Under the pieces are notes generated by a model. It worked only from the letters and a program-made list of their open reading frames with translations, was not told the DNA's origin and ran no database searches. DNA of 64,000 nt from Burkholderia sp. Bp8992 (lineage in GTDB: Bacteria; Pseudomonadota; Gammaproteobacteria; Burkholderiales; Burkholderiaceae), in the NCBI RefSeq assembly GCF_003853705.1, contig NZ_QTQI01000001.1:248001-312000 (forward strand), given 5' to 3'. Positions 1-64,000 of this stretch are shown piece after piece; within the stretch, counting starts at the first letter, position 1; every line of letters begins with the position of its first letter. The translations under genes and the position numbers were made by a program.

Positions 1-575
1 GCGAACAGCAGCGGGTAGATCGCGTAGAACTGCACCTCGAGCGACAGCGTCCACAGCGCGCCGTTCGACCCGTATGTATAGCCGGCCACGCCTTGGAGCG
101 AGAACAGGTTCACGAGGAACGCGAGGACGCCGACGTCGCGGATCTTGTGGCTGACGGGCTCGATCTGCAGGCTGACGGAGTCGAGCGCGAGCGTGAACAG
201 CAGCGCGGCGAGCAGCACCGGGTAGATGCGCGCGAACCGGCGTATCCAGAAGTTCGGCGCGTCGAGCCGGTACGCGGGGTTGGCCGCGAGCTTGAGCGCC
301 GCGTTGCGATGGATGCAGTAGCCGCTGATCACGAAGAAGATCGGCACGCCGGCGGAGCCCCACGCGAACGGGAAGGTCAGGTAGCCGGCGATCACGCCCG
401 GGTTCAGGGCATGGCCGTAAGCCTGATGGAAGCTCTGCATGCCGACCCAGACGACCTGCCGGCAGTGGAAGTAGGCGACGAGCAGCGCCGCGAAGCCGCG
501 CATCGCGTCGATCACGTGTTCCTTGTGATCGGCGGCCGGCGGCGCGGTCAGAGACGATCCGCTGAAAGCTTGCAT
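1..575 (-). CDS. Acyltransferase 3 family protein, 5' part only
   Basis: This gene starts at 575 and runs leftwards off the window, so only about 191 N-terminal residues are present. Reading the minus strand gives an ATG followed by HVIDAMRGFAALLVAYFHCR, the usual opening of the OafA/YrhL acyltransferase 3 family (first membrane helix with a catalytic-type His). Further on come FFVISGYCIH and WTLSLEVQFY, two more family hallmarks. Members are integral inner-membrane proteins that O-acylate exopolysaccharide, LPS or other glycans. The substrate cannot be read from the sequence. It is divergent from the small gene at 793 and from galU, so a role in surface polysaccharide is plausible but inferred. 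Confidence 0.8.
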   Translation of the reverse strand, partial: MQAFSGSSLTAPPAADHKEHVIDAMRGFAALLVAYFHCRQVVWVGMQSFHQAYGHALNPGVIAGYLTFPFAWGSAGVPIFFVISGYCIHRNAALKLAANPAYRLDAPNFWIRRFARIYPVLLAALLFTLALDSVSLQIEPVSHKIRDVGVLAFLVNLFSLQGVAGYTYGSNGALWTLSLEVQFYAIYPLLF

Positions 576-792
576 GCGATTCGATTCCTTGCGACGGATG
601 GAGGGGAAGTTTCATCCAATCGTAATGCGCAAGAATTCGATCAATGAATAAAAAAATCTCGCCCGGAAATAACGGTATTCCACATGATGGTTGTGTCGCG
701 GTCTGAAAGCGGTTCCGCCGGCGCTTCAATTATTTGCCGATTTTTTTCTGATAGTTTGAAGCTCCAGTTGATTGATGCAAAGGAGCGGCAAG

Positions 793-936
793 ATGGACAT
801 GCATTGGATCGCGAGCGCAGCAGTACTGCTGGTCATGGCCGTGTTGTCGGCGTACCGCGAGGCGCTGAAGAACGAACCGATTCGCCCGGGTCTCGAACGG
901 GGCGGCGTGCCCTATATCGAGGAATTCGAATCGTAA
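793..936 (+). CDS. Small membrane peptide, 47 residues
   Basis: A short reading frame begins with ATG 8 nt after a good Shine-Dalgarno AGGAG (781-785) and ends with TAA. The product opens MDMHWIASAAVLLVMAVLSAY, one hydrophobic segment of about 17 residues, followed by a charged tail ending VPYIEEFES. It would be a single-pass membrane peptide. It lies in an AT-rich interval about 230 bp upstream of galU on the same strand and does not overlap any other plausible gene. I do not recognise a family. The ribosome site and clean membrane segment make it better than a chance frame, but expression is unproven. Confidence 0.5.
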   Translation: MDMHWIASAAVLLVMAVLSAYREALKNEPIRPGLERGGVPYIEEFES

Positions 937-1165
937 GAATTTGTATCCGGAAAATCGGTAATTTGTTTCTGCCTCGGCACTCGGTCCGGCAATATCGACC
1001 GAATGGAAGGGATTATATTTTTTTCGGAATAATTGGGCAATCGTCCATATCGATAATGAGCGGAGTGGAATTGGCAGTACCGTCGATTCTCGATATGCCG
1101 TTCGGAACACAATCGCGCCGGGTCGCTGGTCGACGCGGCGCAGTCAACGCAATCAGGATGCGAAC

Positions 1166-2053
1166 ATGTTGAAAGTCACCAAGGCCGTGTTCCCCGTTGC
1201 CGGACTCGGCACGCGGTTCCTCCCGGCAACGAAGGCGAGCCCGAAGGAGATGTTGCCCGTCGTCGACAAGCCGCTGATTCAGTACGCGGTCGAGGAAGCG
1301 ATCAACGCCGGTATCACCGAGATGATCTTCGTCACCGGGCGCAGCAAGCGCGCGATCGAGGATCACTTCGACAAGTCGTACGAGATCGAGGCCGAACTCG
1401 AGGCGCGCGGCAAGGAAAAGCTGCTGGAACTCGTGCGCGGCATCAAGCCGAGCAACGTCAACTGCTTCTACGTGCGCCAGCCGGAAGCGCTCGGCCTCGG
1501 CCATGCGGTGCTGTGCGCGGAGAAGCTCGTGCACGGCGAGCCGTTCGCGGTGATCCTCGCCGACGACCTGTTGCACGGCGAACAGCCGGTGCTCAAGCAG
1601 CTCGTCGACGTGTTCGACCACTATCACAGCTCGGTGATCGGCGTCGAGACGATCGCGCGCGAGGACAGCCGCTCGTACGGCGTCGTCGAAGGCCGCGAAT
1701 GGGAAGAGGACGTCATCAAGCTGTCGGGCATCATCGAGAAGCCCGCGCCCGAGGATGCGCCGTCGAATCTCGGCGTGGTCGGCCGCTACGTGTTCATGCC
1801 GACGATCTTCGATCATCTGCGCAAGCTCAAGCCGGGCGCCGGCGGCGAGCTGCAGCTGACCGATGCGGTCCAGTCGCTGCTCGCGAACGAGCAGGTGCTC
1901 GCGTATCGCTACTTCGGCACGCGCTTCGACTGCGGCAGCAAGATCGGCTATCTCAAGGCAACTGTCGAACTCGCGCTCCAGCATCCGGAAGTGGCCCGCG
2001 AATTCGAGGCATACCTGCGTACCTGCTTGCCCGCGCTGGCTGCTGTCGCATAA
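1166..2053 (+). CDS. galU: UTP-glucose-1-phosphate uridylyltransferase
   Basis: The 295-residue product makes UDP-glucose from UTP and glucose-1-phosphate, feeding exopolysaccharide, LPS core and osmoregulated glucan synthesis in the cytoplasm. It starts [20 protein letters not shown] and continues [20 protein letters not shown], the nucleotide-binding signature of bacterial GalU. Length matches the family. LADDLLHG and the C-terminal [10 protein letters not shown] segment are also typical. AGGA lies a few bases before the ATG. The gene stands alone and is followed at once by a strong terminator. Two acyltransferase 3 genes flank it, which suggests but does not prove a link to acylated surface polysaccharide. 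Confidence 0.95.
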
Positions 2054-2097
2054 GCGGCTGCGCGCTTCGTTGTTTCAGGTGGTGGTTGTTCCGTTGG

Positions 2098-2127
2098 CCC
2101 CGGCCGCTCAGGCGCCGGGGCTTTTTT
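2098..2127 (+). terminator. Rho-independent terminator of galU
   Basis: CCCCGGC (2098-2104) pairs with GCCGGGG (2114-2120) and is followed by a run of Ts (2122-2127). It lies 45 bases after the galU stop codon. Nothing else is seen in the 305-base gap between galU and the convergent acyltransferase gene. Confidence 0.85.
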
Positions 2128-2358
2128 GCATCTGCGGCGTGCGCGATCGTGGTGCGCGCCGCCGGTGTGTCGTGCCTGAAACCGGTGCCGACGCGCCGGC
2201 CCGCACGCATGTTTCGGCGGTTTCGTCGGCGTGACGCAGGTTGACGTGCGGGCCGGCGCCGGGCAGCTCGGTGCCGCGCGATGAAGTCGCGCCGCTCGTC
2301 GAGTAGCGCGAAATGGGCGTTGCCTTTCCTTCGGATCGGGGGCGCTTGCGCGTGACGT

Positions 2359-3477
2359 TCAGCGCGGCGACGTGCTCGGCTGCGCGGCGAAGTGCCGGGC
2401 GAGCATCGTGGCGATCGGCTTCTTGAAGTCGAGCAGCCGCTTTTCGAGGTAGCGCCAGGACAGGTGCGCAAGCAGCACGGCGAGCGCGAATTGCAGCATC
2501 TCGGGCAGCGCTTCGCGGACGAATTCCGGTATCGGCACGTGCGCGAAGGATGCGGGCAGCACGCCGAAGCGCGTCGGAATCAGGTTGTGGAACAGGTAGA
2601 AGCCATAGCTGATCGTGCCGAGATAGACGAGCGGCCCCCAGTCGAGCAGCGCGACGACCGGATGCTCGGGTTCGCTGACGATCCACAGCATCAGCGCGCC
2701 GAGCGACGCGGACAGGCCGAGATCCGCGAGCCCCGCGACCGCGTCGGGCAACGCCGTGCACGCGGGCAGTGCAAGGAAGAACACGACGCCTGCCGCGCCG
2801 AGCCAGCCGGGCGGAACGCGGCGTAAGGCGGACGCGCCGCGATCCGCGAGCGCCATCGCACCGACGCCGCCGAGCGCGATCAGTGCGAAATTCCACGGGG
2901 AAAACGCGTAGATCAGCACCGGCGACGCATCGGACAGATAGAGCGCGAGATGCGCGACCGCGCACAGCGCGATGGCCGCGATGCCGAGCGCGACGTGTCG
3001 CGCGGCAGGCACCGCGAGCAGCGCGAGCGGCGCGATCAGATAGAACTGCTGTTCAACCGCGAGGCTCCAGAAGTGCGACGTGGAGCCTGGCCAGCCGTCC
3101 TTGACGACGCCGATCCAGTAATTCGACAGGAACACCGCGTGCCACGCGAGCCCGAGATTGACGCCGCGCTGGTAGAACAGCGCATGCGCGATCGCGAGCG
3201 CGGCGAGCAGCAGGTAGTACACGGGAAAGATCCGCAGCGCGCGCTTCGCGAGGAACAGCGCGAACGCGTGACGGCGCGTCATGGTGCCGCATTCGACGGC
3301 CTGGCGATTGCGATGCAGTTCGCCGACGATCAGGAATCCGCTGATGAGGAAAAACGTCCACACACCAAGCTTGCCGACGTCGACGGCAAGGACGTGGCCC
3401 TTGTGGGACAGGAAAACGAGGATGACGGCGAGGGCTCGCAGGCCGTCGAGTCCTTTGACGTATCTGGCTTCGCGCAT
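2359..3477 (-). CDS. Acyltransferase 3 (OafA/YrhL) family membrane protein
   Basis: A 372-residue integral membrane O-acyltransferase. It opens MREARYVKGLDGLRALAVIL followed by VFLSHKG, the first helix of the acyltransferase 3 domain, with about ten hydrophobic segments to the C-terminus, including FFLISGFLI and WSLAVEQQFYLI. I chose the ATG at 3477. A GTG 60 bases upstream (3537) would add MNYVRYLRTYTGLAQCPDAS, which is not family-like; neither start has a strong ribosome site. It is convergent with galU. Substrate unknown; most likely a sugar or lipid-linked glycan. Confidence 0.85.
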   Translation of the reverse strand: MREARYVKGLDGLRALAVILVFLSHKGHVLAVDVGKLGVWTFFLISGFLIVGELHRNRQAVECGTMTRRHAFALFLAKRALRIFPVYYLLLAALAIAHALFYQRGVNLGLAWHAVFLSNYWIGVVKDGWPGSTSHFWSLAVEQQFYLIAPLALLAVPAARHVALGIAAIALCAVAHLALYLSDASPVLIYAFSPWNFALIALGGVGAMALADRGASALRRVPPGWLGAAGVVFFLALPACTALPDAVAGLADLGLSASLGALMLWIVSEPEHPVVALLDWGPLVYLGTISYGFYLFHNLIPTRFGVLPASFAHVPIPEFVREALPEMLQFALAVLLAHLSWRYLEKRLLDFKKPIATMLARHFAAQPSTSPR

Positions 3478-3580
3478 GGAGGCATCCGGGCATTGAGCGA
3501 GCCCAGTATAGGTGCGCAAATATCGAACGTAATTCACGTTCGGGCTCGTTTGGACGTATACGTGAAGGCGTTTTTCGATG

Positions 3581-3871
3581 TGAGGGCCTGTTTACGCATG
3601 GAACGCACATGCGAATGCCCGAAATCGCTCGCAGGGCAAGGAGTGAGGAGCGCCGTTTGGCCGAGCCAAACAAGCGACGAGCGACGCCGCCATGCGGGCG
3701 ATTTCGGGCATTCCCGTGGAATGTATTTTTAAAATTTGGGGTTGCCACGAGAACGGCCGCTCGCTGCGTTGCGCTCCTTGCGAATACGTCCAGTATTCGC
3801 AGCGTCGCGCGCCTTGCGAGCGGCCGTTCTCGTGGCAACGCATGTGCGTTCCATGCGTAAACAGGCCCTCA
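3581..3871. repeat. Nested palindromic element, copy 1 (outer stem plus two hairpins)
   Basis: A perfect 33-bp outer inverted repeat (3581-3613 with 3839-3871, beginning TGAGGGCCTGTTTACGCATG) encloses two long hairpins. Hairpin A pairs 3613-3628 with 3698-3713 (16 bp) and carries at its tip GTTTGGC-CGA-GCCAAAC (3655-3671). Hairpin B pairs 3741-3764 with 3816-3839 (24 bp, perfect) and carries at its tip GCGAATAC-GTCCA-GTATTCGC (3780-3800). An AT-rich linker separates the hairpins. The whole folds as a three-way junction. A second inverted copy lies at 34308-34598. It sits between the acyltransferase start and the HU-like gene, and no protein-coding role is apparent. Confidence 0.9.
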
Positions 3872-4031
3872 TGCGCCGACGAAGTCGGTCGCGCGCAACA
3901 AAACCTGCGGGAAACCCCGCGAAAACGCATAAAAGTACTGCACGAAGCGTCAAGGCGCTTGTAGAATCCGGCGTTGAAGCGCGCGCGTTGCACGCTTCGT
4001 GTATCCAACGACCACACCTAGTAGGAGAAAC

Positions 4032-4481
4032 ATGGCGACTTCCGCAAAAAAGGTGGCCAAGAAGGCTGCCGCACCGGCCACCAAGAAAGTGGCTGCCAAA
4101 AAGGCTGCGCCCGCGAAGAAAGTAGTGGCCAAGAAGGCTGTCGCGAAGGCAGCACCGGCTGCTCCGACGCCGCTGAAGGACAAGTTCACGAAGGCATCGC
4201 TCGCAACGCACATCGCTGAGCGCGCAGCTGTCGAAGTGAAGGCGGTCAAGGCAGTGCTCGCCGCTCTCGAGAACGTCGTGCTGGGCTCGGTCCACAAGAA
4301 GGGCGCAGGCGAATTCACGCTGCCGGGCCTGCTGAAGATCACGGCACAAGTCGTGCCGGCGAAGAAGAAGCGCTTCGGCAAGGACCCGTTCTCGGGCGAA
4401 GAGCGTTGGTTCCCGGCGAAGCCGGCCAGCGTGCGCGTGAAGGCACGTGCGCTGAAGAAGCTGAAGGACGCGGCAGCGTAG
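4032..4481 (+). CDS. HU-family DNA-binding protein with lysine/alanine-rich N-terminal tail
   Basis: A 149-residue nucleoid protein. Residues 1 to about 45 are a histone H1-like tail of repeated AKKAA/AKKV units; residues about 48-130 form an HU/IHF fold (KFTKASLATHIAER, then GEFTLPGLLKIT). The C-terminus again is lysine-rich. Such tailed HU proteins are a betaproteobacterial variant expected to bind DNA without sequence specificity and compact it. The ATG at 4032 follows TAGGAGAAAC. The gene is monocistronic with its own terminator. It lies about 160 bp downstream of the nested palindrome. Base use is rich in lysine AAG/AAA codons, explained by protein composition rather than transfer. Confidence 0.9.
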   Translation: MATSAKKVAKKAAAPATKKVAAKKAAPAKKVVAKKAVAKAAPAAPTPLKDKFTKASLATHIAERAAVEVKAVKAVLAALENVVLGSVHKKGAGEFTLPGLLKITAQVVPAKKKRFGKDPFSGEERWFPAKPASVRVKARALKKLKDAAA

Positions 4482-4533
4482 TGCCGCGCAACGACTGCCG
4501 AATGCATGTCGGCAGCCGTTGCGGAGTCCTGCG

Positions 4534-4566
4534 ATCCCCGTACGCGAAAGCGTGCGGGGATTTTTA
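4534..4566 (+). terminator. Terminator of the HU-like gene
   Basis: ATCCCCGTACGC and GCGTGCGGGGAT form a 12-bp stem with one non-Watson-Crick pair and a GAAA tetraloop, followed by TTTTATT. It lies about 50 bases after the HU-like stop codon. Confidence 0.85.
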
Positions 4567-4749
4567 TTGCGCTGCGCAAATCGCGCGGCAGCGAAGCGGT
4601 GCAGCGTAGGCGATGTCCGGCTCGATGCGTGCCGTGAAGCGAATGACGCGTCGCGCCCGCGCGATGCCGAACGGCAGCCCTCGTTCGCGCCGCCGGATGT
4701 TTCCGCACGCGCGGATCGTTCTCGCCGGACCTGTTGCGAGCGCATCGTG

Positions 4750-5538
4750 ATGGATTGCATTCCCGTCGACATCGCCGCGCAGGTGGCCGCCGCGCGCACG
4801 ACGATCGAGCGGCATCTCGGCGCCACGCTGGAAGCCATCCACCTGTTCGGATCGGCGCTCGACGGCGGATTGAAACCGCGCAGCGACATCGACCTGCTGG
4901 TGACGGTGACGGCGCGACCCGGCAAAGCGGTACGCCATGTGTTGATGCGCGATCTCCTCGCCGTGTCGGCGCGGCCTGATGGCGCAGGCGGCATGCGCGC
5001 ACTGGAAGTCACCGTCGTCGCGCACGACGACGTGGTGCCGTGGCGTCATCCTGCGCGGCGCGAACTGCAGTTCGGCGAGTGGTTGCGCCGCGATCTCGAC
5101 GCCGGCATCGTCGAACCGCCGCGCGTCGATCACGATCTGGCCATCCGGTTGACGAAGGCGCGGCAGCACAGCATCGCGCTGGTCGGGCCATCCGCGGCCG
5201 CGCTGTTCGAGCCGGTGCCCGCGCGCGATTTCGTCGCCGCGCTGCTCGATACCGTTGCGCAATGGAATGGCGAGCCGGACTGGCGCGGCGACGAGTGCAA
5301 CGTGGTGCTCGCGCTCGCGCGCATCTGGTACAGCGCCGCGACCGGTTCGATCGCGCCCAAGGACGTCGCAGCCGCATGGGTGCTGGCGCGCCTGCCGGAT
5401 GCGTATCGACCGGTGGTGGCAGCCGCGCGCGACGCCTATCTCGACGACGACGCGGGCGCGGCCATCCTGTCCGGCGAACCGCTCGCCGCCTTCATCGGCT
5501 ACGCGCGGCGAACCGTCGAATCGATGCTGCGGGTATAG
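4750..5538 (+). CDS. AadA-like aminoglycoside (3'') nucleotidyltransferase
   Basis: A 262-residue cytoplasmic protein, the length of ANT(3'') adenylyltransferases. The catalytic GS-X-D-X-D signature is clear: HLFGSALDGGLKPRSDIDLL, followed by the C-terminal helical domain seen in AadA (LTKARQHSIALVGPSA, WNGEPDWRGDECNVVLALAR). The family transfers AMP to streptomycin and spectinomycin. Chromosomal copies are common in environmental bacteria and may have another natural substrate. I chose the ATG at 4750; upstream in-frame codons look non-coding. No integron, cassette site or mobile element adjoins it, so it looks resident. Confidence 0.75.
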   Translation: MDCIPVDIAAQVAAARTTIERHLGATLEAIHLFGSALDGGLKPRSDIDLLVTVTARPGKAVRHVLMRDLLAVSARPDGAGGMRALEVTVVAHDDVVPWRHPARRELQFGEWLRRDLDAGIVEPPRVDHDLAIRLTKARQHSIALVGPSAAALFEPVPARDFVAALLDTVAQWNGEPDWRGDECNVVLALARIWYSAATGSIAPKDVAAAWVLARLPDAYRPVVAAARDAYLDDDAGAAILSGEPLAAFIGYARRTVESMLRV

Positions 5539-5601
5539 CGGCAGATGCCTGGCGCGTGACCGGCGCACGGTCATGCATGCGCGGCGGCGCGACGTGCATC
5601 G

Positions 5602-6075
5602 TCAGCTCGTCGTGCCCGCAAAGGCAGCCTTCAGTGCGGCGTCGTCGAACTTGACCATCTGCATCATCGCCGCGGCCACGCGCGCTGCCTTGACCGGGTC
5701 GCGGTCGGCCATCATCGGGATGAGCGCTTCCGGGACGATCTGCCACGACACGCCGTAGCGATCCCTCAGCCAGCCGCAGGCGTCGGCCGTGCCGCCGTTG
5801 TCGAGCAGGGCGTTCCAGTAGCGGTCGAGTTCCGCCTGGTCGGCGCAACTGACCAGCAGCGAGATCGTGTGGTTGAACGTCTCCGTGCGCGGGTGGCTCA
5901 TTGCGAAGAACGTTTGCCCGAACAGCTCGAATTCGACCATCCGCGTGCCGTCGGTGCCGGGTACGGCCGTGACGCGCACGATGCGCGAATCCGGAAAGAT
6001 GCCTGCATAGAAGGCCGCTGCTTCTTCGGCTTCGGTCGAATACCAGAGAAAAGGCGTGATCTTCTGAATCGTCAT
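5602..6075 (-). CDS. PhnB-like VOC superfamily protein
   Basis: A 157-residue protein starting MTIQKITPFLWYSTEAEEAA and continuing FYAGIFPDSRI, then EFELFGQTFFAMSHPR and GWLRDRYGVSWQIVPE. This is the PhnB / 3-demethylubiquinone-methyltransferase-like branch of the vicinal oxygen chelate fold. No reaction can be assigned; many members are uncharacterised or resistance-like binding proteins. The ATG at 6075 follows AGGAGATTCGCC. Convergent with the AadA-like gene. Confidence 0.8.
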   Translation of the reverse strand: MTIQKITPFLWYSTEAEEAAAFYAGIFPDSRIVRVTAVPGTDGTRMVEFELFGQTFFAMSHPRTETFNHTISLLVSCADQAELDRYWNALLDNGGTADACGWLRDRYGVSWQIVPEALIPMMADRDPVKAARVAAAMMQMVKFDDAALKAAFAGTTS

Positions 6076-6457
6076 GGCGAATCTCCTGTGTGTTTTGGGG
6101 CGACGCGCGAACCGCGTGCCGCCATCGATACGACGGATGACGGTTGCCGAAATCGACACGCGCCGGCACATGGCCGTCGCACCGGAGGACCGGCGCCGGC
6201 AGTGCGGATGGTAATCGCTCGGCGGACGGATGGCGACCGGCGCACCGCAAATGCTGTTTCCGGCGCTTTGCGGTCGCCAGGTGCTGATTCCAGCCGGTCG
6301 GCGTGCATCGGGCTCGGGTTCGCGGTGCCGGCCCGTGCAGGCGCTGCCGGCACGCGGGAGACGGACGAAAAAAAGCCAGTCGCGGCCGAAACCGGGACTG
6401 GCTTTCCAGGTCGGCGGCAAGGCGTCGGAGACGCCGTGCACGCCGGAAACGTACTTC
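6076..6457. other. Intergenic region between VOC gene and porin gene
   Basis: About 380 bases without a convincing gene. It holds the upstream region and ribosome site of the VOC gene at its left end and the porin terminator at its right end. No repeats or RNA genes were recognised. Confidence 0.6.
6368..6405 (-). terminator. Terminator of the porin gene
   Basis: On the minus strand AAAGCCAGTC and GACTGGCTTT form the stem, followed by a run of seven Ts. It lies about 50 bases past the porin stop codon. Confidence 0.85.
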
Positions 6458-7615
6458 TTAGAACTTGTGGCGCAGGCCGAGAGCGACCAGTTCGGCCGAG
6501 CTCTTGCCGGCGTAGCCGTACGAGCCGATCGAAGCTTGCGCGTTCTGCTGAACGCCGTCGACGAGCTGCGTGCCGCTTGCGTGCTGGTATGCGCCGACCA
6601 GGTAGACGTCCGTGCGCTTCGACAGCGAGTAGTCCGCGCCCAGCGAAACCTGGTGGTACTTCGCGGTCGTGTCGCCGCTCGACTTCGTGTACGAGTAGCC
6701 GAGGCCCAGCAGCAGCGGCGGCGTGACTTGATACGTCACGAAGCCGCGGCCCGTGTTGTACTTCTCGGTCGAACCGAAGCCCGACGATGCGTCCGGCTTG
6801 TATTGCGCGTTGCTGTAGCCGAGGCCGACGGTGACCGGGCCGATTGCGTACTGACCTGCAACCTGTGCGATCGCGATCGACTTCGCCGTCACGTAACCCG
6901 AGTTGATCGGGCCGTCGATGATGTTGTCCGACGTCGTCGAACCCCAGCCCGAGCGGATGCCAGCAGCCGTCGGCGTCGGGTTGTTCGCGTAGAAGTAGCC
7001 AGCTGCAACGCCGACCGGGCCGTTGTTGTAGGCAGCTGCGACCGACCACGTCTGGCCTGCGCCCGTCTTGCCTGCGACGCCGCCGAGGGCGTACATGCCT
7101 TCAGCCTGGAAACCGGCGATCACCGGCGACGTGTACTTGATTGCGTTGCTGACGCGCAGGCTGTTGTCGTTGTTGTCGACGTCACCCGGCGTGGCGAACG
7201 TGCTGCCGAAGTAGTTGTCAGCCGTGACTGCCTGGACCAGGTCGACGATCGGGTCGTACTGGCGGCCGAGCGTCAGCGTGCCGTACTGGGCGCTTTCGAG
7301 GCCGACGAATGCCTGACGACCGAACATGCGGCCGCCTTGGCCCAGTCGGCCGGTGCCCGGATCAAAACCGTTTTCCAACTGGAAGATTGCCTTCAGGCCA
7401 CCGCCGAGGTCCTCTGCGCCCTTCAGGCCGAAGCGGCTGCCTTGCAGGTTGCCCGACAGCATTTGCCACGAGTTGTTGGCCTGGCCGTCATTGCCGTGCA
7501 CCCAGGCAATCGACGTATCGATCACGCCGTACAGCGTCACGCTCGATTGAGCGTGTGCAGCGCCAGCGGCGCCCAGCAGGGCGAGCGAGAGGGTCGAGAG
7601 AGCAAGTTTCTTCAT
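6458..7615 (-). CDS. General diffusion porin, Burkholderia OmpC-like
   Basis: A 385-residue outer-membrane trimeric porin. It has a clear signal peptide ending AGAAHA before QSSVTLYGVID, the standard mature start of Burkholderia/Neisseria-type porins. Hallmarks include SRFGLKGAEDLGGGLKAIFQ, then QLENGF, and the C-terminal strand LVALGLRHKF with terminal phenylalanine needed for Bam-dependent insertion. It would allow passive uptake of small hydrophilic solutes. Transcribed alone, with its own terminator; a 393-base AT-rich upstream region suggests regulation by stress or osmolarity, but I identified no operator. Confidence 0.93.
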   Translation of the reverse strand: MKKLALSTLSLALLGAAGAAHAQSSVTLYGVIDTSIAWVHGNDGQANNSWQMLSGNLQGSRFGLKGAEDLGGGLKAIFQLENGFDPGTGRLGQGGRMFGRQAFVGLESAQYGTLTLGRQYDPIVDLVQAVTADNYFGSTFATPGDVDNNDNSLRVSNAIKYTSPVIAGFQAEGMYALGGVAGKTGAGQTWSVAAAYNNGPVGVAAGYFYANNPTPTAAGIRSGWGSTTSDNIIDGPINSGYVTAKSIAIAQVAGQYAIGPVTVGLGYSNAQYKPDASSGFGSTEKYNTGRGFVTYQVTPPLLLGLGYSYTKSSGDTTAKYHQVSLGADYSLSKRTDVYLVGAYQHASGTQLVDGVQQNAQASIGSYGYAGKSSAELVALGLRHKF

Positions 7616-8008
7616 CGTTGAGTTTCTCCACGCAAGTGATTCATCGTTATTTGTTGCGGATTGGAGAATAGCTCAGTGCCATCGACGCAAGAAAGCTTAA
7701 AAAATAAAGTGTCTCGAAAAGGTAACAGCGGGAAAAAGTCCATATATATCAAGCACATCAACGACTGTTCCGGTTTTTGAAATAGTTGACAATTGCTGCG
7801 ATGCGATTGTTTCAGAAGTTGACGCGCAATGCGGCAGGTCGCCTGTTTTGCCGGGTTCTGGTGCGGAAACGGAGTCGTGCAAACGTTTGCGATTGCAGCT
7901 ACGTACGCGCAGGCATGCAAGATGCATGTCAACGCCGCGCAAACGCGCGGCGGACAGCGTGGCTGCAAAGGGGCGGGCGGATGTGCGGGGGATTTGCGGT
8001 CGGGAAAA
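7616..8008. other. Intergenic region upstream of porin
   Basis: This 393-base stretch is clearly more AT-rich than its surroundings, especially 7616-7810, as expected for the promoter and 5' leader of a highly expressed porin. The half nearer the YihY gene is GC-rich and shows nothing I can name. Confidence 0.5.
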
Positions 8009-8953
8009 TCAATCGCCGCGCGAGTGGTCGTTGCCCGGACCGGGTCGAGGTTGGGGTTGTACGGACGTAGCCGGCGCGGTGCCGGCCGGCCGGTGCGCAT
8101 TGCCGCGCGCCGCCGCGAACTCCGCGCCGAGCAGCAGCACGATCGCGGAGAAGTACAGCCACATCAACAGGACCGCGAACGATCCGGCCGCGCCGAATGC
8201 GCTGGCCGTGCCCGCATGCGCGAGGTACAGCGCGAACAGCTTCTTGCCGCCGGAGAACAGGATCGCGGACACGATGCCGCCGATCGCGGCGTCGCGCCAC
8301 GCGACACGTGCGTCGGGCAGGAACTTCATCAGCGAGGCGAACGCCGCCGCGAGCACCGCGATGCCGACGAAGAACTGCACGAGGTTCGTGACGACCACGT
8401 ACGGCGAATTGCCGAGCAGCCAGGTGCCGACGAACGTGATCGCGGTGTCGAGCACGAGCGACACGATCAGCAGGAACGCGACGCCGAGCACGAGCCCGAA
8501 CGAGATCAGCCGCACGCGCACGAGCCCGAGCATGCTCGACCAGCGGTTCTCGGTGGCCGGCCAGATCACGCTGAGCGCGGCGCTGAGCGACGCGAACGTG
8601 GCCGACGCGCCGATCGCGAGCGCGGCGAACGAGATCAGCGTGGCGAGGCCGCCGCGCTGGCCCGCGCGGTGCGCGTTCTGCACGATCGTCTGGATGCTGG
8701 CCGCCGCGTCGTCGCCGATCAGCTGGTGTGCCTGCTCGAATACCTGGCCGCGCGCGGCATCGTCGCCGTAGAACCAGCCGGCCACCGCGATCACCATCAC
8801 GAGCATCGGCGCGAGCGAGAACGCGGAGAAAAACGCGATGCCGGCGGCCATCGCGGAGCAGCGGTCGGACGAGAAGCGCTTGAACGCGGTGAGGGCCCAG
8901 TTGGCCTGTTGCTGGGCAAGACGGGTTGCTTCGGAAGTGATCTGTCGTTTCAT
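8009..8953 (-). CDS. YihY/BrkB family inner-membrane protein
   Basis: A 314-residue membrane protein with about six transmembrane segments. It matches the YihY/BrkB family (once called ribonuclease BN) through SSDRCSAMAAGIAFFSAFSL near the N-terminus and the conserved FGAAGSFAVLLMWLYFSAIV followed by LLLGAEF near the C-terminus. Family members are probable transporters or envelope factors with no settled function. Start chosen at the ATG at 8953. It is divergent from the formate dehydrogenase operon, with only 142 bases between the two starts. Confidence 0.85.
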   Translation of the reverse strand: MKRQITSEATRLAQQQANWALTAFKRFSSDRCSAMAAGIAFFSAFSLAPMLVMVIAVAGWFYGDDAARGQVFEQAHQLIGDDAAASIQTIVQNAHRAGQRGGLATLISFAALAIGASATFASLSAALSVIWPATENRWSSMLGLVRVRLISFGLVLGVAFLLIVSLVLDTAITFVGTWLLGNSPYVVVTNLVQFFVGIAVLAAAFASLMKFLPDARVAWRDAAIGGIVSAILFSGGKKLFALYLAHAGTASAFGAAGSFAVLLMWLYFSAIVLLLGAEFAAARGNAHRPAGTAPATSVQPQPRPGPGNDHSRGD

Positions 8954-9095
8954 GACGGGTCGGTTGCGCGCGGAACGCGGATCATCGTGGGTAATCAGAC
9001 AATTCGATATTGATCCGAGGATTCGAACATAGTTGCGCGAACTGTCTATAATTCCTTTCAGTTTCCTCACCCCCACAATAACGCCGAGACCAGCC
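8954..9095 (+). promoter_or_regulatory. Divergent promoter region; candidate -10 for the fdn operon
   Basis: A perfect TATAAT occurs at 9047-9052, 44 bases before the fdnG ATG. A good -35 box at standard spacing is not obvious, suggesting activator dependence. I see only a partial FNR-like TTGAT half at about 9010 and no convincing full FNR or NarL site. Confidence 0.35.
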
Positions 9096-12000
9096 ATGCT
9101 ACAAATGTCCCGGCGCCAGTTCCTGAAGGTGACGGCCACGTCGCTTGCCGGATCGAGTCTTGCCCTGATGGGCTTTTCTCCGTCCGAAGCGCTGGCCGAG
9201 GTCCGACAGTACAAACTGGCGCGCACAGTCGAAACGCGCAACACCTGTCCTTACTGTTCAGTGGGTTGCGGCATCCTGATGTACAGCCTCGGAGACGGCG
9301 CGAAGAACGCCCAGCCGAGCATCATCCACATCGAGGGCGACCCCGACCATCCCGTCAATCGCGGCACGCTGTGCCCGAAGGGCGCGAGCCTGATCGACTT
9401 CATCCACAGCCCGAACCGCCTGACGCACCCCGAGTATCGTGCGCCCGGCTCGGACAAGTGGGAACCGATTTCGTGGAACGACGCGCTCGACCGCATCGCG
9501 AAGCTGATGAAGGCCGACCGCGACGCGAACTTCGTCGAGACGGCCGAAGACGGCTCGAAGGTCAACCGCTGGCTCACGACCGGCATGCTGGCCGCGTCGG
9601 CCGGCAGCAACGAAGTCGGGTACCTGACGCACAAGACTGTCCGCAGTCTTGGCATGCTCGCATTCGACAATCAGGCGCGTGTCTGACATGGCCCGACGGT
9701 GGCAGGTCTTGCCCCGACGTTTGGCCGTGGAGCGATGACGAACCATTGGGTCGACATCAAGAACGCGGACGTGATTCTCGTGATGGGCGGCAATGCAGCC
9801 GAGGCCCATCCGTGCGGTTTCAAGTGGGTAACGGAGGCGAAGGCGCACCGCAAGGCGCGGCTGATCGTTGTCGACCCGCGCTTCACGCGTACGGCCTCGG
9901 TGGCCGATTACTACGCGCCGATCCGCACCGGCACCGACATCGTCTTCCTGGGCGGCGTCATCAACTATCTGCTGACGAACGACAAGATCCAGCACGAGTA
10001 CGTGAAGAACTACACGGACTTCTCGTTCATCGTGCGCGAGGATTTCGCGTTCAACGACGGCATCTATTCCGGCTATGACGCGGAGAAGCACGCGTATCCG
10101 GACAAATCGAGCTGGGACTACGAGCGCGGCGAAGACGGCTTCGTGAAGGTCGACCCGACGCTGCAGCATCCGCGTTGCGTGTACAACCTGCTGAAGCAGC
10201 ACTACGCGCGCTATACGGCGGACATGGTCCAGCAGACGTGCGGCACGCCGAAGGAGAAGTTCCTGAAGGTGTGCGAAATGCTCGCAACGACGGCCGTGCC
10301 CGGCCGTGCCGGCACGATCCTGTACGCGCTCGGCTGGACGCACCACTCGGTCGGCGCGCAGATGATCCGCACCGGCGCGATGGTGCAGCTGCTGCTCGGC
10401 AACATCGGCATCGCTGGCGGCGGGATGAACGCGCTGCGCGGGCACTCGAACATCCAGGGGTTGACCGACCTCGGGCTGATGTCGAACCTGCTGCCGGGCT
10501 ACATGACGCTGCCGATGCAGTCCGAGCAGGATTTCGACGCTTACATCAAGAAGCGCGTGCAGCTGCCGCTGCGGCCGAACCAGTTGAGCTACTGGAAGAA
10601 CTACAAGGCGTTCCACGTCAGCTTCATGAAGTCGTGGTGGGGCGATGCGGCGACCGCCGAGAACAACTGGGGCTACGACTACCTGCCGAAGCTGGACAAG
10701 CAGTACGACCTGCTGCAGGTGATCGAGCTGATGAATGCCGGCAAGATGAACGGCTACATCTGCCAGGGCTTCAACCCGCTGGCGGCGGCGCCGTCGAAGG
10801 TGAAGACGGCGGCCGGTCTCGCGAAGCTGAAGTGGCTCGTGATCATGGATCCGCTCGCGACCGAGACGTCCGAGTTCTGGAAGCATCACGGCGACTACAA
10901 CGACGTCGACGCGTCGAAGATCCAGACCGAGGTGTTCCGTCTGCCGACCACGTGCTTCGCGGAGGAAAACGGTTCGCTCGTGAGTTCGAGCCGCGTGTTG
11001 CAGTGGCACTGGAAGGGCGCGGAGCCGCCGGGCGAGGCGAAGAGCGATCTCGAGATCATGTCGGGGCTGTTCCTGCGCATGCGCAAGATGTACCAGGCGG
11101 ACGGCGGCAAGTATCCGGACCCGATCGTGAACCTGACGTGGCCGTACGCGAACCCGGAAAGCCCGACGCCCGAAGAGCTGGCAATGGAGTTCAACGGGCG
11201 TGCGCTCGCCGATCTGCCCGACCCGAAGGACCCGGCCAAGACGCTCGTGAAGAAGGGCGAGCAGCTCGCCGCGTTCGCGCAGCTGAAGGACGACGGCACG
11301 ACCGCGAGCGGCTGCTGGATCTTCTGCGGTGCGTGGACGCAGGCCGGCAACCAGATGGGGCGGCGCGACAACTCCGACCCGACCGGCATCGGCCAGACGC
11401 TGAACTGGGCGTGGGCGTGGCCGGCGAACCGGCGGATCCTGTACAACCGCGCGTCGTGCGACGTCGCCGGCAAGCCGTTCGACCCGACCCGCAAGCTGAT
11501 CGGCTGGAACGGCAGCGCATGGAAGGGCGCCGACGTGCCGGACTTCAAGGCGGACGAAGCGCCCGAAAACGGGATGGGGCCGTTCATCATGAACCCGGAA
11601 GGCGTGGCGCGCTTCTTCGCGCGTGCGGGGATGAACGAAGGTCCGTTCCCCGAGCACTACGAGCCGTTCGAGACGCCGCTCGACGCGAACCCGCTGCACC
11701 CGAACAACCCGCAGGCGCTGAACAACCCGGCTGCGCGCGTGTTCGCGGACGACCGTGCGTCGTTCGGCAAGGCGGCGGAGTTCCCGCACGTGGCGACGAC
11801 GTACCGGCTGACCGAGCATTTCCACTACTGGACCAAGCATGCGCGGCTGAACGCGATCATCCAGCCCGAGCAATTCGTCGAGATCGGCGAAGACCTCGCG
11901 AAGGAAGTCGGCGTCGCGCATGGCGAGCACGTGAAGGTGTCGTCCAAGCGCGGCTACATCATCGCGGTCGCCCTCGTCACGAAGCGGATCAAGCCGCTGA

Positions 12001-12167
12001 CGATCGACGGCAAGAAGGTCCAGACGGTCGGCGTCCCGTTGCACTGGGGCTTCAAGGGTCTGACGAAGCCCGGCTATCTCGCCAATACCCTGACTCCGTC
12101 CGTGGGTGACGGCAACTCGTACACACCGGAATTCAAGTCGTTCCTGGTGAAGGTCGAAAAGGCGTAA
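9096..12167 (+). CDS. fdnG: Formate dehydrogenase alpha subunit, selenocysteine-containing (UGA read through)
   Basis: The catalytic molybdopterin subunit of membrane-bound formate dehydrogenase (FdnG/FdoG type), about 1,023 residues, oxidising formate to CO2 in the periplasm. The start at 9096 yields a twin-arginine signal peptide (SRRQFLKVT, residues 5-13). C51, C54 and C58 plus the later LCPKGAS cysteine bind a 4Fe-4S cluster. The in-frame UGA at 9684-9686 is codon 197, in the context [23 protein letters not shown], the same place as Sec196 of E. coli FdnG. A SECIS hairpin follows directly. It is therefore one selenoprotein gene, not two genes. A TTG at 9033 is an unlikely alternative start because it precedes the -10 box. 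fdnH follows after 10 bases. Confidence 0.96.
9684..9726 (+). promoter_or_regulatory. Selenocysteine UGA and SECIS element
   Basis: UGA (9684-9686) is followed at 9690 by GGCC, pairing with GGCC at 9723-9726, and an apical stem GGCA (9701-9704) / TGCC (9710-9713) closing the loop GGTCT (9705-9709). The bulged and looped GGUCU at this distance is the feature that SelB binds in the E. coli fdhF and fdnG SECIS elements. The sequence also encodes conserved protein, so it is constrained twice. Confidence 0.92.
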
Positions 12168-12177
12168 GGGGAAAGAG

Positions 12178-13092
12178 ATGGCATTGCAATCGCTGGATAT
12201 CAAGCGCGTCTCGGCCACCACGACGCCACCGCCCACGGTGCGCGAACCGGTGACCGGGAGCGTCGCGAAGCTGATCGACGTATCGAAGTGCATCGGCTGC
12301 AAGGCGTGCCAGACGGCATGCATGGAGTGGAACGACCTGCGCGACGAGGTCGGCACCAACGTCGGCGTGTACGACAACCCGGCCGACCTGACCGAGCATT
12401 CGTGGACGGTCATGCGGTTCTCCGAATACGAGAACCCGGCGGGCGACCTCGAGTGGCTGATCCGCAAGGACGGCTGCATGCACTGCGAGGATCCGGGCTG
12501 CCTGAAGGCGTGTCCGTCGCCGGGTGCGATCGTGCAGTACAACAACGGGATCGTCGATTTCCACGAGGAGAACTGCATCGGTTGCGGCTACTGCGTGACC
12601 GGCTGCCCGTTCAACGTTCCGCGGATCTCGAAGAAGGATCATCGCGCGTACAAGTGCACGCTCTGTTCCGATCGCGTCGCGGTCGGCCAGGAACCGGCCT
12701 GCGTGAAGACCTGCCCGACGGGCGCGATCGTGTTCGGCACCAAGGAGGACATGAAGCAGCACGCGGCCGAGCGGATCGAGGACCTGAAGGAGCGCGGCTT
12801 CGAGCATGCGGGGCTGTACGACCCGCAGGGCGTCGGCGGCACGCACGTGATGTATGTGCTGCACCACGCGGACAAACCGTCGCTGTACCACGGGCTGCCC
12901 GACAACCCGTCGATCAGCCCGATGGTGAAGCTGTGGAAGGGGATCGCGAAACCGCTCGCGGTCGCGGGCCTCGCGCTGACCGCGCTGGCCGGGTTCTTCC
13001 ACTACACGCGGGTCGGGCCGAACGAGGTCACCGACGACGAGGAAGCTGCCGCGCGCGACGAGGCGCGACGCATCAAGGAGGACGCGAAATGA
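12178..13092 (+). CDS. fdnH: Formate dehydrogenase beta subunit (4 x 4Fe-4S, membrane-anchored)
   Basis: A 304-residue electron-transfer subunit carrying electrons from FdnG to the cytochrome b subunit. Four cysteine clusters are visible: [14 protein letters not shown] (from C38), [35 protein letters not shown] and [21 protein letters not shown] single C-terminal membrane helix (about residues 258-277, [18 protein letters not shown]) anchors it, as in FdnH/FdoH. The ATG follows GGGGAAAGAG. Its stop overlaps the fdnI start in ATGA, indicating translational coupling. Confidence 0.95.
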
Positions 13093-13715
13093 GCCACGAC
13101 GACCCCAACCTGATCGTCCGCTACACGCCGAACGAGCGCACGAACCACTGGATCACCGCGATCACGTTCGTGCTGCTCGCGTTGTCCGGGCTCGCGCTGT
13201 TCCACCCGTCGATGTTCTGGCTGACCGCGCTTTTCGGCGGCGGCCAGTGGACGCGGATCCTGCACCCGTTCGTCGGCCTCGTGATGTTCGTGTCGTTCGC
13301 GATCCTCGTGGTGCGCTTCTGGCACCACAACGCGCTCGACGCGGACGATCGGCAGTGGCTGAAGCAGATCGGCGACGTGCTGACCAACCAGGAAGACAAG
13401 CTGCCGCCGGTCGGGCGCTATAACGCCGGGCAGAAGCTGCTATTCTTTACGTTGGTGGCGTGCCTGCTGCTGCTCCTGCTGTCGGGAGTCGTGATCTGGC
13501 GGCGCTACTTCTCGTTCTACTTCCCGATCGGGGTGATCCGCGCGGCCGCTGTCGTGCATGCCGTGGCGGCCTTCGTGCTGATCGCGAGCATCATCGTGCA
13601 CATTTACGCGGCGTTGTGGGTGAAGGGCTCGATCGGCGCGATGGTGCGTGGCACCGTCACGCTGGGCTGGGCCCGCAAGCATCACCCGAAGTGGTTCCGT
13701 GAAAGCGTGAAATAA
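13089..13715 (+). CDS. fdnI: Formate dehydrogenase gamma subunit, cytochrome b556
   Basis: A 208-residue integral membrane di-haem cytochrome b that passes electrons from FdnH to the quinone pool. Four hydrophobic helices are visible, with candidate haem-ligand histidines in [29 protein letters not shown] and [17 protein letters not shown]. Start at the ATG overlapping the fdnH stop by 4 bases, which keeps the typical [20 protein letters not shown] opening. It is the third gene of the operon; fdhE follows after about 100 bases. Confidence 0.95.
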
Positions 13716-13822
13716 CGCACCGGAGCGGGGCGGCTCGCCAGTTGCGGCGGCCGTTCCGCCAACCGCCGGAATCGCCCGAAAGCGCCGATTCGTCGGCGCT
13801 TGGTTTTTTGGAAGATATATTT

Positions 13823-14758
13823 GTGACACAACGCATTCTCGAACCGACCGAGATCTCGGCACTCGATCATTCGGCCATTCCGCGCTTTCGCCTGCCGGAG
13901 CGCGCCACCGCGTTCGCGGCGCGCGCCGCGCGGCTGCGCAAGCTTGCCGACCTGAACCCGATCAGCGGCTACCTGCGGCTGATGGCCACCGTCGCCGACG
14001 CGCAGCACGCGACGCTGCAGACGCTGGAGCTGCCGCTGCCGTCGCAGGAAGCGATCGCACGCGCGCAGCAGCATTCGATGCCGCTCGTGCCGGCGCTCGA
14101 CGGCGAGCGCGATGCGCGCTGGCGCGCCGTGCTGTACGAACTGCTCGACCGCGTCGAAGGCGCCGGGCTCGTCAACCCGCAGCTCGCGAAACTGCTCGAC
14201 CGGCTGCGCCTGATGGCGCCGGCCGAACTCGATGCGCAGGCCGACGCGATCCTCGCGCTGCGCTTCGCCGAAGTCGACCCGGCTACCGCGCCGTTCCTGA
14301 TGGCGGCGCTGCAGGTGGCCTGGACGGACCTCGCGAGCCGCGTGACGCCGACCGACGTCCCGTATCTCGACCAGCCGGGGCTGTGCCCCGTGTGCGGCAC
14401 GCATCCGGTCGCGAGCGTCGTGCGGGTCGGCGGCCCGTACCAGGGCTACCGTTTCCTGCAATGCGGGCTGTGCACGACCGAGTGGCACATGGTGCGCACG
14501 AAGTGCTCGCACTGCGATTCGACGAAGGGCATCGCGTATCACGGCATCGAGGGCGGCAGCGAAGCCGTCAAGGCCGAATCGTGCGACGAGTGCAAGACCT
14601 ATCGCAAGATCGGTTATCAGGACAAGGACTACGAGTTCGAGCCGCTCGCGGACGATCTCGCGAGTCTCACGCTCGACCTGCTCATGAACGAGGCCGGCTA
14701 CCAGCGCAGTTCGCCGAACCCGCTGCTGTGGCCGGACGTCGCGCGGGAAGCGGACTGA
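13823..14758 (+). CDS. fdhE: Formate dehydrogenase accessory protein FdhE
   Basis: A 311-residue cytoplasmic rubredoxin-like protein needed for activity of Tat-exported formate dehydrogenases; E. coli FdhE is 309 residues. The GTG start at 13823 gives VTQRILEPTEISALDHSAIP and the right length. Paired cysteine motifs LCPVCG, LQCGLC, KCSHC and SCDEC bind iron. A longer frame from 13742 adds a non-conserved, proline-rich lead and is rejected. It sits between the structural genes and selA in one transcriptional direction. Confidence 0.93.
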   Translation: MTQRILEPTEISALDHSAIPRFRLPERATAFAARAARLRKLADLNPISGYLRLMATVADAQHATLQTLELPLPSQEAIARAQQHSMPLVPALDGERDARWRAVLYELLDRVEGAGLVNPQLAKLLDRLRLMAPAELDAQADAILALRFAEVDPATAPFLMAALQVAWTDLASRVTPTDVPYLDQPGLCPVCGTHPVASVVRVGGPYQGYRFLQCGLCTTEWHMVRTKCSHCDSTKGIAYHGIEGGSEAVKAESCDECKTYRKIGYQDKDYEFEPLADDLASLTLDLLMNEAGYQRSSPNPLLWPDVAREAD

Positions 14759-14833
14759 CGGCACGGGGCCGGTGGCGGTGCGCGAGCGCCGGCGCCGGCC
14801 GACTGCGACGCATGAGACTGGAGCCACAACTAC

Positions 14834-16273
14834 GTGACCGAACCGGGTGTGAATGAATTGAATGCGGTACTGGCGCGCGTGCCGTCCGTCGAGCGCGTGC
14901 TGTCGTCGGCGCCGTTGCAACCTCTGATCGCGGACTATGGCCGCACGCGCGTGTTGAACGCCGTGCGCGCCGAACTGGAGCGCTGGCGCACCGCCGCCCA
15001 GCACGATCCGGCCACGGCCGAGCCGCTCGACGAGCCGCGCATCGCCGCCGCCATCGCGCGCACGCTGGCCGCGCAGAGCACGGGCGCCGTGCGTGCCGTG
15101 TTCAACCTGACCGGTACCGTGCTGCACACGAATCTCGGGCGTGCGCTGTTGCCCGACGACGCGGTGCGCGCGGTGGTCGACGCGCTCACGCGGCCCGTCA
15201 ACCTCGAATTCGATCTCGCCACGGGCCGCCGCGGCGATCGTGACGACCTGATCGACGCTCTGCTGTGCGAACTGACGGGCGCGGAAGCCGCGACCGTCGT
15301 CAACAACAATGCGGCGGCCGTGCTGCTGACGCTGTCGGCGCTCGCGACGAAGCGGGAAGTGATCGTGTCTCGCGGCGAGCTGGTCGAGATCGGCGGCGCA
15401 TTCCGCATTCCCGACATCATGAGCCGTGCCGGCGCGAAGCTGCGCGAGGTCGGCACGACCAACCGCACGCATCTGCGCGACTACGCGGACGCGATCGGCC
15501 CGCGCACGGCGCTGCTGATGAAGGTGCACTGCAGCAACTATGCGATCAGCGGCTTCACGAAGGAGGCGACGCTCGCCGAACTCGCGCCGCTCGCGCGCGA
15601 GCGCGGCGTGCCGGTTGCCGTCGATCTCGGCAGCGGCACGCTCGCCGACCTGACGCAATGGGGCCTGCCGCACGAGACGACCGTGCAGGAAACCGTCGCC
15701 GCCGGCGCAAACGTTGTCACGTTCAGCGGCGACAAGCTGCTCGGCGGGCCGCAGGCCGGCCTGATCGTCGGCGATCGCGTGCTGATCGCGAAGATCAAGA
15801 AGCATCCGCTCAAGCGCGCGCTGCGCGTCGGCAAGCTGACGCTCGCGGCGCTCGAACCCGTGCTGCGCCTGTACCAGTCGCCCGAATTCCTGCGCGACCG
15901 GCTCACGACGCTGCGCCTGCTGACGCGGCCGCAGCGCGAGATCGCCGAGGCCGCCGAACGCGTGCGTCCGGCGCTGCAGGCGGCGCTCGGCAGCGATTTC
16001 GACGTGACGGTCGAGCCGATGTTCAGCCAGATCGGCAGCGGCGCGCTGCCGGTCGATCAACTGCCGAGCGCCGGGCTCGTCGTGCGCACGGCGGACGGCA
16101 AGCGCGGCGGCCGCGCGCTCGCACAGCTCGAGAAGCGTCTGCGCGAATGGCCGCGCCCGGTGATCGGGCGCATCGCCGACAACGCGCTGCGGCTTGACCT
16201 GCGCTGCCTCGAAGCCGCCGACGAAGCGGCACTCGTCGCACAATGCGCGCCGCTGGCGGGGCCCGCTGCATGA
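14834..16273 (+). CDS. selA: L-seryl-tRNA(Sec) selenium transferase
   Basis: A 479-residue PLP enzyme that converts Ser-tRNA(Sec) to Sec-tRNA(Sec) using selenophosphate. Hallmarks are [17 protein letters not shown] (residues about 90-106), [15 protein letters not shown] and the PLP lysine in [14 protein letters not shown] (K301). Length is near E. coli SelA (463). Start is GTG at 14834. The stop overlaps the selB start (ATGA at 16270-16273), so the two are translationally coupled. selD is not in the window. Confidence 0.96.
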
Positions 16274-18195
16274 TCGTCGGGACCGCGGGGCACATCGACC
16301 ACGGCAAGACGACGCTGGCGCGCGCGCTGACGGGCGTCGATACCGACCGCCTGAAGGAAGAGAAGGCGCGCGGCATCTCGATCGAGCTCGGTTATGCCTA
16401 TACGCCGCTCGACAACGGCGACGTGCTTGGCCTGATCGACGTGCCGGGACACGAGAAGCTGATTCATACGATGGCGGCCGGCGCGTGCGGGATCGACTTC
16501 GCGCTGCTCGTGATCGCCGCCGACGACGGCGTGATGCCGCAGACGCGCGAGCATCTCGCGATCCTGCAGCTGCTCGGTGTCGCGCATGGCGCCGTCGCGC
16601 TGACCAAATGCGATCGCGTCGATGCCGCGCGCGTGGCCGAGGTGCGCGACGAGATCGCCGCGTGGCTGCACGATTCCACGCTGGCCGGCGTGCCGATCTT
16701 CGAAACGCGGGCGACCGTCGCAGACGATCCGGGTGTCGCCGCGCTGAAGCAGCATCTGGCCGACGCGGCGATCGCGTGGCGCGCGCGCCGCGACGACGGG
16801 CTGTTCCGGCTCGCGGTCGATCGCGTGTTCACGCTCGCGGGGCAGGGCACGGTCGTGACGGGTACCGCGTTCGCGGGCCGCGTCGCGACGGGCGACACGC
16901 TCGCGATCGTGCGTACCGGCGGCGCGGCCCGCGTGCGCAGCATCCATGCGCAGAACCGGCCGGTCGAGGCCGGCCGAGCGGGCGAGCGTTGCGCGCTGAA
17001 CCTGGCCGGTGTCGACAAGGCCGACGTCGAGCGCGGCGATACCGTCGCCGATGCGCGGCTCGTCGCGACGTCGCCGCGTCTCGACGTCGAGCTGACGTTG
17101 CTCGCGGACGCCGGGCTGACATTGACGCACTGGGCGCCGCTGCACGTGCATCTCGGCACGCTGCATCGCGTCGCCCATGTCGCGCTGCTCGACGGCGATA
17201 CGCTCGCGGCCGGCCAGCGGATGCGCGTGCAACTGGTGTTCGACGAACCGGTGTTCGCGCTGCCGGGCGACCGGTTCATCGTCCGCAATCCGCAGGCGAC
17301 GCGCACCGTCGGCGGCGGCCGCGTGCTCGATCCGTTCGGGCCGGCCCGCAAGCGCCGTACGCCTGCCCGCCGCGCGTGGCTCGATGCGCTGGCCGCGTGG
17401 CTCGACGAAGGGCGCCTCGATGCGCTGCTCACGCAGGCGCCGCTCGGCATTCCGCGCACGACGCTCACGCATCTGACGGGGTTCGCGCCGAATGCGCTGG
17501 CGTTGCCGGAAGACGCGCTGGCGATCGGGCAGCGCGACGCCGCCTCGAACGATGGCGCGGTGATTTCGCAGGCGCACTGGCGTGCGCTGCAGGCGCGGGC
17601 GATCGAGACGCTGCGCACGTATCACGAACGCATGCCCGACGAGCAGGGGCTCGACGCCGCACGCCTGCGGCGGATGGCTGCGCCGCTGGTTGGCGACGCG
17701 CTATGGCGTGCGCTCGTCGATGCGCTGGTGGCGGGCGGCGAGGTCGCGCGCAGCGGGCCGTGGCTGCATCTGCCGTCGCATTCGGTGAGCCTGGAGCCGC
17801 GGGAGGAAACGCTGGCGCAGCAACTATTGCCGCTGATTCATGCGGGGCGTTTCGATCCACCGTGGGTGCGCGATCTGGCGCGCGACACGGGCGCGGCCGA
17901 GGACGCGGTGCGCACGCTGTTGCGCAAGCTCGCGCGGCGCGGCGACGTGCATCAGGTCGTGCGCGACCTGTTCTATCACGCGGACGTCATGCGCGAGCTG
18001 GCGGAGCTGGTCGCGCATCTCGCCCCGTCGCGCGGCGGCGGACTCGATGCCGCGACGTTCCGCGACGCGACGGGGCTCGGCCGCAAGCGCGCGATCCAGA
18101 TTCTCGAGTTCTTCGATCGGGTTGGGTATACTCGCTTCCACCGCGATCTTCACTACCTGCGGCCTGACAGCGGTTGGGTGGGTATTCAGGCGTAG
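16270..18195 (+). CDS. selB: Selenocysteine-specific elongation factor
   Basis: A 641-residue GTPase that delivers Sec-tRNA(Sec) to the ribosome at UGA codons marked by a SECIS hairpin. The start [20 protein letters not shown] contains the P-loop; DVPGHEK (G3) and TKCD (G4) follow. After the EF-Tu-like domains come the C-terminal winged-helix repeats, ending [20 protein letters not shown], the SECIS-binding part. The ATG at 16270 overlaps the selA stop. selC lies 30 bases downstream, so selA, selB and selC form one block with the single selenoprotein seen here. Confidence 0.96.
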
Positions 18196-18225
18196 GCGCT
18201 CGTTGTTCTTCGGTTTTTTCCCCAC

Positions 18226-18321
18226 GGAAGGCATTCGTATCCGGTGGTACGGCTGGACTTCAAATCCAGTTGGGGGTGTCAGACACTCCCGGGTCGGTTC
18301 GACTCCGGCTGCCTTCCGCCA
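18226..18321 (+). tRNA. selC: tRNA-Sec (anticodon UCA)
   Basis: A 96-base tRNA with encoded CCA. The 8-bp acceptor stem is GGAAGGCA (18226-18233) with TGCCTTCC (18310-18317), then G and CCA. The anticodon arm is CTGGA-CTTCAAA-TCCAG with anticodon TCA at 18260-18262. A long variable arm (GGGGGTGTCAGACACTCCC) and the T loop GGTTCGACTCC follow. The long acceptor stem, long extra arm and UCA anticodon identify bacterial selC. Its 3' end is a well-known integration site for genomic islands, and an integrase remnant lies just downstream. Confidence 0.97.
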
Positions 18322-18390
18322 GTCATGGCTTCCGCGGCATTCCGACGACTTCCGTAAACGCCACGTAGGTCGCTGATTTCAAAGCGATTT

Positions 18391-18476
18391 GTGGGTAACG
18401 GCATGCTTGCGACTTCCGCCTCGGCTCCGCACAATCTCCCCATGAAATATGGGTAGCGGTGTGGGTTTTGTGGGTA
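18391..18476 (+). repeat. Cluster of RTGGGTW direct repeats between selC and integrase
   Basis: GTGGGTA (18391), ATGGGTA (18449), GTGGGTT (18461) and GTGGGTA (18470) lie in the 170-base gap between selC and the integrase start. Short direct repeats in this position resemble arm-type integrase or excisionase binding sites flanking attL. No experimental match is known to me; this is inference from placement. Confidence 0.35.
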
Positions 18477-18491
18477 GGAAAGGAGGGCGAT

Positions 18492-19424
18492 ATGGCGGGA
18501 CGACACTTGCATCGACTCAGCGCGCTGCGCGTCGCGAAGGCGGTGAATCCCGGGCATTACTCGGACGGTGGCGGCCTCTACCTGCAGATTGCAGACAGCG
18601 GTGCGCGCTCATGGGTGTTTCGCTTCAAGCTTGATGGTCGCATGCGCGAAATGGGCCTTGGACCGCTATCGCGGGTTTCGCTTGGTGAAGCGCGGAAGCT
18701 GGCTACGGGATATCGCGAGATGGTCGGCAACCAGATTGATCCCATCCTCGCCCGGCGCGAAGAACAGCGTCGGCGACAGCTTGATATCTCGATCGACGCC
18801 AATGTGACGTTCCGTGAGGCGGCTGAAGCATTCATCCGCGCACGCGAACCGGAATGGCGAAACCGCAAGCATGTCCAACAGTGGGGCAATACGCTGGCGA
18901 CCTACGCCTATCCCGTTATCGGCGACGTGCGCGTGCGTGATATCGACACCGCGATGATTGTGCGTATTCTCCAGCCGATCTGGACGAAAAAAGCCGAGAC
19001 CGCACGGCGGGTGCGCGGGCGCATCAAGGCGATCCTCGACGCGGAGACCGTGATGGGGCACCGCACCGGCGGCAACCCTGCCCGGTACGTCGACCATCTC
19101 CAACTGGTGTTGCCGCGCTCAAAAAGGCGCTCGCAGATCAAGCATCATCCGGCGCTGCCTTGGGAAGACCTGCCGACATTTATCCGTGAACTGGAACTCC
19201 GTCCCCGACGCGCGGCACGAATGCTGCATTTGCTTATTCTCACAGCGACTCGTACGAACGAGGTCCGATTTGCGCGGGTCGACGAATTCGATCTCGACAG
19301 TCGTATCTGGAGCATCCCGGGCGATCGAACGAAAAGTGGTCGGCCGCTGCGCGTGCCGCTTTGTCAGCGAGCTGTCGAAGTCGTCCGTGCGGCACTACCG
19401 AAGGCCAAATATGGGTACCGGGGG
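18492..19424 (+). pseudogene. P4-type tyrosine integrase, 3' part lost to an IS insertion
   Basis: Starting at the ATG after AGGAGGGCGAT, the frame encodes about 310 residues of a P4-family integrase. It has the N-terminal DUF4102 arm-binding domain (HYSDGGGLYLQIADSGARSW, GLGPLSRVSLGEARKLA), the core-binding domain (VTFREAAEAFIRAREPEWRN), and the start of the catalytic domain with the first active-site arginine (TATRTNEVRF) and beta-strand lysine (DRTKSGRPLRVPL). The frame then enters the IS end at 19420-19425. The HxxR box and catalytic tyrosine are absent and I could not find them beyond the IS. The gene must be inactive. It sits 170 bases after selC, the classical attachment site. Confidence 0.9.
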
Positions 19425-19447
19425 TGCGGCGGAATTCTTGGACTGGT

Positions 19448-20985
19448 TTATGTCGTCAGCCCGAGGCTCTCCCGGTATTCAATCGGACTGAGTGCGCCAA
19501 GCGAGATCTTGATCCGTTTCTCGTTGTACCAGCGAATGTACGAGTCAACGACCTCAATGAACTGGTCGGTGCTGACGGCCTGCCAGTCCCGAGAGTAAAA
19601 CAGTTCCGTTTTCAGCCGTCCAAAGAAGCCTTCGCACGCCGCGTTGTCGGGCGAGCAGCCCTTGCGCGACATTGAGCGAATCAGCCTGGCCTCACGTATC
19701 CGGGTAAGCCAGCCTGGCCAGCGATAATGCGCACCGCGGTCTGAATGGACAACAGGTCGGCTGTTGCTGCTACCGATTGCTTCGATGGCGGCATCGAGCA
19801 TCGTGTTCACAAGCTCGGCGTCTGGTCGCGTACCGATCGACCAACTGATCACCAGTCCATCGAAGCAATCGATGACCGGAGACAGATAGACTTTACCGGC
19901 GGGAATCTGGAACTCTGTGATGTCCGTGAGCCACTTTTCATTCGGTGCTGCGGCCCGGAAGTCCCGGTTGATAAGGTTCTCCGGAGCCGGATCTATTTCT
20001 CCGGCGTAGGATCCGTATCGACGTCGCCTCGTTGTGGCTGCGCTTAGCTGTTCCTGCTTCATCAAGCGCCGAACGACCTTTTCCGAGATGAAGACTTTCT
20101 GCCTGCCAAGTGCCGCGCGCACTCGGCGATATCCGTAGCAGCGGTGATTCAGTTCAAAGATATCTGCGATGGCAAGGCGTACACCGGCATACTTGTCGGC
20201 AGCTTGTATCCGTGCCCGGTGATAGAAGTAGGAGCTACGGGCGAGCCCCAGTTCAGCAAAGAGCTCCGGCAGCGTGTAAGTCTGTTTCAGGGCATCAACC
20301 AGCGCCGTCTTCTCCCGATTCGTCAGGAGTTGCGGGTCGACGCCCAGGCCTTTTTTTATTATTTCATTGGCCTTTTTCAGAATGTCATGTTCGATCTGGA
20401 GCTTTCGAATGTCTCGTCGGAGTGATTCGATCTGCTGCTCCAGCGTCGCTTTCTCCGAGGTTTGCGGCGGATCGTTGCGGCGTGTCATGGTTGAAACGGC
20501 CTCCTGATCGAGTAACCGATTTCTCCAGTTGTACAGCGTTGGGCGGCTCACGCCAATCTTTTTAGCAACTTCCTCTGCGCTTTCTCGTCGAGTGCATAGA
20601 TCGATGACCGCTGTCTGCCTGAGCTCTGGTGTATACCGAACACCTGACGCCTTCCCGAGAACGCGTTTCTTTCGCTCAGGATGCAGCTCGTCGAGCCAGA
20701 CGACGAGCGTTCCGCGTCCCGGATACCCCAAAGCCTTGGTCGTTGCTGCCAGACACTGGCCATGGGTCATATAGTGGTCTGTGGCCGCTTTTTTTGTTCT
20801 GCCGAATAGCGCGGCCTCAGGCAGATACGTTCCTTCGGCAAGTCTAGACATCGCTCGTACATCTGATACCAGCGTTCGAGCGACTTCGTCGTTGGATAGC
20901 CTAATTGACGAACGGTCGCGGTAAGGCGCTTTCCAAGCTTCAAGTAGAGCTTGACTGCTCGGATGCGTTCTTCGTATGAGTACAT
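19448..20985 (-). CDS. IS3-family transposase made by -1 frameshift (OrfAB)
   Basis: The first frame starts at the ATG at 20985 after AGGAGC (MYSYEERIRAVKLYLKLGKR, a helix-turn-helix) and stops at 20767. The heptamer A-AAA-AAG at 20794-20788, in register, allows a -1 slip at codon 66 into the long frame that ends at TAA 19448-19450. The second frame carries another helix-turn-helix (IGVSRPTLYNWRNRLLDQEA), a coiled region (LEQQIESLRRDIRKLQIEHD) and the DDE integrase core: WLTDITEF, VVHSDRGAHY and NAACEGFFGRLKTE. About 510 residues fused. The slip site is unusually early for IS3, where it normally follows the leucine zipper, so a simple inactivating mutation is the alternative. Confidence 0.85.
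20767..20985 (-). CDS. IS transposase first frame (OrfA, 72 residues)
   Basis: Translated without frameshifting, this gives a 72-residue product containing only the first helix-turn-helix (RLTATVRQLGYPTTKSLERW) and ending RPQTTI. In IS3 elements the un-shifted OrfA often acts as a repressor of transposition. Whether this short form is stable cannot be told. Confidence 0.6.
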   Translation of the reverse strand: MYSYEERIRAVKLYLKLGKRLTATVRQLGYPTTKSLERWYQMYERCLDLPKERICLRPRYSAEQKKRPQTTI

Positions 20986-21025
20986 GGACTAGCTCCTGAT
21001 AGTCCAAGAATTCCGCCGCACCCCC

Positions 21026-21668
21026 CGAACGGACATTTCAATCTGGCTATGACAAGCGCGTGTAGCAGTCCGCGCGATCCCGTGCGTGACCCGACGGTAT
21101 CGATGACGGTATTTCTACAGAGGCCGTCACCGAGATGTGCGGTCTTCGTGGATTTTCAACGAAAACATGCCTTGATTTTCCGGTGCGGTCCCTCCAGTAC
21201 CGGCAACAGCCAGCCGGATTCTTCGGTATCTTTGACGGTATCGTCGCTACGCGACCGCGTGGAAGCGGCGTCTCCTCAATGGTTCAGCCCATCAATTGAC
21301 AATCGAGTGGGTATTAGGTGGCGCGAGCACACTTTCTTCGTGAATGCTGGTCCCTCCTGCAGCGATACTTCCGACCATGGGGCGTCTGTTGCGGAAACGC
21401 GACACAAGGCGCCAAAAACTGAAGATGTAAGCCGGCGTAGGTTTTGGCGTAGGTGAGCTGATGAGGGCATTGTTAGGTAAGGCCAATTCACTACTTCGAG
21501 GAAAACGAGTAATCATCACGGGCGCACCACCTGCGCCCGTTTCTCGTTGTCTGTTCTATCCATCGCGGGCAGACGCGACGATCGAGATTCCCCCTGCGTC
21601 AGCCGTCCCGCCTTCGGGTTCGTGACGTCGCCTGCGTTCCGCCACTTCCCGTACGATCCGCATCGCCC
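21026..21668. other. Remnant region right of the IS, no intact gene
   Basis: About 640 bases of lower-GC sequence with no convincing coding frame. It should contain the rest of the integrated element and its right junction, but I found neither the integrase C-terminus nor a clear copy of the selC 3' end. A terminator-like hairpin lies at 21518-21548; sequence beyond it looks like resident Burkholderia DNA leading to the GNAT gene. Confidence 0.5.
21518..21548 (+). terminator. Terminator hairpin, possibly the original selC terminator
   Basis: ACGGGCGCA (21518-21526) and TGCGCCCGT (21532-21540) form a perfect 9-bp stem with loop CCACC, followed by TTCTCGTT. No gene ends nearby. If the selC-linked element was inserted between selC and its terminator, this hairpin would be the displaced selC terminator; that is inference. 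Confidence 0.6.
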
Positions 21669-22235
21669 ATGTCCGCCCCCTCGAAGATCGAAACCGAACG
21701 TTTGACGCTGCGCCGCTGGCGCGCGTCGGATGCGGGTGCGCTTGCGGCGATGCATGCGGACCCGGACGTGACCGCGTGGCTCGCGCGCGGTCCGATGTCC
21801 GTCGACGAGGCGAGCGACGCAATTGCGCGCTTCGAAGCGCATTTCGAGGCACACGGTTTCGGTGTGTGGGCGGTCGAACGTCGCGCCGATGCGATGCTGA
21901 TCGGGCTTTGCGGCCTGTCGCGCGAAGCGCGCGCAATGCATCCGATGGCGCCATGTGTCGAGATCATGTGGCGGCAGGCGCGCCACGCGTGGGGGTGTGG
22001 CCATGCTGCAGAAGCGGCCGCCGCCGCACTGGTCGACGGGTTCGGCCGGGCAGGGCTCGACGAGATCTTCGCGTGGACGGCCAATACCAACCAGCGATCA
22101 CGGCGCGTGATGGAACGGCTCGGCATGCTGCGCCAACTCACGCGCGATTTCGATCATCCGGCGTTGCCGGACGGGCATCCGCTGCGGCCGCACGTCGTGT
22201 ATGTCGCACGCGCCGACGGGGTTGCGGGCGCGTAA
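21669..22235 (+). CDS. GNAT acetyltransferase, RimJ/RimL type
   Basis: A 188-residue acetyl-CoA-dependent N-acetyltransferase. It opens with IETERLTLRRWRASDAGALA, the usual RimJ/RimL start, has the acetyl-CoA site segment RQARHAWGCGHAAEAAAAAL, and ends the fold with TNQRSRRVMERLGM. The family modifies ribosomal protein N-termini or small amines; the target here is unknown. Tail to tail with the VOC gene at 22257. Confidence 0.85.
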   Translation: MSAPSKIETERLTLRRWRASDAGALAAMHADPDVTAWLARGPMSVDEASDAIARFEAHFEAHGFGVWAVERRADAMLIGLCGLSREARAMHPMAPCVEIMWRQARHAWGCGHAAEAAAAALVDGFGRAGLDEIFAWTANTNQRSRRVMERLGMLRQLTRDFDHPALPDGHPLRPHVVYVARADGVAGA

Positions 22236-22256
22236 CGGTTCACGCGTATCCGCGTG

Positions 22257-22676
22257 TCAGCGCCAGGTGCCGTTCTGCAGCACGATCCGGTAGCCGTCGG
22301 CATCCTCGAAGGTCTGGCCGGAAATTTCCCAGTACGGATTGAACGACGTCACGGGCATGAAGCCGTGCGCGGTGGCGCGCTCGCACGCGGCTTCCCATTC
22401 CGGGCGATCGGGCAGGTAGAAGACGATCAGGTCTTCGGGCGTCGGCGACGGCGCGATCGGATGATCGGGGCAGTGCGTGAATTCGAAGTGATAGTCGAGA
22501 CCTTCGCGTCCGATCATCACGCCGGAAAAGCCGTCGTGATCTTCGAAGCGTGCGAGAACCGACAAGTCGAGGGCGTTGCGATACATGCGTTCGGTGCGGG
22601 CGAGGTTGCTGACCGGGCGGGCAATGCGCAGGTGGGCGTGCAAGATGGCCTCGGGGGAGAGTGGCGGGCCGGTCAA
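22257..22676 (-). CDS. VOC/glyoxalase superfamily protein
   Basis: A 139-residue protein: LRIARPVSNLARTERMYRNA, GLDYHFEFTHCPDHPIAPSP, DLIVFYLPDR and EDADGYRIVLQNGTW. The repeated beta-alpha-beta units and the metal-ligand type H and E positions fit a vicinal oxygen chelate protein. Similar proteins are annotated as bleomycin-resistance or glyoxalase-like without proven substrates. Only 21 bases separate it from the convergent GNAT gene. Confidence 0.82.
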   Translation of the reverse strand: MTGPPLSPEAILHAHLRIARPVSNLARTERMYRNALDLSVLARFEDHDGFSGVMIGREGLDYHFEFTHCPDHPIAPSPTPEDLIVFYLPDRPEWEAACERATAHGFMPVTSFNPYWEISGQTFEDADGYRIVLQNGTWR

Positions 22677-22939
22677 TGATAAGCCGGCCGATCAGGATTG
22701 CGCGAGGCGAGCGGATCGTGTCGCGGCGCACGCTCGTCGTATCGAACGATATCGCTTCATTCCGGCCAAACGAAGCGACCGGTCGACTCCCGACTCACGA
22801 AACAACAACATGACGCTTCCGAATCAATGTGTGCACCGCGTCGCAGCGGCTGCACGTTCGCAGGACCTTCGAATCCCCGCCTTCCGCAGCGCCGGCCGCT
22901 CGACGCGCGGATACATGCGTGCCGGACGGGAGGTGACGT

Positions 22940-23215
22940 ATGGGTAAGCCCGATCTGCGTCGGCCGGTTGCCGGACCGTATCGCCAGTCGCGATGGGCGA
23001 CCGGACTGGAGGCCGCCTTTGGATGGGTGGCAAAGGGAACGTTGGTACTGGTCGGGCTTGCGGTGGCCGCGTTGGCGGCGCTGACGGGCGACGTCGGTGC
23101 CCTGGCAGATCTGCCGTCGACCAGGAAGGGCTGGCTGTATCTGTTGCTGATACTGGTCGTGACGGTCGCGCTGATATTTGCGGTGCATCACTACTGGCTG
23201 CGTCCGGCGGCCTAG
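22940..23215 (+). CDS. Small two-helix membrane protein, unknown function
   Basis: A 91-residue protein with two hydrophobic segments, GTLVLVGLAVAALAALTG (about 33-50) and GWLYLLLILVVTVALIFAVH (about 64-83), separated by a short polar loop; the N-terminus is basic. The ATG at 22940 follows GGGAGGTGACGT. I recognise no family. The 263 bases to its left are the divergent upstream region shared with the VOC gene and hold nothing else that I can name. Confidence 0.7.
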   Translation: MGKPDLRRPVAGPYRQSRWATGLEAAFGWVAKGTLVLVGLAVAALAALTGDVGALADLPSTRKGWLYLLLILVVTVALIFAVHHYWLRPAA

Positions 23216-23257
23216 CCGGAGCGGGAAACGATGTGGCCCCCGCAATCCGCGCAGGCA

Positions 23258-23317
23258 ATAAAAAAGCCCGCTGCTTGAGCGGGCTGAATCCATGTTTGGA
23301 GACATGGAGGAGACAGG
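23258..23317 (-). ncRNA. Candidate anti-Shine-Dalgarno small RNA with own promoter and terminator
   Basis: On the minus strand a good promoter is visible: TTGCAA (23350-23345), a 17-base spacer, and TAAATT (23327-23322). About 6 bases later the transcript would begin near CCUGUCUCCUCC, a single-stranded 5' stretch containing CUCCUCC, complementary to Shine-Dalgarno sequences. A small hairpin CCATGT/ACATGG follows, then a strong terminator AGCCCGCT-CAAG-CAGCGGGCT with six Ts (to 23260). Predicted length about 60 nt. No protein is encoded. The architecture matches short Hfq-type or anti-SD regulatory RNAs; B. cenocepacia ncS27 is one family to compare with, but I cannot assert identity. Confidence 0.65.
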
Positions 23318-23389
23318 CGTAAATTTAAGGGAAAACCCGGACGTTTGCAAGCCCTAGTTGTATCCATGCAACTCGCAGCCGTCACCGGT

Positions 23390-24154
23390 TCACATGCCGC
23401 CGGCCCGTGCATGCGCCGCAAACGCGCCGAACCGCTCTTGCGCGACGGGCAGCGCGTACTTGTCGCGCATTTCCGTCTCGATCCATGCACAGGCCTCGCG
23501 AGCGCAGTCGGTCAGCGCGTGCCGCGTCGCATGCCCGTCGATGTCGTAGACGAAACGCACGCCGACCTCGTCGTCGGCGACCTGTCGTTCGAGCTGGTTG
23601 AGCTGCAGTTGCGGCCCGTGCTGCTGCGACAGCGCGCGCAGTTCGTCAAAGTGATATTCGAGCCAGTCGGCGAAAAACAGCGCATCGCTATGGCACGGCA
23701 AGCGGAAGGCCGCGCTGCGCGACGGACGCGCTGCGGCGTCGCCGGTCGTCGCGAGCGGCTCGCCGTCGGCGGCGAGGGCCGTATCGACGGGCGCAAGCGG
23801 GTGCTGAATGTGCCGGTAGGGTTCGCGGTCGCGCAGCGCATGCCACAGCAATTCGTCGCCGGCGGCGCCGGACGGCTGCATCGTCAGGTCGTGCCGGCCG
23901 CTGTCGGCCGGGGCGACGTCGCGAATCACGAGGCGCAGCGAGCAGAGCGGTTCGTCGGCGACCAGCAGCGTCGCCGGGCGCGGCAGCCCGCAGACGAGCG
24001 GCGCAGCGCCCGCGGCACGAAACACGAGCCCGCGGCGGTCGAGCCGCACGAGCGGCAGCGGCCTGGGAAACGACGGATAGGCGACCGTGATGCGGGCGCC
24101 GCCGACGCTCGTCAACCCGGGCATCATCGCGCGAAAGACCTGAGACTGGTCCAC
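23390..24154 (-). CDS. Conserved hypothetical protein downstream of cepI
   Basis: A 254-residue soluble protein starting at GTG 24154 after AAGGAGAACCAAC. I recognise no domain. The middle has RLPCHSDALFFADWLEYHFD and QLNQLERQVADDEVGVRFVY; the composition is that of a cytoplasmic enzyme or binding protein, without signal peptide or membrane helix. It lies 51 bases after cepI on the same strand, so it is probably co-transcribed and quorum controlled through the lux box upstream of cepI. A gene in this position is conserved beside cepI in other B. cepacia complex genomes, from memory. Confidence 0.8.
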   Translation of the reverse strand: MDQSQVFRAMMPGLTSVGGARITVAYPSFPRPLPLVRLDRRGLVFRAAGAAPLVCGLPRPATLLVADEPLCSLRLVIRDVAPADSGRHDLTMQPSGAAGDELLWHALRDREPYRHIQHPLAPVDTALAADGEPLATTGDAAARPSRSAAFRLPCHSDALFFADWLEYHFDELRALSQQHGPQLQLNQLERQVADDEVGVRFVYDIDGHATRHALTDCAREACAWIETEMRDKYALPVAQERFGAFAAHARAGGM

Positions 24155-24205
24155 GTTGGTTCTCCTTCGTTACGAGGCCGCCCGGACGGAAGCGCGTGCT
24201 CCGGC

Positions 24206-24814
24206 TCAGGCGGCGATGGCTTGCCGGGCTGCCTGCCCCGGCTCGATTCCTAGTGCCGCAAACGTTTGCGGATCGATGTCGATCCAGCACGCGACCACCA
24301 GACGACCGTCCACCTGTTTCGGCGGCCCTGCGCGGTGCGCGTGAATGCCGATCCGGCGGAACAGCCGCTCCATGCTCGCGAACGTCACGCCGATCAGCTG
24401 CCGCGCGCCGAGTTGCGCCGCGCATTCGACGACGGCCGCCAGCATCGGGCGCACGGCCCACTCGGCATTGCCCGGCCCGCCTTCGTCGTCGGTCGCCGCG
24501 AACCTGGACAGCTCCCAGACGGCGGCCGATTGCGGCAATGGCATGTCTTCGGCGATCAGGTCGGCGAACAGCGACTTGAGCAGATACGGGCGCGTGGTAG
24601 GCAGCAGGCGCGCACATCCGCACATGTCGCCGCCGGCGTTCCTCGCAAACACGTAGACGGTATCGTCGCGATCGAACTGGTCGCGCTCGAAGCTTTCGTT
24701 CGCCGACGGGAGCGCCCAACCGAGCTGCTCGATGAACACGCGGCGCCGGTAGCGCCCGAGATCCGCTGCAAGTTCGTGTGGCAACCGCCCTTCATCGTGA
24801 ACGAAGGTCCGCAT
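24206..24814 (-). CDS. cepI: N-acyl-homoserine lactone synthase CepI
   Basis: A 202-residue LuxI-family enzyme making octanoyl-homoserine lactone from S-adenosylmethionine and acyl-ACP. The family signature RYRRRVFIEQLGWALP and ERDQFDRDD is present, then CARLLPTTRPYLL and ELSRFAATDD. The sequence is recognisably CepI of the B. cepacia complex almost end to end. ATG follows GAGGACACC. A lux box lies about 62 bases upstream, giving CepR-dependent autoinduction. Confidence 0.97.
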   Translation of the reverse strand: MRTFVHDEGRLPHELAADLGRYRRRVFIEQLGWALPSANESFERDQFDRDDTVYVFARNAGGDMCGCARLLPTTRPYLLKSLFADLIAEDMPLPQSAAVWELSRFAATDDEGGPGNAEWAVRPMLAAVVECAAQLGARQLIGVTFASMERLFRRIGIHAHRAGPPKQVDGRLVVACWIDIDPQTFAALGIEPGQAARQAIAA

Positions 24815-24875
24815 GGTGTCCTCGGATCTGTGCTTTTGTATGCGTGCATTACATCGCGCGGCACGAGGAGGCGGT

Positions 24876-24893
24876 AACTGGTAACTCTTACAG
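24876..24893 (-). promoter_or_regulatory. cep (lux) box of cepI
   Basis: The 18-base site reads CTGTAAGAGTTACCAGTT on the minus strand, identical as I remember it to the cepI lux box of B. cenocepacia. It is an imperfect dyad centred about 70 bases upstream of the cepI start and is the binding site for CepR with octanoyl-homoserine lactone. Confidence 0.93.
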
Positions 24894-25023
24894 GGTGACC
24901 GCGCAAAAAGGATATTTGCGGCGTGGTAACGGTTTCTTGATCAACGGGATTGAAAACTGGACGGCTTTTGCTTATAAAGAGCGCCAGTCTTGCGAAATGA
25001 TCGGAGGAATGCGCGACAGGTTG

Positions 25024-25467
25024 TCACTGGAGCGTGGGACCGGCATGATAGGCGTCGTTGCGACCGAGCAGGGCCGCTGCGACCGCGGCGGGCCAGTCGA
25101 TGCCGGCGAGCCGCGCGGCGAGCGCGGCGGCGGTGCGGAACATGCCGATGTCGGTGCCGGCGGCATCGATGACCATCACGTTGCTGCGGACGTCGCCGCC
25201 CGCGATCACGAACGTGCCCGTCGCGCGTTCGAGGTACCAGTCCCAGCCGACCGTCACGTAAGGGGCGCCGGCACTGGCCGTGCGATGCCATTCGGTATAG
25301 CCGGCAAGGCGTGCGTCGATCGCGCTGTCGCGCAGTTCGGACAGCAGCGATGCGTCGAGGCCGCTCGAGACATGGTCGAGTGCAAGCACGGCCAGTGCGC
25401 CTTCTGGCAGGCGTACGTAGCCGTCCGGGGACGGGCCGGGGACCGGGTGCAGCAAAGGTGAGGTCAT
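25024..25467 (-). CDS. rsaM: RsaM-like quorum-sensing repressor (CepM)
   Basis: A 147-residue protein in the place and of the size of the RsaM homologue found between cepI and cepR in Burkholderia. Segments include DGYVRLPEGALAVLALDHVS, YVTVGWDWYLERATGTFVIA and VMVIDAAGTDIGMFRTA. RsaM proteins lower homoserine-lactone production, apparently without a DNA-binding motif, and none is visible here. Divergent from cepR with 73 bases between starts, so the two promoters must overlap. Confidence 0.88.
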   Translation of the reverse strand: MTSPLLHPVPGPSPDGYVRLPEGALAVLALDHVSSGLDASLLSELRDSAIDARLAGYTEWHRTASAGAPYVTVGWDWYLERATGTFVIAGGDVRSNVMVIDAAGTDIGMFRTAAALAARLAGIDWPAAVAAALLGRNDAYHAGPTLQ

Positions 25468-25540
25468 GCGCGGAATGTATCAGCGTCGAACGGGTGCTGG
25501 AACCTGACAAGTATGACAGCGTGACGTTGTCGGAGAAAGA

Positions 25541-26260
25541 ATGGAACTGCGCTGGCAGGATGCCTATCAACAATTCAGCGCCGCGGAAGACGAGCAGCAG
25601 CTCTTCCAGCGGATCGCCGCCTATTCCAAGCGGCTGGGATTCGAATATTGCTGCTACGGCATTCGCGTACCGTTGCCCGTATCGAAGCCGTCGGTCGCCA
25701 TCTTCAATACCTATCCCGACGGCTGGATGGCGCACTACCAGGCGAAGAACTACATCGAGATCGATTCGACGGTTCGCGACGGCGCGCTCAGCACCAACAT
25801 GATCGTCTGGCCGGACGTCGACCGGATCGACCCGTGCCCGCTGTGGCAGGACGCACGCGATTTCGGGCTGTCGGTGGGCGTCGCGCAGTCGAGCTGGGCG
25901 GCCCGCGGTGCGTTCGGCCTGCTGAGCATCGCGCGCCATGCCGACCGGCTGACGCCTGCTGAAATCAACATGCTGACGCTGCAGACGAACTGGCTCGCGA
26001 ACCTGTCGCATTCGCTGATGAGCCGCTTCATGGTGCCGAAGCTGTCGCCCGCGGCGGGTGTCACGCTGACCGCGCGCGAGCGCGAGGTGCTGTGCTGGAC
26101 GGCCGAGGGCAAGACTGCGTGTGAAATCGGCCAGATCCTCAGTATCTCGGAGCGGACGGTCAACTTCCACGTCAACAACATCCTCGAGAAGCTCGGCGCG
26201 ACCAACAAGGTCCAGGCAGTCGTCAAGGCGATTTCGGCCGGACTCATCGACGCACCGTGA
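25541..26260 (+). CDS. cepR: LuxR-family quorum-sensing regulator CepR
   Basis: A 239-residue transcription factor that binds octanoyl-homoserine lactone and activates cepI and many virulence genes. The N-terminal autoinducer domain carries the conserved W62, Y66, D75 and W90 (GWMAHYQAKNYIEIDS). The C-terminal helix-turn-helix runs from LTAREREVLCWTAEGKTACE to RTVNFHVNNILEKLGATNK (about 176-223). The ATG follows GGAGAAAGA. Convergent with the mgtC-like gene. Confidence 0.97.
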   Translation: MELRWQDAYQQFSAAEDEQQLFQRIAAYSKRLGFEYCCYGIRVPLPVSKPSVAIFNTYPDGWMAHYQAKNYIEIDSTVRDGALSTNMIVWPDVDRIDPCPLWQDARDFGLSVGVAQSSWAARGAFGLLSIARHADRLTPAEINMLTLQTNWLANLSHSLMSRFMVPKLSPAAGVTLTAREREVLCWTAEGKTACEIGQILSISERTVNFHVNNILEKLGATNKVQAVVKAISAGLIDAP

Positions 26261-26302
26261 CGCAGGCGAGGGCGGCGCCGGATACGGTGGCCGCCACGCC
26301 GC

Positions 26303-27010
26303 TCACTCCATCATCGGTTCCGCTTCCTTCGCGGTCCAGCTCACGCTGGAAATGCTCTTCTCCATGCTCATCCGGCTCGCGATCTGCTCGAGCTTCTGCT
26401 GATCCTTCGGATGCAGCTTCAGCGTCGCCGTCACCTTCAGCCGGTCCGGCTGGTCGGGCACGTCCTCGCTCGTCAGGCTCTGGAACGACAGCGGCTTCGC
26501 GTACATCGAGTTCGACAGCAGCGTGCGGATATGCACTTCGTCGGCGGTCAGGCAGATCACCGTGATCTGGTATTCGCGGACGAGATCGGCATTCGATACG
26601 GGCGTGGCGTTGATCGCCTGGCTGACGCCGCGCAGCACGGTATTGGTGAGCAGCACGACACCCGTGCCGGCAAGCGCGGGCACGTAATGGCCGGAGCCGG
26701 CCAGTACGCCGACGGCGGCCGAGCACCACAGCGTCGCGGCCGTGTTGATGCCCTGGATCGAGCCCTTGTCGCGCATGATCACGCCGCCGCCGAGGAAGCC
26801 GACGCCCGACACGACGTACGCGGCGATCTGCGTGACGCCCGCGACGCCGTTGCCGGTCAGCACGCCGAGCGTGACGAACAGGCATGCGCCGCTCGCGACG
26901 AGCGTGATCGTGCGCAGGCCGGCCGTGCGCTGGCGCATCTGGCGCTCGAGGCCGATGGCGACGCCGCAGGCGAACGCGGTGAAGAGACGGAGTGCGAAAT
27001 CGAAAGTCAT
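26303..27010 (-). CDS. MgtC/SapB family membrane protein
   Basis: A 235-residue protein with an N-terminal MgtC domain of about five membrane helices (FACGVAIGLERQMRQRTAGL, FLGGGVIMRDKGSIQGINTA, then ATLWCSAAVGVLAG) and a C-terminal cytosolic ACT-like domain (about 150-230). MgtC proteins aid growth in low magnesium and in macrophages and affect the F-type ATPase. I chose the ATG at 27010 after GGCAGGACAACC; in-frame ATGs at 27037 and 27082 add a basic stretch unlike the family. No magnesium-sensing leader was recognised. Confidence 0.87.
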   Translation of the reverse strand: MTFDFALRLFTAFACGVAIGLERQMRQRTAGLRTITLVASGACLFVTLGVLTGNGVAGVTQIAAYVVSGVGFLGGGVIMRDKGSIQGINTAATLWCSAAVGVLAGSGHYVPALAGTGVVLLTNTVLRGVSQAINATPVSNADLVREYQITVICLTADEVHIRTLLSNSMYAKPLSFQSLTSEDVPDQPDRLKVTATLKLHPKDQQKLEQIASRMSMEKSISSVSWTAKEAEPMME

Positions 27011-27145
27011 GGTTGTCCTGCCGTGCAAGAAGCGCATGCCGGCTCGCGTTGCCGCGGTGCAAGGCCGCAGGCGACGCGGCAATAGCCGTCAGCGCGCGGT
27101 ACTCTACCGCGCGAATGCGTCATTCAGTGTGAAACGGGTAGGCGT

Positions 27146-27168
27146 GCGGCTCGCGGAACGCGAGCCGC
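27146..27168. repeat. Perfect 10-bp hairpin with GAA loop
   Basis: GCGGCTCGCG (27146-27155) pairs perfectly with CGCGAGCCGC (27159-27168). There is no T-run on either side, so it is not a standard terminator. It is the only clear structure in the 307-base gap between the mgtC-like start and the end of the efflux operon. Confidence 0.5.
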
Positions 27169-27317
27169 GGCAGGAGAACTGCGTCGGACAGGCGTTCAGG
27201 CGGCAAGCGGCGCACGCAACGGAGTGCTGCAACTGTCCACGATGGTTCCTGAAGGAAGAATGGGCGGCATTCTAGTGGGCGGCGCGTGCAGGCGTCAACC
27301 GCCTGGCGGCCGCCGCG

Positions 27318-28862
27318 CTACTGCGCCGAGCCGATCGTGCCCGTCGCGAGCGCGAGTGCGGCGGCCGCCGACAACGCACCGGCGTAGCTGTCGACCTCCG
27401 CGTTCCGGGCCGCGAGCAGCTGGCTCTGTGCGATCGTCGCGTCGGTGACCGAGCCGACGCCGTTGCGGTACGCGGTCAGCGCCGCGTCGTAGCTCGTCTG
27501 CGCGGCATCGACGAGCGCCTTGGCCGCGTCGTGCGACGCGAGGCTCGTCTGCACTGCGTTCTGCGCGGCGACGACCTGGCGTACCGCTTCCTCCTTGGTC
27601 CGCGTGAGGCGGGCAGACGCGCTTTCCGCGTCGTTGCGCGCCTGCATCAGCACGGCCGAGCGCAGGCCGCCGTCGTACAGCGGGATCGTCACGCCGAGGA
27701 ACACGCCGCCGCCGTAGCGGCTGCCGTTCAGGTTGACGGTCGGCGCCTGGTCGCCGATCGCGGGCAGCGCGGAGATGGACGTGCCGCCGCTCGCGTACGA
27801 CGTCGACGCGGACAGGAAGATCTTCGGCATGAATGCGGCTTGAGCCGCCTTGATCTTCGCGCGATTGGCCTTTTCGAGCGCGAACGCGCCCTGCAGGTCG
27901 GGGCGGCGCGCGATCGCGTCCGACACGATCGCGTCGACCGACGAACCGAGTGCGGGCGGTAGCGGCCGCTTCGGCAAGGCGGCGATCGTCGGCTTCGACA
28001 GCGGCGAGATGCCGAGCGCGGAGACGAGCGCGAGGTAGCTGTCGCTTTCCGCGCCGTTCGCCTGCACGAGCGCGAGGTTCGCCTGCGCGCGGTTCTGCGT
28101 CGCCTGCGCGAGCTCGACGACCGTGCCGACGCCATGCTTGAGCCGCGCGCGCGATGCCGCGAGGATCGCATCCGCGTTCGCGAGGCCCTGCTGCGCGCTG
28201 ACGGCGCGCGAGCGTGCGGCCTCGTAGCGGTAGTAGCCGACGGTCACGTCGTGGATCACCTGCTGATGCACCGCGGTGAACGCGACGTTCGACGCGATCG
28301 AGGCCTGTTCGGCCGCCTCGACGCGCGCCGCGCGGCCGCCGAAATCGAACAGCAGCCATTGCAGCGACAGCGCCGAGATCGTGCCGTGCACGGTGGTGTT
28401 GCTCGACGAATCGCCGAGGATCGTCGACGTCGAGCCGTGGTTCGCCTGGTATGCGCCCATCGCGGTCGCCGACAGGCGCGGCAGGTAGGCGGACTTCGCG
28501 AGGCCGACCGCGAGCGCCGCGTTGCGCGCGTCGTTCCAGGCGATGCGGGTGAGCGGGTTCGCCGATTCGGCGAGATCGATCAGTTCGGGCAGCGTGTACG
28601 GATGCGCGGTATCGAGCGTGGCCGGCGGCGAGACCGACGCGAGCGCCGGCGATGCGGGCAGCGTGTAGTCGTGCGCGCCTTGCGCTAACGCGCGCGGCGG
28701 GCCCGGCACGATTTCGCCCGCGACCGACGTTTGCGGCTGCCACGGGCGATCGGATGCCTCCGGCGCCAGGTCGATCGACGACGTCGCGCAGCCGGCCAGC
28801 GCGGCGGCGGTCGCGAGGGCGGCTACGGCGATCGAGGCGGCCGGCGGTTCAGGTCGACGCAT
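27318..28862 (-). CDS. TolC/NodT-family outer-membrane efflux lipoprotein
   Basis: A 514-residue outer-membrane channel. The signal peptide ends in a lipobox ALAGCATSS, so the cysteine would be lipidated. The body has the two TolC-type repeats: YTLPELIDLAESANPLTRIA near the start and GGVFLGVTIPLYDGGLRSAV at the second repeat, with long alanine-rich helices between. It is the last gene of a four-gene operon (ytcA-like, hlyD, fusC, tolC) and overlaps the FUSC gene by 14 bases. Together these would form a tripartite exporter of aromatic acids or drugs; the substrate is not evident. Confidence 0.9.
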   Translation of the reverse strand: MRRPEPPAASIAVAALATAAALAGCATSSIDLAPEASDRPWQPQTSVAGEIVPGPPRALAQGAHDYTLPASPALASVSPPATLDTAHPYTLPELIDLAESANPLTRIAWNDARNAALAVGLAKSAYLPRLSATAMGAYQANHGSTSTILGDSSSNTTVHGTISALSLQWLLFDFGGRAARVEAAEQASIASNVAFTAVHQQVIHDVTVGYYRYEAARSRAVSAQQGLANADAILAASRARLKHGVGTVVELAQATQNRAQANLALVQANGAESDSYLALVSALGISPLSKPTIAALPKRPLPPALGSSVDAIVSDAIARRPDLQGAFALEKANRAKIKAAQAAFMPKIFLSASTSYASGGTSISALPAIGDQAPTVNLNGSRYGGGVFLGVTIPLYDGGLRSAVLMQARNDAESASARLTRTKEEAVRQVVAAQNAVQTSLASHDAAKALVDAAQTSYDAALTAYRNGVGSVTDATIAQSQLLAARNAEVDSYAGALSAAAALALATGTIGSAQ

Positions 28863-30918
28863 GGGGGGCAGGCTCCTTCGGTGTGGCTTGACGGGCGGCG
28901 TCGGCGATCTGCGCGAGCCGTGTGTCGATCAGGTTCAGCAGCGCGTCGCGTGCAGGGTCGATGGGGGCGGCGCCCGGCGGCGGAGCCGTTGGCGCGGGGG
29001 AGGCCGCATGGGGCGCGGCTTCGTCGTCGTGCGGTTCGGTCACGCGCGAGAGTTGCGCGCCGATCGCCGCGTCGCCGGGCTGGCGTTCGGCGAGCAGGAA
29101 CAGCGGGCCCTCGATCGCACCGAGTTCCGCAAGGGCGCGCCGTCGCGTGGCGAGCCACGTCGCGGCCGGCCGCACCCACGATGGTTCGTAATGGACCAGG
29201 CCGAGTTCCTGCGAGATCGCCCCGTGACGCGCGAACGCCTCGGCCGCGAGCGCGCGCCGTTCGGCCGGTTGCGCGATCTGCGCGATGCGCCGCCACTGGT
29301 CGAGCAGCGCGGCGAACGCGACGTCGATCTGCTTGCCGATGCTGACGGGCCAGATGCGCGTGAACACGAGATACACGACGAAGTTGCCGAGCAGGATGCC
29401 GATCGTGCGGTCGCGTGCGATCGTGAGGTCGAAGCCGGGGCCGGCGCCCTGGATCACGCACAGGAAGAACGCGAACGCGATCTGGAAGCCCGCATACGCG
29501 ATGCGCGGCGAGCCGAAGGCGATCCACGCGGACAGCCACGCACCGGCGAACACCAGCGCCATCAGGTGGCCGACCGACGACAGCGCCGGCACGACGAACA
29601 CGAGCGCGGCGGTGCCGAGCAGCGCGCCGATCATGCAGCCGAAGATCCGCAGCGTGAGCTTCTCGACCGTTTCGGCCGTCGAGCCGAGCGACACGATGTA
29701 GCAGGTAACGACGCAGGTATGGATGCCCGACCAGTCGAGCTGCGAGTACAGCAGATAGCAGAAGATCGCCGCGGCGGTCGTCTTCAGCGCACAGCGGATG
29801 TGGTCGGGATTGGTGCGTGCGTCGGGCAGGAAGAAGCCGCCGCGCGGGGCCGGTGCGGCAGTGGGTGCTTCGTGCGTGGCTGCGGGGGCGGCGGGCGTCG
29901 TGCCGGCCGCAGCCTCCGTCGCTGCATCGGCCGTCGGGGCCGTCGCGCCCGGCTCCGCGAAGTGCATGATCGCTGCCTTGAGATCGGTCGCGGCGATGCG
30001 CGCGAGCGGCGGCAGCGCATCGACGGGCGGCAGCGCGAGCGTCACGTCGACCGGGTAGCCGCCGCGTTCGAGAATGGCGGCCATCTCGTCGAGCGTCGCG
30101 GCGATCGGCGTGGCGAACGCATCGGGCAGCCATGCGTCCGGTTCGCGATCGGCCAGCGCGACGCCGACCATCAGCGCGGTGCTCGACGCGATGGCCTGCC
30201 GCAGCGCCGCGAAGTCGGCGGCGGTCGACGAGCCTTCGAGCTTCGACAGCTTGAGCCATGTGAGCAGCTGCTTGTCGCCTTCGCGCAGGCTCGCGTCGAA
30301 TGCGGCACGTGCATCGTCGTCGCCGCGCAGTCGCCGTGCGGCGAGCCGCAGCCGCTTCGCGAGCTGCGCGTGCGCAAGCGTGCGCGGCGACGGCGCGATC
30401 AGCAGGTTGACGACGATCGCCACGCCGACGGGAATCGCGATCGTCAGCCAGATGTACAGCAACGCGCGGGTGGCGGCTTCGCCGAACGGTGCGAGGCCGA
30501 GCTGGTCGAGCCCGAAGCCGACGATCATCGCGAGGATCGCGCCCACCGGGCGCAGCTTGCTGGCGGACGTCAGGTACAGGAGGGCGACCGACAGCACGGC
30601 CATGCACGCGACCCGCAGGATCGAATAGTCGATGCTGAAGATCGCGATGCCGAGCACGAGCCCGATCACGATCGTGACGATCAGCAGCAGCGCGGCCGCG
30701 AGCACGACGCTCGTCACGCGGTCGGCGCGGATCATGAAGAACACGACGTACGCGGAAAGTGCGGCTTCGGGCGTGCCGTACGCGGCCGTCACGAGCGCGG
30801 TCAGCGCGCAGATCAGCGCGACGCGCACGGCGATGGCCATGCGCCCCGGAAACGGCGCGAGCAGTCGCAGGACTTCGCGCGGTCCCGGCGCGCGAACGTC
30901 AGCGGCAGGCAGTGCCAT
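28849..30918 (-). CDS. FUSC/AaeB-family inner-membrane exporter
   Basis: A 689-residue protein of the fusaric-acid-resistance/AaeB family. Two blocks of membrane helices (about residues 30-170 and 350-510) flank soluble regions. Typical segments are MAIAVRVALICALTALVTA and LRIFGCMIGALLGTAALVFV. The start at 30918 follows GAGGTCCGGC and overlaps the hlyD stop by 20 bases. It works with the neighbouring HlyD adaptor and TolC-type channel to export p-hydroxybenzoate-like acids or fusaric acid; assignment beyond the family is inference. Confidence 0.9.
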   Translation of the reverse strand: MALPAADVRAPGPREVLRLLAPFPGRMAIAVRVALICALTALVTAAYGTPEAALSAYVVFFMIRADRVTSVVLAAALLLIVTIVIGLVLGIAIFSIDYSILRVACMAVLSVALLYLTSASKLRPVGAILAMIVGFGLDQLGLAPFGEAATRALLYIWLTIAIPVGVAIVVNLLIAPSPRTLAHAQLAKRLRLAARRLRGDDDARAAFDASLREGDKQLLTWLKLSKLEGSSTAADFAALRQAIASSTALMVGVALADREPDAWLPDAFATPIAATLDEMAAILERGGYPVDVTLALPPVDALPPLARIAATDLKAAIMHFAEPGATAPTADAATEAAAGTTPAAPAATHEAPTAAPAPRGGFFLPDARTNPDHIRCALKTTAAAIFCYLLYSQLDWSGIHTCVVTCYIVSLGSTAETVEKLTLRIFGCMIGALLGTAALVFVVPALSSVGHLMALVFAGAWLSAWIAFGSPRIAYAGFQIAFAFFLCVIQGAGPGFDLTIARDRTIGILLGNFVVYLVFTRIWPVSIGKQIDVAFAALLDQWRRIAQIAQPAERRALAAEAFARHGAISQELGLVHYEPSWVRPAATWLATRRRALAELGAIEGPLFLLAERQPGDAAIGAQLSRVTEPHDDEAAPHAASPAPTAPPPGAAPIDPARDALLNLIDTRLAQIADAARQATPKEPAPHAST

Positions 30919-31948
30919 GCCGGACCTCGACGATCGCGCTGGCGCCGACGCGCACGAGCCTGGCATCGGGTTCGTCGAGCTTCACGCGCACCGGGAAGCG
31001 TTGCGCGACGTGCACCCAGTTCACCGAGTTCTGCACGATCGGCAGCGAGCGCGGCAGGTTGATGCGCGCGCTGTCCGCGATGCCGGCGCCGATGCCGACG
31101 ACCTTGCCCGTGAGCGGGCGGCTGCGGTCGATCATCGAGTAGACGGTCGCGCAATCGCCGACCGCGATGCGGCTCAGCGCCGTCTCGCGGAAATTGCCGA
31201 CAGCGAACCATTCGCGCGCGTCGATCAGCGTGAAGATCGACTGGTTCGGCGCGAGGGTTTCGCCGGCGAGGACGCTCAGGCCCGTCACGAGCCCGTCGTG
31301 CGGCGCGCGCACGACCGTATCGTCGAGCGCATGCTGCGCGCGGGCGAGCGCGGCTTCGCGCGCATGCAGCGTCGCGATCGCGTCGGCTTCGTCGCCGATC
31401 GTCTGCGCGGATGCACGCTGCTGCTCCTGTGCCTGCGCGAGCGACACGGACGCGTCGCGCTGGCGGACCTTCGCCTGGTCGAACTGCTGCGCGCTGACAT
31501 AGCCTTGCGCGGCGAGCGGCGCGAGCCGGTTCACGTCGCGCGTGGCGAGATCGTGGTTCTGCGTCGCGCGCTTGACCTGCTCGGCGGCGACGGACGCGTT
31601 CGAGCGCTCGCCGATCAGCGAACGGCGGCGCGTGTCGAGCGACGCGCGCGCGAGTTCGACGTCGGCCTGCGCCTGCGCAACCGTCAGCCGGTACGGCACG
31701 GGATCGATTTCGTACAGCAGGTCACCCTTCGCGACGCGCTGGTTCTCGTGCACCGCGAGCTGGACGATGCGTCCGCCGACTGGCGATGCGACGTGCACGA
31801 CGTCCGCGTCGATCGACGCGTCGTCGGTGGACGGGTAGGCGGTCGTGCGGCAGTACGCATACACGAGCGCGGCGATGCCGAGCGCGACGATCGCGAGTGC
31901 GATCACGCGGCCCTTCACGGAGGGGCGGGGGAGTCCGGCGGCCTTCAT
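30899..31948 (-). CDS. HlyD-family periplasmic adaptor (EmrA/AaeA type)
   Basis: A 349-residue membrane-fusion protein. One N-terminal helix (VIALAIVALGIAALVYAYC) is followed by the biotinyl-lipoyl half-motif DADVVHVASPVGGRIVQLAV, a long coiled-coil hairpin (about 90-200), the second lipoyl half (VVRAPHDGLVTGLSVLAGE) and a beta-barrel. It links the FUSC inner-membrane protein to the TolC-like channel. Its start overlaps the preceding gene's stop (ATGA), so the operon is tightly coupled. Confidence 0.92.
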   Translation of the reverse strand: MKAAGLPRPSVKGRVIALAIVALGIAALVYAYCRTTAYPSTDDASIDADVVHVASPVGGRIVQLAVHENQRVAKGDLLYEIDPVPYRLTVAQAQADVELARASLDTRRRSLIGERSNASVAAEQVKRATQNHDLATRDVNRLAPLAAQGYVSAQQFDQAKVRQRDASVSLAQAQEQQRASAQTIGDEADAIATLHAREAALARAQHALDDTVVRAPHDGLVTGLSVLAGETLAPNQSIFTLIDAREWFAVGNFRETALSRIAVGDCATVYSMIDRSRPLTGKVVGIGAGIADSARINLPRSLPIVQNSVNWVHVAQRFPVRVKLDEPDARLVRVGASAIVEVRHGTACR

Positions 31949-32238
31949 GCGAACGGCCCCGTGCCGGCGAGCCAGACGATCACGGCGACCACGAGCCCGA
32001 TCGCGGTGCAGACGGCGAGCTGGTAAGGCACGGTGGAAGCCCAGCCGGTCGCGACGAACACGCGGTGCGCGACGATCGCGCCGATGACGCCGACGATCGC
32101 ACTGACGAGCCAGAGGGGGAAATACGCGCCGAACAGCACGTACGACGGTGCGCCGCGCGATGCGCAGCCCGCGAGCGGCAGGGCGGGCGCCAGGACGGCG
32201 GCAACGCGCAGGCGCGCGCGCGGCGTTGTTTTTCTCAT
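31945..32238 (-). CDS. YtcA-like small membrane lipoprotein
   Basis: A 97-residue protein with a signal peptide and lipobox (PALPLAGCASRG) followed by two hydrophobic segments (YFPLWLVSAIVGVIGAIVAH and YQLAVCTAIGLVVAVIVWLA). Small proteins of this YtcA type commonly precede HlyD/FUSC exporter genes. Function unknown, probably structural in the pump. First gene of the operon; the ATG at 32238 is the natural start. Confidence 0.8.
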   Translation of the reverse strand: MRKTTPRARLRVAAVLAPALPLAGCASRGAPSYVLFGAYFPLWLVSAIVGVIGAIVAHRVFVATGWASTVPYQLAVCTAIGLVVAVIVWLAGTGPFA

Positions 32239-32620
32239 GGTGTGACGAGCTCGACGTTGGGGGTGGATGCCGGGCGCGGCGCAATGTGGATCGTCGCGAC
32301 CGGCCGGGCCGCGACGACGATCCCTGGATACGGAGCCGATCATAAATCAGCGCGATATGGATCGCCAGCCATCCGGCATGCATACGCGGCACGGGCCGTG
32401 GCCGGTCGCGGGCGCACCGGCGATCGTGCCGGCTCGTCCGGTCGCGCGTTTCCGCGGCAACGGTCCGATCGCCGCGATTCTGCCAGCGCACGCTCGCGCA
32501 GGGTTGCTGGCAGACTGTAAAGAATCGTCAGACTAACGAGGAATGGCGGCATTTGCCGTGCCGGCGTAGCGGAATCGGCGCACACGCGGGCGATTGCATC
32601 TCGAATGCGTGCGAATCCGG
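32239..32620. other. Intergenic region upstream of the efflux operon
   Basis: About 380 bases with no convincing gene. It must hold the operon promoter. I see no clear sigma-70 boxes or LysR-type T-N11-A site that I could defend. The LysR remnant that ends at 32621 suggests the region once had a dedicated regulator next door. Confidence 0.5.
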
Positions 32621-33000
32621 TCAGTCGGGCTGGCTGCGGGCAGCCCCGACGAGCGGGTCGACGAGATCGCGCGCGAAGCGCGGCAGTGCATCGAGATCGG
32701 CGACGCAGAGCTGCAGCTCGCGTTCGGCCCAGTCGTCCTCGAGCGCGACGACGCGCAGCGCCATCGTCTTCGCATGGCGGCGTGCGGTGCCTTCGGGCAG
32801 CGCGCCGACACCGACGTTCGCCTCGATCATCCGGCAGGCTGCCTCGAAGCTGTTGACCTGGATGCGCCGGCGCAGCGTGCGCTGCACGTCGGCGGCCGCG
32901 CGCTTCAGGAAATTGTGGATCGCGCTCGCTTCGGACAGGCCGATGAAATCATGGTCGAGCGTCGCGGCGAACGGCGTCGAGGCCTGGCCGGCGAGCGAAG
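32621..33000 (-). pseudogene. LysR-type regulator remnant, C-terminal half only
   Basis: About 125 residues match the C-terminal effector-binding lobe of LysR regulators: FAATLDHDFIGLSEASAIHN, NSFEAACRMIEANVGVGALP and ALEDDWAERELQLCVADLDA. The frame stays open upstream but the sequence above about 33000 shows no LysR features in any frame, and the DNA-binding domain is missing. So this is a truncated remnant, cut where the metallophosphoesterase upstream region begins. It lies just upstream of the efflux operon, which such LysR proteins usually control. Confidence 0.75.
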
Positions 33001-33164
33001 CCGCACGGCGCTCCACCGGCGGCCGCGACCGGTCGTCATGGCCGGGATCTGTGTACCATCGTGCGTAGGGTGCGACGTGCGGCACGCGGGGCATCACGAT
33101 CCCGTGCGGCGCGCGGCGCGCGGCGCGGAAGCGGTATCGGTATCGCAACGAAGGTGAGCGTTCC

Positions 33165-34310
33165 ATGCGAAGTTTCTTTGTCCGGTTCATTGCAATCGGC
33201 GTGCTGTTCCATCTGTACGTCGGGATGCGGATCATTCCCGATGCGTTCGCGTCGCCGGTCGCGCGCACGATCGCGGCGCTCGTGCTGGCGAGTTTCGTCG
33301 TGCTGATTCCGGTCGGCATGTTCTCGCGCCGCTTCGACGAAGGCTGGGCCGCGACGCTGGTCGGCTGGGCCGGCGCGCTCGCGATGGGTTTCTTTTCGTC
33401 GCTGCTGGTGCTGACGTTCCTGCGCGATTGCTTGCTGCTCGGCGTGGTCGCGTGGCGACATCTCGGGCACGACGGCGCGTGGAGCGGCGCCGCGGCCGAC
33501 ACGGCGCTCGGCGTGCTGGTGGCCGCGGTGCTCGTCACGGCGATCGGGTTCGTCGGAGCGCGCCGCACGGCGGCGGTCAAGCGCGTGTCGATTCCGGTCG
33601 CGGGGCTGCCGGCGGCGCTCGACGGGCTGTCGATCGTGCAGCTGTCCGACATCCACGTCGGGCCGACGATCAAGCGGCCGTATATCGAACGGATCGTGCG
33701 CGCGGTCAATGCGCTCGACGCCGATCTGGTGGTCGTGACGGGCGACGTGGTGGACGGCTCGGTCAAGCGCCTGCGCGACCACACGACGCCGCTCGGCCGG
33801 ATGCGGTCGCGGCACGGCAGCTTCCTCGTGACCGGCAACCATGAGTACTACGCGGGCGCACATGCGTGGATCGACGAATTCCGCCGCATCGGGCTGACGG
33901 TGCTGCTGAACGAGCACGTGCTGATCGAGCACGACGGCGCACGCGCGGTGCTCGCGGGCGTGACCGATTTCACGGCCGGCGGGTTCGATCCCGCGCATCG
34001 CAGCGACCCCGCGCAGGCGCTGGCGGGTGCGCCGCGCGATGTCGCCACGAAGATCCTGCTCGCGCACCAGCCGCGCAGCGCGGAAGCGGCGAACCGCGCG
34101 GGTTACACCGTGCAGCTGTCGGGCCACACGCACGGCGGGCAGTTCCTGCCGTGGCCGCCGTTCGTGCGGATGCAGCAGCCGGTGATCGGCGGGCTGAACC
34201 GCTTCGGCGACATGTGGCTCTATACGAGCCGCGGCACCGGATACTGGGGGCCGCCGAACCGCTTCGGCGTGCCGTCTGAAATCACGCTGATCCGGTTGAC
34301 GCGAGGTTAG
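33165..34310 (+). CDS. Membrane-anchored calcineurin-like metallophosphoesterase
   Basis: A 381-residue protein with an N-terminal region of about four membrane helices (residues 1-130) and a cytosolic-side or periplasmic phosphoesterase domain. The metal-binding motifs are complete: SDIHVGP (about 161), VVTGDVVDG, VTGNHEYY (about 222), LLAHQPRS and SGHTHGGQF (about 320). It resembles YkuE/YaeI phosphodiesterases, some of which hydrolyse UDP-diacylglucosamine-type or phospholipid substrates. Its stop codon is the first base triplet of palindrome copy 2. Confidence 0.9.
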   Translation: MRSFFVRFIAIGVLFHLYVGMRIIPDAFASPVARTIAALVLASFVVLIPVGMFSRRFDEGWAATLVGWAGALAMGFFSSLLVLTFLRDCLLLGVVAWRHLGHDGAWSGAAADTALGVLVAAVLVTAIGFVGARRTAAVKRVSIPVAGLPAALDGLSIVQLSDIHVGPTIKRPYIERIVRAVNALDADLVVVTGDVVDGSVKRLRDHTTPLGRMRSRHGSFLVTGNHEYYAGAHAWIDEFRRIGLTVLLNEHVLIEHDGARAVLAGVTDFTAGGFDPAHRSDPAQALAGAPRDVATKILLAHQPRSAEAANRAGYTVQLSGHTHGGQFLPWPPFVRMQQPVIGGLNRFGDMWLYTSRGTGYWGPPNRFGVPSEITLIRLTRG

Positions 34311-34598
34311 GGCCTGTTCCCGCTAATAACGGGCTTGCGCTGACCCCCAGAAGGGCCGAGCGCAAGGATTGCGACGAAGCGAATACTCGACGTATTCGTG
34401 AGGAGCATGACGCGGCGATCGGCCCTTCTGGGGGCCAGCCCTACGAATGAATTTTTCCAAACAGGGGAACGTGCCTTGCCGGCCGCATTGCGGCGTCGCG
34501 CGTCGCTTGTCTGGCTCGGCCAAACGGCGCTCCTTGCTTCTTGCACTGCGGCCGGCAAGGCACGTTCGCAAGCCCGTTATTAGCGTGAACAGGCCCTA
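34308..34598. repeat. Nested palindromic element, copy 2 (inverted relative to copy 1)
   Basis: The outer 32-bp inverted repeat (34308-34339 with 34567-34598) has one mismatch and begins TAGGGCCTGTTCCCGCTAAT. Hairpin 1 pairs 34344-34359 with 34419-34434 (16 bp) and carries GAATAC-TCGAC-GTATTC at its tip. Hairpin 2 pairs 34467-34487 with 34547-34567 (21 bp, perfect) and carries GCTTGTCTGGCTCGGCCAAA at its tip. Both tips match the reverse complement of copy 1, in reversed order, while the paired stems differ completely in sequence. Only AGGGCCTGTT/AACAGGCCCT at the very ends and the tips are shared. It fills the gap between two convergent genes. Confidence 0.9.
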
Positions 34599-34608
34599 CC
34601 GGCAACGA

Positions 34609-35196
34609 TTACTCGATGCGAGCGATATCGTCGAAATCGAAGCGCGGGCTGCGCGGGAACAGGCCGGCCGGATCGCCGTAGCCGAGGTTCACGAGGAAGT
34701 TGCTCTTGACCGTGGTGCCCGCGAAGAATTCGGCATCGACCTTCGCGCCGTCGAAGCCCGACATCGGGCCCGCGTCGAGACCGAGCGCGCGGGCGGCCAG
34801 GATCAGGTATGCGCCCTGCAGCGACGCGTTGCGGAACGTGGTGGCCTGGATCAGCGCATCGTTGCCGGCGAACCAGCTGCGCGCGTCGGCATGCGGGAAC
34901 AGGCGCGGCAGGTGCTCGTAGAACGCGTAATCCATCCCGACGATCACGGTGACGGGCGCGGCCATCGTCTTCGCGAGGTTGCCTTCGGACAGCGCGGGTT
35001 TCAGGCGCGCCTTCGCTTCGGGCGACTTGACGAACAAGAAGCGCGCGGGGCTCGAGTTCGCCGACGTCGGGCCGAATTTCGTCAGGTCGATCAGCCGGTG
35101 CAGCAACGCGTCGTCGACGGGTTTGTCCTGCCATGCGTTGTGCGTGCGGGCGGAGAGAAACAGTTGGTCGAGGGCGGAATCGGAGAGCGTCGTCAT
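34609..35196 (-). CDS. Nitroreductase family protein, RutE-like
   Basis: A 195-residue FMN enzyme of the nitroreductase fold, closest to malonic semialdehyde reductase Rut[60 protein letters not shown]. RutE reduces malonic semialdehyde in pyrimidine breakdown, but no other rut gene is near, so a general NAD(P)H reductase role is equally possible. The ATG at 35196 was preferred over a longer frame to 35316 that adds a non-conserved arginine-rich lead. Confidence 0.87.
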
Positions 35197-35394
35197 GATG
35201 GGATCCGGGAAGAAAGCGGCCGGGGCGCGCCGGCCGGCGTGGCGGAGAAAAGCGGCGCCCCTCGGCAGGGCGTGCCGCGGCACGCCGCGATGATAGCGTG
35301 ATGCGCGAACGCGCATCGCGGTGCGCGGCGGTTTCCTTTCAGCGGTGAATGAAAGCGCATGGCGGTGCAGGACGCCGTTGGCTAGTATGCAGAC

Positions 35395-36030
35395 ATGTAC
35401 CCATCACGCCATTCCTCGCCCGTTCGTTCCGACATGTCGACACTCGATCTCTTCGCCGATACGCCCGTGCCCGACGTGGACTGGTACCCGGACTGGCTTG
35501 CACGACCCGATGCCGACCGCACGCTCGCCGCGCTGATCGGCGAGGTCGCGTGGCGGCAGGACACGATCCGCACGCCGCGCGGCCGCATTCCGTTGCCGAG
35601 GCTCACCGCGTGGCAGGGCGAGCCGGATGCCGTCTACGTGTACTCGGGAATCCGCAACGTGCCCGCGCCGTGGACGCCGGCCGTGCTCGACCTGAAGCAG
35701 GCGGTCGAGACGACCTGCGGCGCGCGCTTCAACAGCGTGCTGCTCAATCGCTACCGCAACGGGCTCGACAGCCTCGGCTGGCATGCGGACAACGAGCCGG
35801 AACTCGGTGACGAACCGGTGATCGCGTCGGTGAGCCTCGGTGCGATGCGCGTATTCGACCTGCGCCATCGCACGACCGGCGTCACGCATGCGTACCGCCT
35901 CGTGCACGGCAGCCTGCTCGTGATGCGCGGGCGCACGCAGGTCGAATGGCAGCATCGCGTGCCGAAGGCGCCGGGCGTGCAGGGCGAACGCGTCAACCTG
36001 ACGTTCCGGCGCGTGATGTCCGCCGGATAG
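35395..36030 (+). CDS. AlkB-like 2-oxoglutarate/Fe(II) dioxygenase
   Basis: A 211-residue DNA-repair dioxygenase that oxidatively removes alkyl groups from bases. Iron ligands are visible as HAD in [10 protein letters not shown] (about 128) and the distal histidine in [10 protein letters not shown] (about 185); the 2-oxoglutarate arginine is in RVNLTFRRV. The substrate-lid region [11 protein letters not shown] is typical of the bacterial AlkB2/ALKBH2-like group. An in-frame ATG at 35434 ([11 protein letters not shown]) is an equally plausible start. Monocistronic. Confidence 0.9.
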
Positions 36031-36333
36031 ATCGCGCCCCGTTTCCGCGATCCACGAATGGCCGATGCAAGCAATCGGTCGCGTATGCGGCACGTTGCCG
36101 CACGAATGCGTCACCGTGCCGCCTGGTAGCGCCCGGAAGCCTGTCCCGTATGGGTTTCAGTCAATCTCGATCGACCGGACGGTTCCGATAGATGAGTGAA
36201 ACCTCTGATGGTGCGTCGCAACAATTATTGATTAGACTGTCGAATAGCAGAAACGCGTCGGCACCCCGGCGCGACCCTTTCGACATGCCCGGAGTGTTGC
36301 CGATACGGCGCGCAAGGGGCAGGAGCAAAACGC
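36031..36333. other. Intergenic region after AlkB-like gene
   Basis: About 300 bases, locally AT-richer around 36190-36245. I see no gene or clear RNA structure; the right end carries the ribosome site of the small gene at 36334. Confidence 0.5.
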
Positions 36334-36540
36334 GTGACCGTACTCGACCCTTCCTTCGAACCCTCGCTGCACGTCTTCGAACAAGACGGCGGATGGCAAT
36401 GGGCGCTGACGGTGAAGCGGGCGACCGGCGTCGGCGTGAAAGTCGTAGCGTTCAGCCGGGAAGGCTTTCGCGGCGAGGCCGAGGCGGTCGCCGCCGGCCA
36501 GCTTGCCCGCGCCGAATACGACGCCGCCGTGACGGCCTGA
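36334..36540 (+). CDS. Small hypothetical protein, 68 residues
   Basis: Starts at GTG 9 bases after AGGAG (36321-36325). The product, VTVLDPSFEPSLHVFEQDGG then WQWALTVKRATGVGVKVVAF, looks like a small single-domain beta protein with a helical C-terminus and no signal or membrane segment. I recognise no family. It lies in the same direction as the secretion genes but 319 bases before gspI and outside the shared promoter motif. Confidence 0.6.
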   Translation: MTVLDPSFEPSLHVFEQDGGWQWALTVKRATGVGVKVVAFSREGFRGEAEAVAAGQLARAEYDAAVTA

Positions 36541-36734
36541 CACCGCCGCGGCGATCCCGCCCGAGGATCGCCTTCGCCGTTTGCCGTTCACCTTTCGCCG
36601 TCCGTTGCCGGACGGTTCTTTCCCGATTCCTTTCCGTTTTCAGCTTTTTGGCCGCCGGCCGCCGCGATGCGCGCAGCGCGCGACTCCGCCTGCGCGGCAC
36701 CGGCACGCCCGTCCGCCCGCGCTTGTCGCGCCGA

Positions 36735-36767
36735 ATGGTCCGTACCATTCGACACGTGCGTGCCATA
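36735..36767 (+). promoter_or_regulatory. Shared regulatory block, site E (upstream of gspI)
   Basis: AATGGTCCGTACC (36734-36746), 13 bases, then GTGCCATA (36760-36767). Same order and spacing as the blocks before the first TPR gene and the adhesin. It lies about 90 bases before the gspI start inside a 319-base non-coding gap, whose remaining sequence shows nothing else. Confidence 0.65.
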
Positions 36768-36859
36768 CGTCGCGCTTAACGTCCGTGCACGGCGTCCGTC
36801 GCGCCGGCGACGCGGCCTGCGCCGCGGTTTGACCGCCGGACGCCGACCCATCGACAAGA

Positions 36860-37303
36860 ATGATGCAGGTCATGTGCGACGACAGAACCGACTACCACCG
36901 CCAGGCGCGCCGCGGATTGCGCACGGCGCATGCGCCGCAACGGGGATTCACGCTGATCGAGGTGCTGATCGCGCTGGCGATCGTGGCCGTGGCGCTGGGC
37001 GCCGTGATGCGCGCGATCGGCGCGCTCGCGTCGGATACCGACATGGCGCGCATGCGGCTGCTCGCGCTATGGAGTGCCGACAATGCGCTCGGCGAAATCC
37101 GCATCGCGTCGACCTGGCCGTCCGTCGGCACGAACACGTTCGCGTGCCCGCAGGGCCGCTACCGGTTCGTGTGCCGCCAGTCGGTGGCCGCGCTGCCGAG
37201 CCCGCTCGTGCGGCGCGTGACGGTGAGCGTGTATCCGTCCGCGGCGAGCCGCAACGTGCTCGCCGAAGTCGTCACGGTGATCCAGAATGAAGCGCGCCAG
37301 TGA
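36860..37303 (+). CDS. gspI: Type II secretion minor pseudopilin GspI
   Basis: A 147-residue prepilin-like protein. The basic leader ends at the peptidase site QRGFTLIEVLIALAIVAVAL, with the glycine-phenylalanine cleavage point and conserved E5, followed by a single membrane helix. The C-terminal domain (MARMRLLALWSADNALGEIR) matches GspI rather than GspG/H/J. Minor pseudopilins I, J and K form the tip that primes the secretion pseudopilus. Overlaps gspJ by 17 bases. gspK, D, E, G, L and M are not in the window. Confidence 0.88.
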   Translation: MMQVMCDDRTDYHRQARRGLRTAHAPQRGFTLIEVLIALAIVAVALGAVMRAIGALASDTDMARMRLLALWSADNALGEIRIASTWPSVGTNTFACPQGRYRFVCRQSVAALPSPLVRRVTVSVYPSAASRNVLAEVVTVIQNEARQ

Positions 37304-37955
37304 ACCGCGCGCGGCGGCGCGTGCGCCGCAACGGGGCTTCACGCTGATCGAGATGCTGGTCGCGATCGCGCTGCTCGCCGTGATCGCGTTGCTGTCGTGG
37401 CGCGGCCTCGATGCGACGATGCGCGGTCGCGACGATATCGCGTCGAATCTGGCGCAAACGCGTCTGCTCGGCCGCTATTTCTCCCAGTTGCAGTTCGACC
37501 TGACCAACCTCGTGACGGCCGACGAAGTGTTCGGGCCGCCGCTGCGCATTCGCCCGAACGAACTCGTGATGGTGCGCCATCTCGGCGTCGGCGGCGGGCC
37601 GGCGCAGATGCAGGTCGTGCGCTACCAGCTCAAGGGGCGCGAGCTCGTGCGCAGCGCGTCGCAGCCGCTCGCGTCGCTGGCCGACGTGGAGGACGCGCTG
37701 CAGCACATGGACGCGTTCGCGCGCGTGGTGGTCAGCAACGATGCGCGGACGATGCAGCTTTCCGTGTGGATTCCGCCGGGCGGATGGACGACGAGCCAGG
37801 CCGTCATCGAGCAGAGCTATGCGCAGTTTCTCGCGCAGCACGGCGTCAGCAATCTCACGTCGCTCGGCATGCCGCTGCCGCGCGGCGTGCGCTTCGCGGT
37901 CACGATGGGCGCGCCGGCAGTCGAGTACGTGCGGACGATCCCGATCGGCCAGTGA
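37287..37955 (+). CDS. gspJ: Type II secretion minor pseudopilin GspJ
   Basis: A 222-residue minor pseudopilin with leader cleavage site PQRGFTLIEMLVAIALLAVI. The following LLSWRGLDATMRGRDDIASN and QFDLTNLVTADEVFGPPLRI segments are typical for GspJ. It would sit in the inner membrane and assemble with GspI and GspK at the pseudopilus tip. Translationally coupled to gspI. The next gene is a TPR protein rather than gspK, which is unusual for a T2SS operon. Confidence 0.88.
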   Translation: MKRASEPRAAARAPQRGFTLIEMLVAIALLAVIALLSWRGLDATMRGRDDIASNLAQTRLLGRYFSQLQFDLTNLVTADEVFGPPLRIRPNELVMVRHLGVGGGPAQMQVVRYQLKGRELVRSASQPLASLADVEDALQHMDAFARVVVSNDARTMQLSVWIPPGGWTTSQAVIEQSYAQFLAQHGVSNLTSLGMPLPRGVRFAVTMGAPAVEYVRTIPIGQ

Positions 37956-38006
37956 CGGCGGCACGGGTTGTTCGACGCGCGGAACGTGTTCCGTCCCCCG
38001 GACAAA

Positions 38007-38038
38007 ATGGTCCGTAACTTTCGTCATACATCTGTTAT
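38007..38038 (+). promoter_or_regulatory. Shared regulatory block, site A, overlapping a Pho-box-like repeat
   Basis: AATGGTCCGTAAC (38006-38018), 13 bases, then CTGTTAT (38032-38038). The stretch TCGTCAT-ACAT-CTGTTAT (38021-38038) resembles a PhoB box, two 7-base half-sites 11 bases apart with 5/7 and 6/7 matches to CTGTCAT. It lies about 95 bases before the first TPR gene. Confidence 0.65.
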
Positions 38039-38133
38039 TGCCCGTCCGTTAGTCTCGTGGCGAGCATGACCGCCGCGACCGGTTCCATCGAGCCGTGTCA
38101 GCGGCGGCATCGGCAAACGGGAAGGGGGCGAAC

Positions 38134-40356
38134 GTGACGGTCGAGCACCGGCATGATGCACACGCGGGCGCGTCGGGACTCGACGCGCGCGGGCAACGGC
38201 AATCGGCGGCGATCCTGAGCCGCGCACAAAACTGGCACGGTGCAGGACGGTTCGACGACGCGGCGCGCGAATATCTCGCCGTGCTCGAGCAGGAACCGGA
38301 CAATCCCCAGGCATTGCACCTGTACGGCGTGCTGCAGTTCCAGCGGGGCGCGGCCGACGATGCCGAAGCGTTGTTGCGCCGGTCGATCGCGATCGCACCC
38401 GGCACGCGCGTCCTGTCGGATCTCGGCGCGATCGCCGGCGAGCGCGGCCGCATTGGCGAGGCGCTCGAGCATTTCGCGGCCGCGCTGCGTACGACACCCG
38501 ACGACGTGCAGACGCTCGTGCGCCGCGGCAACACGCTGCTCGGATTGCGTCGTTACGACGATGCACTGGCGTCGTTCGACCGCGCGCTCGCGGTGTCGCC
38601 GCTGGTACTCGATGCGCTCTGCAATCGCGGCAGCGCGCTGCGTGCGCTGCGCCGCTTCGACGATGCGCTCGATACCTACGATCGCGCGCTGATGGTCGAC
38701 CCGCGTTCGTTCGAATCGTGGTTCAACCGCGGCCTCGTGCTGCGCGAACTGCAGCGGCCGGCCGATGCGCTGCAGTGCTTCGAGCGCGCCAGCGCGATCC
38801 GTCCCGGCATGGCCGCGATCATGGCCGAGCGCGGCCGCACGCTGATCGATCTCGATCGGCCGGGCGAGGCGCTCGACGCGTTCAACGAAGCGATCGCGGC
38901 CGATCCGGCGCGGCTCGACGTGCTCTACAACAGCGCGGTCGCGCTCGAACGGCTCGGCCGCGCGGACGAAGCGCTGGCCCGCTGCGAGCGCGTGCTGGCG
39001 TTCGATCCGGATCATGTCCGCGCCCATGCGAGTCGCGGCAACGCGCTGCTGCAGCTCAAGCGCCACGACGAAGCCCTGGCCGCCTATGCGCGCGCGCTGG
39101 CGCTCGATCCGCACTCGACGGAGACGTTGTGCAACCGCGGTACCGCGTTGCGTTACCTGAAGCGCTTCGACGAAGCACTGGCCAGCTACGACGCCGCGCT
39201 TGCGCGCGACGCACGGTTCGCCGAGGCCTGGACCAACCGCAGCAACGTATTGCAGGACCTGCATCGCTACGACGAAGCGATGGCGTCGCTCGACCGTGCG
39301 CTCGCGCTGCGTCCCGATCACGCGACGAACTGGCTCAACCGCGGCAACCTGCATTTCGAAACGGCGCGCACGGACGACGCGCTCGCCGCGTACGACCGCG
39401 CGATCGCACTGCATCCCGACTATGCCGAAGCGCATTTCGCGCGCGCGTCGCTGTATCTGATCGAAGGCGATTTCGCGCGCGGCTGGCCCGAGTACGAATG
39501 GCGGCTGCGCGATGCGCAGCTTGCGCGGCACTACCGGCCGTTCACGCAGCCGGCGTGGCAGGGCGACACGCCGCTCGACGGCCGGACGGTGCTGATTCAT
39601 GCGGAACAAGGGTTCGGCGACACGCTGCAGTTCTGCCGTTATGTGCCGCTGGTGGCCGCGCGCGGTGCGCGGGTCGTGTTCGAGGTGCAGCCGCCGCTGC
39701 GCGCGCTGATGGCGTCGCTGCCCGGTGCGGTCGACGTGATCGCGCGCGGCGAGCCGCTGCCGGCGTTCGACTGCCAGGCGCCGCTGCTGAGCCTGCCGCA
39801 TGCGTTTCGCACCGACGAAGCCACCATTCCGCAAGCCGGCGCCTATCTGCATGCCGACCCGCAGCGCACGCGCGAGTGGGAAGCGCTGCTCGGCGAGCGG
39901 CGCCGGCCGCGGATCGGGATCGCGTGGGCCGGCAATCCGGAGCATCGCAACGATCACAACCGGTCGATCGATTTCGCGCGGCTCGCGCCGCTGTTCGATC
40001 TCGACGTCGACTGGATCAGCCTGCAAAAACCCGTGCGCGAACGCGACGCCGTGCTGCTCACGCAGGCGCCGGTGCTTCGCGTCGACGACGAACTTGGCGA
40101 CTTCGCGGACACGGCCGCGCTGATCGGCGCGCTGGATCTCGTGATCGCGGTCGATTCCGCGGTCGCGCACCTGGCGGGCGCGCTGGGCCGCGCGGTCTGG
40201 GTGCTGCTGCCAGATCCGGCGGAGTGGCGCTGGATGCGGACCCGCGGCGACAGCCCGTGGTACCCGTCCGCGCGGCTGTTCCGGCAGGCGGCGCCGGGCG
40301 ACTGGAAGAGCGCGATCGACGCGGTGCGTGCCGCGCTCGCGCCGATGGCACGTTAG
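38134..40356 (+). CDS. TPR protein with C-terminal GT9-like glycosyltransferase domain, paralogue 1
   Basis: About 740 residues. Residues 40-480 are a long run of tetratricopeptide repeats (repeated RRYDDALASFDRALAVSP-type units). From about 490 a glycosyltransferase-like domain begins with AEQGFGDTLQFCRYVPLVAA and includes IGIAWAGNPEHRNDHNRSID and VDSAVAHLAGALGRAVWVLL, the last resembling the D-(S/T)-x3-H-x-A-ALG-P motif of heptosyltransferases (GT9). TPR plus GT proteins of this layout glycosylate proteins in SPINDLY/OGT and autotransporter-heptosyltransferase systems. Start taken at GTG 38134 after AAGGGGGCG; GTG 38095 is the alternative. First of three tandem paralogues upstream of the giant adhesin. 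Confidence 0.85.
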   Translation: MTVEHRHDAHAGASGLDARGQRQSAAILSRAQNWHGAGRFDDAAREYLAVLEQEPDNPQALHLYGVLQFQRGAADDAEALLRRSIAIAPGTRVLSDLGAIAGERGRIGEALEHFAAALRTTPDDVQTLVRRGNTLLGLRRYDDALASFDRALAVSPLVLDALCNRGSALRALRRFDDALDTYDRALMVDPRSFESWFNRGLVLRELQRPADALQCFERASAIRPGMAAIMAERGRTLIDLDRPGEALDAFNEAIAADPARLDVLYNSAVALERLGRADEALARCERVLAFDPDHVRAHASRGNALLQLKRHDEALAAYARALALDPHSTETLCNRGTALRYLKRFDEALASYDAALARDARFAEAWTNRSNVLQDLHRYDEAMASLDRALALRPDHATNWLNRGNLHFETARTDDALAAYDRAIALHPDYAEAHFARASLYLIEGDFARGWPEYEWRLRDAQLARHYRPFTQPAWQGDTPLDGRTVLIHAEQGFGDTLQFCRYVPLVAARGARVVFEVQPPLRALMASLPGAVDVIARGEPLPAFDCQAPLLSLPHAFRTDEATIPQAGAYLHADPQRTREWEALLGERRRPRIGIAWAGNPEHRNDHNRSIDFARLAPLFDLDVDWISLQKPVRERDAVLLTQAPVLRVDDELGDFADTAALIGALDLVIAVDSAVAHLAGALGRAVWVLLPDPAEWRWMRTRGDSPWYPSARLFRQAAPGDWKSAIDAVRAALAPMAR

Positions 40357-40398
40357 ACACGACACGCGACACGAACAGCGACCAGTGGGGGCCACACG

Positions 40399-42642
40399 AT
40401 GACACCGAACGGGGAAGGGACGACACTCGCGAGCGCGCCGGTCGCGCCGGATCGCCGTCCGCCCGACACCGCGCAACTCGAACGGCTGCTCCTGCGCGCG
40501 CGCAAGGCACACCACGACGGCGCGCTGCAGCATGCGGAACACGCGTATACCGAATTGCTGACGCTCGATCCCGAGCATCCGGAGGCGCTGCACCTGCTCG
40601 GCGCGGTGCGATTCCAGCAAGGGCGCCTCGACGATGCCGAGCCGCTGATGCGGCGCTCGATCGAGCGCCGGCCGGTGCCGCTCGCGCTCGCGAATTATGC
40701 GGCGGTGCTGACGGGGCTCGGGCGCGAGCACGACGCGCTCACGCGGCTCGACGAAGCACTCGCGATCAATCCGGTCCATCAGCGCGTGCTGTTCCAGCGC
40801 GCGGGCCTGCTCGCGCAACTCGCGCGGTACGACGATGCGTGCGCGGTCTACGATCGGCTGCTCGAATTGACGCCCGGTTTTGCCGACGGCTATGTGAAGC
40901 GCAGCGACATGCTGCGCGCGCTCGGCCGTCACGACGACGCGCTCGCCGATTGCGACCGGTCGATCGCGCTGGCCGGGCGTTCGTTCGACGCGATGCGCGC
41001 GCGTGGCCTCGCGCTGCGCGAACTCGGCCGCTTTCGCGAGGCGGTCGACAGTTACGGCTACGCGCTCGCACAGAAACCGGGCAGCATCGATGTGCTGTTC
41101 CTGCGCGGCGTCGCGTATCTCGACCTGAGCGATCCGGAACGCGCGCTGGCGGATTTCAATGCGGCGATCGCGGCGAGCCCGACCTTCGTCGATGCGATCT
41201 TCAACAGCTCGATCGCGCTCGAACAGCTCGGCCGGCACGACGAGGCGCTCGTGCGCTGCGACCGCGTGCTCGCGATCGATCCGCGCCACGCGCGGGCGCT
41301 CGCGAACCGCGGCAATGCGGCCAGCCACCTGGAGCGCTATCGCGACGCGGTCGACAGCTATGCGCGCGCGCTCGACGTGGAACCGCGCAGCCCCGGCGTG
41401 CTGTGCAACTACGCGAGCGCGCTGATGCGCGTCGAGCGTCACGACGATGCGCGCGACATGTGCGACCGCGCGCTGGCGCTCGACGCCGGCTACGTGCCCG
41501 CCTGGTTCACGCGCGGCCGCGTGCAGCTCGAGACGCACCGCTACGCGGCCGCGCTCGACGACTTCGCGCGCGTGATCGACGCGACGCCACACGACAAGCT
41601 CGCGCACTTTCACAAGGGCAATGCGTTGCGCGCGTTGCGGCACCACGATGCCGCGCGGCAGGCGTATGCGGATGCGATCGATATCGATCCCGACTACGTG
41701 CTCGCGCACTGCATGCGCGCGTTCCTGTGTTTGTCGATCGGCGATTTCGAAGCCGGCTGGGCCGAGTACGAATGGCGCTGGCGCGACACGCAGCTCGATG
41801 CGAGCCGGCGCACGTTCGCGCAGCCGCGCTGGACGCACGGGATGCCGCTCGACGGCAAGACGATCCTGCTGTACCCGGAACAGGGGCTCGGCGACACGCT
41901 GCAGTTCTGCCGCTATGTCCCGCTCGTGAAAGCGCTCGGCGCGCGCATCGTGCTCGAAGCGCCGGTCGAACTGAAGACGCTGTTCGCGACGCTCGACGGC
42001 GTCGATACGCTCGTCGCGCGCGGCGAGCCGCTGCCGCCGTTCGACCTGCATTGCCCGCTGCTGAGCCTGCCGCTCGAATTCCGCACGGACCTGGCGTCGA
42101 TTCCCGCCGGCGTGCCGTATCTCGCGGCCGACCCCGTACGTGTCGCGCAATGGCGCGAACGGCTTGGCGCCGCGACGCGGCCGCGTATCGGCCTCGTGTG
42201 GTCCGGCAACCCGCTGCACCTGAACGACCGCAACCGCTCGATGACGCTCGCGGATCTGCTGCCGCTGTTCGACGACCGTTACGAGTGGATCAGCCTGCAG
42301 AAGGTGGTCCGCGACGAGGACCGTCCGGTGCTCGACGCGAGCGCGGTGCGCTTCGTCGGCGACGACCTTGCCGACTTCGCCGATACGGCGGCGCTGACTG
42401 CGCTGATGGACGGCATCGTCAGCGTCGATACGTCCGTCGCGCACCTTGCCGGCGCGCTCGGCCGGCCGCTTGCGCTGATGATTCCCCATACGCCCGATTT
42501 CCGCTGGCTGCTCGAACGCGACGACAGCCCGTGGTATCCGTCGGCGCGGCTGTTCCGCCAGCCCGAGGGCGGGCAGTGGGCGCCCGTCGTCGAGCGGATC
42601 GCGGCCGGGTTGCCAATGCTCGTCGGCGGAGGCGCGCAATGA
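40399..42642 (+). CDS. TPR protein with GT9-like domain, paralogue 2
   Basis: A 747-residue paralogue of the gene before it, with the same two-part layout: TPR units over about residues 40-480, then PEQGLGDTLQFCRYVPLVKA (from about 492), IGLVWSGNPLHLNDRNRSMT and VDTSVAHLAGALGRPLALMI (about 675). The invariant histidine and GNP loop are kept, so it is likely active. It starts at ATG 43 bases after paralogue 1 and overlaps paralogue 3 by ATGA. The predicted location is the cytoplasm; no signal peptide is seen. Acceptor and donor are unknown; the neighbouring adhesin is the obvious candidate acceptor. Confidence 0.87.
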   Translation: MTPNGEGTTLASAPVAPDRRPPDTAQLERLLLRARKAHHDGALQHAEHAYTELLTLDPEHPEALHLLGAVRFQQGRLDDAEPLMRRSIERRPVPLALANYAAVLTGLGREHDALTRLDEALAINPVHQRVLFQRAGLLAQLARYDDACAVYDRLLELTPGFADGYVKRSDMLRALGRHDDALADCDRSIALAGRSFDAMRARGLALRELGRFREAVDSYGYALAQKPGSIDVLFLRGVAYLDLSDPERALADFNAAIAASPTFVDAIFNSSIALEQLGRHDEALVRCDRVLAIDPRHARALANRGNAASHLERYRDAVDSYARALDVEPRSPGVLCNYASALMRVERHDDARDMCDRALALDAGYVPAWFTRGRVQLETHRYAAALDDFARVIDATPHDKLAHFHKGNALRALRHHDAARQAYADAIDIDPDYVLAHCMRAFLCLSIGDFEAGWAEYEWRWRDTQLDASRRTFAQPRWTHGMPLDGKTILLYPEQGLGDTLQFCRYVPLVKALGARIVLEAPVELKTLFATLDGVDTLVARGEPLPPFDLHCPLLSLPLEFRTDLASIPAGVPYLAADPVRVAQWRERLGAATRPRIGLVWSGNPLHLNDRNRSMTLADLLPLFDDRYEWISLQKVVRDEDRPVLDASAVRFVGDDLADFADTAALTALMDGIVSVDTSVAHLAGALGRPLALMIPHTPDFRWLLERDDSPWYPSARLFRQPEGGQWAPVVERIAAGLPMLVGGGAQ

Positions 42643-44906
42643 GTGCGCGCCGCGCGGCTGCGCCGCTGGCGGGCGCCGTACCGGGCGCTGCGGCCGTGCC
42701 GCTGCAAGCGGTGCTCGCCGATGCGCTGCGCCAGGCGCGCACGCGTCTCGAACAGCGCGACTTCGCCGGGGCCGGACGGCTCTACGAAGGCGTGCTGGCG
42801 ATGGCGCCCGATCATGTCGAGGCGCTGCACCTGCTGGGCCTCGTGCACCTGCAGCTCGGCGATCCCGCACGGGCCGAGCCGCTGATCGCGCGCTCGATGA
42901 CGCTCGGATTGACCCAGCCGTGGAATCTGGCGAACCACGCGGCGGCACTGACCGGTGTCGGCCGTCATCGCGACGCACTCGCGCTCGCCGATCGCGCACT
43001 CGCGGCCGATCCGGACCATGCGCCGTCGCATGCGGCGCGCGGCGATGCGCTGCTTGCGCTCGGGCAATACGACGCGGCGTTGGCCACTTACGATCGGGCG
43101 CTCGTGCGCGAACCGGCGCATGCAATGGCGTGGCGCAAGCGCGGCGAGACGTTGCGCCGGCTCGAGCGGCCCGCTGACGCGCTGATCAGCATCGAGCGCG
43201 CGTTGCGGATCGACCCGAACGATGCGACCGCGAACATCGAGCGCGGGCATGCGCTGCGCGCGCTCGGCCATCGCGAGCAGGCGCTGCACAGCTATCAGCT
43301 CGCGATGGTCGTGCGCGGCAAGACGCCGGAGCTCGTCTACGCGTGCGGCGTCGTGATGACCGAACTGGGTCGCCCGGCCGACGCGCTCGCGTGTCTCGAC
43401 GAAGGGCTCGCACGTCTGCCGAAGGACGAGCAGTTGCTGTACGCGAGTTGCGTTGCGCTGGATTTGCTACATGCCCGCGACGAATTGCTGAAGCGCTGCG
43501 ACCGGCTGCTCGCGCTGAATCGCGGCAACGTCGCCGCGTGGGTCGGGCGCGGCAACGCGCTGCTCGGGCTCGAACGTCACGCGGAAGCCGCGCAGGCGTA
43601 TGCCGAAGCGCTGGCACGCAATCCCGGCGATATCGACGCGCGCCGCAATCGCGCGGCTGCGCTGCGCGCGCTCGGCCGGTTCGACGACGCGCTCGCCGAT
43701 TACGACGCGGCGCTGGCGCTGACGGGCCCGCACGCGGAACTGCATTACAACCGCGCGCTCGCGCTGCAGCAGCTCGGCCGCTACGACGACGCGCTCGCGA
43801 GCCACGCGGCGGCGGCGGCCGCGCCGGCGGACACGGCGCAGGCTTTGTTCACGCGTGCGCTTGCACGCCAGCACCTCGGCGCCGACGACGCGGCGCTGAC
43901 CGATTACGCCGACGCATGCCGGCGCGATCCGAATCATGGCGCCGCGCGCCGCTCGGAGGCGTTCTGCCGGCTGCTGACGGGCGATTTCGACGCGGGCTGG
44001 CGGCAGCACGAGGCGCGCTGGGAGGCGGCCGACGTGATGCTGCACCGGCGTCATGCGGACCGGCCGCGATGGACCGGCGACGAACCGCTCGCGGGTCGCA
44101 CGCTGCTGCTGCATGCGGAGCAGGGTTATGGCGACACGCTGCAGTTCTGCCGCTACGCGAACCTGGCGCACGACGCGGGCGCGACCGTGATCGTCGAGGC
44201 GCCGGCCGCGCTCGGCGAGCTGCTCGGCACGCTGCGCGGCGTGAGCCGCGTCGTCACCGAAGGGCAGCCTATGCCGGCGTTCGACCTGCACTGTCCGCTG
44301 ATGAGCCTGCCGTACGCGTTCCGCACGACGCTCGATACGGTGCCGGCCGACGTACCGTACTTGCGCGCCGATGTGTCGCGGCGTGCCGCGTGGGCACGGC
44401 GCATCGACGCGATCGCGCCGCCGGGCCGGTTGCGCGTCGGGCTCGCGTGGTCCGGCAACCCGCGCCACTCGAACGACGAGAACCGCTCGATACCGTTCGC
44501 CATGCTCGCACCGCTCGTCGCGAGCGACGCGCTCGACGCGACGTTCGTGAGCCTGCAGTCGCAGGTTCGCGCGCGCGATGCCGACGCGTTCGCCGCGAGC
44601 GGCGTGCTGTCGTTCGCGGACGCGTTGCACGACTTCTCCGAAACGGCGGCGCTGGTCGACACGCTGGATCTCGTGATCAGCGTCGACACGTCGGTCGCGC
44701 ATCTGGCCGGCGCGCTCGGGCGGCCGGTCTGGGTGCTGCTGCCGCGCGTGCCGGACTGGCGCTGGCTGCTCGAACGCGACGACAGCCCGTGGTATCCGGC
44801 CGCGACGCTGTTCCGGCAGACGCGGCCGGGAGACTGGCCGGCGGTCATCGGCCGCGTGGTCGACGCGCTCGGCAAGGCACGCCGCGACCGCCCCGCGGCG
44901 GCGTGA
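42639..44906 (+). CDS. TPR protein with GT9-like domain, paralogue 3
   Basis: A 755-residue paralogue. TPR units over about 30-480 are more diverged in the N-terminal third (MSARRAAAPLAGAVPGAAAV lead). The catalytic part has AEQGYGDTLQFCRYANLAHD, VGLAWSGNPRHSNDENRSIP and VDTSVAHLAGALGRPVWVLL. It shares an ATGA overlap with paralogue 2 and is followed by site B and the adhesin. Three non-identical copies suggest different sugar or acceptor specificities, or sequential steps. The gene order glycosyltransferases then adhesin resembles adhesin-modifying loci, but no modification is shown by sequence. Confidence 0.87.
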   Translation: MSARRAAAPLAGAVPGAAAVPLQAVLADALRQARTRLEQRDFAGAGRLYEGVLAMAPDHVEALHLLGLVHLQLGDPARAEPLIARSMTLGLTQPWNLANHAAALTGVGRHRDALALADRALAADPDHAPSHAARGDALLALGQYDAALATYDRALVREPAHAMAWRKRGETLRRLERPADALISIERALRIDPNDATANIERGHALRALGHREQALHSYQLAMVVRGKTPELVYACGVVMTELGRPADALACLDEGLARLPKDEQLLYASCVALDLLHARDELLKRCDRLLALNRGNVAAWVGRGNALLGLERHAEAAQAYAEALARNPGDIDARRNRAAALRALGRFDDALADYDAALALTGPHAELHYNRALALQQLGRYDDALASHAAAAAAPADTAQALFTRALARQHLGADDAALTDYADACRRDPNHGAARRSEAFCRLLTGDFDAGWRQHEARWEAADVMLHRRHADRPRWTGDEPLAGRTLLLHAEQGYGDTLQFCRYANLAHDAGATVIVEAPAALGELLGTLRGVSRVVTEGQPMPAFDLHCPLMSLPYAFRTTLDTVPADVPYLRADVSRRAAWARRIDAIAPPGRLRVGLAWSGNPRHSNDENRSIPFAMLAPLVASDALDATFVSLQSQVRARDADAFAASGVLSFADALHDFSETAALVDTLDLVISVDTSVAHLAGALGRPVWVLLPRVPDWRWLLERDDSPWYPAATLFRQTRPGDWPAVIGRVVDALGKARRDRPAAA

Positions 44907-44927
44907 CCGGCCTTCCATGACAAAAGC

Positions 44928-44984
44928 TACGGACCTTTTCACGGCGGCCGGAATGGTCCGTAACAGTCGCCACGTCGCTGCCAT
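44928..44984 (+). promoter_or_regulatory. Shared regulatory block, site B (adhesin promoter) with inverted half-site
   Basis: GAATGGTCCGTAAC (44951-44964), 13 bases, then CTGCCATTCG from 44978. Upstream, TACGGACC (44928-44935) is the inverted copy of GGTCCGTA, so this site carries two opposed half-sites 21 bases apart. It lies about 110 bases before the adhesin ATG at 45092, which supports that start over the ATG at 44996. Confidence 0.7.
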
Positions 44985-45091
44985 TCGCGCTTCGTATGGT
45001 CTTCGGATTCCAGCGGCCCGTTTCGGGCGCAACGACATGTGCGGTGCCGGACCGGCGCCGCGCGCAAATTCCTAGCATCGGGGTGGCAAGA

Positions 45092-48000
45092 ATGGCAGCA
45101 CGCGCACGTACGGAACGGCAACTTCGCGCAACGGCCTCGCGGTCGGTCCTGAAATCGGAGCTGAGCCCGCTTTACCGGGCGGTCGTGCTGATGCTCGCGG
45201 CGGGCGTGTCGGCGCATGCGCACGGGGCCGGCATCATGAACCTCGGGCAGGTCGCACGTGTGTCCGGTGGCGGCGCGGGCGGCGCCGCCGGCATGCCGGG
45301 CGTGCCGAATCTCGGCGTGTCGCCGCAGCAGGCGCTGCAGGCGAGCCAGCCGTCGATCCGCAACCTCGGCTATGCCGCGCACGCGATCGCCGCGCAGATC
45401 GCCGCGCAGCAGAATGCGGCGGCGGCCGCGGCGAAGCTGCCGTCGACCGTGCCGAACGGGCTGGCGCCGGGCGGGCTGCAGGTGGCGGCGGGCGCGTCGG
45501 GCGATACGAACAATCCGGTGCTGTGGTTCAACGCGAATGCGCCGACGCAGAACACCGACGCGAGCGGCCACGTGAACGTCGACGTGAAGCAGACCGGGCA
45601 GAACGCGGTGCTGACGTGGGAGACGATGAACGTCGGCCGGCAGACCACGCTGAACTTCGACCAGTCGGGCGGCACGCAGACGAACGGCGCGAACAACTGG
45701 GCCGTGCTGAACCGGATCAACGATCCGAGCGGACGGCCGAGCCAGATTCTCGGAAACATCACGGCGCAGGGCGCGGTGTATGTAATCAACCGGAACGGCG
45801 TGCTGTTCGGCGCCGGGTCGCAGGTGAACGTGCATTCGCTGGTGGCGTCGTCGCTCGACGTGCTGAACATGAACAATTACAACCAGACCCTGGTCAACAA
45901 GGTCCCGGTTGTGACGGACAGCAGCCTCGCGCAGGATGCCGCCGGGATCGTCGCGAGCAACAAGCAGTTCCTGAGCCTGCCGGCCGGGACGACGGGCGGG
46001 CTCGCGTATGCGGAGTCGGGCAGTTCGGCCGGGGTGAACGGCAACAGCCGGGTTCCGAACGAGGTGCTCGGCCTGGGCAACCAGGTCAATCTCACGTCTG
46101 CCGGCCAGTATCAGCCGTGGGGTGATGTCACCATCGAGCAAGGCGCATCGATCACCACGCACGCGAACGGCAATGTGAGCGATGGCGGCTTCGTGATGAT
46201 CGCGGCGCCGAACGTGACCAACGCGGGACATATCAAGGCGACGGATGGGCAGGTGGTGCTGGCGGCAGGTGTCGGCGTAAGCCTGCGACCCAACAGCGGC
46301 GCCACGACGAATCCGCAGGTGCTGCTCCCAGAGCTGAGCGGCAAGATCACGCTGCTCGGCTCGAACGGCCAAATGACCGACATCACGCCGGCCGGCACGC
46401 TGACCAATACCGGCATCGTGGAGGCCGCGCGAGGCAACGTGAACCTGCTCGGCAGCCGCGTCGCGCAGAACGGGGTGGTGGGCGTGACGACGAGCGTCAA
46501 CTCGCCCGGCGCGATCACGATTTCCACGGTCGACGAATATCAGTCGAACAATCCGAACGGAGTGGCCTATCTCGGGCAGGGGCTTCAGACGACGGACAGC
46601 ACCGGTGGCGCTAATGACACGCACCGCGCCGGCCTGCTGAGCTTCGGCCCCGATTCGGTGACGACGGTGATGCCGGACGGCAATGGCCAGACGACGCCGT
46701 CGACGCCCGGCGCGACCTTCACGCCGGGCGGCATCGGCATGACGGCCGGCTCGGTATGGTTCCAGGGCGGCTCGCTGATCGAGGCACCCGGTTCGAAGGT
46801 ATCGGTCGGGGCGCTCGCGCCGTCGGCATCGGGCGCCCAGGCGCCGGCCGGCCAGACCGCCGTGCCGGGCCGGATCTATGTCGACAGCGGCGCGACGATC
46901 GACGTGTCGGGTCTCGCGAACGTCGAGGTGCCGATCGCGCAGACGCTCGTGACGGTCGACCGCATCGGCCAGAACGAACTCGCCGATTCGCCGCTGCTGC
47001 GCAACGGGTTTCTGTTCGGCTACAAGAATCTCGTGTTCGACAGCACGCTGACGGGCACGCGCAGCGACGGCGTGTCGTGGGTCGGCAGCCCGATCCTGAA
47101 CCTGTCGGGCTATGTGAACCTGATTCCGCGCACCGTCGACCAACTGCTGACCAACGGCGGTTCGATCATGTTGTCGGGCAACGAGGTGATGACCGCGACC
47201 GGTTCGTCGATGAACCTGAACGGCGGCTACGTGCACGTCGATGGCGGGATCGTCAACACGACGCGGCTGGTCGATGCCAACGGCGCCATCGTGCCGATCG
47301 ACAAGGCGAGCCCGTACGACACCTACGTCGGCGTCGCGGGCCAGTTCACCGAATCTCACCCACGCTGGGGCGTGACGAAGTCCTGGTACAACCCGCTGCA
47401 GACGGCGGGCACGTATCAGGGCGACTACATCGTCGGCGGCAACGCGGGCACGCTCGATATTTATGGGCTGCAGTCCACAGTGCTCGACGGCGACATCAGC
47501 GCGCAGGCATTCGGCGGCGCGAAACAGATGCAGGGCAACAGCCTGCCGAGCGGCGGGACGTTCAACCTCGGCGCCGATCCGAAACTCGACGGCGCCGCGC
47601 TGGTGCACCTGACGTCGAACAACAACGAGGTTGCGTCGGGCACCGCGGGCCTGGTCGTGCTGCAGGACAAGGCGCCGCAGCTTGCCGACATCGCGCCGGG
47701 TTTCTCGATCGATACGCCGCTCGACCAGACGGCGCTGCAGGCGCTGCCCGCGACCGATCCGCGCAATGTGCTCACGACCACCGTGGTGCCGGTCGCGACG
47801 TTGAACAACGGCGGCTTCGCGAACCTGAACGTGACCGAGGACAAGGCGGGCGGCAAGGGCGTCGTGGTGCCGCAAGGCACGCAGCTGAACCTGCAGCCAG
47901 GCGGCTCCATCACCATCAATAGCCCGGTGGCCGGTACCGACGTCAACGTGGCCGGCCGCCTGTCCGTGCCGTCGGGGGTGATTTCGATCACGAGCGGCGG

Positions 48001-51000
48001 CAACGTGATCGTCGGCCCGCAGGGCGTGATCAGTGCCGCGGGGCAGTGGGTAAACAACGACGTGCAGGCGGCGCCCGGTACGACGCCGGGCAACAGCCAG
48101 TTCATCAACGGCGGCAGCATCACGCTCTCCGCGCTGCTCGGATCGAACGTCATCGGCGGCGGGCTGGTGGGCGACACCTCGGGTTCGGTGCTGCTGCAGC
48201 CCGGCAGCGTACTGGACGTATCGAGCGGCGGCGAGATGCTGTCCAACGGCCAACTGCTGATGCAGAACGGCGTGCCTGCCGGACGCGGCGGAAATGTGAC
48301 GTTGCAGGCGTATTCCGCGACGCCGCTGAAACAGTTTGGCGGGTCGGACGGCGCGCCGACCTTGCCCAGCGTACAGCCGACGGCCGGCACGATCGCACTG
48401 GGCGGCACGATCCTGAGCGAAGGGTTTTCGGGCGGCGGCACGCTGACGCTGCAGGCGCTCGGATTCCGGATCGGCGGCGCTGAAGCCGCCGCGTCGCCCT
48501 GGGACGTCTATCTTCCGGAAACCTTCTTTGCACGGCAGGGCTTCGGCAAGTATGTGCTGAATGCGTTCTACGACACGACGGTCGCGCCCGGCGCGTCGGT
48601 TGCCGTCACGCAATTGAATCGTATTCCGGACATGTTTGCACTTCAGCAGGCGGCCACGGGTGCAAACCTGGCGGCGGGCGGCCTGACCACGATCGGGCAG
48701 CTCGATGCGTATCACCGGCAGGCAACGGGTCTCGTCCTGACGGCCGGCAACGATACGTCGTGGCGGCAGGGCCAGCTTGCCACCACGCCGTCGTATCCGG
48801 GCGTCACCGGCGCAGTCACGCTGTCGGAAGGCGCATCGATTCACGCGGATGCCGGCGCGAGCATCGGCCTTGGGTCGCCGGCGCAGGTTACCGTGCTCGG
48901 CTCCATCGTCGCGCCGGGCGGGTCGATCACGCTGAGCGCGGACGGGAACGGCACGAACGCGCTGGCCGGGCAGTTCAGCACCGGTTTCATGAGCGCGAGC
49001 CAGTCGGTCTGGCTCGGCGCGGATGCTTCGCTCGACGTATCGGGCACGGCAGTGGCCAATCCGCTTGCGGCGCCGGTCAAGATCGGCGCGACGGCGGTCG
49101 TGCCGAACACGGGCAAGGTGCTCGCGGGCGGCTCGGTCACGATGTCGAGCGATACGGGTTACGTGGTCGCGCAGTCGGGTTCGAAGATCGACGTATCCGG
49201 CACGTCGGCGACATTCGACCAGTTGCAGCCCAATGGCACATACGCGTCGCAGCCGGTGTGGAGCGACGCCGGCTCGATCACGCTGTCGGCGGCGAACGGG
49301 TTGTTCGTGGATGCGACGCTGGCCGGGCGTCCGGGCGCCGTGCAGGCACGGGGCGGCACGCTGACGATCCTGCCGCGCCAGGCGGACCCGCATAGCAACG
49401 GTTCGACCGCCACCGCGCTCGTGGTGCGGCAAGACGGTACATTCGTGCCCGCGGGCCTGATGCCCGGGCAGAGTTTCTCGTCGGCGATCGATTCGACCAC
49501 CGGCTTGCCGATCGGGCAGTCGAGCGGCGTCCTTCAGTTCGCGGCGGACCGGCTCGACGGGTCCGGCATCGCCAATCTGGTATTGGGCAGCGGCATACCG
49601 CCCAACGGTGCGCCATCAATACCGATCCTGTTTGCCGGCAACGTCACGCTGTCGTTGCCGGAATCCGTGACGTTGAACACGGGGCGCGTCGCCGCCATCG
49701 GCATGGGGCAACTGTCGTCGCTGCTATCAACGCCGGCGCGCAAGGCCGACGGGACGCTCGCGGCCGCCGTCGACGGCTTGCTCGCGCAACCGCAGCCTTC
49801 ACTGGGCACGACGGTCGAGATCGATGCGCCGTACGTCGCGTTGTCGGGGCCGCCCATCCAGTCGCTGTCGAAGCAGTTCAAGCCGGTCGCGGCACTGTCC
49901 GATGCGACGCTGAACGTGAACGCATCCTTTATCGACCTGAAGAACCAGGCCCAGCTCAACAATTTCGCTCATGCGAACTTCACGAGCAGCGGCGATATAC
50001 GCCTGAGCTCGACGAACGCGGGTGGGTCCGCAACTGGCACCGCGCCGGGGATGCTTTATACGCCGGGCAACCTGACGTTCAACGCGGCGGATCTGTATCC
50101 GTCGACCGGTAGCACGTTCGTCGTCGCCGCGGTCGGTCCGACCGATTCGGCCACGGGCAAACCGGTGCCGACGACGGTCACGTTCGCGTCGAACGGCGTG
50201 TCGGGCACGCCGTTGTCGGCGGGTGGCGCGCTGCTCGTGGACGCGACGAACATCGTGCAGGGCGGCACGGTGCGCGCGCCGTCCGGCACGATCGTGTTCG
50301 GCGTGGGCGATCCGTCGAATGCGGCGACGCAGGCCCAGTTTGCCGGGTTGCCGCTCGTCGCGACGGATACGGTGAAGCTCGTGAACGGCAGCGTGACGTC
50401 GGTTTCGAACGGCGGCTTGGTCATTCCGTACGGCGCGACGATCGACGGAGTCGAGTGGCAGTTCAATCCGCTTGCCGGCAACACGACGTCCGACCTGACC
50501 GCGCCGCCCGCGAAATACGTGGGCGTGAACGGCAGCAATGTCGCGCTCGACAAGGGCGCGACGATTGACCTGTCCGGCGGCGGCGACCTGCAGGCTATCG
50601 AGTGGGTGCCCGGCACTGGCGGCACGCGCGACGTGCTGTCGCAATACAACGTGAGCTATGCAAGCGGCAAGGGAGCGACGGCCATACCGATCAATGTCGG
50701 AGCCGGGAACGTCTATGCGATCGTGCCGGGCAAGCAGTCACCGGTCGCGGCGTATGACCCGACCCTCGCGCAGACGATACAACCGTCCACCAATGACAAC
50801 GGCACGGCAACGACCGCGACGGCGACGATGGGCGTCGGGCGGGCGAGCCTGACCGACCCGGTCGGCAAGGCCGTGTATCTGTCGGGCGTGCCGGGGCTGG
50901 CGCCCGGCTACTACACGCTGCTGCCGGGCAAGTACGCGACGCTGCCGGGCGCGTATCGCGTCACGGTGTCGAACACGGCCGGCAATCTCGTGCCGGGCGC

Positions 51001-54000
51001 GAGCCAGGTGCTGCAGGACGGCACGGTCGTGACGGCCGGCTATTTCGCCGACGCGTTGACCGGCAGCCGAAGCGCGACGCCGACGCTGTTCAACGTGCAG
51101 TCGAACAATGTGTGGCAGCAGTACTCGCAATACACGCTGACGGGCGCGAACGCGTATTTCACGAAACTCGCCGCGACGAAGGGCAACGTGACGCCGCCGT
51201 TGCCGGTGGACGGCGGCCAACTGGTGCTGGCGGCGACGAAGGCGCTGTCGCTCGGCGCGACGCTGAATGCGGCCGCCGGTGCGGGCGGCGCGCCGGCCCA
51301 GGTCGACATCGCGTCGCAGGACATCCAGATCACCGGTAACGGCAGCGCGGCGCTGCCCGGCTATCTGCAGATCGGCAGCGACGCGCTCGATTCGCTGAAT
51401 GCGGGCAGCCTGTTGATCGGCGGCACGCGCGCGGCGACGACGAGCGGCGTCACGATCACGCCGATCGCGAACAGCGTCGTCGTGTCCAACGACGGAAGCA
51501 CGACGCTGAAGGGTCCCGAGATCCTGCTCGTCACGAAGACCGACGGCAGCGGCACCGATCCGAACGCGGCAAACGGGCTGCGCGTCGATGCCAGTGCGTC
51601 GATCGCCGCGCAGGGCGATTACCCGGCAGCCAAGGATCAGCCGATCGCGATCGCCGGCGACGGTGCGTTGCTGCGCGTGTCGAACGGCGCGATGGCGCCG
51701 CTGTCGCGCACTGGCGGCACGGGCAAGGGATTGATGACGGTCGGCGCGGGCGCGACGCTCGCGGGCGGACAGGCGCTGCTGCTCGATTCGTCCGGCGACC
51801 TGAAGGTCGATCCGTCCGCCGTGCTGTCGGCCAAGGCGATCACGGCGGACGGCTCTGCGATCACGTTCACCAACGCGAGCGGCGCGTCGGCGGCGAGCCT
51901 GCCGGGCTTCGTCGTCGATCCGGCCGGCCTCGCGCAGTTCGCGAACGCGCAGCAGGTCACGCTGCGCAGCTACGGCGCGATCGGTTTCGTCGGCGACGTG
52001 AACGCGACGTTCGGCAACAGCGTCGATCTGAGTGCGGGCAGGTTCACGAGCGATGGCGGCCACGTCACGCTGAATGCGCAGCAGGTTGCGTTCACGAACG
52101 AGATGGGCGCCGCGCCCGGCACGACGACGGCCGGAAACGGCACGCTGACGGTCAATGCGAAGGAAATCGACTTCGGCACGGGCACGAAGGCGGCCAGCGG
52201 CTTCGGCTCGGCGGTGATGAACGCGACGGCCGGCATCGTCGGCCAGGGTACCGGCACGTTCGACTTCGGCGCATTGCCGGTCACGCTCAATGCGCCGGTC
52301 TACCTTGCCGATACGAGCTCGGCCGCCACCGTGAAGACGACAGGCGCGCTGACGTTGAACGGCGCGTCGGGCAAGGCATTGAAGCGCGACGCGGTCGGCG
52401 GCGCATGGGCCTTCACCGGCGGCACCGTCGTCGACAACGGTGCGACGATCAGCGCGCCGGCCGGCAACGTGACGCTCGAGGCGACGACCGGCAACCTGAC
52501 GATCGGCGGCGGATCGACGGTCAGCGCGGCAGGCGTGTCGAAACAGTTCTTCGACGTGACGCGCTACGCGCCGGCCGGTTCGATTGCGTTGACGGCCGAT
52601 GCGGGCACGGTCGACGTGCAGGCGGGCTCGACGCTCGATTTCTCCGGCGCCAGCGGCGGTGGCGCGGCAGGCAGTCTTTCGCTGTCGGCGCCGCAACAGG
52701 TCGTGAACCTGAACGGCACGATCAAGGGCGGCGCGGCGAGCGGTTATGCGGGCGGGGCGTTCTCGCTGAATACCGGTGGTGCTGCGGACCTCGATGCGCT
52801 GTCGAAGACGCTGGCATCGAGCGGCGTGAACCAGGCGATCACCGTCCACACGAAGACGGGCAACCTGACGCTGTCGCCGGGTAACACGCTGACCGCGCAC
52901 TCGGTGCTGCTGACGGCCGACGGCGGTTCGGGAAGCTCGGCCGATACGGCGAACGGCAACGTGAACGTGCTCGGGACGATCGACGCGTCCGGCAAGGCAG
53001 GCGGTGAGATCGACCTGTACGGCCGCAACGGCGTGGACATCGAAGGTTCGCTGCTGGCACGCGGCTCCGATCCGAACCAGCGCGGCGGCAAGGTCAACAT
53101 CGGCACGACCGCATTGTTCGATCCGACGATCGTCGACGCGAACGGCAACTCGGTCGCGTACAACGCAACCTATGGTTACGAGAACATCCTGCGTGCGAAC
53201 GCGGGCGCCATTACGCTCGGCGCGAATGCGCTGATCGATGTGTCGGGCGGGACTGCCGGCGGTTTGTCGGGCGGCACGGTGAATTTCCGTGCGCCGCTAC
53301 TGGCCGACAACGGCGTGAAGGTCAACCTGCCGGATACGTTCAACGACGGCAAGGGCATCGTCGGCTCGCGCGCGACGACGCTCGAGGCGTATGCGGTATG
53401 GAGCACGACGGACGCGACGACCGGCGCGCAGCACTTCGACGGCGTCATCGACCCGGCGGGGTGGTATGACAAGAGCGGGCATCTGCTGGCCGGCACGTTC
53501 ACTGCACAAGGGACGTCCGGCACGCCGGCGACGTTCTCGTTCGCGCCGGACGGTTCGGGCGGCGGCACGCTGACGAATCAGACGACGGGCGTATCGTCGA
53601 CTGTCACGCAGGTGCAGCTTCAAGGCGGCGATAAGGACATGGGTTTCGGCGGGTTGAACAACATGTACTTCGCGCCCGTGAGCGGCGGCACGAATACGGA
53701 TCACCAGACTTTCTACGGATATCAGAACGGCGATGCATCGACGGCGGCGCCGGGAACGCTAATGGGGTTTGTGCAGCACGGGCTCGATACGCTGGTCGAT
53801 CCGTTTGCTGGCAAGAACATCGCGAACGCACGCATCGTGCCGGGGATCGAGCTCGACAACCCGAGTTCGGCGATCAACGGCGGCGATATTCAGGTGCTGA
53901 CGAACTGGAACCTCGGCGCGGGTACATCGCCGACGAATCTCGCGTTCCGGTTCGATGGGCAAGCGCCGGTCGTGACGCTGCGCGCCGAGAACAACGTGAA

Positions 54001-57000
54001 GGTGAAGGCGAGCCTGTCGGACGGATTCTTCCAGATCGCGAATCCGCTGGGCGGCGGGGGGACGATTCCGGTGCCGCCGTTGTCGACGTTGGCTGCGGCG
54101 CAGACGATTTATGGCGCGTCGGCGGGGCATTACGGGTACGCACTTTCGTTTTGGACGAGCTATGGCCTGGCGTCCGGTCCCGGGCAACCGATCGGAGGTG
54201 CGCCAGACGAAATTGCCGAATACTATGCACTTTATACGGCGTACGCGAATTTCCTGGACCAGACCGCCACGAGCCTTTCGTCGGCGCTGGGACCAGGCTG
54301 GTCGCCGAACGACACCAACGTCGAGATTATCTATGGGATTCGGGCCTCCAACTCCAGCACGATGCTGCCCGGTCAGCCGACGGCTCCGGTTGCGCCGACC
54401 GTGGCCGAGCAGGCGTCGAATCCTGGATCCTATCTGATCTATCTGAATCAGTATCAGAAGTATCTGTCCGATTCTGTACAGTTTGTGGTTCAGCATCAGC
54501 AATGGCCGCTGGTAACCAGCGTCGATGCACCAAAGGTTCAGCCTGTATCTGTCATTGCAACAACGACGATCAGCGTGCCGGCAGTGACGGACAATACGCC
54601 ATCTCCGACGTCGGTTGCGACCGTTCCAATTCCGCTTGTGTCTGCTTCGCTGACGGGCGGCCCGAGCAGTTCCTTCCGCGTAGTGGCAGGGGCGGATCTG
54701 AACAGCACGAATCCGCTGGCGCTTCAGGCGCGGACTGCAGGAAGCGGATCGAACGACAAGAGCGTGACTTTCGACGGGCATACGACGTTCGTCGACAGCA
54801 ATGGTCTGGCAATTCTGGCGCCGACGATGATACGCACCGGTACCGGTTCGATCGATATCGCGGCAGGCAATGACATCGCGCTATTCGACAGCAGTTCGAT
54901 TCAGCCGAACAGTCCTGACATAACCGTTCCCGGTGTGATTTACACAGGCGGCGCGCCTGCGACGGGGGCGCCGGCCGGCACGGGTCTTTCGATCATTCAT
55001 GGCTTGAACAACAATCCGGATATTCTGGTCACGTCCGCCGTCAATCCGGACTCGGCCGGCGATATCACGATTCATGCGCAGGGCGATATCAAGGGCGCGG
55101 AGTATCTGACCGACGTGAATGGGACGGTGACCGGGCGGCAAGGCGCCAACATCAGCCCGTTCTGGTGGCAGTGGATGCAGATCGGCAATCCGACCGGGAT
55201 GGTAGGGGCGACCAATCCCGTGTCGCAGACCGTACAGACGTCGATCAACTTCGGCGCATTCGATCAAGGCGTGTTGAGCGCGGGTGGCAACGTGTCCGTG
55301 TCGGCTGGCGGGAATATTTCCGACCTTTCGGTGTCGCTGCCGACCACGTGGTATTTGACCGGCGCCAATACCGACAATCCCACGGTCAATACGGTTGGCG
55401 GCGGCAACCTGTCGGTGCGAGCCGGAGGGGACATTCTGAGCGGCGGCTATTTCGTCGCAAAGGGAACCGGAACGATCACGGCGGGCGGGAAGATCGGGGC
55501 GGACATTGCGGTGCCTTCGTCAGTCGACGGCCAGCCTGCCGTCACGATGGATACGCTGCTGGCGACACAGGATGGCGTGCTCGACGTAAGCGCGCGACAA
55601 GGCGTCAGCATCGGGCGCGTGTTCGATCCGTCGTATGTGCAGAGCATTGCGCTGTTGAACGCATATAGGCAGCAGGCCGACATGCAGGGCTATTCGTCGA
55701 CGTCCGCCGTTAATATTGTGTCGACGACGGGTGATGTCGCGATCGGCACGCTGTCGAACATCAGCCTGATCGGCGGTGGTTCGACCGAATCCCAGGCACC
55801 GGGGCGCGGCGACTTTTCGTCTGTCCTGCCGGCATCGATGAACGTGACTGCATTGACTGGCGGCATCGCGCTGGCGGCCAGCGGCGTGCTCTATCCGTCT
55901 GCATCAGGCGATCTGAGTCTGATCGCTGATCAATCGGTCACTCTGTCGAGTGTCAACGGAATGGGTTGGGACGGACGTGCGGTGTTCGGCATGTTCGACA
56001 TCGACCCGTCCGCGATGCCGTCGCCGTCGCGACCAAATGTCATCGTTGCCAATCCTACGGATCCGTCTGCGGCGGCGCACAATTCCACAGGGTTGCATGG
56101 TGACGACACGGTACCGGCGCGGATCTACAGTCTGAATGGCGATATCGTCGATGGTGCTCTGCAGGCAGCCGATGTTAACGCCGGTTTCTACGGAAATCTA
56201 GTGCCCGTCGCGATAGACAAGCCCGCTTTGGTTCAGGCAGGGCGTGACATCGTGAACCTGTCGCTTTTCGGGCAAAACCTGCGCAAGTCCGATGTGACGC
56301 GGATCGTCGCAGGGCAAGATATCTACGATACGCCGCTCATACATAACGTCGACGCAGTTATACCAGTGCTGGCGCTGGGTGGCCCTGGGACATTTGATAT
56401 CCAGGCTGGTCGAAACATCGGCCCGCTGACTAGTCAGCTGGATGTCTCGTCCGCCCTGACGAGCCCGGCCGGAAAGACCACTGGCATCAACGCGATCGGC
56501 AACGCAAACAACCCATACTTGCCTCACGAGAGCGCTAGCGTCAATGTGTTGTTCGGTGTCGGGCCGGGCATCGATACCGCGACGTTTGTCTCGTCATATA
56601 TCGATCCGGCAAGATCCGTATCCGGCGTGTCCAGCGCGACGCCCGCGCTCGTTACGTTCATGGAGCAATACGAGGCGGGGCTTTCGGTCGACACGGGGTT
56701 GGTCAACGATCAGCCGGCGATCAAGCCGTTGAGCGCGGACGAAGCGTGGTCGAAATTCAAGGCGCTGCCGCAGTATGTCCAGCAGCTCTTTGCCGAGCAG
56801 GTGCTGTTCAAGGTTCTGACCAGCGTCGGCGAGGATTACAACAATCCCGCCAGTCCGTACTATCAGAAATACGCACGCGGCTACGAGGCGCTCAATACAA
56901 TGTTCCCGGCTTCGCTCGGCTACACGGCCAACAATCTCGGCGGCGGCAGCAACGGTGCGAACAAGCTGACCGACACGGGCGATCTGGACATTCGCAGTAC

Positions 57001-57850
57001 GACCATCCAGACCCAGCAGGGCGGCAACGTATCGATCCTTGGCCCGGGCGGCCAGGCGCTGATCGGGAGTACATCCGCACCGCCTCAGATCGTCGACAGT
57101 GCGACCGGCAAGACGATCGCCGGGCCCGGAATGATGGGTGTCCTCACGCTCGAGAAGGGTGACATCAACATCTTTACGGATCGCAGCGTGCTGCTCGCCC
57201 AGAGCCGGATCTTCACCGAGCAGGGCGGCGACATGACGATCTGGAGTTCGAACGGCGACATCAATGCGGGCAAGGGTGCGAAGTCGTCGGCCGACACACC
57301 GGCGCCGCAATACGTGTGCGACGCGAACCACTATTGCACGGTCGACGCGCGCGGGCAGGTTACGGGCGCGGGCATTGCAACGTTGCAAAGCGTGCCAGGC
57401 GTGCCGATCGGTACGATCAACCTGATCGCGCCTCGTGGCACGGTCGATGCGGGCGATGCGGGGATTCGTGCGGGCAACTTGAACGTCGCTGCGCTGCGCG
57501 TGGTGAATGCCGACAACATTCAGGTGACCGGTAAGGCGACCGGCATCCCGCTCGTGCAGGCGGTGAATACCGGTGCGTTGACGGCCGCGAGTGCTGCTGC
57601 ATCGGCCGCCACTCAGGTGGCGCAGGATATCGCGAAGAACAATGCGTCAGGCGGTGCGGTGCGGCGCTGGACGATCTCGGTGCAGGTCGAAGGCTTCGGC
57701 GATGCGGGCGGCGACGGTACGAAGAAGCACAAGCAGCAGGTCGGCTACGATTCGTCGAACGCGGTGTCGATTCTTGGGTTCGGTCAACCCGGAGCCACGC
57801 AACGGGCCACGTTGACATCCGAGGAGCGGAACCGATTGGGCAAGATCTAA
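45092..57850 (+). CDS. Giant TpsA / filamentous-haemagglutinin family exoprotein, PdtA-like
   Basis: A 4,252-residue secreted adhesin. A signal peptide (SPLYRAVVLMLAAGVSAHAH) precedes an Ala/Gly-rich linker and the TPS haemagglutinin N-terminal domain (about 125-260): AVLTWETMNVGRQTTLNFDQ, ILGNITAQGAVYVINRNGVL and FGAGSQVNVHSLVASSLDVL. Then follows a very long right-handed beta-helix of repeated G-N-V-x-L/T-x-A units. Two helix-rich islands interrupt it at about 3005-3150 and 3879-3939. Only two cysteines are present (C4076 and C4082). No toxin, RGD-autotransporter or barrel domain was recognised, and no TpsB partner gene is in the window. Size and context match the phosphate-regulated PdtA of P. 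aeruginosa (about 4,200 residues). Confidence 0.9.
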   Translation: MAARARTERQLRATASRSVLKSELSPLYRAVVLMLAAGVSAHAHGAGIMNLGQVARVSGGGAGGAAGMPGVPNLGVSPQQALQASQPSIRNLGYAAHAIAAQIAAQQNAAAAAAKLPSTVPNGLAPGGLQVAAGASGDTNNPVLWFNANAPTQNTDASGHVNVDVKQTGQNAVLTWETMNVGRQTTLNFDQSGGTQTNGANNWAVLNRINDPSGRPSQILGNITAQGAVYVINRNGVLFGAGSQVNVHSLVASSLDVLNMNNYNQTLVNKVPVVTDSSLAQDAAGIVASNKQFLSLPAGTTGGLAYAESGSSAGVNGNSRVPNEVLGLGNQVNLTSAGQYQPWGDVTIEQGASITTHANGNVSDGGFVMIAAPNVTNAGHIKATDGQVVLAAGVGVSLRPNSGATTNPQVLLPELSGKITLLGSNGQMTDITPAGTLTNTGIVEAARGNVNLLGSRVAQNGVVGVTTSVNSPGAITISTVDEYQSNNPNGVAYLGQGLQTTDSTGGANDTHRAGLLSFGPDSVTTVMPDGNGQTTPSTPGATFTPGGIGMTAGSVWFQGGSLIEAPGSKVSVGALAPSASGAQAPAGQTAVPGRIYVDSGATIDVSGLANVEVPIAQTLVTVDRIGQNELADSPLLRNGFLFGYKNLVFDSTLTGTRSDGVSWVGSPILNLSGYVNLIPRTVDQLLTNGGSIMLSGNEVMTATGSSMNLNGGYVHVDGGIVNTTRLVDANGAIVPIDKASPYDTYVGVAGQFTESHPRWGVTKSWYNPLQTAGTYQGDYIVGGNAGTLDIYGLQSTVLDGDISAQAFGGAKQMQGNSLPSGGTFNLGADPKLDGAALVHLTSNNNEVASGTAGLVVLQDKAPQLADIAPGFSIDTPLDQTALQALPATDPRNVLTTTVVPVATLNNGGFANLNVTEDKAGGKGVVVPQGTQLNLQPGGSITINSPVAGTDVNVAGRLSVPSGVISITSGGNVIVGPQGVISAAGQWVNNDVQAAPGTTPGNSQFINGGSITLSALLGSNVIGGGLVGDTSGSVLLQPGSVLDVSSGGEMLSNGQLLMQNGVPAGRGGNVTLQAYSATPLKQFGGSDGAPTLPSVQPTAGTIALGGTILSEGFSGGGTLTLQALGFRIGGAEAAASPWDVYLPETFFARQGFGKYVLNAFYDTTVAPGASVAVTQLNRIPDMFALQQAATGANLAAGGLTTIGQLDAYHRQATGLVLTAGNDTSWRQGQLATTPSYPGVTGAVTLSEGASIHADAGASIGLGSPAQVTVLGSIVAPGGSITLSADGNGTNALAGQFSTGFMSASQSVWLGADASLDVSGTAVANPLAAPVKIGATAVVPNTGKVLAGGSVTMSSDTGYVVAQSGSKIDVSGTSATFDQLQPNGTYASQPVWSDAGSITLSAANGLFVDATLAGRPGAVQARGGTLTILPRQADPHSNGSTATALVVRQDGTFVPAGLMPGQSFSSAIDSTTGLPIGQSSGVLQFAADRLDGSGIANLVLGSGIPPNGAPSIPILFAGNVTLSLPESVTLNTGRVAAIGMGQLSSLLSTPARKADGTLAAAVDGLLAQPQPSLGTTVEIDAPYVALSGPPIQSLSKQFKPVAALSDATLNVNASFIDLKNQAQLNNFAHANFTSSGDIRLSSTNAGGSATGTAPGMLYTPGNLTFNAADLYPSTGSTFVVAAVGPTDSATGKPVPTTVTFASNGVSGTPLSAGGALLVDATNIVQGGTVRAPSGTIVFGVGDPSNAATQAQFAGLPLVATDTVKLVNGSVTSVSNGGLVIPYGATIDGVEWQFNPLAGNTTSDLTAPPAKYVGVNGSNVALDKGATIDLSGGGDLQAIEWVPGTGGTRDVLSQYNVSYASGKGATAIPINVGAGNVYAIVPGKQSPVAAYDPTLAQTIQPSTNDNGTATTATATMGVGRASLTDPVGKAVYLSGVPGLAPGYYTLLPGKYATLPGAYRVTVSNTAGNLVPGASQVLQDGTVVTAGYFADALTGSRSATPTLFNVQSNNVWQQYSQYTLTGANAYFTKLAATKGNVTPPLPVDGGQLVLAATKALSLGATLNAAAGAGGAPAQVDIASQDIQITGNGSAALPGYLQIGSDALDSLNAGSLLIGGTRAATTSGVTITPIANSVVVSNDGSTTLKGPEILLVTKTDGSGTDPNAANGLRVDASASIAAQGDYPAAKDQPIAIAGDGALLRVSNGAMAPLSRTGGTGKGLMTVGAGATLAGGQALLLDSSGDLKVDPSAVLSAKAITADGSAITFTNASGASAASLPGFVVDPAGLAQFANAQQVTLRSYGAIGFVGDVNATFGNSVDLSAGRFTSDGGHVTLNAQQVAFTNEMGAAPGTTTAGNGTLTVNAKEIDFGTGTKAASGFGSAVMNATAGIVGQGTGTFDFGALPVTLNAPVYLADTSSAATVKTTGALTLNGASGKALKRDAVGGAWAFTGGTVVDNGATISAPAGNVTLEATTGNLTIGGGSTVSAAGVSKQFFDVTRYAPAGSIALTADAGTVDVQAGSTLDFSGASGGGAAGSLSLSAPQQVVNLNGTIKGGAASGYAGGAFSLNTGGAADLDALSKTLASSGVNQAITVHTKTGNLTLSPGNTLTAHSVLLTADGGSGSSADTANGNVNVLGTIDASGKAGGEIDLYGRNGVDIEGSLLARGSDPNQRGGKVNIGTTALFDPTIVDANGNSVAYNATYGYENILRANAGAITLGANALIDVSGGTAGGLSGGTVNFRAPLLADNGVKVNLPDTFNDGKGIVGSRATTLEAYAVWSTTDATTGAQHFDGVIDPAGWYDKSGHLLAGTFTAQGTSGTPATFSFAPDGSGGGTLTNQTTGVSSTVTQVQLQGGDKDMGFGGLNNMYFAPVSGGTNTDHQTFYGYQNGDASTAAPGTLMGFVQHGLDTLVDPFAGKNIANARIVPGIELDNPSSAINGGDIQVLTNWNLGAGTSPTNLAFRFDGQAPVVTLRAENNVKVKASLSDGFFQIANPLGGGGTIPVPPLSTLAAAQTIYGASAGHYGYALSFWTSYGLASGPGQPIGGAPDEIAEYYALYTAYANFLDQTATSLSSALGPGWSPNDTNVEIIYGIRASNSSTMLPGQPTAPVAPTVAEQASNPGSYLIYLNQYQKYLSDSVQFVVQHQQWPLVTSVDAPKVQPVSVIATTTISVPAVTDNTPSPTSVATVPIPLVSASLTGGPSSSFRVVAGADLNSTNPLALQARTAGSGSNDKSVTFDGHTTFVDSNGLAILAPTMIRTGTGSIDIAAGNDIALFDSSSIQPNSPDITVPGVIYTGGAPATGAPAGTGLSIIHGLNNNPDILVTSAVNPDSAGDITIHAQGDIKGAEYLTDVNGTVTGRQGANISPFWWQWMQIGNPTGMVGATNPVSQTVQTSINFGAFDQGVLSAGGNVSVSAGGNISDLSVSLPTTWYLTGANTDNPTVNTVGGGNLSVRAGGDILSGGYFVAKGTGTITAGGKIGADIAVPSSVDGQPAVTMDTLLATQDGVLDVSARQGVSIGRVFDPSYVQSIALLNAYRQQADMQGYSSTSAVNIVSTTGDVAIGTLSNISLIGGGSTESQAPGRGDFSSVLPASMNVTALTGGIALAASGVLYPSASGDLSLIADQSVTLSSVNGMGWDGRAVFGMFDIDPSAMPSPSRPNVIVANPTDPSAAAHNSTGLHGDDTVPARIYSLNGDIVDGALQAADVNAGFYGNLVPVAIDKPALVQAGRDIVNLSLFGQNLRKSDVTRIVAGQDIYDTPLIHNVDAVIPVLALGGPGTFDIQAGRNIGPLTSQLDVSSALTSPAGKTTGINAIGNANNPYLPHESASVNVLFGVGPGIDTATFVSSYIDPARSVSGVSSATPALVTFMEQYEAGLSVDTGLVNDQPAIKPLSADEAWSKFKALPQYVQQLFAEQVLFKVLTSVGEDYNNPASPYYQKYARGYEALNTMFPASLGYTANNLGGGSNGANKLTDTGDLDIRSTTIQTQQGGNVSILGPGGQALIGSTSAPPQIVDSATGKTIAGPGMMGVLTLEKGDINIFTDRSVLLAQSRIFTEQGGDMTIWSSNGDINAGKGAKSSADTPAPQYVCDANHYCTVDARGQVTGAGIATLQSVPGVPIGTINLIAPRGTVDAGDAGIRAGNLNVAALRVVNADNIQVTGKATGIPLVQAVNTGALTAASAAASAATQVAQDIAKNNASGGAVRRWTISVQVEGFGDAGGDGTKKHKQQVGYDSSNAVSILGFGQPGATQRATLTSEERNRLGKI

Positions 57851-57864
57851 TAGAGCGAAATGTG

Positions 57865-57907
57865 CGCGACGCGGGTTGCCGGTAACATCTCGGCGCTCGC
57901 GTTTTTT
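57865..57907 (+). terminator. Possible terminator of the adhesin gene
   Basis: CGCGA (57865-57869) can pair with TCGCG (57897-57901), directly before GTTTTTTAT. The stem is short with a long loop, so this is only a tentative terminator. Confidence 0.35.
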
Positions 57908-58122
57908 ATGCGGGCGCTGCATGCATGGTTCGAACAGGTGAGGATGGGCGTCTCCCGCGACCCGGATCCCTGCGGTTCGATGAAAGGAACGATCTGAGTT
58001 GATAGCTCCTTTGCACGGACTCATTACACGTCGCGGGGCGATCCGACACTCTCCGAGTGCAGTGAAATTAGCCGGGCAGGTACAGACCTGCCGATGCACA
58101 GGTTGATGGCTGTCAAATGAAA

Positions 58123-58150
58123 CTGCGCCCCTGGTATCCCAGGGGCGCAG
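58123..58150 (-). terminator. Terminator of the pstS-like gene
   Basis: CTGCGCCCCTGG (58123-58134) and CCAGGGGCGCAG (58139-58150) form a perfect 12-bp stem with a 4-base loop; on the minus strand TTTCATTT follows. It lies 35 bases beyond the stop codon. Confidence 0.85.
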
Positions 58151-58184
58151 CGGTCTGGCTCTCTGTAGTCAGCGTGTCGACGAA

Positions 58185-59477
58185 TTAACGACCGACTACG
58201 GTACCCGTGCAGACGCTCGTGTTGCCGATGTCGAGGTTGAAGCCGCTCGCGTTGCTCAGGAAGTCGTTCGAGATGGCCGTCTGGTAGTTCGACGGAACCG
58301 TGTCGAAGCCGTTGCCATGCACGATCGACGCAAAGCTGGCGTTCGTGTAGTGGCTGTTCAGGAAGTCATGAACGGCCGTCTTGACGGTCGCATCCTTGTA
58401 GCACTGGCTCAGGATGATCTGGCTGGTGCCGGAAACCGGGTAGCCCGACACCGGATTGCCGGCGGCCGGCACCCATTGCGAAGGATCCGAGGCTCCGGCC
58501 TTGAGCGCCGGCGGCTTGACCGAACCGAGTGCCGTCGAAGCATTTGCATACGTCGGTGCGTAGTAGATGCCATTCGTATTGTTCACGAGGCTGGCCACCG
58601 GCAGTTGCAGCGCGCCGGCCGGCGTCACGACCGTGCTCGACGGGGCGAGGAACGTGTTCGTATAGTCGGGGCTCAGGTACGCGACGGCGGCACCGGTGGA
58701 GGACGACAGCGCATTGCGCACGCCGCCGCTGCCCGACGCGCCGGTGAAGTTCGACGGCACGACGCCGCCGGGGAACGAAGCCGCGAACGTCAGCGAATCG
58801 ACGAACGTTACGCCCGTGGCCGTGTTGCCTGCCTTACAGACGGCTGCCAGATGGCGGGTCAGCAGTTCCGTCGTGCCGCTGCCGTCCGAGCGGTAGATGA
58901 CCTTGATCGGTGCGTTCGTCGTATAGGCTGCGGTCGTTTCCGGATTGATGACCTGGTTCCAGTTCGTCAGCTTGCCCGAGAAGATGCCGCACAGATCGTC
59001 GTCGTTCAGCGCGATGCTATGCGCTTGACCCGGCGTCGTCTGCGGCGTCGTCGTGCTCGTGACGGCCGGGCCGTTGACGACCGGCACCGTGATCGGCGTG
59101 ACGATGTACGGAATCTGGATCAGCGGGCCGTTGGTCGCGCCGAGGCCGGCCTTGTACGACGTGAGCTGGGCGGTCGACAGCGCCGCATCGCTGTTCGCGA
59201 AGTGGACCGTGCCCGTGACCGTCGAGCCGAAGTACGTCGGCTGGTTGTTCAGGAATGCGTTCTGGCCGGCGCCCGAGCCAACCGAGTAGTACGTGAACGA
59301 GCCTTCGGCCGTGCCGAACAGGCCGATTTCGGTCGCGGTGTTGCCGATCGCGCCGATGGTCGGGGCGACGAGCGACGAACCGCCGCCGTGGATGTCCGCG
59401 GCCATTGCGGCCGTGGCGCCCAGACCGGAAACAACGAGAGCGAGGACTTGACAGATCTTGCGCTTGCTGGATTTCAT
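58185..59477 (-). CDS. PstS/DING-type secreted phosphate-binding protein
   Basis: A 430-residue exported protein. The signal peptide MKSSKRKICQVLALVVSGLG ends in AMAA before DIHGGGSSLVAPTI, the start typical of PstS-like solute-binding proteins. Later segments are LCGIFSGKLTNWNQVINPET, VIYRSDGSGTTELLTRHLA and VSGYPVSGTSQIILSQCY; the SGT and R-S-D-G-S-G-T elements form the phosphate site. No pstCAB genes adjoin it, so it is not an ordinary ABC partner. DING/LapC-type relatives are T2SS substrates in Pseudomonas. Start chosen at the ATG at 59477 after AAGGAAA; a longer frame to 59591 adds non-signal sequence. Confidence 0.85.
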   Translation of the reverse strand: MKSSKRKICQVLALVVSGLGATAAMAADIHGGGSSLVAPTIGAIGNTATEIGLFGTAEGSFTYYSVGSGAGQNAFLNNQPTYFGSTVTGTVHFANSDAALSTAQLTSYKAGLGATNGPLIQIPYIVTPITVPVVNGPAVTSTTTPQTTPGQAHSIALNDDDLCGIFSGKLTNWNQVINPETTAAYTTNAPIKVIYRSDGSGTTELLTRHLAAVCKAGNTATGVTFVDSLTFAASFPGGVVPSNFTGASGSGGVRNALSSSTGAAVAYLSPDYTNTFLAPSSTVVTPAGALQLPVASLVNNTNGIYYAPTYANASTALGSVKPPALKAGASDPSQWVPAAGNPVSGYPVSGTSQIILSQCYKDATVKTAVHDFLNSHYTNASFASIVHGNGFDTVPSNYQTAISNDFLSNASGFNLDIGNTSVCTGTVVGR

Positions 59478-59594
59478 GAGAAATTTCCTTGAACGAAGAT
59501 AAACGGGAACCCCTGCTGTTGCGGTTGGAATACTTATGGACCGCCGCGTAAATGTAGGGGGTAATTCGAATGACGCGTGTGAATTTTTCATAAC

Positions 59595-59628
59595 GAATGG
59601 TGCGTAACATTTTTATCGAGCAAGCCAT
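59595..59628 (+). promoter_or_regulatory. Shared regulatory block, site D
   Basis: CGAATGGTGCGTAAC (59594-59608, one change from GGTCCGTAAC), 13 bases, then AAGCCAT (59622-59628) followed by TGCG. Orientation points to gspF, 514 bases downstream; in reverse it would sit about 120 bases before the pstS-like gene. Confidence 0.55.
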
Positions 59629-59802
59629 TGCGTTATTCGAATTGATAAAGTGCGGAGCGGAGCGTAATTCGGCACAGGTTGGAACGTTCAGATATTGAGA
59701 TTTGGACGGAATCGTTCGGCGGATCGCGCGCGGGAGCCCGCATGAGACTTGATGGAAGCTGTTGAAGCAGCACGCGAGTCCGCGCACGGCTATCCCAACT
59801 TC

Positions 59803-59836
59803 AAGACGATTTCGTGGCGGATGTTACGGAACATTC
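59803..59836 (-). promoter_or_regulatory. Shared regulatory block, site C
   Basis: On the minus strand GAATGTTCCGTAACATCCGC (59836-59817) matches site B over GAATG-TCCGTAAC and the following CGCCACG. The downstream element is less conserved (TCGTCTT, 59809-59803). It points towards the pstS-like gene, about 330 bases away. Confidence 0.5.
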
Positions 59837-60141
59837 TGCACGTCGATGAATATCTTCCGTTTTGATGTATTTCTTCCGTTTTTTTGCGCGAATCTGTAAA
59901 TGGAAGGTCGATGAGGGGCGCGAGTATTTAATGTATGACCGGTTAATTGATTGGGTAAGAATGAAATCGTTTTTGCGTTATAAGAATAACGGCGACGGGT
60001 AATAAGACCCGCCAAAAAAGGTAGCCCAACATCCGTCACAAATTTGCGCCGGTTCGCTCCGTAGTCTTCCCCGGCGACTCCGTCCGGCAACCTGCGCGAC
60101 GTCATCGGAAGCAGTCGCGCACGTGACAGGAGAGCATCGGC

Positions 60142-61359
60142 ATGTCGGCATTCCGCTACGAAGCGATCGATCCCACCGGCCGCACGCTGAAAGGCGTGCT
60201 CGAAGCCGACAGCGCGCGCGCCGGCCGCAGCCATCTGCGCACGCAAGGTCTCACGCCGCTCGTCGTCGAACTGGCCGCGCAGCGCCTGCACGGCGAGCGC
60301 CATCAACGTTTGTCGCTCGGCCGCAAGCTGTCGCAGCGCGAGCAGGCGATTATCACGCGCCAGCTCGCGAGCCTGCTGGTCGCGGGTTTGCCGCTCGACG
60401 AATCGCTGTCGGTGCTGAGCGAGCAGGCCGAGCGCGAATACGTGCGCGAGCTGATGGCGTCGATCCGGGCGGAAGTCGTCGGCGGCCATTCGTTCGCGAA
60501 TGCGTTGAGCCAGCATCCGCGCGATTTCCCCGAGATCTATCGAGCGCTCGTCGCGGCCGGCGAGCACACCGGCAAGCTCGGCATCGTGCTGTCGCGTCTC
60601 GCCGACTACATCGAACAAAGCAACGCGCTGAAACAGAAGATCCTGCTGGCGTTCACCTATCCGGGCATCGTCACGCTGATCGCGTTCGGCATCGTCACGT
60701 TCCTGCTGAGCTACGTGGTGCCGCAGGTTGCGAACGTGTTCACCAGCACCAAGCAACAGCTGCCGACACTGACGGTCGTGATGCTCGCGCTATCGGACTT
60801 CGTGCGGCACTGGTGGTGGGCATCGCTCGCGGCGACGGTCGCGATCGCCTATGCGATCCGCAAGGTGCTGTCGCGCGATGCGCCGCGGCTCAGGTTCGAC
60901 ACGTGGGTGCTCACCGCGCCGCTCGCCGGCAAGCTCGTGCGCGGCTACAACACGGTGCGCTTCGCGAGCACGCTCGGCATTCTCACCGCGGCCGGCGTAC
61001 CGATCCTGCGCGCCTTGCAGGCGGCCGGCGAGACGTTGTCGAACCGCGCGATGCGCGCGAACGTCGACGACGCGATCGTCCGCGTGCGCGAAGGCTCGGC
61101 GCTGTCACGCGCGCTGGCGCATACGAAGACGTTTCCGCCGGTACTCGTGCACCTGATCCGCTCGGGCGAGGCGACCGGCGACGTGACGACGATGCTCGAT
61201 CGCGCATCCGAAGGCGAATCGCGCGAGCTGGAACGCCGCACGATGTTCCTGACGAGCCTGCTCGAACCGCTGTTGATTCTAGCGATGGGCGGCGTGGTGC
61301 TCGTGATCGTGCTCGCGGTGATGATGCCGATCATCGAGCTGAACAACATGGTGCAGTGA
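60142..61359 (+). CDS. gspF: Type II secretion inner-membrane platform protein GspF
   Basis: A 405-residue polytopic protein of the T2SS/T4P GspF-PilC family, the inner-membrane platform that contacts the GspE ATPase. It opens MSAFRYEAIDPTGRTLKGVL, a family signature, and has the duplicated domain LTRQLASLLVAGLPLDESLS-like (ITRQLASLLVAGLPLDESLS) and FASTLGILTAAGVPILRALQ. Membrane helices lie near 170, 220 and 375. The ATG follows AGGAGAGCATCGGC. Closest in layout to GspF rather than PilC. It stands apart from gspI/gspJ by 22 kb of adhesin genes. Confidence 0.93.
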   Translation: MSAFRYEAIDPTGRTLKGVLEADSARAGRSHLRTQGLTPLVVELAAQRLHGERHQRLSLGRKLSQREQAIITRQLASLLVAGLPLDESLSVLSEQAEREYVRELMASIRAEVVGGHSFANALSQHPRDFPEIYRALVAAGEHTGKLGIVLSRLADYIEQSNALKQKILLAFTYPGIVTLIAFGIVTFLLSYVVPQVANVFTSTKQQLPTLTVVMLALSDFVRHWWWASLAATVAIAYAIRKVLSRDAPRLRFDTWVLTAPLAGKLVRGYNTVRFASTLGILTAAGVPILRALQAAGETLSNRAMRANVDDAIVRVREGSALSRALAHTKTFPPVLVHLIRSGEATGDVTTMLDRASEGESRELERRTMFLTSLLEPLLILAMGGVVLVIVLAVMMPIIELNNMVQ

Positions 61360-61367
61360 TGCGCGGC

Positions 61368-61814
61368 TCAGCGCACGAACGCGTTGGCCTTCTCTGCGGC
61401 GGGCAGCGCGATTTCGCGTTGCAGGCCGTTGCGGTCGACGACGATCGAGCGCGCGCGAACCTCGGCGAGCTTCGCGGCTTCGCCGATCGCCGCACCGAGC
61501 GACACGACGCGCGATGTCTCACCGCCGACGCTGACGATCGCCGCCGCACGGCGCGCGTCGAAGGCGAGCACGCCGAGCAACTGGATGGCGTCGTGGCCGT
61601 CGTCGGGTTTCGCGCCGAACAGCCGCGCGCCGGCCGCAACGTCGATCGGCGCGGGTGGCGGTGCAAGCGCCGCGACCGGCGCATCGGCGGCGCTCAATAC
61701 GCGCACGGCCCACAGCGACACGGCAGCGAGCGCCGCGGCGGCGGCGAGCGTTGCCGCGAGCGGTACGAGATCGGCGCGGGACGGCGCGATGCGAAGCAGG
61801 TCGAACGGTTTCAT
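61368..61814 (-). CDS. GspC-like type II secretion protein (HxcP-type)
   Basis: A 148-residue bitopic inner-membrane protein: short cytoplasmic N-terminus (MKPFDLLRIAPSRADLVPLA), one membrane helix (about 20-38), an Ala/Pro linker and a small periplasmic homology region (IQLLGVLAFDARRAAAIVSV, SLGAAIGEAAKLAEVRARSI, RNGLQREIALP). This fits GspC, which contacts the secretin. It lacks a PDZ domain, as in the short Hxc-type forms. Oddly it is on the opposite strand to gspF and gspH, 8 bases from the gspF stop. The call rests on pattern and context. Confidence 0.7.
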   Translation of the reverse strand: MKPFDLLRIAPSRADLVPLAATLAAAAALAAVSLWAVRVLSAADAPVAALAPPPAPIDVAAGARLFGAKPDDGHDAIQLLGVLAFDARRAAAIVSVGGETSRVVSLGAAIGEAAKLAEVRARSIVVDRNGLQREIALPAAEKANAFVR

Positions 61815-61874
61815 GGCGTCACGTCGATGCGATGGACAGAAGACGTTTCCATTCTTTGCCGCGAGGGTGAATGC

Positions 61875-62402
61875 ATGATGACGGGCCTCAACGAAACCCG
61901 AACGTCGTACGCTGGCCAGTCGCGTGGACACGCGCGTCGCCGCACGCAACGCGGCTTCACGCTGCTGGAGATGCTCGTCGTGCTCGTGATCGTCGGGCTG
62001 CTGGTCGCGGTCGTGACGCTCGCGCCGTCGCGCAATCGCCGCACCGATCTGGCGGAGGAGGCGCAGCGCCTCGCGAACCTGCTCGAATCGGCCGGCGACG
62101 AGGCGCAGGTGCGATCGATGCCGATCGCATGGCAACCGGTCGGCGGCGGCTATCGCTTCGTGCAGCGCACCGACAGCGGCAGCTGGGCGCCGATGACCGA
62201 CGATCTCTATCGCGCACGCCGCTGGGGCACCGAGGTAACGGGCGTGTCGGTGCGCTACACCGGCGGCGGCGAAGTGCCGTCGCGCGTGGTGCTCGGCAGC
62301 GAAAGCATCGACGTGCCCGTGACGATCACGCTGTGGTCCGGCGACGTGCGGATGGCCGTCGTCGGCACGGGCATCGGCAGCTTCGTCGTGCGCCGGCCTT
62401 GA
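61875..62402 (+). CDS. gspH: Type II secretion minor pseudopilin GspH
   Basis: A 175-residue prepilin-like protein with a 26-residue basic leader and the cleavage site TQRGFTLLEMLVVLVIVGLL. The mature part (DLAEEAQRLANLLESAGDEA, IAWQPVGGGYRFVQRTDSGS) matches GspH. It would incorporate into the pseudopilus shaft near the tip. Two adjacent ATGs (61875, 61878) are possible starts. Head-to-head with the gspC-like gene, 60 bases apart. Confidence 0.85.
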   Translation: MMTGLNETRTSYAGQSRGHARRRTQRGFTLLEMLVVLVIVGLLVAVVTLAPSRNRRTDLAEEAQRLANLLESAGDEAQVRSMPIAWQPVGGGYRFVQRTDSGSWAPMTDDLYRARRWGTEVTGVSVRYTGGGEVPSRVVLGSESIDVPVTITLWSGDVRMAVVGTGIGSFVVRRP

Positions 62403-62585
62403 GCGACGCGTGGCGCCGCGCGCGAACACGATGGATGAACACGTCTGGATTGAATCGCGCCGCTGCATGCTTCACCTGACTGTCACACAGCCCGCTCACA
62501 ATCTGTCGTTCGCTTGCGACGGAGCCGCTCCCGGGGGCGCGCGCTTCGGCACGCGGCGTGCAACTCCACTTCCGTCCAGGGATTC

Positions 62586-63332
62586 ATGACTCGTTCACGG
62601 GCGCCGACCGGTGTCCTGGCGCTCGTCGCGTGGCTCGCGCTGGTCGTGCTGTGCATGCGCGGCGTGCACGCGCAGGAGACCGGTTCCATCGGCCGCCAGC
62701 CGGGCCGCGCGGTGCATTTCGATCTGCCCGCGCAGCCGCTCGCGAAGACGTTGCAGGATTTCGCGCGGCTCACCGAGCTGATCGTGCTCGCGCCGGCGCC
62801 GCTGCTCGACGGGCGCACGAGTGCGCCGGTCCAGGGCGATTTCACGCCGCGCGACGCGCTCGAGCGGATGCTGGCCGGAACGGGGTTGCGTGCGGAATTC
62901 TCGCGTCCGGACGAAGCGATCATCGTCGCGCAGCCGGCCGCCGAGACGCCGCCCGCGACGGCCGACACGCCGGCGGATCCGGCGCTGCCGATCGACGGGA
63001 TCGGCGATTCGGGCGATCGGCGCGCGTTCGCGGGCCTGCTGCAGGCGCATCTGATCGATGCGCTGTGCGCGCAGCCGGCAGCCGTGCCGGGCAGCTATCG
63101 ACTCGTCGCGCAGGTGCGCATCGACAACAGGGGGGCGGTGGTGGCGGTCAACATGGTGGCATCGAGCGGTTCGGCCGCCCGCGACGCGGCGGTGATGCGC
63201 GCGCTGCGCGCGCTGAAGCTGGACGATGGGCCGCCGGCAGACTTGCCGCAGCCGGTCACGATCCTGCTGCGCCCGGCCGGCAACGGCGTGCATTTCCGTT
63301 GCCCGGCGCCGCAGCCGGCCGTCCGGGGCTAG
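62586..63332 (+). CDS. STN-domain / TonB C-terminal signalling protein, VreA-like
   Basis: A 248-residue exported protein. After a signal peptide ending MRGVHAQ comes a secretin/TonB short N-terminal domain (about 40-115): VHFDLPAQPLAKTLQDFARL, TSAPVQGDFTPRDALERMLA, GTGLRAEFSR. A proline-rich linker leads to a TonB C-terminal-like domain (about 170-235, VRIDNRGAVVAVNMVASSGS, AVMRALRALKL). There is no outer-membrane barrel, unlike FecA or FpvA. STN domains of signalling receptors touch FecR-type anti-sigma factors; VreA of P. aeruginosa PUMA3 is likewise short and barrel-less. The ECF sigma gene follows 6 bases later. Start at ATG 62586 after CAGGGATTC. Confidence 0.85.
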   Translation: MTRSRAPTGVLALVAWLALVVLCMRGVHAQETGSIGRQPGRAVHFDLPAQPLAKTLQDFARLTELIVLAPAPLLDGRTSAPVQGDFTPRDALERMLAGTGLRAEFSRPDEAIIVAQPAAETPPATADTPADPALPIDGIGDSGDRRAFAGLLQAHLIDALCAQPAAVPGSYRLVAQVRIDNRGAVVAVNMVASSGSAARDAAVMRALRALKLDDGPPADLPQPVTILLRPAGNGVHFRCPAPQPAVRG

Positions 63333-63338
63333 GCCGCC

Positions 63339-63887
63339 ATGTCCGACAGCAACCGCTCCGGGCTCAGGCATCTGCTGGCGACGCGCTACGCGTACCTGGT
63401 CAGGCGGCTCGAACGCGTGACGGGGTCGAAGGACGGCGCCGCCGATGCGCTGCACGAAACCTGGCTGCGCCTCGAGAACGCGAACGTCTCCACGCAGGTG
63501 ACGAACGCGGACGCCTATATACTCGGGATGGCGAACAATGTCGCGATCGACCAGCATCGGCGCGAACGGCGGCATCTGCACGACGACGACGTCGAGACGC
63601 TGCTGGAAATGCCCGACGAACTCGCCGATCCCGAGCGCATCGTCGCGGCACGCCGCAAGGTCGAGACGCTGAAGGACGTGCTGCGCGGCCTGCCGCCTCG
63701 GCGCCGCGCGATCCTGCTGGCCGCCCGCGTGGACGGCCTGCTGAACCGCGAGATCGCCGAGCATTTCGGTATTTCGCTGCGGCTCGTCGAAAGCGAGTTG
63801 AGCGCGGCGATGAAGTACTGCCTGCAGCGCATGCAGGAAGACGGTGATTCGTACACGGGCACGCGAGGCGGCCCGCGCAAATTTTGA
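63339..63887 (+). CDS. ECF sigma factor of the iron-starvation (FecI) type, VreI-like
   Basis: A 182-residue sigma-70 family regulator. Region 2 is seen in GAADALHETWLRLENANV and YILGMANNVAIDQHRRERRH; region 4 in LRGLPPRRRAILLAARVDGL and EIAEHFGISLRLVESELSAA. This spacing and the R-R-R-A-I-L-L motif are typical of FecI/PvdS-like factors controlled by FecR proteins. The gene lies between an STN-domain gene and a fecR gene, the standard cell-surface-signalling trio. It is the likely reader of the shared block found at five sites in this region. Confidence 0.9.
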   Translation: MSDSNRSGLRHLLATRYAYLVRRLERVTGSKDGAADALHETWLRLENANVSTQVTNADAYILGMANNVAIDQHRRERRHLHDDDVETLLEMPDELADPERIVAARRKVETLKDVLRGLPPRRRAILLAARVDGLLNREIAEHFGISLRLVESELSAAMKYCLQRMQEDGDSYTGTRGGPRKF

Positions 63888-63898
63888 GCATCCGGACG

Positions 63899-64000
63899 AT
63901 GACGAAAGCCCAGGCCCAACCTGCCCACGACGAACTCGACGAAGCGAGTGCGTGGCTGCTGCGTCTGCGCTCGGGAGAAGCGGGCCAGGCCGAAGCCGAT
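63899..64000 (+). CDS. FecR-family anti-sigma factor, N-terminal part
   Basis: The start ATG at 63899 follows the sigma stop by 11 bases. The 34 visible residues contain ELDEASAWLLRLRSGEAGQA, the N-terminal sigma-binding motif of FecR proteins (A-x-W-hydrophobic-x-R-L-x-S/G-E). The rest lies beyond the window. It would be an inner-membrane anti-sigma factor sensing the STN protein. Confidence 0.85.
   Translation, partial: MTKAQAQPAHDELDEASAWLLRLRSGEAGQAEAD

What the first reader, a model, noticed from the sequence alone, without database searches (positions are those of the whole stretch)
36541..64000. PUMA3-like surface-signalling, secretion and adhesin locus in Burkholderia
The sequence shows, within 27 kb, T2SS genes, a 4,252-residue TpsA exoprotein, a PstS/DING protein and an STN protein / ECF sigma / FecR trio. 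From family knowledge, P. aeruginosa PUMA3 links VreA-VreI-VreR to the Hxc T2SS and to PdtA, a phosphate-regulated TpsA of nearly the same size. I infer a Burkholderia counterpart with different gene order and with three added glycosyltransferase-like genes.
Basis: partly seen in the sequence, partly recalled or inferred. Interest (0 to 1): 0.85.

Follow-up and report, generated by a model that had tools for sequence, protein, structure and literature searches.

The report
Burkholderia PUMA3 adhesin and secretion locus
A gene cluster in a Burkholderia, counterpart of one known in Pseudomonas, that appears to switch on a giant surface protein, its likely sugar-adding enzymes and a phosphate-binding secreted protein, with a secretion machine that seems to lack its own motor and outer gate.

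Summary
Of 12 complete window proteins there, 9 match the P. aeruginosa PA7 PUMA3 locus; the three TPR enzymes do not. The STN protein has VreA's STN plus TonB-like build. The sigma's best match in 3 of 3 Pseudomonas genomes lies beside VreA, and the reverse search agrees in 6 of 6 cluster-bearing Burkholderia. The homology is in print: Llamas et al. 2009 describe it for B. vietnamiensis. New here: (1) the window's T2SS is partial (C, F, H, I, J). In 35 relatives gspD is seen at the locus in 2 and gspE in 3, one a fragment, yet the kept genes are under purifying selection; gspG is lost and its leader sits on gspH. (2) A 16-bp palindrome marks the promoters; 27 of 31 genome-wide sites in 8 relatives lie in the cluster. 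(3) The three TPR proteins end in a GT9 heptosyltransferase-like domain. Best reading: a phosphate/ECF-controlled module whose T2SS parts may work with the housekeeping engine (inferred).

The parts
36734..36749 (+). 16-bp palindrome AATGGTCCGTACCATT upstream of gspI
   Evidence: 0 mismatches to AATGKTNCGNAMCATT; 20 sites assigned to gspI in 35 relatives
36860..37303 (+). gspI, T2SS minor pseudopilin
   Evidence: TIGR01707 61.1 bits, cut-off 44.35; T2SSI
37287..37955 (+). gspJ-like pseudopilin
   Evidence: prepilin N-terminus over cut-off; TIGR01711 33.6 bits, below cut-off 64.85; 31% match in the PA7 locus
38006..38058 (+). promoter block: palindrome (1 mismatch), pho-box-like repeat TCGTCATACATCTGTTAT (38021-38038), CGTCCGTTAGTCT
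   Evidence: pho-like repeat kept at 3 mismatches in 21 of 27 gspJ-GT1 spacers, window included; pho-box count in the window is not above chance
38095..40356 (+). TPR plus GT9-like glycosyltransferase 1
   Evidence: TPR; Glyco_transf_9 21.3 bits, cut-off 22
40399..42642 (+). TPR plus GT9-like glycosyltransferase 2
   Evidence: Glyco_transf_9 21.6 bits, cut-off 22; AlphaFold2 pLDDT 89 whole, 86 for the C-terminal domain; nearest PDB folds SPINDLY/OGT (whole) and heptosyltransferases/TibC (domain)
42639..44906 (+). TPR plus GT9-like glycosyltransferase 3
   Evidence: Glyco_transf_9 23.4 bits, over cut-off 22
44952..44967 (+). palindrome upstream of tpsA
   Evidence: 1 mismatch
44996..57850 (+). 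TpsA exoprotein, PdtA homologue
   Evidence: TIGR01901 at 206-287, DUF3739 at 4077-4185; PA7 PdtA 33% at both ends, 26% in the middle, DUF3739 there too
58185..59591 (-). DING/PstS-type phosphate-binding protein, LapA-like (likely start Met39 at 59477)
   Evidence: PDB DING chain 2q9t E 9e-49 against classical PstS E 8e-4; PA7 counterpart 36%
59596..59611 (-). palindrome proximal to the DING gene
   Evidence: 0 mismatches
59820..59835 (-). second palindrome between the DING gene and gspF
   Evidence: 1 mismatch
60142..61359 (+). gspF
   Evidence: TIGR02120 555 bits, cut-off 424
61368..61814 (-). short gspC (148 aa)
   Evidence: T2SSC 31.5 bits, cut-off 27; the matching PA7 ORF is 143 aa, 37% over 49 residues
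61875..62402 (+). gspH carrying the leader of the lost gspG
   Evidence: TIGR01708 82.3 bits, cut-off 80; leader matches G001 GspG
62514..63332 (+). VreA: STN plus TonB-like domain
   Evidence: STN 91-138 and TonB_2 172-240; PA7 VreA 37%
63339..63887 (+). VreI ECF sigma factor
   Evidence: Sigma70 regions 2 and 4; reciprocal best hit
63884..64000 (+). VreR, FecR-type anti-sigma (start only, cut by window end)
   Evidence: 95% to the FecR of G026 over 12% of it

Best explanation
The locus is the Burkholderia form of the Pseudomonas PUMA3 (VreA-VreI-VreR) regulon. Shown: homology of the trio, TpsA, DING protein and five T2SS genes with P. aeruginosa PA7, recurrence of the gene set in relatives, and a cluster-specific promoter element. 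Inferred: under low phosphate PhoB and a released sigma VreI switch on the operons. The cytoplasmic TPR-GT9 enzymes add sugar to the giant TpsA before export through a TpsB encoded downstream in relatives. The DING protein is exported by a T2SS whose own C, F, H, I, J (and K, seen downstream in most relatives) are used with the secretin and ATPase of the housekeeping T2SS, since the cluster has none.
For: 9 of 12 complete window proteins match PA7; VreA, VreR and TpsA domain content equal in PA7; sigma reciprocal best hits 3 of 3 and 6 of 6, no match at E 1e-8 in 4 of 4 clusterless genomes. A sigma hit lies beside each of the 30 VreA loci returned. TpsB of relative G026 is 48% identical to the PA7 one. 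In 35 relatives gspD is seen at the locus in 2, gspE in 3; in the 9 genomes tested whose locus lacks gspE the nearest GspE is the housekeeping one, 67% to PA7 HxcR. Median dN/dS: gspF 0.11, gspG 0.08, gspI 0.21, gspJ 0.23, gspH 0.26, gspK 0.24, gspC 0.33. Palindromes at gspI, GT1, tpsA and DING promoters.
Against: In P. aeruginosa VreA is not needed for sigma VreI activation (PMC7035377, passages), so its signalling role is open. The palindrome is not seen in the PA7 locus at 2 or fewer mismatches, and its binder is unknown. The pho-box match is weak and not above chance by count. The Burkholderia transposase/Phd protein gave no tblastn match to the PA7 locus, so it is not shown to be PhdA. 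The window's genome is not held, so its downstream genes and its housekeeping T2SS are inferred from relatives. Some relatives have further gspE-like genes besides the housekeeping one, so the partner engine is not fixed. Purifying selection does not show that the parts work in secretion.
Confidence: 0.8

Rival explanations
1. The T2SS genes are relics of a decaying Hxc system and no longer secrete anything.
For: gspD and gspE are not seen at the locus of most relatives, a 140-residue gspE piece remains in G058, gspG is lost in the window and 9 relatives that keep gspF and gspH.
Against: Remaining genes are open and under purifying selection comparable to fecR and tpsB (0.23, 0.17) in 25-30 sequences each, window included (gspG: 20).
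Confidence: 0.25
2. The trio is an ordinary iron-siderophore FecI/FecR system that happens to lie next to secretion genes.
For: Weak matches to FecA, FecI and (in a relative) FecR models, all below curated cut-offs; the STN part matches siderophore receptors in the PDB.
Against: No beta-barrel receptor; the sigma's reciprocal best hit is VreI by a wide margin; VreA-sigma adjacency in 30 of 30 loci.
Confidence: 0.03
3. The palindrome is the operator of a separate dedicated regulator, perhaps the transposase/Phd protein encoded downstream in relatives, and not part of the VreI/PhoB promoter.
For: It is a 16-bp inverted repeat while pho boxes are direct repeats; it is absent from the PA7 locus; G015 and G048, without vreAIR, also show only a short Phd-like match and have no site.
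Against: Sites are followed by CGnCAc and a second repeat about 11 bp on, as in a pho box; no transposase/Phd match was seen in the stretches read of G059 and G010, which have sites, though G010's contig ends there.
Confidence: 0.4
4. The three TPR proteins modify something other than TpsA, such as lipopolysaccharide.
For: The catalytic domain resembles LPS heptosyltransferases.
Against: They lie directly upstream of tpsA, and the domain also resembles TibC, an adhesin heptosyltransferase (TibC's role recalled).
Confidence: 0.2

Closest known systems
PUMA3 / VreA-VreI-VreR regulon of Pseudomonas aeruginosa (Llamas et al. 2009, PMC2729926; passages read)
   Same: VreA-sigma-FecR trio, hxc-like T2SS genes, DING/LapA protein, TpsA; in relatives also TpsB, ExbB-ExbD, TonB-like and the next three genes.
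   Different: Gene order; gspD and gspE not seen at the locus of most Burkholderia read; three TPR-GT9 genes without a match in the PA7 locus; palindromic promoter element; a roughly 600-aa transposase/Phd protein, with no tblastn match to the PA7 locus, where PA7 has a 201-aa ORF at the phdA place.
Burkholderia vietnamiensis PUMA3 locus (same paper)
   Different: The passages read do not mention the glycosyltransferases, the missing engine genes or the promoter palindrome; they do say only some hxc-like genes.
TibC heptosyltransferase / OGT and SPINDLY
   Same: C-terminal GT-B domain like WaaF and, less closely, TibC; TPR superhelix like OGT and SPINDLY.
   Different: Whole-protein TM-scores to OGT/SPINDLY are low (0.3-0.6) and rest mainly on the TPRs; no sequence match in the PDB at E 0.01 for the C-terminal domain; acceptor and donor unknown.
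HMW1C glycosyltransferases of two-partner systems (PMC5422565 passages; PMC3983070 listing and start of abstract)
   Same: Cytoplasmic enzyme encoded beside a TpsA.
   Different: Top folds here are GT9 and TPR proteins; HMW1C is not among the 50 hits listed by either search.

Membership tests
PUMA3 cell-surface signalling system | VreA: STN domain plus TolA/TonB-like domain, no barrel | tested here: met
   STN 91-138, TonB_2 172-240 in 272 aa; same two domains in PA7
PUMA3 cell-surface signalling system | VreI-type ECF sigma next to VreA | tested here: met
   reciprocal best hits; adjacency 30 of 30 loci
PUMA3 cell-surface signalling system | FecR-type anti-sigma after the sigma gene | tested here: met
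   start in window; G026 FecR with DUF4880 plus FecR, 42% to PA7; fecR in 31 of 35 relatives' stretches
PUMA3 cell-surface signalling system | tpsA, tpsB and exbBD association | tested here: met
   tpsA in window; tpsB in 31 of 35 relatives' stretches; tpsB and exbBD lie beyond the window and were not seen in its own genome
PUMA3 cell-surface signalling system | induction by low phosphate through PhoB and VreI | not testable with these tools
   promoter sequence only; pho-box count not above chance
Hxc type II secretion system | own secretin and ATPase (gspD, gspE) | tested here: not met
   none in the window; gspD at the locus in 2 and gspE in 3 of 35 relatives' stretches; the window's own sequence past 64 kb is unseen
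Hxc type II secretion system | C, F and minor pseudopilins related to HxcP, S, W, V | tested here: met
   GspF 52%, GspH 40%, GspI 44%, GspC 37% over 49 residues to the PA7 locus; Hxc letter names recalled
DING proteins | sequence closer to DING than to classical PstS | tested here: met
   2q9t E 9e-49 against 1ixi/35yt E 8e-4; N-terminus reads DIHGGG, not DINGGG (DINGGG recalled)
TpsA two-partner exoproteins | filamentous-haemagglutinin N-terminal secretion domain | tested here: met
   TIGR01901 58.6 bits, cut-off 29.1
FecI/FecR/FecA iron signalling | TonB-dependent barrel receptor | tested here: not met
   272-aa protein with STN and TonB_2 only
GT9 / TPR protein glycosyltransferases | GT-B domain of GT9 type behind TPRs | tested here: met
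   Foldseek 1psw TM 0.59, 3tov TM 0.63-0.65, rmsd 5-6 A, TibC TM 0.45-0.53 (query-normalised); sequence scores borderline
GT9 / TPR protein glycosyltransferases | transferase activity on a protein | not testable with these tools
   none

The most novel reading that the evidence does not exclude
This is an engine-less accessory T2SS. Keeping only the inner-membrane platform, GspC and the pseudopilus tip (H, I, J, K), and in the window and nine of the relatives read not even its own major pseudopilin, the cluster supplies a phosphate-controlled substrate-recognition cassette that plugs into the secretin, ATPase and GspG of the housekeeping T2SS. A dedicated palindromic operator switches it on together with glycosylation and display of a giant adhesin.
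Probability: 0.33. Interest if true: 0.72.

Novelty: new variant of a known kind. Interest (0 to 1): 0.48.

Why it matters
The PUMA3 counterpart itself is known, so its presence is not news. What would matter is a T2SS conserved for its tip and platform but without motor or gate: it would show that T2SS parts are exchangeable, and would give a natural system to find out which subunits choose the substrate, a long-open question (my judgement, recalled). The cluster-specific palindrome gives a concrete handle on how VreI-type promoters are recognised.

Tried and rejected
Iron-type FecI/FecR reading: rejected by reciprocal searches. TpsA secreted by the T2SS for want of a TpsB: dropped once TpsB was found downstream in relatives. 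DUF3739 as a difference from PdtA: considered when rang in 0 of 14 control genomes, dropped because PA7 PdtA has it. Classical pho-box scan of the window: 2 matches, 2.47 expected, uninformative by itself. Search for repeats of the GT1 promoter block as a 21-mer: only itself. Whether BMC Genomics 2007 (PMC2194791, passages) lists this sigma: its TBLASTN with PigD and others is said to have shown no new haem- or iron-uptake sequences in B. cenocepacia J2315; the 12 of 19 passages shown do not name this locus. Calling the transposase/Phd protein PhdA: not supported, no tblastn match to the PA7 locus. In one search only 31 relatives plus the window were used (G010, G015, G048 and G059 left out), hits needed 60% coverage and 55% identity, and sequences with an early stop in the aligned frame were dropped and not read through: 1 vreA, 1 tpsB, 6 phdA-like, 7 tpsA N-terminal; I take many of these for alignments that start upstream of the true start, untested. 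The gspF class holds one site and is not used.
Full report
Identity of the window. The sequence is Burkholderia: bases 58000-64000 match B. arboris (88%) and B. stagnalis (86%) records of 3.2-3.5 Mb, as does 36541-44990 (85% and 82%). The window's assembly is not held; the nearest held genome, G001, shares 28% of its sampled 31-mers. The species is not identified.

Observation. The TpsA is 4,284 aa from the first ATG or 4,252 aa from Met33. The T2SS genes present are C, F, H, I and J.

PUMA3 membership. To test the reading I fetched the vreA region of P. aeruginosa PA7. tblastn at E 1e-3 finds matches there for 9 of the 12 complete window proteins: VreA 37%, sigma 41%, GspF 52%, GspH 40%, GspI 44%, GspJ 31%, GspC 37% over 49 residues, the DING protein 36%, and TpsA 33% at both ends and 26% in the middle. 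The three TPR enzymes have none. Proteins of relatives G001, G026 and G058 from beyond the window edge match too: FecR 42%, GspK 32%, TpsB 48%, ExbB 52% (a DUF2341-LamG-ExbB fusion in G001), ExbD 67%, TonB-like 40% over part, and the next three ORFs 49, 46 and 55%. The relatives' transposase/Phd protein has no match. The window sigma's best match in 3 of 3 Pseudomonas genomes lies at the vreA locus of each (116, 107 and 98 bits; runners-up 66, 63 and 63). PA7 VreI finds a cluster sigma first in 6 of 6 cluster-bearing Burkholderia (113-122 bits); outside the cluster the next match is at most 46 bits where one is listed, and 4 of 4 genomes without the cluster have nothing at E 1e-8. VreA has the STN plus TonB-like build that Llamas et al. 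described, and a sigma hit lies beside the VreA hit in all 30 loci returned. The DING protein is nearer to solved DING structures than to classical PstS.

Prior knowledge. Llamas et al. 2009 (PMC2729926, passages) state that in B. [quoted passage not shown] That is this arrangement. A search for papers holding both PUMA3 and Burkholderia returned 3; I read passages of two of them and saw only the listing of the third. In the listings of the literature searches made I saw no paper about the missing engine, the TPR enzymes or the palindrome in this locus; these lists are capped and cover open papers only, so this is weak evidence of absence.

Distribution. DUF3739 proteins occur in 35 of 61 Burkholderia genomes searched. 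I read stretches of about 19-79 kb around one locus in each of these 35 and tabulated gene content by tblastn at E 1e-8. Contig ends and stretch limits mean that absences are not proven. vreA, the sigma and fecR are seen in 31 of 35, tpsB in 31, gspF in 29, gspI in 30, gspK in 30, gspG in 20, gspD in 2 (G008, G010) and gspE in 3 (those two, both at contig ends, and a 140-residue piece in G058). G010 carries three tpsA genes and two vreA-sigma-fecR sets on one contig, with a further sigma match and a gspG on another. G015 and G048 keep tpsA and tpsB, exbB and exbD, but no vreA, sigma or fecR match was found at E 1e-3 in what was read (one 19-kb stretch for G015). In the whole phylum sample 68 of 398 genomes matched the VreA alignment at E 1e-10, but most matches are STN domains of large receptors; short-frame VreA-type matches are listed for about 11 genomes, the list being capped.

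The partial T2SS. In the 9 genomes tested whose locus lacks gspE, the closest relative of PA7 HxcR is the housekeeping-type GspE at 67% identity, about as near as the cluster copy of G010 (68%); some genomes have further gspE-like genes at 37-54%. The retained genes are not decaying by the measure used: median pairwise dN/dS over pairs with dS 0.1-1.5 is 0.11 for gspF (30 sequences), 0.08 gspG (20), 0.21 gspI (29), 0.23 gspJ (29), 0.26 gspH (30), 0.24 gspK (28), 0.33 gspC (25), against 0.11 for the sigma, 0.23 fecR, 0.17 tpsB, 0.39 vreA and 0.36 DING (what was left out is told under Tried and rejected). gspG is absent from the window. The leader of the window's GspH matches the leader of G001's GspG, and the nucleotide alignment to G001 breaks within the shared prepilin segment, so gspG was lost by a deletion that put its leader on gspH. 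Nine relatives that keep gspF and gspH also lack gspG; the leaders of 8 of the 9 were printed and resemble the window's to varying degree, and the ninth (G023) was printed without its leader. I infer, but have not shown, that these parts work with the housekeeping secretin, ATPase and, where gspG is lost, GspG. GspC and the tip pseudopilins are the parts thought to meet the substrate (recalled).

The promoter element. Alignment of upstream regions brought out a shared 16-bp palindrome, AATGKTNCGNAMCATT. In the window it occurs 5 times with at most one mismatch, upstream of gspI, GT1, tpsA and (twice) the DING gene; a first-order Markov model of the window gives none in 30 simulated sequences. 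The pattern was drawn from these very sites, so the window count is not independent evidence; the whole-genome count is the better test. In 8 cluster-bearing genomes 27 of 31 sites lie in the cluster, and 4 clusterless genomes have 3 sites in all; the backwards control pattern gives 6 in the 12 genomes. Across the 35 genomes 107 sites lie in the stretches read: 47 assigned to DING, 21 to GT1, 20 to gspI, 12 to tpsA, 2 to GT2, 1 each to vreA and gspF, 3 unassigned; none lies inside the 22 gene probes checked, which did not include the middle of TpsA. 33 of 35 genomes have a site, the exceptions being G015 and G048. Oriented sites continue as CGnCAc and, about 11 bp on, TGnCAt, which resembles the pho box reported in sigma VreI promoters (PMC4971064, passages and one section). 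The pho-box match in the GT1 spacer is kept at 3 mismatches in 21 of 27 spacers, window included, and is at 5 mismatches in the other 6; the window count of such matches is not above chance. The PA7 locus shows no palindrome at 2 or fewer mismatches. What binds it is unknown.

The TPR enzymes. AlphaFold2 gives GT2 a mean pLDDT of 89; its nearest solved structures are SPINDLY and OGT, with low TM-scores that rest mainly on the TPRs. The C-terminal domain alone (pLDDT 86) is nearest to E. coli heptosyltransferase II, a GT9 enzyme of Veillonella, WaaC and TibC, at TM 0.45-0.65; a few unrelated folds also appear in the list. TibC's action on an adhesin is recalled. With TpsA directly downstream, I take TpsA as the likely acceptor.

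Downstream in relatives. After FecR come an 86-residue protein with only the DUF4880 domain of FecR (G001, G026), a protein of about 600 aa with a Phd-type match and, in G001 and G058, a weak DDE transposase match, TIGR03032/DUF4915 and APS kinase genes in many, then TpsB, ExbB, ExbD and a TonB-like protein.

Verdict. The new parts are the engine-less T2SS, the palindrome and the GT9-type TPR enzymes, hence new variant of a known kind and a middling interest score.

Noticed in passing
L034:11488-11754 (G001, minus) and L028 near 8400-8660 (G026): An 86-residue protein that holds only the DUF4880 domain of FecR, just after vreR: a possible stand-alone anti-sigma (only the G001 copy was scanned).
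   Followed up: partly
L028:10057-11886, L034:8727-10508: A roughly 600-aa protein with Phd-type and weak DDE_Tnp_1/IS4 matches between vreR and tpsB, seen in most relatives read: looks like a domesticated transposase.
   Followed up: partly
L028:13831-15715: TIGR03032/DUF4915 and APS-kinase genes next to tpsB in many but not all relatives; a link to sulfation of the exoprotein is conceivable.
   Followed up: no
L029-L032 (G010): Three tpsA genes and two vreA-sigma-fecR sets in a 74-kb contig; of the three, only the tpsA next to the TPR enzymes has a palindrome (relaxed pattern AAWGKTNCGNAMCWTT) in its upstream region.
   Followed up: partly
window 61875-61960: GspH with the leader of the lost GspG; similar leaders in 8 of 9 gspG-less relatives whose gspH was printed, the ninth printed without its leader.
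   Followed up: yes
window 9681-9739 and 18226-18321: SECIS element and selenocysteine tRNA, pointing to a selenoprotein with its decoding genes.
   Followed up: no
window 24206-26260: LuxR-type regulator with autoinducer-binding domain and neighbours that look like the cepR/cepI quorum-sensing pair (names recalled).
   Followed up: no
window 23258-23315 minus: Betaproteobacteria toxic small RNA, Rfam RF02278.
   Followed up: no
alignment A3: Two cysteines are invariant in the TonB-like domain of seven VreA proteins, suggesting a disulfide.
   Followed up: no
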